From Trichostrongylus colubriformis (lineage: Eukaryota > Nematoda > Chromadorea > Rhabditida > Trichostrongylidae): a stretch of DNA of 64,000 nucleotides. Made by a program: the position numbers and the translations under genes. This document shows positions 1-64,000 of this stretch, in pieces (within the stretch, counting starts at the first letter, position 1; every line of letters starts with the position of its first letter). A model generated the notes under the pieces. The model had not been told where the DNA came from. It did no database searches and was given only the letters and a program-made list of their open reading frames with translations. The stretch lies in assembly GCA_963978905.1 (NCBI GenBank), contig OZ022261.1, forward strand, positions 29,943,686-30,007,685, in the 5' to 3' direction.

Positions 1-178
1 ACGCTACAATCGCAATGGCATCCTGAACGAGCGCTTTTCGTTACGCATTATCTTTTCTGATTACAAATGTGCCTTCAAACAGGCCAGTGCTCTAAATTAC
101 GCCTTCCTTCCTTTGAAGGCAATGATAGGGGAAATTAGGACGAGTGGTGACAGATGTTGTGAATATGGATGTCGGGGC

Positions 179-328
179 GCTTTGGCCGCAGTCAGACTTT
201 GTAATTTTGCGATTTTGCGGTGTCGCGGCTCCGCACGCGAAGTAGCGACATTGCACAATATCAAGGTCGTAATATTGCGTGCGAAAGCGCGACGTCGCAA
301 AATCGCGAGGTCTGACGGCGGCCTTAGC
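179..328. repeat. GC-rich foldback MITE
   Basis: About 150 bp with inverted ends: GGCCGCAGTCAGACTTTG on the left against the complement of GTCTGACGGCGGCC on the right. The arms continue inward with runs such as TTTTGCGATTTTGCG facing CGCAAAATCGCGAG. Non-coding. Bases 1-178 show nothing recognisable. Confidence 0.65.
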
Positions 329-469
329 AATACGACCTGTAGAAAAAACGGAAGGAAATGGCCAAAGACCCGAAAATAGGACCCCCTTCCTACCGTTGAT
401 GCTCAACGCGGACGACCTTTCTGTCAAGAGACGGATCGCACGGAATCGCAAACACTAAGGGATGTTTGA

Positions 470-1460
470 AAAGACGCAGCATCTGTTTTTTGGAGTGAGC
501 TTCATACCATTAGAAAAGCGCACTTAGAGGTTTCATCACGATCCCACAGCGTTGCCAGCCACGCAGCCTTAGCCCCTCGCCTGTCTGCATCTTTCCCCAC
601 CGGTCATTAGTGACGCAGAGGAGGCGGAAAGGGATTAGAGAGAAGGAAGGATGTGGGTTACTATCTCACGCGTTTTTGACGGTTTTATTCCATTCTTTTT
701 GTATTAGGTCTATGCAGAATAAATGGCCAAAACGGACTACTTTTTTCAAAACGCCATAACTTCGCTCAGACACAACTTTATTTGTCGAAATAAAAACCAT
801 TCGAATCTACACAACCTTGCCAACGATATGGTGAAGAAAATATGCCACCATGATCAAATTCAGGATTGCGAAAATTAATGAAGTCAACGATGGCATTTTC
901 AACATGCATCGTTTCGGCGAACTCCTTCTGACCCAGGTTTGCATCGAGAGCCGGGAAAAAGTGGTAATTCGTCAGAGATAGGTCTGAGGAATAAGGGGGG
1001 TGAGGGAGAGTCTCGATCAGTTTCTGCCGGGTGACTTGCGAACTGTGGGGTTTTGCGTTGTTTTGCTCACCCAATAAAAAAACGATGCAGTTAGGCATCG
1101 AGCCTCTCCCTCACCCCCCTTATTCCCCAGACCTATCCCTGACGGATTACCACTTTTTCTGGGTTCCCGATGCAAACCTGCGGCAGAAAAATTATGCACG
1201 GTAAAAATGCCATTCTTGACTTTATTGATTCTCGCAATCCAGAATTTGATCGTGATGGTATATTTTCCTTACCAGATCGTTGGCAAAATTCTGTAGATTC
1301 GAATGGTCTTTATTTCGACAAATAAAGTTGTGTCTGCGCGAAGTTATGGCCAATTACGTTTCGGCCATTTATTCTGCATAGACCTAATACTATTACACTA
1401 CTGATTACCTCGACTTCCATATTCCACGATTATTTCGCATCCTGCCAAAATTACCTCTGA
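470..1460 (+). repeat. Repeat family F, copy 1, interrupted by a mariner
   Basis: Bases about 470-703 and 1388-1460 together match one family F copy (compare 29570-29876). They share a block with CGATCCCACAGCG..GCCAGCCACGC, the segment GTCTGCATCTTTCCCCACCGG and the ending GACTTCCATATTCCACGATTATT. The middle is displaced by the TA-flanked mariner at 704-1387. Other copies: 5960-6240, 29570-29876, and inverted 52840-53165 and 61480-61820. Confidence 0.7.
704..1387. mobile_element. Foldback mariner element built from two inverted transposase 3' ends
   Basis: 684 bp with terminal inverted repeats starting TTAGGTCTATGCAGAATAAA, flanked by TA on both sides (702-703, 1388-1389). Each arm carries the C-terminal end of a mariner transposase running outward. 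The left arm reads on the minus strand (PPYSSDLSLTNYHFF ... DSNGFYFDK) and the right arm on the plus strand (PPYSPDLSLTDYHFF ... DSNGLYFDK). Both include the HPPYSxDL motif around the last catalytic Asp. Only about 80 bp of spacer separates arms of roughly 300 bp. No full transposase is present, so it can move only in trans. Confidence 0.85.
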
Positions 1461-1553
1461 TGTGATCAATACGCTTAAATTTAGACCACCTTGGCCTTCT
1501 CCGAAGAGCCTAGTAATTTTAAAGAAGAAAATGTTAGAGAAATAGTAAATTAC

Positions 1554-1729
1554 CATCGAGAATCGCCTGTTTCTCCTCCTCAGTAGTCCGATCCTCTTTG
1601 AGGATCACCTCTTCGGCCGCCATGATCCACTCGAGATAACCGTTAAGCTCGCGCTCGATCTGTTGTTGTCGACGAAGTTTCAGAAATTCACGTCGATTCT
1701 CCACTCGTTCCCTTTCTTTTGCGAATTCT
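1554..1729 (-). CDS. unc-2: unc-2 exon: I-II linker with alpha-interaction domain
   Basis: 176 bp, 58 codons between split bases. It encodes [20 protein letters not shown], then [20 protein letters not shown], then [18 protein letters not shown]. The motif QQ-E--L-GY--WI is the alpha-interaction domain that binds the CaV-beta subunit (ccb-1 in C. elegans). The overlapping QxxER sequence is the G-beta-gamma site of CaV2 channels. Donor GATG|GTAATT. The next exon is not visible in bases 1-1553 and must lie off the left edge. Confidence 0.96.
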
Positions 1730-4700
1730 CTTCAAAAAGCATATTTAACGTATATATATGAAGTGTGATAGCAGTGTAGTGAAAAGATGATGTTTGCTCT
1801 CAACCACAAATGACGCATTACTACCACCATCACATCGTTTTGTTCAAAAATTATGCATATATTTTCGAATCGAAAATGAATTGCACATTTCCTGAAGTTT
1901 AGTGATATAATGTTCGCAGTCGCCGAAATTGAAGCATTCAAGCCCACTCTATGTAAGTCATAACTTTCTACTACATATTACCGGCTGATTAGGCAATCCA
2001 ATGATTGTATTACAACTCTCTGAGTTTGAGCCTGTCTCAAGGATAGGCAGTGAGCCACTCAGAGAGGACGCAGACGAGAGCAGAAAAACAGATATGCTTC
2101 GCGCGGGACCTTCAAATTTACTTTCTGGTGACGATAAGCCCCGTCCCGTTGGCGTCACGCCGTCCCCAGTCGCTTGACATGGGATTTACATACAATAGGA
2201 TTAAAGTGTGAATTCCCTTACAGAAATATTATACAATAAAAGTATGAATGTAATTGTGCTTTCCCTTTACAATATTGTTCCTCAATTTCATGAAGTTTTG
2301 TTTCAAAAATTTCTCCCAGTTTTAATGAGAAAATACACTTCAAAGGAAAGGGAAGCCGTGCTTTTGACTTCAACAATAAAGTTATCATGGGTAACAATGT
2401 GAAGCGTGCGTTCCTCATTACTCGACGAACAATAACACCGTCTCACATTTCGTCAACACGAATTCCCTATGGGAAAGATTGGCCCGAAGTAACGTCAGAG
2501 CATACCCGGACAAAACTCCGAGAACGAGATTCAGCATGAAAAACGAGCCGAGCACGATCAGTGGAATGAAGTACGCCCAGTTGTACGTGCTTCCTAATGA
2601 GTCGTTTGTCTGAAGAAGTCAAATACAGAGAAATCTTATGGAAACATTGAAACATTCTAAATCTTGTATAGCATAAAGACGGCAAGTCTGGTCCTTTTAA
2701 GCTCTGTCGATAAACCATTTTAGCGCACGCAAAACCTGTGTCAAACAAGGGTTGGGTAATCCTCAGAGAGGGGTCATATTTTTCTATTTTGTGGAGAAGC
2801 CTTTCCCAAGAAGTTTCTCAACCCAGTGCTCGAGCCTGCACTGAAGTCACAAGTAAAACCACTTTGGCAACTAATGTCTAGCGATGAATGTAAGCCAAGT
2901 AAATTAAAAACTTAATAGAAAAATAGAAAAATCGACAGTAAAATTCACATAATACATGACGGTTGTCCATCCTTCCATAGTAATACACTGGAACACGGTG
3001 ATCATAGCAAAGGCAATGTTGTCGAACGATGTGATACCTTAATAATTGAGCAGTATATTGTAAGCATATTTATAAAAGAAATATTCAGTCTCATACCGTA
3101 ATTTGGACCGATCCACTTATTGAGACATGTGGTGCCCTCCACATCACAATTATACACGCCCATTGTCGTGGTTTTATTTGTGCTGAATTGCAGATATGCA
3201 GTAAAGTACAAATTATACAATCGAACTACATGGGCATGAAGCCCATTCTGTATAGTGAGAGTTATTCGACGAAACAAATGAAGCCATGGGTCCAAGGCTG
3301 CTGTAATTGGTGGATCTGACTGATCACCAATCAAAATACTCCTCTGTGCGCTTTACCCCTACTTCACCCATTTCAGCAGCGGCTTTTGTATGGTGTATAC
3401 AGCAGTGGTATGACTGTAAGATGTTTTTGTTTTGCATGCGCGAATCAATCTTTTTTCCGGATTCGCCACGCATTATACATTCAGCAAGATATGTAGCGGA
3501 ATTGAATATACATAATATAGCCTAGACAAATGACAAGTATAGCCAGTGTATTGTGCATGTTAATAAATTTTTTATCCGATGCATAAGTCTAGTACTAATT
3601 CGACCCCACATGGAAGGAAAGCCACGTTTGCCTGGCCGGTATTCATGGATTCGATCTCCGAATGGGAGCGATGCCACCTGTCGGTGCACTACCTCCGCAC
3701 ACATTGCGATACTATCACAGATACTAATTCCAATTGGCTGTTTCATTGAAGCTTTTGGAAATGTGCCAAGCGTCGGACTTCCGCTTCGTCGTTACGACAT
3801 TCCAGATGCTCACATGCGCATGTGACGACACAACCTTATTTAGCTAGTAAGGTAGGAAATGGAAGCCATCCGCTAACGGCAAAGTAGTGAAATGAGTAGA
3901 AATACGACTTGACACCAGTGTAAATCGTTTTTTTTTTCTGAGGAAGCCAATTCTTCGGTAGTGAAGTGGAGGTGGTGACTGGACACTCGCATTGGGTTCG
4001 ATCACACATGGGGCGATGGTAGCGTCCCTTAGCACACAACGGATCCACAATGGGACCAAAGAGGCACTTTTCGCGAGCACTGACGCAATTCGCGTGGTGC
4101 TGTGACCCGATTTGAGTGTCCTGTCGCATTTTCGCAAATCTGTTCACCGTGCAGATATTGTTTGGGGCCTTTAAGTCACTCCATAGAAGGCATTTGAGTA
4201 CCTTCAAATTCCTTAATATATGCTGTATACGCGCATTCGAAAACAATGAGCGCCGAATACGACATCTTTAGAGAAATCTTTTGATACCCAGTGCTACGCC
4301 TGCTAGAATTTTTTATGGTTTAATTTTCAAAAGTCGCTTGATAAATAAGTTCGCATCCATGCATGGGAATAAACACACGGTTCGACGACGCCACAAGGCT
4401 TGCGTCGCGGCTTGTATGTGTCACATGGATATCGCAACCGATGATTTTGAAAACTCACCACGGTGACGGTTTTTCGCTGACATTTTCGATTTCACCTCGA
4501 TCATTGTAACAAGCTGAATGGAATGCTCCCGAATAGAACTCTAAACCGATGATGGCAAAAATCACAATGGCGAACAGCACAAGTAATCCGATTTGTAACA
4601 ATGGAGCCATGGCACAGAGTATGGACTTCAAAACCACTTGCAGACCTGAAATGAATAATAGTAAGGGAGTAATGTGATTGCTCAATCAAAGTGTAATTTT

Positions 4701-7700
4701 TATCATTAAGGTAACTTACTACATCACGTTGAGCTGTTCAATTTATGCAACTTTTGATGATTCCTTTACTGTGATCCTTTTGAGTCTTTTCGGAACGGTT
4801 TTATTTGATCACGATATTTAATTTCACCATGGAATAGGATGAACTTTACTAGGACTTTGATGTCAGTTCAGACGTCAAGCAAAATGTATTACTGTTGTAA
4901 GTGCACAGAGTACGCCCGATCAGGTGACGAATAATTTGCCAGAAATAGCCTGTTATTCTCCTCTAACGGAACCGCATGGACTGCGACTGTTTAGCGGCTA
5001 TGCAAGCTGACCTGCAAGCCTTTCACTGACCCAGCTCCTACCACCTCTTGTACTGCGCATGACCGCCTCCCACCATAGACCAGTGTGGCTCCAATCGATA
5101 CTCAGGTATGGGGGGGGGTGGGCTGACTGAAAAATTCTTAAAAGGAGGAGAGTCGTAATTTTGTAAACAAAGAGGTAGTCCTATTTGGGGTGCAAAAACA
5201 ACGAATTCGCAAACGTCTGCTGCTCTATTTTTTTGCGGTTTTGGAGGGGTCAGATGGTCTTTGAGAGAGCCGGGAATCGAATATCTTATTTTTCTCTAGA
5301 CATTAGGTGGTAATACCGTGATTATATCTGGTATACCAGTAAACCCACAACATCAGTCATTTAGACATCTGAAGGAGGCCGTATCACCAACGGGGATTGT
5401 ATTTCTCAAAATATCTCTTCAACAAAGTGCTTGATCTTCGTTCCAAGCCATGGACTCAGTATCATGTGTGCTCGACAACTTCACTAGAAAACTGAATTTT
5501 CATCATCATTATGCGATTTCTACACAAACTTCAGTTTCATTCCGATTCTGATGCCTTGTAACGATCTTGGTTCCATCTTATTCTTCCCCTTCACTCCTCT
5601 TTTCTAACAAGCACCCATTGTTGTCGTACAAACGGAGCTCTATGGTAGCATCTCATCAGTCATAGAGTCAACTGAGCGTTGAATGCGTGGATTTATTGGG
5701 GGGAAAACGTATCGTGCATGGTGAGTGACGAACGATGGTAAACAGCACTGTGGAGAGCTCTGGAAAGTTGATCTTGGAGTCTTATCATATGCGAGTTTCC
5801 ATTGAAAACGTAGGTCACAGGGCTTTGAGACCCTTTCTCAGGTCCCAAATAACTGCGGAAATCATCGCCACATTCAACATTCACTTCAAAGCACCGCAAG
5901 GGGTAGGGATGAGTACCCTGAAGACATATTCTCTGGGAATGAATATTTCGGACCACAACAGGTGATCTGTAGGAAAAATCCCGCTGAAAAAGTGCGCTCT
6001 GGGGTTTTCATCGTGATGCCGCAGTGCTGCCACGCTGCTCCGCATCCGCTTGTTGACTTGCCAGTACGGGGTAAAGTTCGCGGCTGGCTGACTTAGCCCC
6101 TCACCCTTCTGCATCTACCCCTACCGGCCAGTGATGCAGAAAATGCGGAAGGAAAGGGAAGTTTTTGAGTTAACAGTGCTGATCGTCTCGACTTTCATAT
6201 TCCACGATTATTCCACAATCTGCCAAAATTATCCCTGACGTTGCTTTTGAGAACTAAGTGGCAAAGACATCAAGTTGGCATGGTTCTCTCACTGGAGCCA
6301 GATTGTTCACGGGATTCCCCACAGTTAACGCTGTCCGGAACTCTCAACAATTCAGAAACCAATTCAAATTAGGGAACTTTCACTTTTCATCCCAACCTAT
6401 AAGTTAAAACTTCTAGGCTGTATAAAATCCGATTAAAATTCCTCATTTTCATCCGGAAACCGTATGCACTCGCGTTCGTGCTCATTTACGACTGCTTTGA
6501 ATCCCTCCGAAAACGAAACCGGCAGCATTGAAGCGCCTCAATCAAAGCCTAAAGGCTTGGTGTGTCTGCGGCATAACCAAATACGATTCCATCTCATTAG
6601 GTAGTTCCAAGTCGAAATTGGCTCAGAACAAGGACGAGTGGGTTCATCGATACTCCGCGGTATCGTCCATGAAAGTACGAAGTAAAGTGAGGTTTCTGAA
6701 AGGAGAGCGACCACATGTTCTACCATCTTTCGTAGGATATCCTTTCGATCAGTAGTTGACATTTCTCCATTATGCTTTGCAGTTGAATTCTGGCTCACTC
6801 TGAGACTCTATGGACAAGATCCTGAACGTCCGGGTTTGATCAACACCACAACACATTCTTGTGCTCTACTCGGTACCTTGTGACATGACTAAAAGAGGCT
6901 ACTGAACGCGCGGTTTCGGTTCTGAGTGGTCGCTATTGGACAAAGGGTGTGGTTTTCGAAGTGGGCGGGATTACCGCCATTAGCCCCATTATTAATCGAT
7001 TCTGAGCAGCATAACCAATACGGGTCGATCGAAATAAAAGTAGTTGAATCAACGCACAACATTATTCAGTAAGTAGTAAATAATAGGGACACTCTTGGGG
7101 CATCTTTTTACTTCTGTCTGGAACTCCCCACGGATTTCTCAACATAGTCAAAGTTCCTGGCCCTTTCGGGCGTCATCGCTCTACAAGAACAAATTTTTGA
7201 CTGAATCACTATACTATATACTGGCGCTTCCTTATTTGCATACGTAAGGGTGTGCAAAAGGACATTTGGACTGCGCCATTGCACAACGCAAACCATGCCA
7301 CCGCAAGCGGCAGTGCCTTGCTTTGCCCATTTGACCGCGGGCTAAGAGGGGCGATCGGCGCTTTCCCGGGTGACCTGATCCAATTCGAGTGTCCTAGCGC
7401 ACAATTTAGATTGAAGACATCAATTCTGAAGAACCGCTATTTCATCTTTCCAGAAAGCTTCGACAATTGGCGTTAAGCTAGAGGAAATTCGTTATAAGAA
7501 GGTGACACATAAAGATCTGTGATGTTGTGTTCAAGTTTCACGGAACAGCACCCAACAATTATTAATTTTGCGAGTTTTGTTATCAGATGAAAAAAACTAG
7601 ACCTTATACTTAATATTACGGGTTATTCATGAACTGAAGATGAACTTACTGGGAATACCGCTGACTAGTTTCAACGGTCGCAACACCCTTACAGCTCGCA

Positions 7701-10700
7701 ATGTTCGTAAATCGACCGTTTCCACTTGGCCTGAACCACCACCAGCGGCGGCCGGTGATACAGGAAGCATCGTAACTACACTAAAATTGAAATCATGTAT
7801 CAGTATGTTCCAGCATATTCCTGAATGGAGAACTACTCAAAAGCAAAATTTTTTGTGAGTGTTCTAAAGACGTTTCGTCTACTTTTCTCGAAGGATCTCG
7901 AATGTGATTTTTCACATGCACATTCGAGCTACAATTCGAAAAGTCTTTCTGCAAACGTCATCTCTGCAGTGCATTATGGATTCAATTAATTCAAAAATGA
8001 TTAATTCAGAGTCACCAAAGGTTGAGCACAAATTACTTGTAGACGGTCAAATGATGCAACGACGCTCCGGATGCATGCTTTTCTGCATTAATACTTTCTG
8101 TTTTGCAGAGTTAGTCAGTAAGAAGTCAGAGAGGAGAAAATTTATTTTTAGACTTCCGCCGGCTGAGACCGAAGTTGCTAAGATCTTTACTGCATCAGCT
8201 ACTGTATGATAAAACCTGCATCAAGCGGCTAGTTCTGTTTTAATTAGACATGAACTTGTAATTAATGAATAGTATTTCAATAAGTGTATATTCATGCGAT
8301 ATTCAAAATTCATTACCCAGAGACTACTACTATAAAATCCATGATGTTCCATCCGGATCTTAAATACGATCCTTTGTGAGCAATAAAACCAAAAGCAATG
8401 ATCTTCAGTACGCATTCTAGGCAGAAAATACCCATGAAGTATGGCTCGGTACGTTCCTGAAATATTTCAAGTGAAATAGACTACTTTGAATTGATTACAC
8501 TATTTATGACAAGTAGACTTTAACCACAGTGTATTGTAAAGTCGCTGGTTGTCAGACGACAAACTTGTCTTCAGACGTAGCGCAGGAGGAGCGCATGCGG
8601 CATCGCGAGTAGGACGCGCGTACAGTTTACGCGCGGTGCCGCATCGGCTCGTCCACCATATCCACCTCTTGTGGCCAAGGAAATTCATTTTAACATAAGG
8701 GAAAAGCTTAAGCGTGGCAGCGTTATCAGCTACCACCGAATGAAAAAGTTGCGCATGTTGGTCCAGAAACTACGCTTGCTCATCCCATATTCAGAAAGAT
8801 TCTGACGTTTTACCACCCATCCCTACAAAGGAAGGCCAATTTGCTAGTTTGGGCGGCTCATCCCAAGAGGTATTTGAGCACCCCTCCTGTCCGCACGGCA
8901 AAGCAAAATTTTTTAAAAGTGCTGGCTGTTCGTGATTTAAATTCTTTCATAAGGATTTCCCTATATGCTACGTATTCGTTAAAATGTACCAATTAATCTG
9001 AAAAATTATCCGTTTTCTGTGGGCAATTTTTGGGGGGGGGGGAGCCACGCATTAAGTGCTTTTCACATGAATTCTTCCTTTTCTCATAAACATTTCAAGT
9101 GTTGAAATGCGGCCAGGGTACAGCCCAGCAAACACACTTACTCACACGGCTGTCAAGCGAAGTATCATAAGATTGTTGAAATCGAAATTGGCTTTTTTTA
9201 TCAAAGCAGTCCGATTCAAGCAAGAAAGTGAAATTCATATAATAGATTGAGTGTTAAAGAATCACACTCTTTATTGTTCTTGCAGTATAAATGTTAATAT
9301 CAATTTCACAACAAAGACGCTATAGAATGATACGTGCATTAAATCGAAATAAACGGAAAAGTCAAAAATGCCGCCTATTTTGATAAAGTTTACAAAAATT
9401 TTCATAGCAGCATCTGACAGCAGTACCAGGTTACCTCCATTTACTGCTTAGTACTTTTTATAAGTCTCGACTCTTTCTTCCTGTCGTTTTGCTCCACTTA
9501 GAAAGTATTTGTCAAAGATGCTCCATTTTGATTTTCAATCCTATTTTTTTCCCTGATTTGAATAATCTGTGAGTCTAGTAGTTGTGAGACGCCTGAACTT
9601 CTACTATATTACGTGGAGCAATACCCTATACGATGATGGCTTTTAACTGTTTAACAAAAGCCGTCCAAATCTCACCAGCAGCTCCGAAAGCGGCTTTTTG
9701 TCGTTTTTCGGAAGATGTTGTTCCATGGCGAGCACGACACAGTTTCCTGCAATAAGCGACATCGTCAAGCATTCGGAAACGAATGCATTCACAACTACCC
9801 GCACCCTCTATCCGACTAGTCCGCCGTCTTTTATCTACACAGTTTTACCTTTTTTCAAACAAAAACGTGTTCGCAAAAAAAAGGAACAGAAAGGTTATTA
9901 TCAATTCACCTATAATAGTAAGCAGGATGAAGTACTCGAACGGGCCCCATTCTATGATCGCCTTAGCGTTTCGTCTGATGAAGTTATCTTCGGAAAAGAT
10001 GAACAATGACGACGGACCCTGCAAATTTTCTCATGTTGCACTAGATATCCTGTTTCAAGCCATTCTGTCTGCTCATGAGAGAATCTCCCAGCCACTGTGA
10101 TGCATTTTCAATAGCATCCATCTAAACACTAGCCAGTATGAATAGAAAAATCCTTTTCATTCCCCGAAAAAATCAATATCCATTATTTCTGAACAAGCCG
10201 TCATGAAGGTGTTGAGGCGAAGAGGGCTATTGTCCTCACGGCGCTCTCCAGTTCGATTCAGTGCCAAAGAGCTTTGGGACTTTGATGAGGCCGAATGTAT
10301 GGCTCCAAAAAGCTCTCCCATCAGGATGGGAATTTTAGCAGTTTAGGGGAATAGGCCGGAATATTCTCGGAATAAAATTAGGTGAGTAAGTGAGTGGGAT
10401 TTTGAATATAAACAATTTCGGAGTGAAACAAAAGGAGGCAGGTGCACTGGATTTCAGTTAATTAGTAAAACATGCTGAAAGTACCACCTAAAATTATATA
10501 GAATGGTATAACTATGCAGAATATGGGCCCGGAGCTTGCAACAATAGATGAAAAGTAGTGTTTTGAAAACCAGTAATAAACACCAAAATGTTAAGTGAAA
10601 GGGAGGAATGAGAAATCGAAAATAGCATTTTCAAGCAATCTAAAGGACGATGAATGCGAATATCAGAAGTTTTCGCATTCAAAATCATTGGAAAGAAGTC

Positions 10701-11054
10701 ACTGAAATTCCGAAAAAAAAACAGGAGGCTGAGAAAATAGAAAGAATTTCATGAAAGAAAAGTAAAAATACGTGGAAATTTGAAAAAAAATACGTTGAGC
10801 TCTATGAGAGTCTTTACAGATGAGTATTCATGTAAGAACGAAAACTGATCACATCAGATTGAGATTTCAATAAAAAATAATAAGAAAGATAAGAAAGGTT
10901 GCTAAATAAAGTGGAGGACTGAAATGGAAAAAACTGCAAAAGAAAGCGTACCTTCTCTTTTACCGGGGCATTAGAGGCGAGAGTGGACTTGCGAACGGCA
11001 AATGGTCCCCCAGCTTCGGCTTTCTGTTCCCGTCGTGCCTCTTCCGCTGCCAAT
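1554..11054 (-). CDS. unc-2: CaV2 voltage-gated calcium channel alpha-1 subunit gene, partial (10 exons)
   Basis: Pore-forming subunit of a presynaptic CaV2 (N/P/Q-type) channel in the neuronal plasma membrane; it admits calcium to trigger transmitter release. Ten minus-strand exons (11054-10952, 10018-9910, 9746-9676, 8456-8317, 7780-7650, 4645-4459, 3182-3097, 3037-2949, 2609-2506, 1729-1554) join in frame at GT-AG sites and give about 398 residues. They cover N-terminus, repeat I S1 to S6, pore loop TMEGWT and the I-II linker. The I-II linker reads [13 protein letters not shown] then [14 protein letters not shown], the form of CaV2 rather than CaV1, which supports unc-2 over egl-19. Repeats II-IV and the C-terminus lie beyond the left edge; the true N-terminus is upstream to the right. 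Exon calls rest on reading frame, splice dinucleotides and family recognition, not transcripts. Confidence 0.95.
1730..2505. other. unc-2 intron
   Basis: 776-bp intron between the S6 exon and the I-II linker exon. Bases 1960-2165 are less AT-rich and slightly palindromic (TTTGAGCCTGTCTCAAGGATAGGCAGTGAGCC); otherwise nothing is recognised. Confidence 0.6.
2506..2609 (-). CDS. unc-2: unc-2 exon: repeat I S6
   Basis: 104 bp, 34 codons plus two bases. It encodes [20 protein letters not shown] then [14 protein letters not shown], the inner-pore helix S6. Acceptor TCTTCAG, donor TCCGG|GTATGC. The GG pairs with A of the next exon to give Gly, producing [12 protein letters not shown]. Confidence 0.96.
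2949..3037 (-). CDS. unc-2: unc-2 exon: repeat I pore loop and selectivity filter
   Basis: 89 bp, 29 codons after two bases. It encodes [20 protein letters not shown] then [15 protein letters not shown] contains the repeat I selectivity-filter glutamate (one of the four EEEE-ring residues). It follows a 59-bp intron, typical of nematodes. Donor TAT|GTGAAT, phase 0. Confidence 0.96.
3097..3182 (-). CDS. unc-2: unc-2 exon: repeat I turret loop
   Basis: 86 bp, 28 codons between split bases. It encodes [20 protein letters not shown] then NKWIGPNYG, the cysteine-bearing extracellular loop before the pore helix. TNKT is a possible N-glycosylation site. Acceptor AATTCAG, donor TACG|GTATGA. Confidence 0.94.
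3600..3705 (-). repeat. SINE-like repeat with tRNA-type boxes, fragment in unc-2 intron
   Basis: On the minus strand GGAGGTAGTGCACCGACAGG (A-box-like) is followed after about 30 bp by GAGATCGAATCC (B-box-like). This is the same layout as the copies near 21.3, 21.8, 25.2 and 34.6 kb. Only the tRNA-like head is recognisable here. Confidence 0.5.
3916..4246 (-). CDS. Cysteine-rich open frame inside an unc-2 intron
   Basis: The frame is open from an ATG at 4246 past 3916. It contains eight cysteines in the stretch after [14 protein letters not shown]...[22 protein letters not shown] then [16 protein letters not shown]. The spacing resembles a secreted or extracellular cysteine-rich module (the end G.Y..P.C....C.C is loosely like a thyroglobulin type-1 repeat), but I do not recognise it. 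A possible acceptor at 4212 and donor at 3915 would give a block whose phase does not fit the flanking channel exons, so it is not an ordinary unc-2 cassette. It could be a captured gene fragment or a chance ORF. Confidence 0.3.
4459..4645 (-). CDS. unc-2: unc-2 exon: S4-S5 linker, S5 and start of the extracellular loop
   Basis: 187 bp, 61 codons after two bases, with two trailing bases. It encodes [20 protein letters not shown], then [19 protein letters not shown], an almost invariant CaV S5, then the turret [20 protein letters not shown]. Acceptor TTTCAG, donor TG|GTGAGT. TG joins the C of the next exon to make Cys. Confidence 0.96.
4646..7649. other. Large unc-2 intron (3.0 kb)
   Basis: Separates the S4 exon from the S4-S5/S5 exon. 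It contains a family F copy at about 5960-6240 and otherwise AT-rich unique sequence. Several open frames (5693-5956, 6538-6798 minus) have no recognisable content. Confidence 0.6.
5960..6240 (+). repeat. Repeat family F, copy 2
   Basis: Shares with copy 1 the block TTTCATCGTGATGCCGCAG..GCCACGCTGC, then CTGCATCTACCCCTACCGG, then GACTTTCATATTCCACGATT and CTGCCAAAATTAT. No coding frame. It lies in the 3-kb unc-2 intron. Confidence 0.65.
7650..7780 (-). CDS. unc-2: unc-2 exon: S3-S4 loop and S4 voltage sensor
   Basis: 131 bp, 43 codons between single split bases. It completes S3 (VVTMLP), continues through an Ala/Gly-rich S3-S4 loop ([16 protein letters not shown]) and then encodes S4, [20 protein letters not shown]. 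Arg or Lys recurs at every third position (R-R-R-R-K), the gating charges of repeat I. Acceptor ATTTTAG, donor CCCA|GTAAGT. The split codon A|GT gives Ser, restoring the family sequence IPSLQVVLKS across the 3-kb intron. Confidence 0.95.
8317..8456 (-). CDS. unc-2: unc-2 exon: repeat I S2-S3
   Basis: 140 bp, 46 codons plus two bases. It encodes [20 protein letters not shown], then [20 protein letters not shown] and FIVVVS, which are S2, the S2-S3 loop and most of S3. The acidic and Asp residues of S2/S3 that form the voltage-sensor charge-transfer centre (E in CLECVLK, D in WNIMDF) are present. Acceptor TTTCAG, donor TCTGG|GTAATG. Confidence 0.95.
8575..8660. repeat. GC-rich short foldback, family K copy 1
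   Basis: AGGAGGAGCGCATGCGGCAT is inverted against GCGGTGCCGCATCGGCTCGT within 86 bp. The rest of the surrounding 1.2-kb unc-2 intron (8457-9675) is AT-rich apart from a run of 12 G near 9032. Confidence 0.5.
9676..9746 (-). CDS. unc-2: unc-2 exon: end of S1 and S1-S2 loop
   Basis: 71 bp, 23 codons after two leading bases. It encodes [20 protein letters not shown] followed by ELL: the end of S1 and the extracellular S1-S2 loop with the family motif NC.VLA.E.HLP. Acceptor TTGCAG, donor CTG|GTGAGA, phase 0 into the next exon. Confidence 0.93.
9910..10018 (-). CDS. unc-2: unc-2 exon: N-terminus to repeat I S1
   Basis: 109 bp, 36 codons plus one base. It encodes [20 protein letters not shown] followed by [16 protein letters not shown], the conserved pre-S1 motif (EDN...R...K.IIEW.PFEY) and the start of transmembrane segment S1. 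Acceptor TTTGCAG, donor ATAG|GTGAAT. The final G joins GA of the next exon to make Gly, giving TIIGNCVVL across the junction. Confidence 0.93.
10952..11054 (-). CDS. unc-2: unc-2 exon: cytoplasmic N-terminal region
   Basis: 103 bp, 34 full codons plus one leading base. The acceptor reads AATTTAG and the donor GAGAAG|GTACGC. It encodes a charged segment starting [16 protein letters not shown] and ending NAPVKEK, which leads directly (phase 0) into the [12 protein letters not shown] segment of the next exon. No membrane segment is present, as expected for the cytoplasmic N-terminus before S1. The exon starts with the third base of a split codon, so the preceding exon must end with two bases of a codon; the block at 60414-60532 does so. 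Confidence 0.85.
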
Positions 11055-13640
11055 CTAAATTACTGGTGTATACTTTGTAAGCAGTTGGAAACAGCATTTA
11101 TCTCACTCTCTCAACCCTTACTCTCTGGTACCAGTTCTCGTTTTCATTTTTTCCATTATAACAGGTTAAAAGCAGTTGTCTGCGAAAAAAAATGAGACCT
11201 TGCGATCTGGTCGATGCCTAACATGGTTTCTGCTTGTGCAGACGGTTTTCGATCGCGTAACTACGGATCCGGTGCGACACAATGATGATCGTCGTCCATT
11301 TATTGGAAGAATGTTAAAGGATCGGAATAAAAGTTGAAGCAGATCGGCCCGCTAGTGAGGGAACGAGTACTTCTATGCTGAGGACACCGATCGATAGTGA
11401 GGCAGCGCGGCCACAGCGCCCAGGCCCCCAGAAATGGAAATGGATATACATGCACGCCCCAGGAGTAGCACGAGCATTTCGAAAACGAGGGATGTGAGAA
11501 GGAGGAGACGGACGAGCGGACATCCATAAAGCATGGCTGAAAAAAGCATTCCCCGCGCATCTCTTTGCACAATCATCATCAACTTCCCTTCAACAATCGC
11601 CTTACCGTATCACTACCGTATGGCTTCAGCTGGTACTATAGTCGTCTAACATACAATTGTTAGTGAAGTGTACGGTAATCACATTACGGATAAAACCTCT
11701 ACCTACTCACGAACACGTACGCTGAAAACCATATTGGAACTGCAGCGTCAACTTGGAGACCTCCTAATGTTTCATGAAAACAGTATAGTTGAAAAAGAAA
11801 AGCATAAAAAAGTGATTAGAAGAAAGAAAAGAGGAGAATAATGGGTAGGGCGAGATTTTTTTCTCCTAAAAATCATGAGATTCCGAGGTTTAGGCCGTTC
11901 ATTTTCTGAAAGTGCCCTGAGCACCCATTACTGGCCACAATTACAGCCACAAAGCAAATACCAGTATTAAAGTATTCGACAATTTTTCCAACTTATGATC
12001 TACTTTAGAATACCCTTACAGCGATATGATTTCCGCCTCTTCCTTGAACTCAAATGCCAGCTTACATTTTGTTATAAAAGGGGAGCTCGCAAAAATCCTT
12101 TTTCTATTCCCTGCCACAAAAATCATTTAATCATTTATAAAGTAGCCCACAAAATCTCCATGTCTCCCGGAATTCATGTTACCTTTATGTTTCTTGCTTT
12201 ACCTGCACTGCATAAAATAAAAAAAATAAAAGAATCTGGTGTGAAGAAATCGTAGGGACCTCAGGCAATAGGCTTCTGGTGCCTCAATGGGACTCAAAGA
12301 ATTCATCTGCCGTTATTTCGATATTTCCGGTTTTCTTCAGTAAGATTTTTGATTTAATACAGATATTCACAGATTCAATATTCACTATTCAGCGTTCAAA
12401 GGTCCGAAAGATGTATGATTCCATTTTTTGCAACCAGCGACTAGCCGAGTGTGTAAAATATCTCTTAGTTCCTCCTATTATTTGCTATTTATAATTTGTA
12501 CAAACATAGATGGTGATTTTCGCTTAAACATGCTGTATTATGGGCATAGCTCATTTTCGCGTAGTATTAAGTGCGGGTTCTGTGAAAGTAACGGTTCTGC
12601 CCAGCCTGTGCTGTTGCTTCTTGAAAACCAATGTTTTATCTGAAAAGTAAAAAAAATGAAGGAATTCCAGAAGAAAAAGGTTCAATGGGATTTTGAATTG
12701 GTTTCATCGAACAACAGCGATTTGAAACACAGTTTTTAGATACAATCTCTGTCACCGTCATGAGATGAATGACCTAAAAAGTTTCACCTGAAAATTATTG
12801 TAATGTATTAATAGTTCATCAATATAAGCAGGATTTGTTTCTGAACATGACTGCTCATCCGGTGGTGTGAACCACGTGTTCCAGTATCTTATGCAAAAAC
12901 CGATATCCGTCGATATCGAACCCTTTCTTGCAACCTTATAAAGTTTTAATTTTTGCAAAAGTGCTCCCTCAAAGGAATGATCCGTTCTCGATCTTTCGCT
13001 CAAATATCCTACGTATCACGTGATTCCGAGTAAAAATCCGTCAGTTATCCCCAACCCTAGTTGCAACTTGAGCATTATCAAATAAAAATACTCAAATGAC
13101 TGCAGATAATACAAAATCGATTAGCCTATCATCATAAGGCCGCTTTCTTAGAATCACTCGAAAGATCAAACATTTGTGTCAAAAATAGAGTTTTTCTTCA
13201 TTTCAAAGTATATACTGAACAATATCACTTCACAGAGAATTAGAAGTCATAAAGTCATCGCAGCAGCATATCCTACAGTTCAGCAACAACTGGGTCGTAA
13301 CAAAGTACATTGATTATGAACTTTTCTTTTTTCGAACTTCCAATCTTTGAAGACAAGAACTTCATTACTTGAACTAGGAAAGAACGAACCCTCCGAAGAC
13401 CTTTCATTCAGACCAATCAACAAAGTAACTTTCAATGCCATCACACTGGACAGCTAATGATTTCTCCATTCAGTACATATTCTAATGTTTGAAAGTTTCA
13501 ACATCCTGAATGACTAAGCGGTTATTCCTTTTCCCAACCGTCAATATTCAGAAAACAGTTGAGTTTACATAAGTAACCCTAGAGGCAATTGGCAAATTGT
13601 GAATTAGGCCTTGGCTAGAGAATCACCTCGGTATACTACT
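11055..13640. other. No recognised gene
   Basis: Immediately upstream of the first certain unc-2 exon. Bases 11300-11575 are GC-richer and open in three minus-strand frames, but none looks like protein. The rest is AT-rich with no repeats matched elsewhere in the window. Confidence 0.4.
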
Positions 13641-14048
13641 TTGAAGGAATCGTCCTCGGAAACTTTATGTTTCTAATTCATGAGTCTTTCTACTATATAC
13701 AGTAAATAACAGAAACTCGAGAGACCATAAAATTTCGCTTGTTCCGATGTAGGAAACGGAAAGCTGGAAAGACAGCAGCTTGTTCGAATTCCCGCCAAGC
13801 AAGATTTGGACAGCGGTCGACCGGGAGGGAACAATGCAAATTTTCGCGCCCAGTATTGTTGATCTGCTCCCCACACTGCGTCTTTGCTATAGAGCCCTCT
13901 CGGCCCCGCCTTCCCGGAAGCCCACCGCGTCGGACGCTACTCCGAGGACTTTTCCACGTGAAACTCTGTATGTGACTTATAATATGCGAACACAACATAA
14001 ACATATGGGTAACAGAATAACTCAGATTTTGGTGGATGATTCCTTCAA
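13641..14048. repeat. Repeat family E, copy 1 (MITE)
   Basis: About 410 bp with inverted ends TTGAAGGAATCGTCCTCGG and, at the right, TGGATGATTCCTTCAA. It contains the family core GCGCCCAGTATTGTTGATC, TTTCCACGTGAAACTCTGTA and ACATATGGGTAACAGAATAA. The long open frame 13780-14370 is an accident of this repeat. Related copies: 22466-22835, 23768-24185, 28066-28515, 31325-31772. Confidence 0.65.
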
Positions 14049-14620
14049 GCCATTTTCAGATCTTTTGTACCTGATTTTATATGATCATTCAAGACTGTTC
14101 CAGCCATCATTTATTTCAACCTCAATCTTCCTATTTTGTAGAACGCCTCTGTATATTATATTATATTGTCACTGTAATGTAATTAGTGATTACGATTACA
14201 TATGGCAGTCTAGCAGCAGGAGAATGCGTTGCGATTTTCATCGAATTTCTTCAGTAATTGATGGCAACGTGCCAATGGGACCAGAATTTCGCAAAAGCAT
14301 ATTATCAAGATTTCCTATAACAAGGTCCAATATTTTCCAAATTTTTGGATTTCACAATCGAGAAGTGTGAGCTTCATAATAGACATGTTGCACTCTCACA
14401 ATGTTGCTGAAAACGCATGTGACTTAAACATGCGTCCATATTTAGGGCAGACGATTCTTCATTCGCTCCTTTCTCTGACATATTCATATGCTTTTTATGG
14501 AACAGTCATTCGTCAAGAAGCTGTTCCATCTTGTAATAGCCCACTGCAAAATTGAGAACGAATTGAGTGTCAGGCTTTTCTGAGGGTGTTTCTACATGGA
14601 ACTGAAAATGGGCCCAAAAC

Positions 14621-14849
14621 GGGTGTGTGCCATTAGCACAGAATATTCGCGTGGCCGCGTTCGGCGCCCGAAGAGATAGTGCGAGATAGGGTCGCCGTAT
14701 TGCTGAGTCTTGAAGCGCTTTTGCTTAGATTAAGTCGTAGAGCAATATCATCGCTTCAGGCCCCACCCAGCATGGCGCGCATAGCTTACACCATCGCGTC
14801 GCCTGCCGGACGTCGCAACGCGAATTTTCTGTCTCAGTGGCACACACTC
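14621..14849. repeat. GGGTGTGTGC-family MITE, copy 1
   Basis: 229 bp. The left end GGGTGTGTGCCATTAGCACA and the complement of the right end (GAGTGTGTGCCACTGAGACA) continue into matching ATTCGCGT arms. The flanking 9-mers GCCCAAAAC and GCTTGAAAC match at 6 of 9 positions, consistent with a decayed target duplication. Confidence 0.6.
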
Positions 14850-16720
14850 GCTTGAAACAGGTCTAGGATGGGGCAAAGCTGGACCTTTGCGCTAGTTCTT
14901 TACTCCCGATATATATTGAACTGAGCGAAAAAAAGACATCCCTGAGCTCTTCAGATGTCGAGAAATGCCTTGATGATCACCTTGCTCCACAATTACTTCT
15001 AGTTTTACACTGATTAACATCTACTTACAGTACTACTCCCAAGCTTTCCATAGCTATTAAGCTCTAAACTATTATCTCTGATGCTATACCTACTCAATTT
15101 TCCATGACTTTCCGTAACTTTTATGCTTTATGTGGTTGCCTCTAGTTGGATGTAGTCACATAGCAGAGGGAAGGAAGTCGCACCTAATGCCTGTTAGATC
15201 TCACTCGCCCTTTATACTCCTCAAATGCAGATTGAATCTGACTACTGATGCCTCTAGTCAACTACTTTTGATTGTACAGCCAACACCTCACTGGTGGTTT
15301 AGCTGCAATAACCAATCAAACGAATCTCTTCCTCGTAGGTAAAGTGCATAGTATGAGGACCGCAAATGGTGAGGCGATCACACACGCATCAGATTCCCTC
15401 AATTAGGTCCACCCATAAAGTGGATCACTGGAGCTTCTCTATGAATTGATCGAAAGGAGGCAGGAAAAGTCGACCATCTTTTACTGTTACCTCGAAACAT
15501 GATGATGTCAGAGCATTTTCATACTCCGCGACTGCTATCGACGTAATGCAGGGGCACGACAAATACGCTGGCACTTTCGTTTGGTTGTAGCGCCGAGCGC
15601 GCCAGCTCATTGATCGAGAGGCTGCGTTGCGGCTGCGTTGTACCAGTCGCTATCGCAGAGTATAAGCGCGGTGTCGCACAGTCATTGACTGTTACCCACT
15701 ACCTTTCCCTCACAAGATAAATCGGCGGCCGGAAATTTTGCTGATAGTCCTGGAAGATGATGCCGTTGACCTGATGGGTTCTATGGAATCGAGGATTCGA
15801 ATGACAGAGCATGGCAAAACCTCACGACACGTAAAGAGGATTAAAAGCATGGTTGTGCAGCGTCAAAACTCAAAAAATGACTTTTACATCCCTACAGTGC
15901 GTTGATTTCTTAATGACATCCGACTTAGACATAACAGAAGATTACAAATATGATAAAATATTCGATGATTTAACTCTTCCAGATTACAGCAAATCACATG
16001 TATTACTCGATTACACTTGCAATACCATGGATACAATTGAATTACACAGATCTAACTGGCTAACCTGTGACGTCTATTCCACCTATAGCTGTAGTAAAGT
16101 AGCTTAAAAGCATTTGGCGGATGATACGCCTGCATCGCCTTCGACACCATAATCTCAGCGATTACAGTACGATAGAGAAACGGAGTATGAATACGAAAAT
16201 GAAGGATGGGACGACGACGGTGATTTCGCTTTGCCGAATATCGCTGCGTGGAGATGTGCCAACAGCAATCATCAAATTGTATAATTGGCCATAATGTAGC
16301 TGCCAAAGCGATGTACATTCCCATCAAACAAGTGTACATTGGCAAAGCCATCTCAGAAGCCCAAAGAACAGAAACAAGGCTGGTACTGAACAGTCATCAA
16401 CTTTACAAAGAAACCCAAAGGTTGAACATAATGGCCCATGCAGACCGTTTCAGAGCTAAAAGAGGTCTAAGTGGAATGCGTAAGCGTGATAAAGCACTCG
16501 AGCTTTCTCAAATGTCTGCCCACATCTTTGCTTTGAAGACAGTGGTACGGGTATTTAGGGCCAAATATTAGAAGATCATCGAATACGAGAGCTCAGGTGT
16601 TTAGTGGAACAAAATATAAATCAAACTTAAAAATACTGAATAGCTTTTTCTTGTGAAGAAATGGCCAATGAGCCATGAGTCAATACTTACTAGCCACACT
16701 CCATATCAGATCGCCACTTA
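14850..16720. other. No recognised gene
   Basis: AT-rich with several short open frames (15853-16107 and 16248-16571 plus). Their translations show no family signature and no supporting splice pattern. Confidence 0.35.
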
Positions 16721-16896
16721 GGCCACGTTCATACTTTGCGCCGGAGGGGCGTGGCTGCGATCAGAAGCAGCGAGACAAAGTGGCACAGAGAAGGTACAGA
16801 AACAACGCAAGCAACGAGATAAGGTGGCACAGGCGGATGCACAGAGAAACACAGCCACGCCTTGCCGCTGATACCGTAAAGTATGAACGAGGCACT
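16721..16896. repeat. Family N foldback, copy 1
   Basis: Inverted ends: GGCCACGTTCATACTTTGCG on the left and GTAAAGTATGAACGAGGCAC on the right, enclosing a purine-rich centre (repeated GCAGCGAGACAAAGTGGCACAG-like words). The second copy is at 60719-60853. Confidence 0.6.
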
Positions 16897-17539
16897 CAGA
16901 CATCTCACTCTAATTTCACTGTTACAGCATGATGCTGGACAATAGAACGCTCTCCGATATTCACGTCAGTCTGATGCGTGCCACTCCTTTCAACTATTAC
17001 CTAGGTAAAGCCGGCCAAACAGCCATTTGTACCGCCTCTTTTATCATTTCTCCTGGTCGCGGAGGCCGCTCTTCGAATAACAGCTGATCACCAATCGATA
17101 TTTTCCTCGGGTGTATAGGAGACGACAGTAGTTCTAAACAATTTTAACGACACAGTTCACTAACAAGTACTTTTTGCCAACTTTACCAATTTTTCTACAT
17201 ACCCGGAGCTGCTATAGGTATCATCCATGGCTGGAGGCGGTCGAGCACCGGCCGACACCTGTTCGCCTCACCACCCTCGTGCATGAGGTCTCACTTAAAA
17301 AGCATGGCTCTTATGAGTTGAAGAGTTCGCGAGAGTTATCGGATAAGTAAGGAAGATAAGATGACGCAAAGAAATTCTCTGAGCACTTGCAAAAGTTTTC
17401 TACAATAGTTACCACAGTGATGGATATTAGTTGCGATATTCCACGAAAAGCTCAATAATATTGTTGTGAGATTACGTTCACAGAGAATAGCAGTGCATGA
17501 GTAGGATGGCATGCTCCAACAAAAACCTACTGCCTGTGG

Positions 17540-17625
17540 TGCAAGAGGAACCAATGCGGCACCGCAAGGTCGCGAAGACGACGTGCGGCGACAGCGAACG
17601 CCGCATCAGGTCCCCCTTAACGGCA
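17540..17625. repeat. GC-rich short foldback, family K copy 2
   Basis: GAGGAACCAATGCGGCACCG faces the complement of CGCCGCATCAGGTCCCCC. Same core words (CCGATGCGGC-like) as 8575-8660 and 26540-26645. Confidence 0.45.
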
Positions 17626-18179
17626 CCCAAAACCTTGGCAATTGTCAACAGTCACGACTCTTCGATCTCCAGGTTAGTTACTGGGCGCTTCCCTTTATTA
17701 CTCCGGCTAAAGGGATGACTACATTACCGAACGTGAGTTCGAGAACAGAAGTTTTCTTTTCAAACATGATTGAGTTAACCTCTTCAGGACTTGCAAAATT
17801 CGACTGCCGCAGTAAATCAAATGACATTATACAAACGCTCTTTACCAAACATAGTGATGAAGGCGAGAGGATTTCTCCAATGTGTGTTGAATAAAACATA
17901 AATACGAAAAAATCGCCGAATAAAAGACAATGTGTTCGAAAAAAAAAGTTGTATCAAAAGAAAACTGAGAAACCCCAACTTTATGACTAATATTGAATGT
18001 GCGAATTGCGAAAGTTTTTGTGAAGAGTATCATGAATGTCGATCTTTCAAACGAACTTTTCTACCAAATTATGAGTCACGGCGTTAGATCACCTTTTGAA
18101 AGAGATTTCTGCTCTTCAGGACATTATGATTACTTCTATTATAGATTGGTTGAAGTGCAGTCGATTTTCAGGGTGGTTG

Positions 18180-18850
18180 AGAGGAGTAAGTGAAAATTGG
18201 GCCAAATCGCCAATTGACTGAAACGCTATGTTCTAGTGGTAAAAAATTCATCAATTATGTGTCACGTGTTCAACTTTCTGAAAATCCCAGTGACTAGTTG
18301 GTTGTTCAACAGGCCGTGCCATTCTTTTCTCAAATTAGCTTTCCAAAAAAATATTTGGGATTATTTGAATTATTTTCCCGTGAGCTCTAACTCTGGTACT
18401 ACATCCTAAAAGTTATCCGGAAGGTTTTTTGCTCTATTCAGATGTTTCGTTTCGTTCCTATTCTGATTTGCGAATTAGACCAAATTTCAATAGATGTAAT
18501 AGGGCGTCGGCAAAGATAACAAGATTAGTCCAAATTTCATTTTTTTGGAAGAATGCCATAAAATTCGGCCAATGATGTATCCTTTTCCTTACTCGTGGCT
18601 TCTTTTAAGCGTTTCATCGCTTTTTCAATGGTTTGGTTTCGAAAATTTTCAGCTGTAAACTGAAGAATAAAAGAAACCTTTCTAATTCTGGCAGTTAATC
18701 AAATCTGAAGGAATACTATCAACGGGGATTCACAGAAGGACGTGGCCTAGTACTAAATGTATATTTGATTGATTTTCTACTCATGAAAACTGCCGATTTG
18801 GTCAATTTTTGTCGACTAGACCTCCTAATGCGCGAGCTTGGAACTGGAAA
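18180..18850. repeat. Diverged relative of the long-TIR element at 37 kb
   Basis: TTGGGCCAAATCGCCAATTGACTGAAACGC near 18198 and GCCGATTTGGTCAATTTTTG near 18792 face each other. They resemble the inner TIR words of the element at 37068-38104 (TTGGCCAAACCGGCAATCAATTGAAACAC). Outer ends could not be defined. No coding sequence. Confidence 0.35.
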
Positions 18851-19779
18851 AAATTTTCAAACCGAGCCTAAAAATGCTTTGGGGTGAAGCATTTTCATCT
18901 GAGAAAAAACCACTCAATATCAATAATAATTTTTTGAGTGGTTCATAAAAATTGCCCGCAAAAAACGATACCGCGGAATGGCAGCGCTGCAATGCATTTC
19001 TATGTACATAAGAATACGTTTTTCAGCTCCATTACAGGAAGAGCTATTGATTTTATAAATAATTAAGAGTTTGAGAAGCATCTTCATGATAATGGGAGGT
19101 CTTCAGAAATGTGAATACATTGAGCACATACTTGCCATGCATCTTCAGAGGAGATTAATATTCTATCACAGAAAGAGATTCATTGACGTGAGAAATTGCT
19201 TGAAATGACACAGGATTATGTTAGGAAGCGCTGCACATAAAAAGTGTAAAAGGGAATAATCGGGACAGTTTGTAGTTATGTGGCATCTCCTCAGATACTC
19301 GAAGAATACGAGAATTCAGTGCAATTTTTAATGAGAAAAACTCATGCCGCAAGACGCAGTACCATTAATCTGGAAGAGGTTATGGTTTGGTGAGAAATGA
19401 CCTACACACTCATATGCATGATGCGGGTATCAAATCCTGCATCAATACCCGCCTTCACAACCCCTACCAGTCTTTGGATTGGTACCGTATTCAAGTGATA
19501 TGATTAAATCATTGACTTCTGCATCGGCTAGCTCTGCAAGCTACTGTATGGGCCAAATTTCACGTACCAGCCACCGCGATTCTGAGTGAAACTAGAATAC
19601 GCGGCGCATCCAAAGAAAATAAGTGTTCAGCTCAGAAAATTTATACTTTTTACAATAGCTTGTTGCCCTATACTTACCATAAGTTATGGTAAATATACCA
19701 TTCAGACGCTGAGTCAAGGTGAAAGCGGTCTCGGCAGGGCACTCCTGTCTACGAAAATAGCCGCTTCAGTACGACCCCC

Positions 19780-20090
19780 CCCCTCTCTACGGCGACCAAA
19801 TACGACCCCTTTTTTGACTTCAACAATACCAGTAAGTGTTGCCGATTTGCATAGTTGCAGTGTATTTTATTGGTGTATATCCTTTCCTGAGGCAAAAATA
19901 TATTTATTTTACATTTTGTCACACGGATTTGCGATGAAATACTACCTTTTGCTTCTCATTTGCTTATTGAAAATTTAGATTTTAGTGCTTATAGCTGACC
20001 TTTGAAGGTACCACCCTCTCCTCCCTCGTATCCGGTAAAATACGACCCCCCTCCTGTCGAGATATCCTCGACTCTCTGTGCAACCTGGGT
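19780..20090 (+). repeat. Repeat family H, copy 1
   Basis: Contains CTTCAGTACGACC, CAATACCAGTAAGTGTTGCC and TTGCTTATTGAAAATTTAGA, and ends TACGACCCCCCTCCTGTC. The same order occurs on the opposite strand at 33065-33400. Non-coding. Confidence 0.6.
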
Positions 20091-20117
20091 CTCGGTTGTG
20101 TGATGGATTAGCACATA

Positions 20118-20621
20118 CAGTAGCGCTCAAAAGTATTCTGCCAAACACTTTTTGTCATAACTTTTTTCTACTTGACCAAATTTGACAAAATTTTAATATA
20201 CGGTACCTGAACCTATCGTCAACATTTCCTTCTACTTGAGTGCCACTTGACTCTTTTCATGGTTTTTCACAAGAATTTACTACAAGACCACCGAAAAAAG
20301 GAAAAAGGCTTGGTCAAGAAAAACGGCTTTCTTTACAAAAACAAAACAAGCAAGCCTCAGAGAACATCAATATTCTGTAGAGAAACCACGACTTTCGATG
20401 ACAGCGGCACAGCGGGACGGCATAGGGATGGCACTCCAAAAACAAAAAATTACATTTAACCGCGTAACTTACACCGTTGAGCGCCAAAATAGTATATCAG
20501 TATGCAGTGTCTCCAAGTACAACATACTAAAATTTCTCTTAGATCGGTCCACTCGCAAAAAAGTTACAAGTGAAAAACCCAAGTGAAAAACCATTTGGCC
20601 GAAGACTTTTGAGCGTTACTG
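20118..20621. mobile_element. Tc1-type MITE
   Basis: 504 bp flanked by TA (20116-20117 and 20622-20623). Terminal inverted repeats: CAGTAGCGCTCAAAAGTATT on the left and, at the right, GACTTTTGAGCGTTACTG. The CAGT start and CAAAAG word are typical of Tc1-like TIRs. Open frames inside (20247-20586) show no transposase motifs, so it is non-autonomous. Confidence 0.8.
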
Positions 20622-21204
20622 TATGTATGCCCGGAAAGCATGGAGGGCGGGTGCTAGTTCCGTTCGAGAGCAAACCTTGCGTCCACAATTCAGCATTACT
20701 GTATTAACCATATATTTCATCATGTTCAGAAAAACATATGAGCCCGGAAATTAAATAACTCTTAGCAAGATTGTTTGAATTCATAGCGGTTCGCACTCGT
20801 TGTCAAGATCGTTACAGTTTCTCATGGACTTAACAAAGTTGGAACCATCTCTCATTTCGCGCTTTTACAAACTATCCAAGTTTACCATTTATCATTTCTT
20901 CTGTGTCGCTGAATGTTGCTTCATTTGACACAGAGGATTTTCTAGAAACATGTCAAGTTGGCTTTCACTAGCTGCACTGTTGCAATAAGTGTAGCGAAAT
21001 CGTGTAGTAAATGGGATTGCTAGCTCCATACATTATGCTCGTGGGTTACGGGTTACATTCCACGAAGTAAAAGCTGTTGATGGAAGGGGGCCCAAACAGA
21101 TGGTATCGCCATTACAGAAATCTCAAAACCATTCATATGATGTAGAAATGAATCAAAAGGTTCAAGGATAGTTTTTAAAGTTGATTGATTTATTTTTTGA
21201 ATGC

Positions 21205-21445
21205 ACCACGCATTCTAGTTCTATTCATCGCGGTGGCAGGTGAGTGCGATATGACCCATAAATAATTTGCGAGGGCCAGCCGATGTGCGAGTAGTGCTTT
21301 TATCTCACCAGACGGTTAGCTACCAATTCCCATGCCCCGGAGGCATGGGCCCGTCGACCTAGACTGGCATTTATGCGAGATTCAATCCCGGCACCATGAG
21401 AGTGGAAGTGCGCGCCACCTGTCACTACACCACCTCCACCTCGAT
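21205..21445 (-). repeat. SINE-like tRNA-derived repeat, copy A
   Basis: On the minus strand GGAGGTGGTGTAGTGACAGG (A-box-like; compare GGTGTAGTGG of tRNAs) is followed by CGGGATTGAATCTCG (B-box-like, complement at 21379-21391). The copy continues to GATGAATAGAACTAGAATGCG at its far end. Related copies lie at 21735-21950, 25065-25325, 34400-34715 and 3600-3705. Confidence 0.5.
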
Positions 21446-21734
21446 ATAAAAATATTACGAGGACGATCAAAGAAAAAAATTCATATATAAGCCATAGCAG
21501 CACAAAAACCTCTTTTGAAAGGGACAGACGGACCCGGCGAGTCCAATGTATTATCGGATTTTTTGTGTTGTTCATTTCCGAATCACATCAAAGAGCTCCT
21601 CTAGGGTACATTGAAAAATAGTACATTTCCGTTCGCCTGGATAAATGAAATACCGTTTACTGCAAGCCATCATTCAGTGAGATCAATTAAAGATTGAGGT
21701 GTATCTCAGCCATTGTTAATCCTCGCAAGTCATT

Positions 21735-21950
21735 TGAGTCAGTCTATAAAGCCGAATCGCATTCAAGAGCGATTTCGGCGCCGAACTGAGGTAAAATGCG
21801 CAGCACACTCAAGGAAAAGAAGTCAACTACCATATCACCGACTTCGGATAGACGGAAGGCCTGGGCGAAGTTGATGCAGGACTTGATCCTCGCACCGTGA
21901 GAGTGGGAGTGCGCGCCACCTGCCATATCACCTCCGACTTTCATATGGTA
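21735..21950 (-). repeat. SINE-like tRNA-derived repeat, copy B
   Basis: The minus strand carries GGAGGTGATATGGCAGGTGG, then CACTCTCACGGTGCGAGGAT and CAAGTCCTGCATCAACTTCG, the same order as copy A about 0.5 kb away. Confidence 0.5.
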
Positions 21951-22465
21951 CTGACACTGAGTAGAATGTTAAAATGCAGTGCGAGGATAAGTGCAATCTA
22001 AGGTGACGAAAAGGGGAACGCTCATGAAAGCAACTGAGAGAATAGGATTTCGCCGACAAAAAAAATTCACTTGGTGTCGTTTGGTATTCATTCTATTGAT
22101 AGAAATTTTATTTCAAGAAATCCACAGTAAAGGATGATGGAAAGTGAGCTGAGAAGTAAAAAACGGAAAAGCTGAACACTGAGCTCATGCGGCGCAGCTT
22201 GTCCGTGAAACAGCAGTGGTAATGCTGTGATTACGCTGATAATTGTTGAACACTAAAAGGGCAGGCATGGCAATCACTATCAAATGTGAGAACTCCTTCT
22301 ATCTCCAAACTCTAATTAATCGGAAATACAAGCAAAAAAGTGTGAGAAAATTACTGAATAGAAAATAAGTAAAATTGTAGAAACTATACTTAGAAATGAA
22401 TAATTAGTGATTAAAGTGAACGCGGATCTAACCCATTCAACAAGTCCATTGTTATGCTGTTATCA

Positions 22466-22835
22466 GAGAGAATCGTCCACGGCAATTCCATGTTTCCAAT
22501 TCCTCTCAAAATTACTCCTCTTGATACTGTTAGAATTCCAGCGACAATTTCTGAAGAGCCGTCAGCGGCCAGAGCGCATTCCAAGCTTTCGCGCCCATTG
22601 CTTATTTGCTTCTCGCTCTGCGTCCCTGACCACGAGGTTGCCGCCTCTTTGCTCCTCAACTCTCTAGAATCCGAGCTCACTTTGACGTTCCACCCCGTCG
22701 TCCGTCACTTTGGGAGCTCTATCTCAACTAGATTCTTATTTATGCGCGTCAAATTTTGCATGCGGCCTTCAGTAAGCATATTCAACATAAATATGTGGGT
22801 AACAGGAGAACTAGAATTTACGTGGACGATCTCTC
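22466..22835. repeat. Repeat family E, copy 2 (MITE)
   Basis: Inverted ends: AGAGAATCGTCCACGGCAAT and, at the right, TTTACGTGGACGATCTCTCT. The core includes GAGCCGTCAGCGGCCAGAGC, CCTGACCACGAGG and AATATGTGGGTAACAGGAG. The 148-codon frame across it is a repeat artefact. Confidence 0.65.
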
Positions 22836-23767
22836 TAATACATAGCGGACCGAGGCAGCTTCTGCTCTTCCTATCCGTATGGCCAGACGATTGTACTTAG
22901 CTTCAAATTGTGCTACACCATGTGTTACACGTGACTGCCTAGGACCGTGTTTTTTCTAGTCGCATGAAGATGTCGATTTGTGAGGGGTGAAGCTGTCAGA
23001 ATACCTTTTCGGATATGAGAAACAACATAGCTATTCGTCATTGTACCAAAGAAGTGGTTTGTGTTTTAGCTACTAAGCCAATACTAAGCAAAAACAAAAC
23101 TTTTGAACCACTGAGCAGTTGGCGTCGCAGCCAACAGAACAGCAATCCTGGTCGAAGTTTCATTTATGAAGGTTTAGTTATCGTGCTAATCTCTGAATAA
23201 TTGAAAGTAAATTGTGATTTGTGTCTGAACTTTATAAGAAACGGTTCAGAAATCACGGCGCTGCATATGTCCGAGGAAGCTGCGGTGGTAGGAAATCATT
23301 TTCGGTTTGTGAAGGATGTTTTCCTCCTACATGTTCCCGGAAACATCATATCAATGCACGCATAGCGCAGTTAAAGAATTGTAAAAATTGTAGTTCCTCA
23401 GGAGAAATAAGCCAAGGAAAAAAGTAGATTTCAATGTTCAACGTCAAATATTCCCTGAGTGAAAATCGTAGTTCTTCAGAATATTAGCAAAACGAGATAA
23501 TGAGAAGTGTGTGACATGTACAACGTTACAAACAATGATTTTGTTTTGTCATTGAATTGCTTGCTACATAAGTTGTTCAAAGCGCGGTTCTAAAATCCTG
23601 AAGAAAACGGTGGAAAAAAAGACATGTTATTCTCCATATTCGGAACCATATAGTGACACGTTTTCACCATGACACATTTTAGAAAAATCAAAAAAAAAAG
23701 TTGAGCTTTGAAACCACACGAGAACGGTTTTAGCGTGCAACACCATGTATTGTACGAGGTACGTTAT

Positions 23768-24185
23768 GTGTTGAAGGAATGTGCTCGGAAAAACGAGTTT
23801 TTCTGTCACCCACCATATATTTATGGTGCATTTGCTTAGTAGGGGCATGCAAAGCCTCACGTGAAAACGTGAGAATTGGCTTCGATACAGCTCCACAAAG
23901 TGGTAGCCGAGAGGACGGTGCCTCAGAGTGAATGCCCAAGCCGTCGTTCGCTGCGGTCGCAGACGCACAGTGGGAACAGGAAGTTACGTAAACAGTCCCA
24001 CCTCCGTCTCGGACCGGGTGGACGACGGGGCGGAATTCACACAGAGGCCCCGCCCACTCGGCCACCACTTTGTGGAGCTGTATTATAGCCGGATTCTCGC
24101 TTTTTTGTGTGAAGCTTTGCATGCTGCCTTTATCAGGCAAATACAGCATAAGTATATGGGTAACGGAGAAACTCATTCCTTCAAA
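23768..24185. repeat. Family E foldback (two inverted half-elements)
   Basis: About 418 bp. The left half carries the family E 3' segment on the minus strand (CACCCACCATATATTTATGG, GCATGCAAAGCCTCACGTGA). The right half carries the same segment on the plus strand (GTGAAGCTTTGCATGCTGCC, AGTATATGGGTAACGGAG). Ends: GTTGAAGGAATGTGCTCGG and CTCATTCCTTCAAA. Confidence 0.6.
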
Positions 24186-24469
24186 AAAAGGGCACAATAA
24201 AGGAGGAAGTTTTGTTCAGCATAAAGACGCATTTGATGGGTATCATTCCTATGAAGTGACTTGGAAACTTAACAGTGATTCAACCAACGTTTAATATTCA
24301 CCAAAAGTGAATGGGCACTGATCACTAGATCGATAGAATGAAGGGCTGATTAACCTCGGTCAGATTGGAGCCGAAGGCATGCTGCAATGCCCCTCAACCA
24401 CGGCACTATTCCCTCCTCAAACTAACTTTGGTGTATGATTGTAGTAGGGCGGAAGAATCCCTGCTACAT

Positions 24470-24530
24470 ATAAAACGTTCCGTCTGTCTGTCCGTCCCTC
24501 CCTCCGCCCGTCCGTCCCTCTGCCTGTTAC
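24470..24530 (+). repeat. Pyrimidine-rich microsatellite
   Basis: A run of TCTG, TCCG and TCCC units (GTCTGTCTGTCCGTCCCTCC and onward). The rest of 24186-25064 holds nothing recognised. Confidence 0.6.
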
Positions 24531-25064
24531 GAAATGAGGCACATCATGAAGGACAACCTGTGGAGATGGGGACAAGTTTGAGATGGGTAGGATAAGAAGT
24601 AAGGGACAAGAAGTAGAAAGCACTCATGGACAAAGTTAAGGCCCGCACGCGCGGCTGGAGGCTGCACTGGGATGCTCCGTTTTTGATCAGAAAATTGTAA
24701 AATTGTTGTTCGGCTCAAAAATGGTCGAAATGTGAGGAAAAGATGGGATAAAATCAGTCATGAGTTTCTGAAATCCATGAAAGAGGACTGGACACAGTGG
24801 GCGGAGCGTACCCCAAATAGGCGGGCCGTACAACAGAAATTCAAAACTCGGTTTCACCCTTGAGACCAGGAAAAAAATAGGTGGAAATGACCAACGTCGA
24901 AGCCATTTTCAACATACTTGGAGCGAGCGGAGCCCGCTCAAAACGGGTGGAGCTTGATATGGTAATGTGTACTGAATAAATTCGTGGAAAAAAAGTAATT
25001 CCGATCGACCCACTGACGCCCGTGGTGATGCGCGTGCAAGTGTGCGCTAGCCCAACTGATTAAG

Positions 25065-25325
25065 GTTAAAGTTCCTGGCGTTAATCAATCCTTTCTGTGG
25101 AATCCGCCCTCTAGTACTATCCAGGATTGTGGTAGCACGTGAATACGATTTGGTTCCCATACAATGACTTGTGGGGTCCAGCCGTGCACAAGTCAGTGCT
25201 CCTATCCTCCCAGACGAGCCTGGTACCAATTCACCCACTCGGAGGGATAAAAGGCTTGCTTGGCCCGGACGGACGTTGATGCGGCCCTTGATCCCGGGCG
25301 CCATTTGTCACTACACCACCACCGC
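25065..25325 (-). repeat. SINE-like tRNA-derived repeat, copy C
   Basis: Minus strand: GGTGGTGTAGTGACAAATGG, then CCGGGATCAAGGGCCGCATC, then a long body ending near AGGATTGATTAACGCC. Same architecture as copies A, B and D. Confidence 0.5.
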
Positions 25326-28065
25326 CCCAGTAATAGGGAATTGGGAAAATTTTGTGAGCTTTTGCACTACTCCGGAAAAAGACGTGCTGCTCGAAACAAA
25401 TAAGTTAGTGGACTTGATGCATTTTCCGAGTAATTAAACAGTGTGGAAATTGGAGAGTTCCAGGAAGAGCACAAATGGCAATTAGGTTTGGTTTTTTCCT
25501 CTTCTAATCTTCTAAGAATCTGAAAATACAGCAAAAGAACAAGATTGAATTTTAGGAGCTCGAAATAGTATAAGTTCGAACTGAAGCTTCTAATAGAGCA
25601 AATTTTTTTCAATGCGGTTAAATCAACTGCAGCCGAGCATGCGACAGAATTTCGAAAACTATTCTATAAGAACTCAGGATTCTTCCAGAACCGTATGTGC
25701 CTTATCGTTATGGCAAATCCAACGTCTCTAATTTAGTTCGGATCGAATTGAAAGATAAAGCAGAAAACCGTCGTTAAGTGCAAAGCAGCATGACTGACTG
25801 TGCTTAACAGCGTGGTGAGGAAAGGCGATTTTGAATGAAACAAAAAACCGGCATCAGTAAATTGGCAGTGTTTATGCAAAAGAATTTACAGCCCATTACT
25901 ACGCACGTAATTAAGATAAATTTCCTAGAGAACAAGCAAGAAAAAGATCAGTTCAAGCTGTTTTTGGGGAACCGAAGATCACATGAAATACTAGTGACAT
26001 TTCATGGTCCCTAACGACCTAAACAGTAACCTCAATTGGGAAAATAACTGTATATTCAATAAATTCTCAGGTAAGTATTATAGTATCAGGCATACTACGA
26101 GGAACACTGGGCGGAATGTGTGTCTTGAGCTACAAAGTGAAGAGGGGCGTATTTTGAGAATGTCATCGACTATTCCTCGAGGACGACCCCTCTTTAGGAA
26201 GATTTTGTCCCGCTGCCCCCTTTGAAAAACGTAAAAACTGTACCGACAGCCATACCTGGTATTGTATAGTAATCCCATGGATATCAGTTGACAAGCTTTT
26301 CGGAGAGACGGCTTGAGTATAGGGACAGGTGGCCCCTAAGTGTCTACAGGAGGAGTCTGTTTACCGAAAATTTTCCCCGACGTCAGCTTGACCCTCGGTA
26401 GTACTCTAGGCCGAGAAACAGGGTGGAATCAGTAGCAGTAGTGCATTAATCAAACTATACAACAAGATCGATAACAAGATGGAAGGAGTTGGGGAGCGAT
26501 AGATCAAGATTTGAGCAAATTCATTACTGAATCAGAGGAGTAGTGCCGTGCACGAGGAGCCGATGCGGCCATCGCGCTACGGACATATTAAAAATGCTGG
26601 ACGCCTCGCGATCTTCGACACCGCTATGGCTCCTTCTGCGTCACACTTAACTATTTAGGATTATTTCTGACAGTATATTGAGCTACGAAATCTTTGGAAA
26701 TTTTCACCACTTTGCATTTCGAATTCCTAATTCCCATGAGCTGAATAGTCGTCGTATAGGCCTAATACTAAATCAAACACTGTGGCACAGAATAGCAAGA
26801 ATTGATCACTATTACCCTTAATCGTTGTTACCTCAATATACACAGATATCCTGAAAAATAATTAGTACATTTGAAACGCATACGTTTTTTTTGCAAAAAC
26901 TTCAAAAAAGTGCCGCTTGCTAACTTGATATGCAGTCATCTGTGTCCCAGGGAGAAATCTGGAGGGATGGCTGTCTTTTACCGAAATGTGATAGCGACTG
27001 GTACCTAGTGATGATAGAAAATGGTGCCGAATTATGACATAGTGACACCCTATAATGAAGAACGTGGTACTGTGATAGCGGGTGATACCTCATAATGATA
27101 GCAATGGTACAGATTGTGATAGAAAATGATACAGGATAACATTAGAGCAAAAATTCCAAAAAGTGGTTGGCTTTATTCAATAAAGATTCAGCTACTAAAA
27201 GACCTATAAAATAAATCGAAATAATTTTTTAAAACTTTGAAAATAAAAGTTGAAGTCAAAAGTTTCTGCCATTGAAATGGCATGTAAAGAGGACGAGTGA
27301 ATCCATTTTGATAATACTTCATAGGTTAGTTTCTTCAACGACTACAGTGTTTCTTGTCTATTCGATTCCCAGACAAGGACAGTAAACAAAATTGTAGAAA
27401 AATAGTTAGAAAAAAACAGTGTAACTCCACTCGAGTAATATCTAATATTACGACATTATATTCCACACGATGATGAATTCAGGGCTTTATTCTAGAAAAC
27501 TTTGCCGCCTGATTGCCTCCACAGCTGAATTGCTACGAGGCGGTCCGCCTAGTAATGAGCGCGTAACATGACCGAGTGATGGGAGTAGTAGATCATTAAG
27601 GGCTTTTATTGGTCTGAGAAACGCTAGCTATGTATGTCAAAAGAGTCAACGATGCGCTTTTGTGAAGCCTTATAAATCTAAGAATTATTATCGACTCTTC
27701 AGCTTTTCCGTAAAACGGATAGATTGAAAACGCTACACCAAAATGCATGCTTCTGCGACTGCATTTATAAAAATTAATCCCATTGAGCTTTCAATAGTTT
27801 TCATGGATTAAACCCCATTAATGATTCAATGACTTATCAAATTTTACATGTAGACTGATGTGGATATTAGAATAAAGTGGAAGTGGTGGTGGTCAGTCTG
27901 TCACATCTTGGAATGCGCTATGCACTTGACTTTGCATGTACCATTTCACTGCCTTGGGATAAGCCCACTCAACGGAAATGATCCTAGTTATTGATCGATT
28001 CGATATGGTTTTTTTTGTGATGTGCAGGTGTGTGCCTTCCACTCCACCCTCCTAAAAGCACGTAA
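25326..28065. other. No recognised gene; one short foldback and an irregular repeat
   Basis: AT-rich. Contains family K copy 3 at about 26540-26645 (CACGAGGAGCCGATGCGGCC facing GCTATGGCTCCTTC). Bases 26985-27140 carry an irregular repetition of GTGATAG..GGTAC words. Nothing else is recognised. Confidence 0.4.
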
Positions 28066-28515
28066 AGGAATCGTCCGCGAGAATTCGATGATTCTAGTTC
28101 CTCTTGAAGTCCTTAACCATAAAAATACCTAAACAGAAATATGAAAAGAACTGAAAAACATCCACTATTCGAAAGCGGAAATCAAAAAATCGGAAGAGAG
28201 CAACGTGTTCTAATTACCGCCGAGCCATTTGAAGGGCCGCCAGCGGTATGAGCTCAGTTCCAATTTCGCGTCTAATGTCGAGTCGTTTCTCGCTCTGCGT
28301 CCCTAACCTCGTGAGTGCCGATCTTTGCTCTTCAGCCTCCAGCGTCCACAGTCACTCGGACGCCCCACCTCGTTGTCCGTCACTTTGGGAAGTTCCATCT
28401 CGGTTGGATTCTAGTTATGAGCGTGAAACTTTGCATATGGCCTTTAGTAAGCGAATATAATACAAGTATATGGGTAATAGAAGCTGTTAAATTTCCGTGG
28501 ACGACATCTTTGAGT
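28066..28515. repeat. Repeat family E, copy 3 (MITE)
   Basis: Starts AGGAATCGTCCGCGAGAATT and ends TAAATTTCCGTGGACGACATC. The core has GGGCCGCCAGCGG, TTTCTCGCTCTGCGTCCC, TGAGCGTGAAACTTTGCATA and AGTATATGGGTAATAG. Aligns along its length with 31325-31772. Confidence 0.65.
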
Positions 28516-29027
28516 TCTTGAAAATAAGCTGAGCACGAAATCAACAGGCGCCCTCATGTAATTGCACTTCAGTAGAGAAAAAAATTATGTCAAGAGCTCG
28601 TCTCGTAGACGATATTATGAGCGTGTAGCGGGCTCGTTTGAGGGTGTATCTAATTAGCACATGTGTTAATTAGCGCTCTCGAGAATTCACTCATTCATCT
28701 TCAGCACGATCAACGCTGCCTCATCATTTTCAAAAGCACCACACCGCGCATCGCTGAGCACCATGCCCCACCCACTACATTCTACAACGCTTCCGCTTCA
28801 CATCAGGAAAAAACGAGTTCATTCACAAGTAAGGAAGACTTTTGTGAGAATACTGAGCTGGATACTGCATAGTTCATCAGCAGATCTGGTTTTAAGAGCA
28901 AAGAAAAAGGGAAGTAGAAGGGCATTACATAGCATAGCAGTAAGAAAACGCCGTGCCATCGTATCAGGGTGCCACGACTACGGCTTTATTGCAGCATTCA
29001 TAGTGGGCGACCAGGACCAACGTATTG

Positions 29028-29505
29028 CACCCTTAAGGGTGCGCTATGCGATAATCAGATTAGTGGCTTACTTTCTTGGGGAAACTGGGTGCTTGGATAA
29101 CTGCTCAGGTTGTCCTCCGCTGCGGTTGCACGGTGCATCGTCACTGTGTTGTGCCTGCCCGATCACAACCAAGCCACGCCCATCCAACCAAATCACACCT
29201 GGCCTTAGACGAACAATTCCCAGTGTGGAAGCTGCTTTCACCTAAATGACTGTTTTATCAAAATTAACTTCTCTTATCGCAAGCTTCCTTCTCCATGTGA
29301 GCGCCAAGATGGAAATTGACTCGTCTACAGGTAGGTGTAACTTGGTAGGGTGGGCGTGGCTCGGTTGTGTTCATACAGACACAACACCGTTAGGGTGCAC
29401 CGTGCAGCCACAACAAAGGTGCAGTCTGAGCAGTCACTTAGGACCTACTGTCTCAAAAGGAAAGCGGCTGAACTTTATCGCTTGGTATGCTTTTGAAGGA
29501 GTCGG
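29028..29505. repeat. Family D foldback element, copy 1
   Basis: Two inverted arms of about 180 bp around a 120-bp loop. The left arm has GCGATAATCAGATTAGTGGC, then CACGGTGCATCGTCACTGTG and CAAGCCACGCCCATCC. The right arm is the reverse complement of the same words (GGGCGTGGCTCGG, CAACACCG, GTGCACCGTGCAG). Ends are degenerate. Confidence 0.65.
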
Positions 29506-29569
29506 CAGGGAAAAGGTGAGAATAATAATAGGGACGAAGGATTCTTCTGTGGTGGAACATTACAGTTCA

Positions 29570-29876
29570 GAGTGAAACTTTCGTAGGAAAAGCGCGGTTA
29601 GGACTCTTCATAGCGATCCGCAGCGCTGCCAGTCACGCTGACCGCACCCGCTTGTCGGATTGCTGTGAGGGCAGGCAACGCTCGCGAGAGGTTGACTTGT
29701 CCCTCGCTGTCTGCATCTACTCCCACCGGAAAGTGATGGAGAAAGAGCGGGAGGGAAGGGAGGGGGACGGCACTCGGGTTTCTACTCCTCGGATTTTAAT
29801 CGCTTTATTTCACTTTTTCTTTAGTATTACACTAATAATCACCTTGACTTCCATATCCACAATCTGCCAGAATTGC
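29570..29876 (+). repeat. Repeat family F, copy 3
   Basis: Contains TCATAGCGATCCGCAGCG, GTCTGCATCTACTCCCACCG, TTTAGTATTACACTAATAAT and CACCTTGACTTCCATATCCA. It is uninterrupted where copy 1 carries the mariner. Its 3' end runs directly into a family D element at 29877. Confidence 0.7.
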
Positions 29877-30352
29877 CCTTAAAGGCACACCACGCGATAA
29901 TCCAATTAGTAGCTTACTTTCGTGGGGCGAGTAGGTCCTTGGATAACTGCTCAAACTGCACCCTTGTTGCGGCTGTACGGTGCACCCTCACGGTGTTGTG
30001 CCTGCTTGAACAAAACCGAGCCACGCCCACCCAGCTGAATCATACACGACGTTAGACGGACGATTTTCCGATGTGGAAGCTGCCTTCGACATCGAAATGA
30101 CTGTTTCATTTAATTATCATCTCCTAAAGAAAGTTTCATTTTCCACGTGAGCACCACTTTGGAAATTTGTTCGTCTAAGGCCGGATGTGATTCAGCTGGG
30201 TGGGCGTGGCTCGGTTTTGTTCAAGCAGGCACAACACCGTGAGGGTGCACCGTGCAGTCGCAACAAGAATGCAGTTTGAGCAGTTATCCAAGGACCTACT
30301 TGCCCAACGAAAGTATGCCACTGATTGGATTATCGCGTGGTGTTCCTTTAAC
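29877..30352. repeat. Family D foldback element, copy 2
   Basis: The best-preserved copy: left end CTTAAAGGCACACCACGCGA and, at the right, TCGCGTGGTGTTCCTTTAA. The arms hold GCACCCTCACGGTGTTGTGC and its inverse. It sits at the 3' edge of the family F copy, so it was probably inserted into it. Confidence 0.75.
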
Positions 30353-31324
30353 GGTGTCTCTGCTGCAACCCACGCGATCAGTATCAGTGGCACCGACTAC
30401 GGAACCTAAGTACGCTGCTTCAATTCCTGGTTCGAGGGCCCATGGCCTCTGAGGCTCATCAACCACATGCCGAAAGTGTAGAAACATCTTCGCTTCGACG
30501 ACAGCGAACGAATTGTAGGCAATTTTTACACACTTCCTTAGATAAGGAAGCGATTTATTTTACCTGGAAGATCATTTGCTAGCACAGATGCAATACAGAA
30601 CACCTCCCACGTTATTTTTTACTAAAAATGCATATACGTGGTGAATGGAGCTGATATGATTACTGAATAGTGGAATGAAGTATTTGAGTAATAAATTATG
30701 TGGGAGACATTTTCCACTTTTCAGAATGCCGCCACGTCACCACACCTACTCACAAGATGACGCTATAACATTAATTAGATAAACTAATTTAATCTTGATA
30801 AAGGAGGGAAAGGAATGTGGATGGAAACAGCGACAGCATGAAAGAGAAGGTAGAGACATTCGTCAACTGCAGGTGCACTGGAACGTTTTTTTTTAAGGAA
30901 CCGGAAGCGGTAATTTTGGCCAATTATTGAATATGCAGGTCGAGGCGTGTAACAGCAGAGAAAGAACTGGAAGAAAATTCAGCCAGAAGCACGAGGAATA
31001 GGACACCCCACCACTGGTTTCCTTCCGTTTCCTCTGCATCACTAGCCGCTGAAGGGTGGATGCAAACGCCGCGGGGCCGTGCCAGCCAGCAGCACACGTT
31101 GCAACGCCCTCGCAGCAATTTGGCCGCTGAAATCCTGCAGTCATGAGACAGAGACCCTCGTTCCAAATTCCGTTTCCTTTCATCGTCCCCCCTCCCCTCT
31201 TCCCATGCTTCGAGAGGTTAACCGTGCAACCAGAAAAGGTTCTCAGCTCGTCCGACGCTTTTTTACGAAATGTTTTTTATTGTATTCCGTAAGAGAACGT
31301 GTCATAGACCTAGGAATACTTTAA

Positions 31325-31772
31325 ACAATCGTACGAAAATTCCATGGTTCTAATTCCTCTTAAATTCATCTTAATAGATACAGTGCATGAGCAGAAACAC
31401 GAGAAAAACGAAAATTTTCCTATGTTTCAAAGCAGCATTCAAAAAACTGGGAGAAGAGCAACTCGTTTGAGTTTCCGTCACATTTCCCGCCACAGCTTTT
31501 GAACAGCCGTCAGCGGCAAGAGCGCATTTTGTGTTTCCGCGCCCAATGTTGATTTGCTCCCGCTTTGCGTCCCTGTCCACGTGAGGGTCCCGCCTTGCTC
31601 ATCAGCTCTCTAGTGTCCAAATCCTCTCGCACGCCCCGCCACGTCGTCGGCCACCTTGGGGAGCTCTACCTCAAATGGATTCTTGTGTATGAGCGTGAAA
31701 CCTTGCATGTGATCCGTAGCGAGCAAATATAACACAAATGTGTGATTAACATAGGAACGTGAATTTCCTTGA
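31325..31772. repeat. Repeat family E, copy 4 (MITE)
   Basis: Same order of words as copy 3: TTCCATGGTTCTAATTCCTC, AACAGCCGTCAGCGGCAAGA, TTTGCGTCCCTGTCCACGTG, GAGCGTGAAACCTTGCATGT. It abuts a family D element on its right. Confidence 0.65.
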
Positions 31773-32165
31773 TCGGTACCTTCAAAGGTACACCACGCGA
31801 TAATCAGATTAGTGACTACTTTCCTGGGGCGAATGAGTCCTTAGATAACTGCTCAGCTGCACCCTTGTTGCGGCTGCAGGGTGCACCTCCACTGTGTTGT
31901 GCCTGCTTGAGCGCACCCAAGCCACGCCTGCCCAGCCAAATCACACCTGGACTTGGGCGAAAGAATTTCCAACGTGGAAGATGCCTTCATCATCGAAATG
32001 GCTGTTTTATTAATTATCTTTCCTTATCGCATATGATATGCGAAAAAAAATATCAGTATCACATATCTTTTCTTATCGCAAATTTCCTTCTACAAGTGAG
32101 CGCCACGTTGGATATTTGTTAGTCTACGGCCAGGTGTGATTTAGTTAGGTGGACGTGGCTTGGTC
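31773..32165. repeat. Family D foldback element, copy 3, right-truncated
   Basis: Left arm is complete (CCTTCAAAGGTACACCACGC then GATAATCAGATTAGTGAC). The loop has an extra partial repetition of CTTATCGCA..TATCTTT words. The right arm stops after GGTGGACGTGGCTTGG near 32165. Confidence 0.6.
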
Positions 32166-33064
32166 ATTTTCAAGCATGCACAAGCAGCCTTTTCAGCAGT
32201 TTCAGCGTGTCCAGATCAAAATACTTGCGTTTTAGACCGAGCACCAGGATCTCGCGGGTAATCCTCAATTTACCAGCAGGGAGAACCACATGTCTCGGTC
32301 ACAAATTTCCAAATGAACCTTTTTCTGGTTATTACGGTCTCCTATTTTTTACCTGATAGGTTCTTTCCGGGTGATAACAGACTCCTGTGTGTATACAAAT
32401 AAATATATGAATTATGAACAATAGCTGGCCTCTCTGAATGGCCGCTCCCTTCCCTGCCTCCTGCTAAACAGGCCATTCAAATCATAGGTTTCTAATAGTT
32501 AAGTTTGGGGTCGATAGATTAAAGCAGCGAATACACACTTGCTTTCCTATTAATTTAATCTCCTTAAATGAGGATCAAATCTTAAACTTGACTCAAAACA
32601 AACCAGTCAACAGTGCTATCGAGAGATCATCATTACGTGATCTTGATGCGGTTGATCACCAAAAAATAATACTAATACAAGCCAAAATGTTATAATATTC
32701 ATAACAAAGGGCCTCAGCAGATGGCTTCATCTAACCAAGGTCTATTATGATGGGTTCACGCTGCTATGGATTAGTTGAGGCAGTCAAATGAACGAAAATC
32801 GTTAAGGATGACATGCAATCACTTGTAAATTAGAATTAAACGAAGGAAGACGGATGAGCGTGTGCTCTATTCAGAACAAAAACATCGTTGTAATGAAGGT
32901 CTGCAAAAGAAGTTGATTAAGGTTCATAAGAATACTATCATTTGTAACGCAATTTCTGACATACCTGAAGTTTTCCTAGTTCATCTTTATTTTGCCTCTG
33001 GAATAACGTTTTAAACAACCTGCTCCGCAACTACCTTCAACAAACTGCAAACGCGAGGGTTAGG

Positions 33065-33400
33065 GTACACTTAGAGTCGAAGAATCCTCAACAGGGAGAG
33101 TCCTATTTGACCGGACAGGAGGGGGGATCGTAACTGCCGAGGTCAGCGATAAGCACTATAATCTAAATTTTCAATAAGCAGAAGAGAAGCCAAGGGTATT
33201 TCACAGCGAATTCGCTGCGAGGAAATGTAAAGTAAGTATCTCGCTTCAGGTAAGAGTATATTGTAATTAGACACATTGCAACCATAAAATCCGGCAACAT
33301 TTACTGGTACTGTATAGTTGAAGAAGGGGATCGTATTCTGTCCTCATACAGAGAGAGGGGTCGCACTGAAGCGGCATCCTTCCTCGATATTTGGAAGTGC
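33065..33400 (-). repeat. Repeat family H, copy 2
   Basis: Minus-strand match to 19780-20090: CTTCAGTGCGACC, CAGTACCAGTAAATGTTGCC, CTGCTTATTGAAAATTTAGA and GATCCCCCCTCCTGTCCGG in the same order. Confidence 0.6.
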
Positions 33401-33662
33401 CGTGATGGTGAACTGGTGATTTGAGACCATGTTCATTATCTTGAGATTTCCTCTCAAGAAAAAAGTAGTGTAAGATAGAATTTTACTTCTAACCTGGTCC
33501 AGGAGAACAGGATTATGAGACAATTGAAGGAAAATCGTACATACAAAATATAATTCAATATAATACAAAATACAGATCAGTAATTTCAAAATTTCCAATA
33601 TTTTTTTTCGTAGTCTATGGTTGACAGAGTGGTAAATTAGGTGCAACTGAGTGGTTTTTCTT

Positions 33663-33892
33663 AGGTGTGTGCCGTTAGTACAGAAAATTCGCTTTGCGGC
33701 GTTCGGTGTACAACGCGATGGTGCGAGCTATGCGCGCCGTATTGGAAGGGTCCTGAAGCGATGACGGTGTCATATGTCTTATTCTAAGTGTAATAATTTC
33801 AGGACTCAACCTATACGGCGCTCGTAGCTCGCACCATCACATCGCGCTCTAAACGGGGTCACGCGAATTCCCTGTCCTAATGACATACACCC
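33663..33892. repeat. GGGTGTGTGC-family MITE, copy 2
   Basis: 230 bp. Left end AGGTGTGTGCCGTTAGTACA, complement of right end GGGTGTATGTCATTAGGACA. The arms include GATGGTGCGAGC facing GCTCGCACCATC. Flanking 9-mers GTTTTTCTT and TTTTTTCTA match at 7 of 9. Confidence 0.65.
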
Positions 33893-34399
33893 TTTTTTCT
33901 ATAGCATACGTAGGAGCTCTCAAGACACAACTCCTCTTTTGCCCCCTCAACAATAGCTTTGGTGCATGTGGTTCCACTAATTCAACACGAAGCTGGGGTC
34001 ACTATGCTTTCGATCGTGTCGTTTCGATCGCAAATGACGAAGTCCGCTTTGGACCCACCCACCTGTCCAGCGTGCCCGACAATTATGAAAGCTTGGAGGA
34101 GTTATCTCTCTTCCAAACTTCATATGTTTTTGTATGAAGCCTTGCATATGGTCCACACTAACTATGTACCCATATTTATGTAGAGAGCAAAACAAAAAAA
34201 CTTTGTATAACGACTTTTTAAGACTATGACGCGACCTGTTGATCATTTTCTGCTTGCTCCCTCACAGGGTTGGCAAAAACTGTGAGGAGGAAGCACGTAA
34301 TTTATAGTACATATACCACTCATGTTATATGACTATACAAAACTTACTCATTCCAAAATTGTCGAAGATATACACTGAAATATCGCAATATAAAAATAG

Positions 34400-34715
34400 A
34401 GGATGAAGCCTCGGTATCAATCAATCCTTTCTGCGGAATGCGACACACAATCTAGCTCCATTCAGAATCGCGATGGCAGGCGAATGCTATTTAGCCCACA
34501 CAATACTTGCGTGGGCTAGGAGATGTACAAGACAGTGCGCTCAACTTCCCAGAAGATCTAGTTCCAATTCACTCATAGCGGAGGGATGGAGGGATGGAGG
34601 GCTTAGTTGGCCTAAGGTGGCAGTGATGCGAGATTTGATCTTCGCATCGTGCAAGTGGGAACGCGCAAGTATCATCTATCACTACGCAGCCTCCATCCAT
34701 CGTGATATAATTAAA
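34400..34715 (-). repeat. SINE-like tRNA-derived repeat, copy D
   Basis: The minus strand opens with GAGGCTGCGTAGTGATAGAT (A-box-like), then GAAGATCAAATCTCGCATCA (B-box-like), and ends near AGAAAGGATTGATTGATACC. The body includes a tandem GGAGGGATG repeat at 34583-34600. Confidence 0.5.
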
Positions 34716-37067
34716 GGAAAACCGGAGTCTCATCTTGTTGTTGAGCACACGGATTACTACGAGTTCCAATTTCTCAAAGTAGGTGCACAAAGATGGGAAT
34801 CAATTTCGTGAAGTGTGGCTTCTCTTATTTCACCGATAACACTAAATGAAATCAAAGTTCATCAATATGACGAATCAAACGTCTCTCTAAATGAAATCGG
34901 ACCTGAGCGCTGTTGAAATCTGAAACTGCTGACGAGTTCAAATTTTTTCAGTCTTTCAAGAAAATATATATCTCCTTCAGAACAACAATTCAAAATTGCA
35001 TTTCTATACCAACATTAATTTTAAGCCAAAATTGGGACTTTGAAAAATTGGCCTTTCTTCGAAACACAACAATGAAAAAATGGAGAGAAAGATCAAACAA
35101 CACAACATGTGTCCTTTGAGTCGTGTAAAACATAGATATTCATTGAATTTTCCCACTTGAATTGGGCATTTCTCCTATTTTAGAGCTGAAGATAAGCCTT
35201 GTGCATTCTCATCGGAAACGCTACGCTTTTCGGAAGAGTCCTAAGATAGCTAGACGTGTTTCAAATTTTTTTTTCGAAACATTCATTTGAGCAGCATCAA
35301 AGCGAGATATCCAAAAAGAATTTGCTAAGTTCAGTTGAACTCAGTTATTTTAGTGCTTTCATCTACTGATTTTAAGATTTCTATTTATAGAGTGCTTAGT
35401 TTCTTTCTGGCCAAGATTTCTCGGTAAATATTGTAGGCGCTGTTTGCAGGCAGCCATGAAACGACAAATGGACGCTCTTTACTGGCCATGATAAATAAAC
35501 AAGTAAACAGACAGATCAACTTGCATAGCCTGGAACAGCCCAGTTTGATTTTGAATGAAATCTCGCGTTTAGTCTCACTTGTAGTGTAGACGTTCAGTTA
35601 TTTAGAAGGAAACCCATTCCTATACGTCCAGAGAAAGAAGAGAATAACAACGCCTAATGGGCATGGATAGTGGTAACCACACACACACACATGGACAAAA
35701 TGAGTTCTGATGCGACACACTACGATGACATATCTGATATGAACGAGGATGTGAAGCGTATATTCATGATGTTATGATTATGAGAGATCGGCTTCATCCG
35801 GCTGACAGATGCCAGGGTAAACATGGGATAGGATCTCCGCTAAGCATGTCTAGTGAGCGGAGTCGTTCCAGTAAGTGGTAGTCAAGCCATTATACGGGTC
35901 GAGGACGAGTCAAGAAAATGGAGCTGTTTGAATCAGAAAACTATCTGGAAACCGTAGTACTGAGGTGCACTATGGAAGACAGCCAGAAACTGACCAGCCA
36001 GTGATTAGCTGTGACGGTCTGGGAAGACGAAAAGTCATGAATGACCGAAAGGCCTGGATAAGCCGGAAGTTAAAATTTTCCAGGATACGCTCAGACGTTT
36101 CAGAGTGATTTCGACGTACAATAAACTAGGGATCGAGCGAGTAAGTGGCACTTAAAATGGGGGGAGAGAGCGACATGGACGATGTTTAGCAGAGTGAAGG
36201 CGTCGCCTAAGCACCTCCATCCATAATTGATGCCGGCTCTTCTAAACGCTTCAATGCTGGCTGGGCTATCGTTCAACTCATATCCCCCCACACAGACATA
36301 CACATCAATCGGTGAAAATCCGACAGAAAAAGAAACACCACAAAGAACGTCAGCACCTGACACCGTCGACACCGCTTCTGTGGCGTTGCCCTGTAAGAGC
36401 AGTACAGTAAGCGATGAATTCCTAAGAACCAGTGAAACAGATGCTGTTCTATGCAGTTCTCCATCACCAATTACTGAGTGGAGCAAATCAAATAAATGGA
36501 ATCGGTTAAGCGTTCTGACATAAACCGCGCTAGATTACCTCGCAAAACTAATTAATCCTACATTAATTACGAGAAAACAAGTATAGTCATTTCTGAGTAA
36601 TCGCTTCTAGGGCCAGCACTATATAACTCTCCTTGCTCTCGCTTTTCCGGATGGGTAACAGAAAAAATGAAATTCCTTCCGATGAATGGCACCTATTGGA
36701 TTGCAGAACAATTTTTGAGGCATTTTACCTCCACCCTAACTAAATTTTACTGGAAGTTCCTTGAAAATTATATGGGCGGGATACATAAAGAGCGCATCTA
36801 GTACTATTTTATAGTGCATTTGAGGTGTTTGAATCTCCATGTCTGCAATGAAAATGACGGTTTCACAAGAGGTCTTCGTTTGCTCCTTTTCAGGAGTATT
36901 CCAGGAAGTCAACGAGAACGAGAAGACCTCGGCAGCCTATGTCACTCTGAGCTGACTTCGAATTTATACGTGATTTTATTTTTCTCTTGTTTTCAGAAAT
37001 CGCTTTTCCATGTTTCAGATTTGGTTTTGAGTTTCGAAATTTTGACATATCTTTGCATATGAATGTA
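34716..37067. other. No recognised gene
   Basis: AT-rich, with a short CA microsatellite at 35679-35692. Bases 36100-36520 are open on both strands (listed separately as an unassigned frame). No repeats shared with the rest of the window were found. Confidence 0.35.
36227..36523 (+). CDS. Unassigned open frame, Ser/Thr/Pro-rich
   Basis: A 98-codon ATG-to-stop frame rich in Ser, Thr, Pro and Glu (for example NPTEKETPQRTSAPDTVDTA). The opposite strand (36100-36486) is also open for 128 codons, so strand and coding status are ambiguous. No family is recognised and no splice context supports either one. Confidence 0.12.
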   Translation: MMPALLNASMLAGLSFNSYPPTQTYTSIGENPTEKETPQRTSAPDTVDTASVALPCKSSTVSDEFLRTSETDAVLCSSPSPITEWSKSNKWNRLSVLT

Positions 37068-38104
37068 TTGGGTCATTCCATAAGTAGTGTCGTTTTTTTC
37101 CAAGCATAAATTTTTCCTATGAAATCACAAGTTTTTGCAGCATGTCATATATCATTTGAAAGAGGTTTTCCTGCTCTACAAAACGTCATGTTTAGTTTCT
37201 GAGTTTGGTAGAACGGGGCCGACATTTAGGCTGGAGAAGAGGTAGGTCAAACCGACAAAAATTGGCCAAACCGGCAATCAATTGAAACACTATATTTCAC
37301 TATAGAAAAGTCAACCAGACATGTGTCGCGCACTTAGTCCTGACCTCTTGTACGATTTCCAGTATTTAGCTGATCAAGAAATTCTGTCGTTCTTTTTCTA
37401 AAATTTTATTTTCGAAAGCACTCACAATTATTCAAAGTAAAAAATTTTCTTTCAAATCTCTTGCCTAGAGTTGTATTATGAACCACTTCGAAGAACTTTT
37501 TCTGCTATATCGGAAACATCTTTCTATTTTGTTTTGGCTGCGATTCAGATTGAGTTTTAATACCATGTGATAGGGGTCCAGTGGACATTTTTCACAATTT
37601 ATTTGTTTCATGAGAATGTTAAGGAACCCGGTCAATGGTATTCCCTTGTTCCTACCCACTACCTGTTCTTAACAATTCACCACTCGTTCAACTGATTGGT
37701 TGAGAAAATTTTCTTGCGTTGGTTCGAAGAAATTGTCAAAAATCACCGAGTTGTGGCGGAAATACTAAATGTGGAGAAAGAGCGACGTGACTTTTCAAGC
37801 AACTGACTGGTGGAACTTGCAGGAGAGGTCGGGGCTAGGTACGGAACACATGATTGGTTAGTTTTCCTCAAGTAAAATGTAGTGTTATAATTGATTGCCG
37901 GTTTGGCCAATTTTCGATTGCTGGACCTACCTCTTTGCCAGCCTAAATGTCGGCGCCATTGTATCACACTCGAAAACTGAATACGTCATTTTGTAGAGCA
38001 GAAAATTTGCTCTTAAATGATATATGACATGCTGCAAAAACTTGTGATTTCATGGCCAAAATTTTTGCTGGAAAAAAAACGTTACTACTTATGGAATGAC
38101 CCAT
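37068..38104. mobile_element. Mariner-like element with about 200-bp terminal inverted repeats
   Basis: 1037 bp flanked by TA. Ends: TTGGGTCATTCCATAAGTAG and, at the right, TACTTATGGAATGACCCAT. The inverted arms continue inward for about 200 bp (AAATCACAAGTTTTTGCAGC, ATGTCATATATCATTT, CCGACATTTAGGCTGG and their inverses). The centre has no transposase frame, so it is non-autonomous. Confidence 0.8.
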
Positions 38105-39177
38105 TAAATAAAAATATTGGTAGCCAAATAATTGTCCAAAGATTACGGTTCAAATCCCAATACAAAAGGAAAAGAGAAGTAACCTAAAATTGTGTAAAAT
38201 TTCTTACAATCTTATTTATGTGATCACTATCACCAGTGCATTATTTATCATAATTAAGCCGTCCATTTTATAGGCGTGCTTCCGCACCGTTTAGAAAGTG
38301 GATTCACAAACTTAATTAATAAAGTATAGACTGATAGTCGGTGATACTGAATGATATCGAAGTAAGACCGTATCCAGGTAATGATAGATGTAAGGGTTCC
38401 TTCTGTGAATGACTAGTTGGCTTGTTGAAGAGTGTATCGTTGTCAATGGGTGGAGGCGAGACCACATCAATAAATCTGATCCCCTACCAAGAATACTTGT
38501 ATCCAAGGCGACCATTCACTTATCACTAATTAAATAATGCACGAAAAAATTATATAACAAGAATACAATGCAAGAATAAGTGAATAACCTAATTCGATAA
38601 AGAAGTTCTCAATGTAGCACAGATAGAAGGCATATCATTTACATGAGATTGATTTCAATACTTCTATAAAATGAGGTCTGCGAAAAAATTCCTCTCACAT
38701 ACAGGAAAAAGGCAGATTTAGCGGAAACTTACGAATACGAATAACTTTCAATGATAAATCCCTTTGGTATCTGCATTACTTACATAATTCATGTGTAAAA
38801 ACGAGTTTTGAGCCCACTTCGGCTATTTTTGACTCTTTTAATTATTTGCTCGAACGATGGATTCCAGTAGTCAGAACGGTCGATACTGAGCCCTAGTTTG
38901 TGAAACCATGCCTCCTCACTCTTCTGACCAGGAAACAGTTTTAACCCATGGAATTTTAAAATGAGGCCCAATGGATCGATAGGGTCTCGAATGCTGATTA
39001 CAAATATGGGGGCCAAAATCGCAAAATGCCGTTCAGAAGCAAGTCAGGAGGGGTCAAATTTGCTTGCAACGACTGATTGATCGGGTATTGCTTGGTATGG
39101 TTCACCAAAAGCTAAAATCGAGAGGGCGAACCTACCGTTTTCTAGCTCTAAATCTGGAGCTGGCACCACTGAGCCAC
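38105..39177. other. No recognised gene
   Basis: AT-rich unique sequence. The minus-strand frame 38789-39016 shows no family signature. Confidence 0.35.
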
Positions 39178-39453
39178 GGGTGTGTGCAGATATAACAGCG
39201 AATCGCTTCGAAGCGTCCCGCTCGCGGTGCCATCAGTACGAGCCGTTGGGAATTCCGCTCAAGACGTAATGGGCTGGTACCGTGAGGGACCCTTAAAGAT
39301 CGCAAGTTGAACGCTTCGGGAGTTCGCTTACCTTTAAAGGTTCCTCACGGTACCAACTCACTGCGACTTGAGCGGAATTCCAAACGACTCGTACTTGCCG
39401 CGCTGCTCGCCGCGGGCGGTCGCGCGATTCGCTGTCATATCTGCACACACCCC
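39178..39453. repeat. GGGTGTGTGC-family MITE, copy 3, with intact target duplication
   Basis: 276 bp. Left end GGGTGTGTGCAGATATAACA; complement of the right end GGGTGTGTGCAGATATGACA. Arms include GTACGAG..GGAATTCCGCTCAAG and its inverse, and GGTACCGTGAGG facing CCTCACGGTACC. It is flanked on both sides by TGAGCCAC, an 8-bp target-site duplication. Confidence 0.85.
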
Positions 39454-42400
39454 TGAGCCACGATGACCGTTGCCGATCACATGTTAGTGCGTTGAATCGT
39501 TACTCCAACCAAGGCACCCGCCAATGAGTCATCACGATGCAAACATTGACCCCTCTCCCCTATATCCGCTTCGTAGCAGCATTTTGCAGTTGTGGTTTTC
39601 TTAAACGAAGTTAGCATTCGACACCTCATTGGTCGACCTGGGTCTCATTTCAACGTCCAGTGGCCTTTTCATATGAGTGCTTTTTCATAATGAGTGCCCG
39701 AACGTCAGAAATATGTTATGAAGATCGAAGAAATGCTATGGAAAGAATGCTGAAGCGGGAAAGGGAACTGTTAAGAAAAGAACGGCATTCATAAATCGTG
39801 AAGTAGAAATTGTAGTCTCCCACTCATCATTCATACATCATACACCTCATCATTCCATACATCAAACAGTTTGGACTCACTGACTCGGCGATGGTTGTCG
39901 TTTTGCTTCCTTCATCCGAGTCATCAACAGTGCGCATGTCTTGTGGTCACTCACATTAACAACCCTGAAACAGAAAAAAGCAGATAGCAGATTGTAAAAA
40001 TGCAAAATGCTCTCAAAACTCTGATGCTTTAGGTCATATTTTTTATGAACAACTGGAATCTATTGGTAACCTACTGGAGTATGCTTGTGAATGTTATGTA
40101 TTTATTGTGGTAAATTAAATGGACACTTTTCTTGACTCACTGCGGAAGTTATGCGCTATCTGGTGGTGCACGCCGCGTCAGATGTAAAAATTAATTTTTT
40201 CACCATTCGGCCTTCACTTTTCGGATTTCACAACTATCCATAGAACTTCAGTTTGGAGCAAAAAATGTCAAACTGTCAAACAAAATTCTCCATAGAATTA
40301 CTGCTAGCTAGGTGATCATTGATGCGAAAAATTCTCAACAGCCATTTATAATGATTTAAAATTCTTGCTTAACATATTCACCATAGTTGAGACATTCTAC
40401 AAAATAACCAGGAAAGTAAAAGTAACAGAATATAATAAATGGAGAATAGCTGTTGCACGGTAGCTAAGCAATGAGACAGAGATATGTAGTACACTGGTGT
40501 ACGGTTTTAAACTTGAGAATTGATGCTCTATAACACTTTGGATCTTCCCTCCGCCCCTTCAAGTAGATTTTCGGATAGGAAAAAGGATTTTTACCACACC
40601 GGAAAGTAACAGTTGAAGTGTGTTAAGCAATGGTGGGAGGAATTTCTATGAAAGACAAGACAACACCTGCTCGATAAAAATCGCGTGCATACATTTAACC
40701 AATTCCGTAATTTGAGGAGAATTGCTAACAACTCCCATAGTGTGTATGGACGAACGTTCCAAATGGAAACAGCTAAAATCAGCAAAAAAAAAAAACGATC
40801 GACGAGATTTTATCTAGTAAATTACTGTTACTTCTCAGACCCCAGTCTTCCGTCCACTGGGCTTCATTCAGCATTTTTTTTGCAGAGCAGGTGAAGCGGC
40901 AAAGAGGATTCTTTCCGAAATTCGGTCAATTTCTCGAGTTGGCTGAAAACTTGTCACTTGGGGTGATTCGACCCGTGAACACGAAAATCGCACTGGTTCT
41001 GCGCGAAAACGTTTGACTTGCGCGCTGTGGACGTTCGAACGTACCATGTGATGATGGTATTTATTCAAAAATACCTCCATAACTCCACTCAGAAAATCGT
41101 TCGGCAGATATTGGATACAGGTTTGGAACCACTGTTCAAGAACCACTTTGGCCTGGTATCCTTCTCTTGTCAGCTAACTGTTACAAAGTCAAAAATACGC
41201 CTTCAGAGGAAAACCATTGACTGGTGGCGCCGCGAGTGAAATGCCGCGAAGCGATTCGTTGTCATATCTGCACACACCCATGATTGAGTGTCGCCCACGT
41301 CGTCCGGGAAATAAGAAGGTCAGTAATCAGTAATGAAGCCGGTGCTACAATAGCTTCCTATAATGATGTCTTCCGATACTTGCTGTTATGGTAATTTCTG
41401 ATTCGAAATGCTTTTCACTCAAAAAATTCTAAACTCACGCACCCATCCTCAAATATTCGAGGTGCACTTAATAATAGTTGTGTGGGTGAGATGAGAGCTC
41501 GATCGAAATCAAGATCGTCATCGATGTTATCGTTTTCGCCCTCCAGGTGATGATACATGCTGCACACCATTCCCTGTCGGAGCCCCCTACTCCATGTTGA
41601 AACTAAATGGTATTTAGTAGGTAATGGATTGATATGAATCGATCGAAAAGCAGTAATACGTGAGCGAATGGGCACTGATGAACAGTGAATAAAGTCGAAT
41701 TCAGCTGTAGGAAATAGGAAAAATAGCGATTAATACTTCTCATATGGATGACCTTAAAACTCGGATAGAGCCATTTGGAGCGAGTTATGCACAAGATTAT
41801 GCAGTACAGGACCACTTGCTCAACTACCATAAGCCTTTGTCGTAAAATGAATTGTAAATGTTGTTACTGTGTGCATCACGTTCTTCCCACGCCATACATC
41901 CTTCAAGTTCTCTCGGCTAGTGCGGAAAGCTTTCCATGCTTGCTTTCTAGTAAGATCTTCATTACGCCAGTGTAGAAGGGATGTATAGAAGTTCTATACA
42001 AGAAATTGTGAAGATAGGCGTAGTGAAGCGGCAGCGACTGCGGTGCGGTTGCAAGGGAAGTGGTTTTGTACTGCTCATCATCTTGTGGGCCGATCTAATA
42101 CGAGGTAAGCAAACATCAAGAGTTGAAATAACAAGGATGGCTTAGCAGAAATCGGAAAACTGAATGAAAGGAAAACAAATATTTCAGTTGATCAACTCTT
42201 ACGGCAATTTCGATAGCTTCAAAATAGAGGACCCTACTTATGTTGCAGTGGAGTACAACATATTCCAGCTCAGTTGTACACATTACAGAGAAAGCCCACT
42301 GATAAGAAACAGCCTCACTTCCTTGAACTGTTCAAAACGTCTAACTTGCAAGCGTTCGATTGTAGATGGCTTCAAAGGCAAGCGATTCTGATACCGTGTC

Positions 42401-43007
42401 TGACAAATGCTTCAAAAATTTGAACATTTACGTTTTTTACGTTCCACCTGGTCGTCCGCCCACGGATGGTCCGATTTGCTTGCTTTCCGAAACAACGTCC
42501 GAGATCCCGTTTCGTTTAAGACTGTCGTGCACTGGACGACGATTGCGAAGGACTGTGGAAAAGAAGTTGGAACCCGCGCAAGGCCAATCGCGGTGCTGAA
42601 GGACGGGTCGCCTAAGTAACCTAGGTAACGTTTTTTACAACTTAACATGACCCTGAGAGGAACGTGGGGTAGTAACCTGTGAGAGAGACCCTTCTGGCAT
42701 GGCCCAGAAATCGCATCTTGGATCCATACCCGCACAAGCCAAACGGACCTTCCATCTTTTCGGAGTCAAGCACTGATTTGTACGTCGATTGGCCCTCATG
42801 AGCCACTGGAATGCCAAGTGGCACTCAATGCCGCTAAACCCTAAACAGAAATGAAATGGGTGGCACATCTCGGTTTGTTTGACGTCAACTATCTTTTTAC
42901 ATGTAACATGATTCTGGCTCGCTCCTCAGCTTTATTCTGCAATTAGTATTGGCTTGTTTTGCGTGAACAGCTGCAATTACGCGACACCCTATCGTGCTCT
43001 GTAGCAG
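39454..43007. other. No recognised gene; solo MITE end at 41228-41279
   Basis: The only repeat recognised is a solo right end of the GGGTGTGTGC family (GCGATTCGTTGTCATATCTG then CACACACCC, 41250-41279). Open frames at 42366-42735 on both strands have no recognisable family. Confidence 0.4.
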
Positions 43008-43202
43008 GAATCGACCAAGCTGGAGATGGGATTTCGAATCTCAATCCTAATTATTTTAATCGTTTACACGTTGGCTACCCCTATACTATTGCTAGGAAAT
43101 CTGTACTACATTATCATCGAACGCTTGTGGCTTGGCCCAGCTACTTTGCCAACATCAGCGGTGCAGCAGTCTTCAGCGCAACTACTGCCGGCGCCGCTAA
43201 TA
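43008..43202 (+). CDS. Possible exon encoding a membrane segment, interrupted by a MITE
   Basis: An acceptor-like TCTGTAGCAG precedes an open frame encoding ESTKLEMGFR then ISILIILIVYTLATPILLLG and NLYYIIIERLWLG, a strongly hydrophobic stretch long enough to cross a membrane. The frame runs straight into a family D foldback element at about 43203 and no convincing donor is seen before it. It may be a relic exon or a chance hydrophobic frame in AT-rich DNA. Confidence 0.18.
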
Positions 43203-43438
43203 AGGGGCATATTTCGTGATAATCAGGTGGGCCGATTTACCTTCTCGGAACAGTGGATCCTTGAGTGACTAGTAAAGCTGCACCTTTTTCGCGTCGCCAC
43301 GGTGCGCTATCACGGGCGCTACACCTGCTCGAACTAACTCCGACGCCACCCACTTGAGCTCCCTTATTGGTCAACTGAGCAAAATGGGTGGCGACACATC
43401 TGATTATCGCGAATTGTGCCTTCAAAGGCACCGGGACG
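43203..43438. repeat. Family D foldback element, short copy
   Basis: About 235 bp. Left end AAGGGGCATATTTCGTGATAATCAG; complement of the right end starts GGTGCCTTTGAAGGCACAAT and runs to CGCGATAATCAG. The centre differs from copies 1-3, with CACGGTGCGCTATCACGGGC, so it is a subfamily. Confidence 0.6.
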
Positions 43439-43489
43439 GGGGGAGGGGGAGCAGGGAGGGAGAGCTTAGTGGAAACAGACATTCGCGCT

Positions 43490-43885
43490 TGGTAGAGATA
43501 ATGTGAAGCGAAACTCGCGTTGAAAAACGCGCTTCTGGGGCACTATTGCGATCCCAGCGCACTTCATCTCCAATTGCATACTTCAGTGGCCGAGTTGCTT
43601 GCTGCGGCGGGCAGAGAAGGCGAAATTGATTTCGTTCACTGTGGTGTTCAACGAGTGAAGCAGCAATCAGAAACAATGAAGTGAAACAGTGAAAGGGTGA
43701 TCAAGAGAATAAGTATGAAAAAATACGTCTATGGCAGAAAATATTCAATGAATTTACAGTCGACGTCATGGCAAGCCGTCGTGTGTGCAATAATCGAACT
43801 ACAAGCGAGTACGGTTGGCCAACCTCCAGGTGCCATTAACGTGCTCTTCATCACTGAGGAGGATGCTGCACACCAAGGGGTCAGC
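43490..43885 (+). repeat. Repeat family J, uninterrupted copy
   Basis: Contains ATACTTCAGTGGCCGAGTTG, CTTGCTGCGGCGGGCAGA, GGTGTTCAACGAGTGAAGCA and AATTTACAGTCGACGTCATG. The same sequence occurs at 49840-52620 split by an RTE element. The first part is related to family F. Confidence 0.6.
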
Positions 43886-44029
43886 TAAGCCAACGCTACC
43901 CCCCCCCCCCCCCTCCACGACTACTCGCCGTCGGATCCCACCTCATCGAGGCACACCTGCACACCCAGAAGGCGACAGAGAGTCTAATACAGTAGAGGTA
44001 CTACCCACCGTGCAATAAAGTTGACGGTT

Positions 44030-45310
44030 CACACCACGGAGCTGTATGAACGGCTCGTTCACTTGAGCTAAGAGAGTTTGTCATCATCTCTCATGAAGGC
44101 TTCCGTATTATGCCTGAGCGGCTCACCGTGGATGCCATCTTCATCTTTAGACATGAATGTAATAATTGTAAAATGAGTTGGCCTTGCTATCTGGTCTTCC
44201 TAAATCTTGAAAAGGCCTTCAAGACAGTTCACCCAACGCGTGGAACCCGCTTCGAGAACGACGGATACTAGAGCACCTGATCGCCATTATACAGAATATG
44301 TGCGATGAAGTTGAGGCAGTCATACTTACTTCACATGGGCTGACAACTGATGTAGGAATCTCGGTAGGGATGCACCAAGGATCAGCTCCAAGCCCATTCG
44401 TCCACCTGCTTGCTCTGGAGGGCATGAAGGCTTCTTGGAGTAGACATTGGGGACCATCCTACTATTGATGAGCCTCAAGGGTTGATTAAAAACACAGCGG
44501 TTCATTTTAGTAGAGGCGAAACGAACCGACCAATTTTAATAAACTAACTTTTGAACATTTTTCGAAGTTTTCTTTCTTTTTTGCTGACGACAACGTACCC
44601 ATGTCAGATACCATAAAAAAAACTTCAGGAAAAAGCGCAGAGATCTTAGGAGAGGCTGGCAGAAAATGGCCTGCGAATGAACGTCAGGATCACAAAATTA
44701 TGAGCTATGAGTACTGTGTGGAGTCCATCGTGAACCGCCAGAGAAAGCATCGAAAGGGTTGAGAGGTATCGGTACCTACGAAGTGATGTGCCGCTGAGGG
44801 TACGGTAGACATGGCCGTGAAAAGTCGAATAAATGCGACATGGCTGGATTGGAGAGAGTCAGCAGGAATCCCCACGATGCTCCATTATTCTCGAGGGCAA
44901 GGTGTTCTGATCGGTGGTAAGGCTCATTATGCTCTGTGACAGAGACTGTCCCATAATAGAATCACGAGAGGCAACAACACTTCGCTGAAATGAGAATACT
45001 GAGAAAAGCACGCAGGTGAACGCGGCATAACAAGATCAGGAAGGAGGACGTCAGAGCGGTCATACAGAGCTCCTGTTCAGCTCCATATGAGGTGCAGCGG
45101 TTAGCTCGGTATGGGCCAGCCAATTGAAAAGACTATGGAATTTCAGGTACCGGACAAGCGACGGCGAAACGTCTCAAAGGGGCGATGGAGAAAAGTCCTA
45201 GAACCGACCTCACAGAAGTGGAAGACACGGTAGAAGGTGCCTTGAATAGAAGAAAGCGGCAACAACTGACAAGGACAGCGGATCCCGCTACGGCGCAGAA
45301 CTAACACTAG
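44030..45310 (+). pseudogene. RTE-type LINE reverse transcriptase remnant
   Basis: A degenerate reverse-transcriptase gene with many frame breaks. In order: PERLTVDAIFIFRHE-like text near 44110; the motif A region VFLNLEKAF at 44193-44219, where the family has LDLEKAFD (the catalytic Asp is Asn here); ISVGMHQGSAPSPF near 44355-44400; and FADD (catalytic motif C) at 44580-44591. Downstream to about 45300 is the decayed C-terminal part with a KRRWRK/ENRPHR-like tail. Not functional. Confidence 0.75.
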
Positions 45311-45798
45311 GAAGAATAAGAAAAAGACTTCATTATTACAGAATACCTCTTCTTAGTCCTCATTTCCCTCATTACCCCCGATTGACTTTGAACACCATAC
45401 GCCCCGCAACTTCTCTAACAGGAAGGGACAACTCACTGAGACAATTTGACAACTCATTTACTTCCTATGCGGACCATTATCACCGGTAAAAGTCAATGGG
45501 TCAAAAACCCTGCATCTCAATCTACCTCATGGAGTAGGAATCATCATTGAAGGTGTTATTTAACAAAGTTCGACGAGTGTAGCAAATGAATTATAAGTGT
45601 TGATGATGCTGAACAAGTGATGCTCGTTTAGAGGTGGGAAAGAAGGGAATAAACAACTCTCCATATTCTCATATGTCATCGTTATCATTAGCAGCATCCT
45701 AGCCTCACAGCTGACGTGTGTTACAGTACATAAGAAGGAGAAGTTTGGGATGAGGGGAATGATTACGAGCTATCTGACCTCCTTGCCATGCATCTTAA

Positions 45799-47610
45799 CC
45801 CATAACGGACGGCGGCGTTTTTGCGCGGGACGGCCTCTGGGACGGGCGCGTTTTTTTTGTCTCGCGGGCGTGCGCCACCCGTGGCGCACGTCGGCACCCT
45901 AGGCAGGTTTTGTTCCATCATACGGGGACGGGTATCTCGTTGAGAGGGCGCAGACGGTAAAGCAAAAGTTGGCGCGCGCCAAAGTAACACAGTTCGCACT
46001 TATACTCTTCAGTGATTTCTTGTTAGTTCACGTTTTCACTACACTTCACTTCTTGTTTTCACTACTCGCATCTGTTTATTGTAGGACCTTATGAGCAGCA
46101 TACACTTCGCTTTTCAGCGCGAATTGCTCCGTGGCTTTCTTTTACACTTGACCTTTCTCGTTTTTTTTCGCATTCCTGAGCGCCCAAATATCTCTTCTGC
46201 TACATTTGACAAGCATTTGACTGTTTCTCTCATGCTGTTTTTCATTTATCTGTTGTACGTTGTACTTTAGGTTAATCTTTCGTTTCACCACTTCTACTGT
46301 TCCAGGCTTCTCTTGCCGTTCGTGAATGCCGGAACAAAACCTGCCTGGGGTGCCGGCACGCGCCAAATGGTGAGGCACGCCGGCACCCAGGGCACGTTTT
46401 GTTCCGGAATATTCGAACGGGTCCGTTGAAAGGGCGCAGAAAGCAGTAAAAAAGGTTGGCGCGCGCCAAAGTATAATAGTTTGCACTTATAGTCTTCAGT
46501 AATTTCTCGTTATCTCACATTTTCACTACACTTTTCACATCTTGTTTTCACTACTCGCAATCACTATTTTCACTACTCTGAATCATAAACTTAGGCAGTT
46601 CTTCAGCATTTGTGATATAGATTTGCTGGTACCATTTCATTCCCATTACGTTTCAGTTTATCGCTTCTGTTGGATTATTCGACTGCTCTAGTCACCAGTT
46701 AAACATTTTGAGTAGTAAGATAAGCGCGAGGTGATTTTCAGATGGGAAAGAAACGTGCCTCGGGGACAAAACCGAAGTCTATGGATTGTGATGGTTCCCA
46801 AATGGAGGAGGAGAGAATCCTGAACGTGGGTTATTTACGCTTCGAGGAAATGTGTTCCTGTGTTTTCGGAGATTGTGTTTTCAGAAAAGAGCTAAGCTTG
46901 TATCGCCTGATTTGTCTGTGTCGAGTGATGCCGTTCCAAATATTCCTCCACCAGGTATGCTCTTTCAGTGATGCTTCACCTGTGCTTCTACTGTACCTGG
47001 TGAATGCTTTGTTTGTGGTACAGCTTTATTAGAAACTATTGCAGCGGTGTCTAAAGTGGCTGAGATAATTCCAACCAAGAAATTCAAGTCCAGGATCATC
47101 GAGTCTACTATGGGAGACCGCCGCCAAAGATATCGTGCTCGTGCTCTACTGGTGAAGGTTGAAGGACCCAGGCGGGTGTCTAGAAGGAGATGTGTTGGCT
47201 GTTACAAAGCCCTAACAAAGTCAAAGGGTGCACCTTATGCGAGATTCCATGCCAAACGGGTAACCACAAAATGTTCCTCATGTGGGGCTTTCTATGGCTT
47301 GACATGCTTTCAAGTTTGCCATACATTCTGCTCTTATTGATTTATTTGTTTGTATAATTGGAAAGGTTCCGCATTTGAAGTCAATCGCATATTATTTGTT
47401 GTATATCCGATAAAATTTATGCTGCACCGGTCCTGAGAACATATGCTATTCTTCAATACTAGCAGTGTATACGTGTACAATTAGATTCTTGGAAATACTG
47501 GAAAGCTAGAAGAAAAATCATTCTGAATGTCATGCGCCACCCGTGGCGCACGTCGTCCCCAGGTCCAGTTCTAGCGTGCGCCACGGGTGGCACACGTCGT
47601 CCGTTATGGG
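45799..47610 (+). mobile_element. piggyBac-type DNA transposon, internally decayed
   Basis: 1812 bp flanked by TTAA (45795-45798, 47611-47614). Terminal inverted repeats are CCCATAACGGACG and its inverse. Subterminal palindromes GTGCGCCACCCGTGGCGCAC lie near both ends. The coding remnant at 46742-47340 ends in a cysteine-rich domain (RRCVGCYKALTKSKGAPYAR ... KCSSCG...LTCFQVCH) like the C-terminal zinc-binding domain of piggyBac transposases. The DDD catalytic core is not seen, so the element is defective. Confidence 0.85.
46742..47340 (+). pseudogene. piggyBac transposase remnant (N-terminus plus C-terminal Cys-rich domain)
   Basis: An ATG-led frame (MGKKRASGTKPKSMDCDGSQ) follows an acceptor-like GATTTTCAG. 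After about 96 codons it stops. A second frame from about 46990 reads ECFVCGTALLETIAAVSKVA, then MGDRRQRYRARALLVK and the CxxC/CxxC/LTCxxxCH cysteine cluster, and stops at 47338. The catalytic region expected between these parts is absent. Related to piggyBac by TTAA target, TIR start CCC and the C-terminal cluster. Confidence 0.6.
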
Positions 47611-47614
47611 TTAA

Positions 47615-48139
47615 GGGAAGACGGATGAGAGGCAAAAGCCGACACGGCTTTCAATTGTGACGGTATTCTAAGCATAACGCAACGGGTTAGATGGGGAGTG
47701 AGTCACTTCGGGTAGGTCAAAGTCAAGCACTGATTTGAGAAAATTTCTTTAGGGGTATGATCACTTGTAACCTAACCCAACGGCGGAGATGACCAATCCA
47801 TAATCATAGCGTTGCTACCTGTGCAGTACAAAGTATGATTATAGACTGACGATACGAGATAACCACGTCATTGCCCAAAAATCACTGAAATCAGGCAGTT
47901 CGTCAAACATTTTGCGAGAAATTTTCTTCCTAAATACGATTCCCCTCTCGAGAACTCTTCAATCTTTGTATGACTCTTCGGTCTTTGCCCAGTTAAGCAG
48001 AGTGAAACAAAGGGCTGAAGGTTCAAAGTGTAAAGGGGTGATAAAATCGGCTGACTAGGTTCAAGCCCGAAACTAATATTTGATCTGATCTTCACTGAAA
48101 AGTCTCGGAGGGCATACAAAAAGCGACCCCCTACAAATA
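47615..48139. other. No recognised gene
   Basis: About 0.5 kb between the piggyBac element and the first mariner. Unique, AT-rich; the minus-strand frame 47868-48119 is unrecognised. Confidence 0.4.
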
Positions 48140-49037
48140 TTAGGTTGATTCATAATAAATCGGACAAATGGTAGTGATGATTTCTAGAGATCATAACTCA
48201 GTAACGAATTAACGAAAATGGACGCGCGAGGTACCGTTGGAATGAGTATGAAAAGCTCTTCAAAGTACCGCAAAATAGTCACTCCAAAGTAAATTTATTC
48301 CGCCACAATGCCGCACGATTTCAAGCGGTCCAGAGACCACATTCGCAACGTCATACTATTTATATCGCTATCTGGCCAGGAACCCGCGGATATCGGCAGA
48401 CGTCTGATAGAAGTTCACAAGGAGCATGCCCCCGGCAGAAGTACACTGTAGTTGTAGCATTCGAAGTTTGCGTCAGGCGACTATTCCATCGAAGACGAAA
48501 ACCGCGGTTGGTGGAGCGTACACGGCGTAGAGTACTAGGAGCTGCTCGATGAAGGTACCACAGTATCCGCCGACGTCTACGTTCGTCAATTACGAGAATT
48601 GAAGGCCAATGTCCAAAGTTCGCTACGGCGGCGGTCACATGTCTACTTCCAGCACGACAACGTGTCTACTTCCACAGACCGCACTTCGCAAGATCGACCA
48701 AGGCCGAGCTGCTGTCGTACAGTTGGACCGTACTTCTATACCCACCGTACTCCCCAGACCTGGCCCCTTCAGATTTCCACCTTTTCTCCCACAGCCAACG
48801 CCACCTGGACGGCCAAGACTTCAAAACACGCGACGAGGTCAAGGCGGCACTCGGCAACTTCTTCGAGCTCCAGCTTCCGGCCTTCTGGAGCAAGGGCATC
48901 CATGATCTGCCTATACCGTGGCAGAAGGTCATCGATAAAGATGGAGTATATTTCAAGTGAATCCCTGTTGTCGTAAAAAAGTTGTACGACAATGATTAAA
49001 ATTGGTCAATTTGTCCGATTTATATGAATCAACCTAA
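48140..49037 (+). mobile_element. Defective mariner element, copy 1
   Basis: 898 bp flanked by TA. TIRs start TTAGGTTGATTCATAATAAA; the right TIR lacks one T. The transposase is broken: a start MPHDFKRSRDHIRNVILFIS runs into a stop after 47 codons, then pieces in other frames (FASGDYSIEDENRGWW, LLDEGTTVSADVYVRQL, YPPYSPDLAPSDFHLF, DKDGVYFK). These are recognisable as helix-turn-helix start, linker and DD34D C-terminal region, but much of the catalytic domain is deleted (898 bp versus about 1.3 kb for a full element). Confidence 0.88.
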
Positions 49038-49839
49038 TAGAAACAAGGTAAGACACAAATTTTTTAAAGATGATGGCCTAAGACGATATTGTAGAGAGAA
49101 GAGCGCATGGACAACGCAAAAGACAAACAGAGTGAAAGAGCACGCTGTTCCCTTAGTCCTCTTGGAGTTGTGGACTGTGAACAAGGTGTCGAGCTTCTGC
49201 AAGCGAGGGCTCATAACTTATACTGTGATGCGAGGTCGTTGCTTGATAACTTTCAGAGTGCACGATTCAAAAATGACCTTTTACTGATGGGAATTTGTAC
49301 CCTTCACTTGGTGGGTCGTCAATGGAAATCTCATACATGGCGCGATCCACAACAAAGCAGGCCAAGGCCAATAGCCCTTTCGTAGGTCCGCTTGCATCGA
49401 AACCACGTACAAAGGACTTCTGGAATCCACCAATTAGCCATGTAAAGCGGTATCTATCCATGGGTACCAGTGTGGATATAGTTAAGGAACTATGGGATGA
49501 AAAGGAAAATCAGCCTATGGGCTTCCTTCATATCTCACTACGATTACAAGAACGTAAACTGGTACTAGCGAACCACAGTACGTACCAAATGAGTTCGTAT
49601 TACCAATAATGTGGATGAAATCCTCATGCATGGCGCATCCCGCAGTGAGAATCTTTCTATTCGGATTCTTTAAGGTTCTTTGAGGTTTTTTCCAGTCTGC
49701 CGGTCAACAATCGACGTTCTCTAGGACAAAGAGCATTTAAAGAACCTGAAGGGGATGGGGCCAAAAAAGGAAGCCTACTTCGAAACTTTATCTCTATATA
49801 CGAGCATCTGGGTCCAGAAGGGATAATGTGTAGCGATAC

Positions 49840-49990
49840 TCTCGTTGATGAACGGTTCTTTGGGGCGTTATTGCGGTGGTAGCGCGCTTAACTTCAAACT
49901 GCATACTCCAGTAGCCGGGTTGCCTGCTGGCGGCGGGCAGATATGGAGTTGATCTCATTCAAAATTCATTAATGATGTTCAACAAATGAA
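49840..49990 (+). repeat. Repeat family J, left half of split copy
   Basis: ATACTCCAGTAGCCGGGTTG, CTGGCGGCGGGCAGA and GATGTTCAACAAATGAA match the uninterrupted copy at 43560-43659. The copy resumes at 52425 after the RTE insertion. Confidence 0.65.
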
Positions 49991-50129
49991 GGTGTATTGG
50001 ACAATAATAGTCGTGTGCGCACCGGTTTCTCCGAACACGAGAAGGACGGGTTTTCTCTCAGCCTTAACGAAGCCATCAGATCAGTTCCGGAGAACGTTTA
50101 CTTCACCATGGCAGGTGATCTGAAAGATC

Positions 50130-50528
50130 ATGTCGGAAGGAATAGAAGAGGCGTGGAACGAGTGCACGGAAACAAAGAAGTACGGGCAAGGAACGCTGAG
50201 GGAAAGAAAGAGAGTTCCCGACCTGGCAGCAGCCCATGACCTAGTAGCCTGCAGAACGCTCTTTGCGAAGAGGGAGATTGAAAAGGTGGCCTACATCAGT
50301 GGAGAAAGACAAACGGAAATCTACCATGTTCTCGTAAAAAGACTGGCCTTCAAAACTGTTAAGGACATCAAGGTAATGCCAGCAGATGAGCTGGCAACTC
50401 AGCACAAGCCTCTCCTAGTGGGCATTGTCATAGAGTTCCCGAAGAAAATGAGGGTGAAAATCGAAAGAAGAATCCGGTGGTGGAAGCTGCATAGAGAGAA
50501 AGAGCGACCTCAAGGGAAGAGTGCTTGA
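50130..50528 (+). pseudogene. RTE endonuclease domain fragment
   Basis: A 132-codon frame covering the C-terminal half of the RTE endonuclease and linker: DLAAAHDLVACRTLFAKRE, YISGERQTEIYHVLVKRL, ELATQHKPLLVGIVIEF, RIRWWKLHRE. Family members carry Asp-His in the ..IDH.. position; this copy has Tyr-His, removing a catalytic Asp. The preceding half is in another frame (49997-50239). Confidence 0.75.
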
Positions 50529-50677
50529 GATGAGCCTTCCAAATCTTAGCGGTTCGATCCAGAAGTTATGGAGCGAAGCGGCACAGTCATCCTACGATGC
50601 GCAGAGGAAACACTAGGCGAGAATAGAAGCGGCGGAGCGGAGCCTAGAAGATCAACAGCAAAAGTTCAACTACAAAA

Positions 50678-50743
50678 GTTGCAAGAGGGTCACGAAAGCC
50701 GCTCTAGCCTGTTGCAAGAGGGTCACGAAAGCCGCTCTAGCCA
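50678..50743 (+). repeat. 33-bp tandem duplication inside the RTE element
   Basis: The unit GTTGCAAGAGGGTCACGAAA then GCCGCTCTAGCCT occurs twice back to back and stays in frame (LQEGHESRSSL twice). Confidence 0.9.
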
Positions 50744-51017
50744 AGGCATAAAAAACGGAGATGGATGCAGGAGAGAACGCGGACGGTAAAGACACTAGTT
50801 CATCTTTTGACTCGCTGGAGTCCGGTATCTGGCCACCCAAAACATCAGAATGGAGAAGTCAAAGCAGCGAAGGTGCCATTCTGTGTAAGCCTGCAGAGGT
50901 AAGAGGGCGGGAGTACTTCAACGAGCTATTTAATGAGGAGTTTTCTCGCAAAGAAAGACACAACAAGAGGCAACAGATGGTCCCATCCCATCCTGGATAA
51001 ATGAAGAGGTACTTCAA

Positions 51018-51383
51018 GTGATGGGGAATTCAAAAGTAGGGAAGACGGCTGGTCCAGAAGGGGTACCTATGGAGACATGGAAAGCCTTTGGAGAGTACGG
51101 CGTATGGTGGCTCACTCGCTTCCTCAACACGGTGTCCGCGCAAGGAATGATTCTGGATGCCTGGAGGACTATGAACATCGTTCCGATTTCCAAACAAAAA
51201 GGAAGAGCAGTAGAGTGTTCCAACTACCGAGAGATCAACTTGACAGCACATACTATGATGCTACACGAGCGGTTGGTCGACTTTAGACTCAGAGATCTGA
51301 TCCCAATCTCCCAGAAGCACAATGCCCGAAAGTCAACAACGGATGCGATCTTCATCGTTCGACAACTCGCGGTTAAGTATTGA
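51018..51383 (+). pseudogene. RTE reverse transcriptase fragment
   Basis: 121 codons of the N-terminal fingers: GKTAGPEGVPMETWKAFGE, AWRTMNIVPISKQKG, CSNYREINLTAHTMMLHERL, RKSTTDAIFIVRQLAVKY. It then hits a stop. Motif A is not readable; later RT text continues in other frames to about 51800. Confidence 0.75.
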
Positions 51384-52424
51384 AAAAAGCGCCGACCACG
51401 ATGAGTGGCCTTCTTCGACCAACGAAGGATCCGACCACCTTTCTTGACCAGTGATCTGGAGAGCCCTTCGAGATCGGAAGTACCCGAACACCTTATCTCT
51501 CTCATAAGGTGTATGTGCGCTGGCGCTGAAGCAGTCGTAAGCAGTCCGCACGGAAAACCAGTGAAGTGGACATCACGATAGGGGTGCACCACGGATCACC
51601 CTTGGGTCCGTTCCTCCTCCTGCTCACTTTAAATGTCATGGTTAAAGATCTTATGAACGAACCGCTAGAGAACATCCTCTACGGTGACACATTGCAGTGG
51701 TCGCGGATAACAAGAAGAACTCAAGAATAAAGTTCAAAAGTGACAGGATGTGCTGGTGGAGAATGCTCCCCGACTGAGCCTTGAGTAGACCAAGTTCCTG
51801 AGCTCAGAAAGATGTACAGAGGTGATCGTAGATCTTCACAGCGGAAATATAGAAAGGGTAGAAAAATTCCGGTATCTGGAATTCGCTGAAGCTAGCTGCC
51901 GAAAGTACGGTGAACCAGACAGTGAAGTCTCAGATAAGTGCGGCATGGATGACATGAGGAGAAACTCAGTGCTCCAGGACTTTTGAGAGTGGTGTACGGA
52001 TTGGTGGTGAGGTCAGCAATTCTGCAGGGGAGCGAGTGTTGGCCCACAACAAAGAATTACGAAAGGCAGCTGCACTCCGCAAAAATGAGGATGCTTAGAT
52101 GGGCTTGCGGTTGAGCACGACTCGACACGTCAGGAATGAGGATGTAAGAGCGGTCATGCAGACGGCTACGATGGTAAAGGCACGTAGGCGGAAGGCCAGA
52201 GGATCACCCAATAAAAAGTAGTTTGAAGCCTTCGGCCGGCGACCACGGAGAGCTCCAAAGAAGAGATGGAAGGATATCATCCAGAAGGACCCCACCGATA
52301 TCGAGGCCATTACAGTGAATGCTCTAGACAAGAACAAAGGCGATGTATGACAGAGGTTGCGGAACATGCGACGGCGCGGGATTTACGCCAGTGAGAAGTA
52401 GTAGTAGTAGTGGTAGTAGTAGAA

Positions 52425-52620
52425 GATGTTCAACAAGTGAAACAACAAACAGAAACAAACAAGTGAATCCATGAAAGAGAGAATAAGCGGAAGGAAAGTA
52501 CTAAAAATGCATTTATGATAAAAAAAATCCAATGAATTCACACTCGCTGGCTTCGCGAGGCGTAGTGTGTGCAGCTGCAGAACTAGAGCGGGCACCGTAG
52601 ACCCAAAACCCCAGAAAATC
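52425..52620 (+). repeat. Repeat family J, right half of split copy
   Basis: GATGTTCAACAAGTGAAACA, then AATCCAATGAATTCACACTC and GCGTAGTGTGTGCAGCTGCA, match the uninterrupted copy after 43643. Confidence 0.6.
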
Positions 52621-52839
52621 CAAGTCTTTAAGCGCTGCGCTTTGCTCAGCTTGGTCATCAAACACAGTACATATGGCTCCGAAAAGTACATATGTATTAT
52701 GATAGAGAGCTGAGTACTCAGACAGGAGTGATTAGGACTTTCAAGAGCTTGCTGGGTCCATGGCTCCCTCAAAGACACGGGGAGGACTAATTTGGCAGAC
52801 TGTGGAATATGAAAGTAGAGGGGCTCAACAATGTAACCG

Positions 52840-53165
52840 TAGAGAAAGAACGAGACAAAACGACAAAAACCCCGAAAAACCCCTCTTCTCTCTTGCATCC
52901 TCTGCGCCAATAGCCGAAGTAGAGTGCAGACGAACGAAGGGGCAAAATCAGCCGGCCGCAAACGTTGTCCGACCTTCGCCAGAACCCGCCCGGCTGCTGG
53001 ACTGAAGGACCACACGCTATGCTGCGGAGTCGTGATAAGACCTCAAGCCGCGTTTTTTCAATGCGAATTTCGCCACAGATCTCTACTACTAAAGTATAAT
53101 AGAAGCTTGTTTTCAAAGAACATGCATTCATAGTTCTCAGTTTTCTCTCACCCCTCCCGGTGTCT
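52840..53165 (-). repeat. Repeat family F, copy 4 (inverted)
   Basis: The plus strand shows ACCCCTCTTCTCTCTTGCATCCTCTGCGC, CCGCAAACGTTGTCC and AGTCGTGATAAGACCTCAAG. The reverse complement matches other family F copies, and 61480-61820 aligns over its whole length. The 210-codon frame on the minus strand (52383-53015) is this repeat. Confidence 0.6.
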
Positions 53166-55467
53166 CTACTTTGTCAAGAGACTTTGTACCAATGCTCATG
53201 TCATCACCCCATCGATCTGTGAGTTTACCCAGTATGTAATCGACAAAAGAAATAATTAAACTTTGTGGATAAGCTTTTTGGTGGAAATTTGAATGTGTTG
53301 TGATCCTGTTAAATACAATACTCACTCAACTTATTAGCTGGGGACTACCAATGCAACCTCGGCATACCCAGGTCAAGCAACGGAACATTTCGTGTACAGG
53401 GAAAATTTCCAAGAAGTAAGGATTCCATCAAACCAACCCTTACTCTTATCCTCACTCCCCTCATAACCCTCCATCCCCTCCTCCTCCATCCATGGACAGA
53501 TGCTGTTGACATACTTACGTTGTGCTTCTAATGAAAGGACGTTAATCAATTCATATTTGGCTGCCTAGTACAAAGGATGATCATCGACTTTTTATTTTTT
53601 TAGACTGTTGCCACACAGATCACTTCAAAAATCGTCTAGTCCGAGATCTTCTCACCGAATACGAAGCCCGTTTCCAATCTAAGATACAATCCCTCTGAGG
53701 ATTCTTCATTCCTTGCCTAGCCTAGAGCACATCTTGCTATAGAATACTGCATATTGCATACGAACAAGTTACGCACGTTCAATATGATAATTTCAATTTC
53801 ACAATCAGCAGACGGGGACAATATAGCATTAAAAGAAAGGGTGAAAAGCGAGATGAGCAGTGGAAGACATTGGTAAGGACCGAGAAAGCTCTGTGCTCAC
53901 GAAGACACCTCGAGGGGAGATTGGTGCGCGATAGTAGTAGCGTGGTGAAGATCGATGGATTCTAGGGGCTGAATGCCAAGGATTACTGAAACGTCTTATA
54001 GCCTTTGCGTCGTCCTTCGAGTTCTCCTCGTTCTTGTTTCTTACGACCCGCACATAATCCTCAGTTCTTAGCCACCGCTAGATGGGCTTTTCCAGTAGTC
54101 ACAGTGTTGCTATCATTAAATTTTTCAGCGATGACGAACATCATTTTGTGCTTTTAACTGGTGAAGCATAGCGAAGTCCAATATCAGTTACATGGACCGA
54201 AGATAGCCAACACCACAGAAGGGCGCTCACAACTTGGACGAAGAGCTTATTGATGGAAATGATAAAATGTTCCAATAAATCGATCTGCTGGCTCTGGAGC
54301 ACCACTAGCTGGCACCATACATAAGGAGGGTCATGCGAAGAAGCGGCGAAGTGAATACGCAGTTCCCATATCTCAAATTGCAGTCAACAACGCCAACTCT
54401 CCTAGTTGTTCAGAATTTGAATTCTTTTGCAGAAAAAAAGTGACAAGGAATGACAGTGAACGGCAGTGAAGAACGAAATGGAACGGCCTAAAACTTGGGA
54501 AGTGAAACCTCTGCTCTCTTTTATAGGAAAACGCAACAGCGCGCTCATCGCTGACGCATCGATTACATTCGCGTAAATCTGTGATGCCTTGCGTCACGCA
54601 CAGCGGGTACTGTGCTCACTTATGCAAGGAGCTGTGGCTAAGTAGAAGAATAACTGCAATTGCTTTTCTTGTACAAGGGAAAAGTTTCTCGTGATGCCTC
54701 TGGCACCCTGAACAAAGTCCACCCCCCGAACAACGTTTTCTTCATGTGCGAAATTACGATGAAAGCTAGCGCACAGGTCAGCGCAGTGCTTTTTTATGGG
54801 AAGCTGGAGCGTATATTTCACCAGAATTGTGCCAAACACCGTTGCAAAATCGCTTAAACTTGTCTGGGACAATGAAATATCACGGACGTGATTATAGAAC
54901 TTGTTGGTCATGCCTTCGTAACTGAGATTACTGTAACCTATACATAGTCATTCGAATTCCATCATTTCTAGATTGTAGAACAACATATGAATACTTTACC
55001 TACATTTGAAAGCTAAGAGCATTTTTAGATCCGTAGGAAGAGATATGAAGGTAAATTGTATATATTCTTTCAGCTCACTAGCTTTAGCTCCGTAGGGCAT
55101 GATAAATCAGCATATAAACGGTGGGGACCGTAGGTCTCTCTTCCTGCAATGAAGTGACTTCGGTGCAATTCAAGTGAAAGATGGTGCAAAGATTTCAGTC
55201 AGGAGCAATATTTTCTCATATGTGCTGAATTCACTCGCTTATCACTGCATTTTCTTAAATACTTACTTTATATCGTTTAATCATCACATTTCCTTATATA
55301 TAGTTTAATCACCCAGGTTTGAAGTCGATTTGGATAAGTCCTGGATTAACCCGCATGGCAAACACAGAAGTATCTTGTTGGCCGATATCAGTGGTACAGA
55401 CAATACTAAATCGAACTGGTATCGCCCACAAGTAGGGGGTAGGTACCATATCCACACCTTGCTTCTA
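53166..55467. other. No recognised gene
   Basis: AT-rich with scattered short frames. An SL1-like 22-mer at 55301-55322 is discussed under rejected items. No shared repeats found. Confidence 0.35.
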
Positions 55468-56365
55468 TTAGGTTGATTCATAATAAATCGGACAAATGGT
55501 AGTGATGATTTCTAGACATCATAACTCAGTAACGAATTAACGAAAATGGACGCGCGAGGTACCGTTGGAATGAGTATGAAAAGCTCTTCGAAGTACCGGA
55601 AAATAATCACTCCAAAGTAAATTCATTCCGCCACAATGCCGCACGATTTCAAGCGGTCCAGAGACCACATCCGCAACGTCATACTATTTATATCGCTATC
55701 TGGCCAGGAACCCGCGGATATCGGCAGACGTCTGATAGAAGTTCACAAGGAGCATGCCCCCGGCAGAAGTACACTGTAGTTGTAGCATTCGAAGTTTGCG
55801 TCAGGCGACTATTCCATCGAAGACGAAAACCGCGGTTGGTGGAGCGTACACGGCGTAGAGTACTGGGAGCTGCTCGATGAAGGTACCACAGTATCCGCCG
55901 ACGTCTACGTTCGTCAATTACGAGAATTGAAGGCCAATGTCCAAAGTTCGCTCGGCGGCGGTCACATGTCTACTTCCAGCACGACAACGTGTCTACTTCC
56001 ACAGACCGCACTTCGCAAGATCGACCAAGGCCGAGCTGCTGTCGTACAGTTGGACCGTACTTCTATACCCACCATACTCCCCAGACCTGGCCCCTTCAGA
56101 TTTCCACCTTTTCTCCCACAGCCAACGCCACCTGGACGGCCAAGACTTCAAAACTCGCGACGAGGTCAAGGCGGCACTCGGCAACTTCTTCGAGCTCCAG
56201 CTTCCGGCCTTCTGGAGCAAGGGCATCCATGATCTGCCTATACCGTGGCAGAAGGTCATCGATAAAGATGGAGTATATTTCAAGTGAATCCCTGTTGTCG
56301 TAAAAAAGTTGTACGACAATGATTAAAATTGGTCAATTTGTCCGATTTATTATGAATCAACCTAA
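55468..56365 (+). mobile_element. Defective mariner element, copy 2
   Basis: 898 bp flanked by TA, same orientation as copy 1. By eye I count about ten differences, roughly 99 percent identity. The early stop after MPHDFKRSRDHIRNVILFIS..., the missing catalytic region and the C-terminal frame (ARVYFHRPHFARSTKAELLS then LYPPYSPDLAPSDFHLF to DKDGVYFK, 55937-56287) are shared with copy 1. The C-terminal frame is longer here because copy 1 has one extra A near 48628. Confidence 0.88.
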
Positions 56366-56420
56366 TACAATGCCGAATGTATGTCAAATACGTGGTGCAT
56401 CCAGCGCAAATCCATTTACA

Positions 56421-56547
56421 CTCCATTTCGGAGCTCCCGATAGGGCGCGGGTGGGTGGCGAGAGTGAGAGTGTGTGGCGGAGTGAGAGATTCTGATGCAC
56501 CCTCACCCAAGTTTGTAGGCCACGCCCTATCAGCGCTCCGAAATGGA
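56421..56547. repeat. Short foldback MITE beside the mariner
   Basis: CTCCATTTCGGAGCTCCCGA faces CAGCGCTCCGAAATGGA; the inner arms GATAGGGCGCGGG and CCACGCCCTATC also pair. The centre is purine-rich. Bases 56548-57810 show nothing else recognised. Confidence 0.6.
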
Positions 56548-57810
56548 CTGATCACCATTTTGATACCATCCTTTATGGATAACTCTGTTTCTGAAAGGGT
56601 CACGGTGGCTGAATATCAAGATGGAAGGAAGGCTAGGAATAAAAGCCTGATTTTTGACAGTCGTGAGAGCAAAGAAGCTGTCGAAGGAATGTGATAAATG
56701 GAAACAGGAAGAGTATTGCATTTCCGTCTATGTTAACACTAAGATGGACGAAAATCGGAAATTGGATCTGTGATTTCCTTTTGCTGCCTTCATGTAATGC
56801 ACAGAAACGCCAGATTTCTAGATATAGCGAAGCTTGAATGAATGAGTCTGAAGTGGAAATGAATAATTTGTTAGCCCGATACTCGAAGGCCAAGGGTCGA
56901 GATTCGAGATGCGTAGCTAATAAACGAGCGCTTCATCTTGTCCTATCTTGAGCCACTCTTCTTCTGGCACTCTCGATATTCTTAAGAGAAATTGCCAGTA
57001 AATCCAAAAACACGAGAGATAATATGTAGACCAAGCATCAGTATTTCAGCGCCATCCTAGCTGTCTACGGTAATAAGGAAAGATGGGTAGGTCTTGACTC
57101 AAGAAGACATATGATCACACAACACCCCTTAAACATAAAAGTATACATAAAATCGAAGGCTGGATATCTCCAAAAGTTTAAGGATAAAGGCTGGGATATC
57201 CACAAGAGCTTCCTTCGATATGGTGTTCGAGTTGCCAAAAGTAAGCCATATGTGGTTACGGGACGCTCTTTGAAACGGTGGGGTTAAAATCTACCCATAT
57301 CAGTTTAGCGTTTGACTCCCTGGATTGAACAGCGGAGGTAAACCTCTTTGGATGCCGTATGAGTGCCACTAATGTAGCAAAACATGCACCAACACCTTTG
57401 TGATATCTGTTCGGAGATAGATGCATAGCGCGTTTGGGTGAGACGCCATATGTGATATTCTTTTTGGTATTATAACTAAGGATGAAGCGAGTCAAGTCAT
57501 TCTTTATCCATCATTGTATACCTGGAGCAGGGTCAAGCCTGGCGTCGAGGAAATTTTCGGAGGAATACGATCCCCTTCTCTAGAGAGGGATCTCCGGCAC
57601 GACCAATCGGACTCCGACGACCTCTCCCCAGTTAACGCCTCCAAAACTGTCATCGTAGGCTCCCAGTCAGGCTCAAGGCATCTCGACGGAGCACTGAGCC
57701 TGACTTATACCCCGTCACTTTCCTGCGGAGGGCGACCGTAGAGAGCAGTAAAAGCGGGCCGCTCGTGGCAAAGTACAGAGATAGGATTCCGTGTTTTCAT
57801 GATTCACCAG

Positions 57811-58068
57811 GTCCTCTATTATTCCAAAGCTGAACACAATCTTACAATGGATACAATCCAAGGTTGTGTGGCACAAAACCTAACTGGGAGGATGACAAAC
57901 TCGACTTCTACCTCAGCTGAGCCTCGCCAGATCACTATCGAAGACGAGCCACGCTTCCGAATAAAGGTTGACAATGAGGTGCATTTTGAAAAGTCTGCCC
58001 GAAAACGATTAACTTCTGTACCATTCATAATGAAACCAGGAGCCACGATAGAGCAGCTGATGGAGCTG
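57811..58068 (+). CDS. Unrecognised exon-like open block (plus strand)
   Basis: 86 codons open between an acceptor (GATTCACCAG|GTC) and a possible donor (GAGCTG|GTAGGA), in phase 0. The translation is polar and coding-like: it starts VLYYSKAEHNLTMDTIQGCV, has a Ser/Thr stretch (NSTSTSAEP), then ITIEDEPRFRIKVDNEVHFE and a basic SARKRL, and ends MKPGATIEQLMEL. The frame stops 12 bases beyond the donor if unspliced. I do not recognise a family. It is on the strand opposite unc-2, so if real it belongs to a nested or neighbouring gene. Confidence 0.3.
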
Positions 58069-60413
58069 GTAGGAATGACATAGACGATTTCTTACGGGAT
58101 TCCAGTGACATCAGATAAGTAACGAATACTGGCATGAAAAAGGGCATCTGCTTTGATCGCCATAAAAACCGCTCTTGGCAAAACAATTTCGCTGCCGGTG
58201 ATAATAGTCCGTGAAGGAAAATTTTTATTAAGGATTAACATCCTTCACAGTTTCTTTTTGCATTTTTATAGCGGAAGCTCACATACTTGCTGGAAATGAT
58301 TATTGCAAGGATAGTATGTAAAATGTGGCTTTGGAGATGGTTTCTCCCATGCTTCACAATGCATGGGTCAAAGGTGCCATCAAGTGTCCCCATGGCTTTA
58401 ATGGAAATCGAAGTCATGGCGCACATCTCTAGAGAATTGACAACGGGCTATCGGGGATGATGTAATAAGTTGCGATTGCCTTTTTTTTTGGAAAATCTTT
58501 TTTTTTTGGGAAACACCATAAGGAGCTGATATTATAGCATTGTCTAAACCCGTCACTTGTGCATGTTAGTTCTGCTCCTGAAGCGGAGATGGTGTGCTGA
58601 CGAAAGGCGCTGCTGCCACTCACGTGGTCTGAGGACCTATGCCCGCCTACACCGACCAAACCTTCCTTCCTCCCTGGGTCGTTAAATTGGTATCAGATTC
58701 GTCTGCGAGCTTTTGAACCTTGAATGGAATTAGATGTGGCGCATTTCTAAAATGGATCGAGTAACACTGAGTGTTCTGTGGTGGATCAGAAAATGAGATT
58801 CAGAAAGTTATCAGACCTTTTGACCCACCATACATTTTCTATATATCACACTCTCATACGATAGCGAAATAATAAAGGGATAAGATATCCTAATCGCTCT
58901 CACTATCAAATTTTAACAACTCACGAACGTGTTCTGGTGAAAATAAGCGAAAAAATTCTCAGAAAAATGGATCTCAACTATTCGATAGGAAGACGAAGAA
59001 GTAGGTGTAAGCGACGATTCGGGTTCAAGCTGCGCCTCAACATCCGGCGCGCATCGTTTTTTATTTATGTCCATCCCCGAAGGATTATCTATTGCAGCCT
59101 TCGTATGTTGCCATTATACAGCATTTACATGGTCCTTTGCCATTTTGAGCAACGATTTGTTTATGTGTACTAATAGGATTACCAATTGGGTCATAAGCGA
59201 TGACGTATCAAATTGCTCCACAGCTAATTTTTCTGAAGATGACGCACCAGCTCGATTGAGAATTGGAAGTAGAAGTGCAGAGTGGTGCGAAAGAGAAGCA
59301 AAAGTTAAATGGCCAGGAACCAGGAAAATATAATGGAACCCCCCCCTGTTTACTATTTTGGCACGTGTTTCTGGACACACCTTGTTGATGACATAAATCT
59401 AAGTCGGAGCTATATGTGTCTGTGACGTGAGGCGGTCATGATTCACTAACTAGTAGGAGGAGCATAGCCACCAGTAGAGGGGTCAGCGAAGGAGTTAAAG
59501 CGCAGCTTTTATCCAGTCAGGGCTGACAACAAAAAAAAAGCCATCAGAATGAATGGTTGGATCTTCCGTGATGATTCCGACAGCAAAACTAATGCGTGGT
59601 GTAATTCCAAGAAATCATCCATTGGATCTAAATGAATTGATGGCACACTGTGCACACGTACCAGGTCATTAAGAAGCCGAAAGCTTCCTAGCCGTTCGGT
59701 AGTGGCTCTCATCGCATCCTCTGCTGCACGAAGATTCGGACCAGAGTTTCAAGCTGATAAGATAACCTACATTTGGTACAACGGAAAAGTTGAAAAAATG
59801 AAAATCGCAAGAGTGAGAAAAAATTGTAGTCCTGTATCTTCCCAAGGAAATTCGGAGGAAAATAAGTGCCACGGTTTCCCCATTTGAAAATGATAACCAT
59901 AACTGCAATATTTGGGGTGTGCGACAGGACATTCAAACCGAGTCACCACGCAACGCATTACGTCACTGCGCGCGGCAAGTGTCTTACTGGTCCCTTCATG
60001 AATTGGCCGCACACCTTTTGAATGCCTTATTTCACACTAATGTTCTGGTATACAAGGGAAACAGCTAGAGGAATTGAAAAGAAGCAGGATCGTGTTGAAG
60101 AATCAGAGAATCTAAGAAAATTCATTCAGTAGATGTGAATTCAATGCGAGAAATTTGGAAATTTTTCTACAACGATTATTCAAGAATGGAGCTTCAAGAA
60201 GAGTTTTGAGAAGCTGACGCCTCATCGGCACACCCTACGATTTATTTATAGTTCCCAGGGAAAACCCAGTCATTTCATTCACTTCATAGATTTACGTGAC
60301 TGAAAAATTCCACATTAGTCGCAGATTCTGATGCAACCGATTTCCTTGATCTCTATTTGATACTCCAATTATCCTTCTGAGTACACGGCGCCATATACCA
60401 ATACCATACATAC
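58069..60413. other. No recognised gene
   Basis: AT-rich. Plus-strand frames at 58937-59333 and 59702-59887 have coding-like patches (for example NFSEDDAPARLRIGSRSAEW after an acceptor-like TCCACAG) but no recognised family or consistent splice chain. Confidence 0.35.
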
Positions 60414-60532
60414 CTTCTCCTAGCTGGACTGCTGTACTTGCGTTCCTCTTCAAAAAGAGAAGAACATGTTGACGAAGGCTCCAGTGGTCGGATTGAAGTG
60501 TTTGGATGTAACGATGACGCTCTTCGAGCAGC
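60414..60532 (-). CDS. unc-2: Candidate upstream unc-2 exon (N-terminal)
   Basis: 119 bp open block between a strong acceptor (TTGAAATTCAG|GCTGCT) and a strong donor (GGAGAAG|GTATGT). Read from phase 0 it encodes AARRASSLHPNTSIRPLEPS, then STCSSLFEEERKYSSPARR plus two bases AG. Those two bases plus the first A of exon 10952-11054 make Arg, so the join reads SSPARRR then LAAEEARRE with no stop, a natural basic/acidic continuation. Strand and phase fit and I see no competing exon between, so I infer it is unc-2. The intron would be about 49 kb. A chance phase match has odds of about one in three, and the block could belong to another minus-strand gene. Confidence 0.5.
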
Positions 60533-60718
60533 CTGAATTTCAAACAATAGAATTAATGCACTCGCTGTTAGTCATTCTATAAAAAAGCAAAAGAGATAAC
60601 AAAAAATCCATTTATACAGGTCATCATTAGGAGAATACTTCACGGCTAATGAGAAGTACTAACTAGTTGGCTGGCCACTCAGTAGAAACTACAGGAAACC
60701 GGTAGTGTTCATTGGGAA

Positions 60719-60853
60719 AAGTCGCATTCATACTTTGCGTTGGCAAGGCGCGAATGCGTTCACAGATAGCGAGGCAGAGTGGAACAGGCGAAGACGTAGA
60801 GACACGCAGCCTCGTCTTGACGCCTGCACCGCAAAGTATGAACGCCGAACTAA
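60719..60853. repeat. Family N foldback, copy 2
   Basis: CATTCATACTTTGCGTTGGC faces CGCAAAGTATGAACGCC; the centre is purine-rich as in 16721-16896. It lies just upstream of the candidate exon at 60414-60532. Confidence 0.6.
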
Positions 60854-60949
60854 GAAAACCACCATACCCTTGAAGTGCAATGGAAGGAGACCACTGAGGT
60901 GCTCGCTACAACTTACACGGAAAAATCGCGTGCGTACCACGCTGCAAAG

Positions 60950-61275
60950 CTCAAAGGCTTACCACGAGATAATCAGATCAGCCGACCTATCTTCTTGATT
61001 CAACTGATTCTTGGGTAACTATAAAGACTGCACCCCTTCTGCGCCGCGACATTGCGCATCACAACGATACACCCTTTCGAGCTCACTCTGGCCACACTCA
61101 TTTGAGCTCCTTAATCAGTCAGCTGAGCTAAAATAGCGTGGTAAAAGTGGGTTCAAGCAGGTTAAGCGCCGTTGGTTCACCGTGAAGGCGCAAAAATGTG
61201 CAAGTCATATCGCTACTCGAAGATCTGAGGTTCCAATGAGAGAAGTCGACTAATCAGATTTGCGCGAAGTTTGCA
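60950..61275. repeat. Family D element, diverged copy
   Basis: Left arm AAGGCTTACCACGAGATAAT then CAGATCAGCCGACC. The inner part resembles 43203-43438 (TTGAGCTCCTTAATCAGTCAGCTGAGC). The right side ends GTCGACTAATCAGATTTGCG. Confidence 0.45.
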
Positions 61276-61479
61276 TTCGGGCAGTTGTGATATGACCTAC
61301 CGTTGCAGCCTGGTGAGGCTACTAATAATATTAAAAAATGTAGATCGTGAGACAGGTGTACTGAGTTTTTTTTCGAGACGTCTTTAAACTTTCCTTTGGT
61401 AGATGGCCAAACATAAGGAAAACATCCGAGAAAAATTGTATTCGCGCTCCAACTCGAGTGGATGTCAGAATCAAACTGG

Positions 61480-61820
61480 TAGAAAGAGAGAAATAATGAA
61501 ATAAAACGGCAAAAAACCGAGAAGTAGGAACCCGAAAACCTCTTTCTCTCTCGCAACCCTCTGCGCAACTGGCCGGTGGTAGACTGCAGACAGGCGGAGA
61601 AGTCAAATCAGATGGCCGCGAACGTTGTCCCCATTCGTTGGCAACTAGCTGGGCTGAGATCGAACCGCCGTGCTGCGGGATCGTGATAAAACCCCAAGCC
61701 GTCCCTTTTTATTGCGAGTTTCGCTACACATGACCTCTTCTGAAGTGGAAGGTTTGTTCTCAGAGAACATGTATTCCCAGTTCTCACTTTCTCCTTACAC
61801 CTCCCGGTGCCTTTGAAGAT
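61480..61820 (-). repeat. Repeat family F, copy 5 (inverted)
   Basis: Aligns with 52840-53165: CTCTTTCTCTCTCGCAACCCTCTGCGC, GCGAACGTTGTCCCC, GGATCGTGATAAAACCCCAAGCCG, GAACATGTATTCCCAGTTCTCA. Bases 61821-63225 and 63304-64000 hold nothing I recognise. Confidence 0.6.
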
Positions 61821-63225
61821 CGGTTGGCCCCCGAAAGTCATTGTACAGGCCGCATCGCATTCACCTGCCCACCACAATTCTGAATGAAGTTCGAATGCGT
61901 GGTGCATCGCGAAAAGGGAATGATCTAATACGAAAATGTCATGGTTCATGATTCAATGGTTTCACTTCCAGGAGGGAACCCTGTCATTTGCTAAGTAAGC
62001 TTGTTAGCTTTGAGAAACGTTTTTCGAACGGAAAGAGGTATCCTAATGAAAAGCGCTTAGACGGGCAGAGCCTTCAAAGAAGCTAAGATGAGTTTCAAAA
62101 AGCAGTAAGAATCAAAAATATACGCAAAAGTCGGTTTAAGCGTCCTATATTCTAAGTGAATAGTAAGAATAGCGGTCCCAGAGGATCAGACATGGCGGAA
62201 ATAGTTCCTTTAGTATCTGGACGCCGTGCGGCGCTTATAAGATGAAGGCGAATTTATGCAAATCAAATCAATGGCAACGATAAGTTTCGAATTAGAGTAT
62301 GCACAGAGGTGAACATCTAAACGGCTCCGGAATCCCATAACGATGGCAGGAATTGCATCAACGAAGTCGGCATGCTTCACGTTTCGGGGATATAGGGGGA
62401 TTAGTGAGACGCCCTAGCCTCAGGGTATGGATAATAAGCCAAATCTATGCTCGGTGATAATTGAGACGTGGGAGGTGACGGAATTCAACGCTGGGATCTT
62501 CCGATTATGACCTAAAGCTGTGGAACAAGGGTTGGGCAGCTAATAAAGTGTTTTTCGAAGTATTCCATAGAATCTCGATTCCGTATCCGATAACGAAGAC
62601 TCGAGGGCTGATGTATGTAGGCGTGTGGTGGGAGTACTTCACGGGACGTGGCCGCACTGATCAAACACCCTCGAAAAAGACTCCTTCTAAAGGCTCCGGT
62701 TCGTACATAGAAAAGCGAGAATAGTTTATATAAAACATAAATTTAATCTTTCAAGTACATCTCAAAGGTAGCTTTCTGTGATGGACAGGGAATGACTCAG
62801 ACATGGAAGGAAAACACGGCTGCAAGAAAAGTTATCCACTCGTCCACTCAGTAGAAACCTTCGTAACGCATATAAAAGAACGTGAAAAATTCTAGCTCCT
62901 CCCGAGGGTAAAAGTGAACGATGAACCCTGCCTTCATAGGCACCATCTGACCTGCTCTCGGGCTTAGAATTCATAGAGCACATCCCAGTGGTCCAGAGTG
63001 AAACTTTGGATGTCCATCTCATGAGTCACTAGACACCTTCTGAGACACCCATGGAATTCTTAATAAAATGGTGGCCAGTAAACCCGAGTGCAGAAGCGTT
63101 GACGAGTGTGTGTGGTCTTTCAAATGGTGAAGTGCATCTAAGCCAGCTTGTGAGGGTACTTGCTACGCATCTCAAGGTAGAAGTAGCTCAATGACAGAAT
63201 TCATTTGCAAACGTGTCGAATTTAC

Positions 63226-63303
63226 GGCACATGAACTATTAGGTGCCTTATTGCTTCCTGATTGTCTCTTTAGAACACCCCTTCCAAACCCTGGGCCACT
63301 CAT
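63226..63303 (-). CDS. Possible first coding exon upstream of the 60.5-kb exon
   Basis: Open minus-strand frame of 26 codons beginning ATG and encoding MSGPGFGRGVLKRQSGSNKA then PNSSCA, ending at a possible donor GCC|GTAAAT in phase 0. That is the phase needed by the block at 60414-60532. An acceptor-like TTCTAG lies just before the ATG and could serve trans-splicing. The donor is weak (C before GT) and the peptide is not recognised. This is a suggestion only. Confidence 0.2.
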
Positions 63304-64000
63304 TTTTGATACTAGAATTCGGACTGCCCGTGTAGGTTGCTCAAAAACACTGTTCACGATAAACTTCACGGATTATTGGGGTCAGTCAATGTTCCACGGA
63401 GCTTGAAGAAGCAAATGAAAAAACCATAGGAACCTTCACAAATCTTCCGGGATGAGGTCCTTTAGGCCTTCGGTCTTGACCAGATCACATGCCACAAGCA
63501 GAGACTTGAATAAGTTCAACGTGATGTTATTACCAGAAAATTCAATGGCACTTCATTTTAAAAATTAATATTCGCACTGCCGTGAATATATTTACAACCT
63601 GTGCAGTTGCGGAAGAGGTTATCTGTTAACGAGAAGAACTAAAGTTAGGCCACTATCGTGAATTGGGCTTCGAAACTTGAGTGTTAGTGAATTCTATTTA
63701 TTTCTTTGCTATTCTGTGCTCATTTTTCGCTACACTACCAATTGCGCAACAATTAATGGCAGGTCTTTGGTGACGTAATAATAGACAAATGAATAAATTG
63801 AGTAGAATGGATAGCGATAACGATATCCGGGCAGAATCAAGCTCAGGAACAATCAATGCTTCATAAATGAGAGCACAATGGCAACGGCCCACATAGAAAC
63901 TCGTCGAGGTAGAAGCCTTTTCCGAGAAATCGGAAGATAACGAAAGGATGCAGGAAGCGGTTTAATGGAGAGCACGATTAGGGAAAGGGAGTGGGCTAAG

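What the first reader, a model, noticed from the sequence alone, without database searches (positions are those of the whole stretch)
11055..60413. Possible 49-kb intron in the 5' part of unc-2, filled with transposons
Seen: the exon-like block 60414-60532 has strong splice sites. It ends with two bases (AG), and exon 10952-11054 begins with one (A); joined they give [16 protein letters not shown] with no stop. Both are on the minus strand and no recognisable minus-strand exon lies between. Inference: the two exons are adjacent in the mRNA and almost the whole window is a single intron. Introns this long are unusual for nematodes and would make this gene a transposon sink.
Basis: partly seen in the sequence, partly recalled or inferred. 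Interest (0 to 1): 0.75.

Follow-up and report, generated by a model that had tools for sequence, protein, structure and literature searches.

The report
unc-2 gene with three alternative starts
The supposed 49-kb single intron of a nematode nerve calcium-channel gene is really a stretch holding four short coding exons that match relatives, so the gene appears to have at least three alternative starts, with transposon-containing introns of about 20 and 29 kb between them.

Summary
The exon at 60414-60532 is real: its 39-residue peptide matches the N-terminus of Haemonchus contortus UNC-2 (CaV2 alpha1), and the gene downstream is a clear CaV2. The main inference fails. All routes enter exon 11054-10952 in the same phase. 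The long form starts 3.6 kb beyond the window. The '49-kb intron' is therefore two introns, of 20,449 and 28,826 bp, the second containing two further starts. A direct 60414-to-11054 join is possible in frame as an exon-skip, but no retrieved relative shows it. Transposons are present: two 905-bp mariner-type copies, weak LINE-like sequence, and at least 21% of the interval repeated locally. Alternative CaV2 starts are known in Aplysia, so this is a nematode case of a known kind. The evidence is homology; no RNA was available.

The parts
60414..60532 (-). unc-2 long-form exon 4 (39 residues plus 2 nt), AARRASSLHPNTSIRPLEPSSTCSSLFEEERKYSSPARR
   Evidence: splice sites; tblastn with H. contortus P0002 N-terminus E 5e-16
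39965..60413 (-). long-form intron, 20,449 bp
   Evidence: order of exons as in P0002
39881..39964 (-).
   Evidence: conserved in P0002, P0008, P0009
11055..39880 (-). long-form intron, 28,826 bp, holding the P2 and P3 starts
17203..17284 (-). P2 first coding exon (MHEGGEANRCRPVLDRLQPWMIPIAAP)
   Evidence: matches C. elegans UNC-2 P0004; splice check
17001..17133 (-). P2 second exon (...SPIHPRKISIGDQLLFEERPPRPGEMIKEAVQMAVWPALP), donor gtaata, joins the common exon in phase
11199..11224 (-). P3 first coding exon MLGIDQIA(R), 144 bp before the common exon; donor gtctca is weak
   Evidence: exact match to C. auriculariae P0007 residues next to LAAEEARR
10952..11054 (-). common exon, [34 protein letters not shown]
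9910..10018 (-). common exon, start of repeat I ([36 protein letters not shown])
9676..9746 (-). repeat I exon
8317..8456 (-). repeat I exon
7650..7780 (-). repeat I exon
4459..4645 (-). repeat I exon
3097..3182 (-). repeat I exon
2949..3037 (-). repeat I exon
   Evidence: no block of its own
2506..2609 (-). repeat I exon
1554..1729 (-). I-II loop exon (alpha interaction domain); gene continues past base 1
48138..49042 (+). 905-bp mariner-type element, about 32-bp inverted repeats at or within 3 bp of its ends
55466..56370 (+). second copy, 98.7% identical
50937..51380 (+). open frame with weak LINE/RT likeness
   Evidence: E 0.037-0.085 against five RT chains: suggestive only

Best explanation
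The interval is the 5' alternative-start region of the nematode CaV2 gene unc-2. At least three starts feed one common exon (11054-10952) in the same reading phase. P1, the long form, starts upstream of the window and runs through 60532-60414 and the 28-residue exon 39964-39881. P2 is the start shown by C. elegans UNC-2 (17284-17203, 17133-17001). P3 is the short MLGIDQIAR start (11224-11199). Each start would give a channel with the same pore and a different cytoplasmic N-terminus. The two large introns separate the starts and have taken in mobile elements, none of the locally repeated blocks falling in the four internal exons. Shown: exon positions, frames, splice-site dinucleotides, homology. 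Inferred: that each start has its own promoter, and that the isoforms differ in where or how they work.
For: CaV2 identity: the three best of 156 PDB sequences are N-, R- and P/Q-type alpha-1 chains (E 2.5e-215 to 1e-209; L-type 6e-167), and Ion_trans is the only Pfam family at E 0.001. P0002 covers all six long-form exons in order from 67556 to 10952. P2 and P3 peptides match Caenorhabditis UNC-2 proteins that go straight into LAAEEARR. Frames and GT/AG sites fit for all three forms. Shuffle control passed for the 28-residue and P2 exons. None of the four internal exons overlaps a locally repeated block.
Against: No RNA evidence was available. The relatives are database proteins, probably mostly gene predictions; P0001's N-terminus reads like intron. 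P3 rests on 9 identical residues in one relative, and its donor (gtctca) is weak: it fails a GTA/GTG donor filter that 70 other ATG-started stretches of the interval pass. P2 and P3 could receive upstream untranslated exons from P1 transcripts instead of having their own promoters. In Aplysia the shortest CaV2 start, just before repeat I, was not detected in use (PMC10657410, passage). Single-copy status of the 28-residue exon could not be checked.
Confidence: 0.88

Rival explanations
1. One reading: one 49,359-bp intron joins 60414 directly to 11054, with nothing coding between.
For: The join is in frame and stop-free; the 84-nt intermediate exon can be skipped without frame change.
Against: 3 of 3 long-form relatives carry the intermediate exon; it and three more coding exons matched in relatives lie inside the interval.
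Confidence: 0.05
2. A mixture: the 28-residue exon is an alternative cassette, so some transcripts splice out the whole 49 kb.
For: Frame-neutral 84-nt length and shared phase.
Against: None of the 9 proteins retrieved shows the skip, but only 3 of them are long form; the exon is better conserved than the 39-residue one beside it, which argues for regular use.
Confidence: 0.25
3. P2 and P3 exons are decayed relics no longer used in this species.
For: No transcript data here; weak P3 donor.
Against: Open frames, GT/AG sites and the right phase; high identity in the P2 second exon.
Confidence: 0.08

Closest known systems
C. elegans UNC-2 (P0004) and Haemonchus contortus UNC-2 (P0002)
   Same: Same channel gene; their N-termini map to P2 and P1 exons respectively
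   Different: Each retrieved protein shows one start only; here all are seen at one locus, spread over 56 kb
Aplysia CaV2 alpha1 gene (PMC10657410; passages read)
   Same: Four alternative start sites with distinct 5' exons, one of them right before repeat I
   Different: Mollusc; use measured by PCR, and the shortest start was not detected in use; homology of its exons to the nematode ones not tested
C. elegans unc-68 ryanodine receptor (PMC7644089; abstract and outline read)
   Same: Alternative promoters of a nematode calcium-channel gene give tissue-specific isoforms
   Different: Different gene family; function shown there, not here

Membership tests
CaV2 (unc-2) alpha1 subunit | Best match to CaV2 rather than CaV1, CaV3, NaV or NALCN | tested here: met
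   E 2.5e-215 (N-type), 6.6e-212 (R-type), 1e-209 (P/Q-type); L-type 6e-167; T-type 1e-100; sodium channels 1.6e-80; NALCN 1.9e-24
CaV2 (unc-2) alpha1 subunit | Alpha interaction domain in the I-II loop | tested here: met
   residues 380-434 match N-type chain 4dex_B, E 1.8e-19; the name of the domain is recalled
CaV2 (unc-2) alpha1 subunit | Four ion-channel repeats in one gene | tested here: met
   P0002 has 4 Ion_trans stretches and its residues 1-1780 map in order over 94.5 kb, with short stretches unmatched; by homology, the full transcript was not assembled
Single very long intron | No exon of the gene between donor and acceptor | tested here: not met
   four coding exons inside
Gene with alternative first exons | Several start-codon exons splice in phase to one common exon | tested here: met
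   sequence and homology only
Gene with alternative first exons | Separate transcription starts | not testable with these tools
   needs 5' RACE or long-read cDNA
mariner transposon | Transposase similarity and terminal inverted repeats | tested here: met
   SETMAR E 1.2e-17, Mos1 E 9.4e-17; inverted repeats of about 32 bp, two copies 98.7% identical; no Pfam hit

The most novel reading that the evidence does not exclude
Nematode CaV2 has an ancient set of three interchangeable N-termini. The long one is marked by a near-invariant RRVV(N/D)VSDHKTCALLM exon found in Haemonchus, Parascaris and Aphelenchoides, and it may be an undescribed regulatory or binding element. The starts have been kept apart by transposon-swollen introns in this species.
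Probability: 0.55. Interest if true: 0.45.

Novelty: new member of a known kind. Interest (0 to 1): 0.3.

Why it matters
It corrects a gene model: a naive annotation would lose four coding exons and report one very long intron. It also gives an exact, testable exon map for alternative N-termini of a presynaptic calcium channel of nematodes, including a conserved 28-residue exon that the C. elegans UNC-2 protein retrieved here lacks.

Tried and rejected
Rejected: the single 49-kb intron (see above). Rejected: treating Oesophagostomum P0001's N-terminus as a further start; its last six residues before LAAEEARR align to the intron just before 11054 with a stop in the window, so it looks like intron read-through by a gene predictor. 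Rejected: treating P0005's ending (MLKFDSKLMNGRK) as a further exon; no convincing match in 154 kb. Tried without result: tRNAs (0 genes), Rfam at gathering score (0 matches), Pfam on 10 chosen open frames (0 of 10 with a family at E 0.01; 10 of the 50 frames listed, one of them outside the interval). Genome-wide copy number of the 28-residue exon and of the mariner could not be obtained (tool busy). Papers: PMC10023163, PMC2213652 and PMC6713474 (passages only) did not mention alternative unc-2 starts in the passages shown; PMC9071541 (passages) gave no intron figures of use. Searches listed no paper on such starts in nematodes by title or by the start of the abstract shown (20, 20, 20, 3 and 10 papers listed), which is not proof of absence; two searches were intron-length searches.

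I lowered the main confidence from 0.90 to 0.88 and raised the relic rival from 0.06 to 0.08 for that reason.

Full report
What was claimed. Two minus-strand exons, 60532-60414 and 11054-10952, were said to be neighbours in the unc-2 mRNA, making 11055-60413 a single intron of 49,359 bp with no exon in it.

What is confirmed. Both exons are there with the splice sites and phases described, and the join is open. The gene is CaV2: the 438-residue chain from 11 exons has Ion_trans as its only Pfam hit, and of 156 PDB sequences matched (60 shown) the three best are the N-, R- and P/Q-type alpha-1 chains, well ahead of L-type. Oesophagostomum dentatum P0001 is 392 of 399 identical over the shared part. 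The 39-residue peptide is real UNC-2: H. contortus P0002 aligns across the whole 74-residue query.

What is wrong. P0002 has 28 more residues, VVNVSDHKTCALLMTRMKEANRLPSPSQ, between the two claimed neighbours. I searched the N-termini of six of the seven relatives then in hand (P0001, P0002, P0004-P0007; P0003 starts at the common exon and was not used) against 154 kb, made of the window, 30 kb below it and 60 kb above it. The 28 residues lie at 39964-39881, between tttcag and gtgagt: 84 nt, in phase, 26 of 28 identical. C. elegans P0004 and C. bovis P0006 place a two-exon start at 17284-17203 and 17133-17001 (a 69-bp intron between them), and C. brenneri P0005 matches it as far as ...PRPG. C. 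auriculariae P0007 has MLGIDQIAR directly before LAAEEARR; the same nine residues are read from ATG 11224 to 11199 plus the first base of 11054. The long form's first three coding exons are beyond the window at window-equivalent 67556-67490, 65689-65648 and 65586-65513 (L009 3556-3490, 1689-1648, 1586-1513).

Strength. In 100 dinucleotide shuffles of the interval the best bit scores were 21.9 (H. contortus exon query), 24.3 (C. elegans query), 21.9 (Parascaris) and 21.2 (Aphelenchoides), against 57.0, 94.4, 47.8 and 41.6 in the real interval. The 28-residue exon is better conserved than the 39-residue one: Parascaris P0008 and Aphelenchoides P0009 keep RRVVDVSDHKTCALLM but have diverged over most of the neighbouring exon. 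That these three genera belong to clades V, III and IV is recalled taxonomy. The 9-residue P3 exon is the weakest part. Its donor, gtctca, lacks the usual A or G at the third base. In the interval 123 ATG-started stretches reach an in-phase G|GT donor within 250 nt, P3 among them, and 70 others do so with a better GTA/GTG donor. Its support is the exact match beside the same exon in P0007.

Relatives as k of n. Of 9 proteins retrieved (1 of 758 candidates at E 0.001; 6 of 1,064 at E 1; 3 of 3,546 at E 1, one seen before), 3 are long form and all 3 have the 28-residue segment; 3 (P0004, P0005, P0006) start in P2 style, P0005 with a different end; 1 (P0007) carries the P3 residues; P0003 is partial and starts at the common exon; P0001 appears to be intron read-through. 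None shows 60414 joined to 11054. So few long-form proteins cannot exclude a skip isoform.

Size. The long-form introns are 20,449 bp (39965-60413) and 28,826 bp (11055-39880). Other gaps between P0002 blocks along the 94.5-kb gene reach at most 4,974 bp (which kept minus-strand rows of at least 65% identity; in a rerun at E 0.01, 14 of 50 rows were under 65% and none was on the plus strand). The last part of P0002, after residue 1780, was not matched. For scale, a set of 24 H. contortus genes had a mean intron of 520 bp (PMC3156134, passages read). So the introns are long against that sample even after the correction; no wider comparison was made.

Mobile elements. A lower bound of 10,411 of 49,359 bases (21%) recurs within the 154 kb (blastn E up to 1e-10); none of the four internal exons is in such a block. 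Two 905-bp elements, 48138-49042 and 55466-56370, are 98.7% identical with inverted repeats of about 32 bp at or near their ends, and one frame matches SETMAR at E 1.2e-17 and Mos1 at 9.4e-17, though Pfam gave no hit. A frame at 50937-51380 is weakly LINE-like (E 0.037 or worse). 'Filled with transposons' is thus only partly shown; no comparison with other introns of this genome was made.

How it works. The simplest reading is a gene with alternative starts, all feeding a common exon just before repeat I, so that the pore is constant and the cytoplasmic N-terminus changes. Separate promoters and isoform-specific function are inference. Aplysia CaV2 has four start sites with distinct 5' exons; the previously described one is used less in sensory neurons than in the whole nervous system, and the shortest was not detected (PMC10657410, passages read). 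C. elegans unc-68 uses alternative promoters for tissue-specific isoforms (PMC7644089, abstract and outline read). This is thus a nematode case of a known kind.

Verdict. Exon real, gene real, intron model wrong: two large introns and four extra coding exons replace the single 49-kb intron.

Noticed in passing
48138-49042 and 55466-56370: Two 905-bp mariner-type copies, 98.7% identical, with inverted ends of about 32 bp: recent activity or recent duplication.
   Followed up: partly
37063-38109: Long inverted repeat, arms 343 nt, 77% complementary, 361 nt apart: MITE-like.
   Followed up: no
29028-32183: Cluster of direct and inverted copies of related repeats.
   Followed up: no
P0001 (Oesophagostomum dentatum), residues 1-31: Public gene model appears to read through the intron before the common exon as a false N-terminus.
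   Followed up: partly
L009 3489-3475: The long form's first exon has two in-frame donor choices (gtgtcg, or gtaaga nine bases later), omitting or adding three residues.
   Followed up: no
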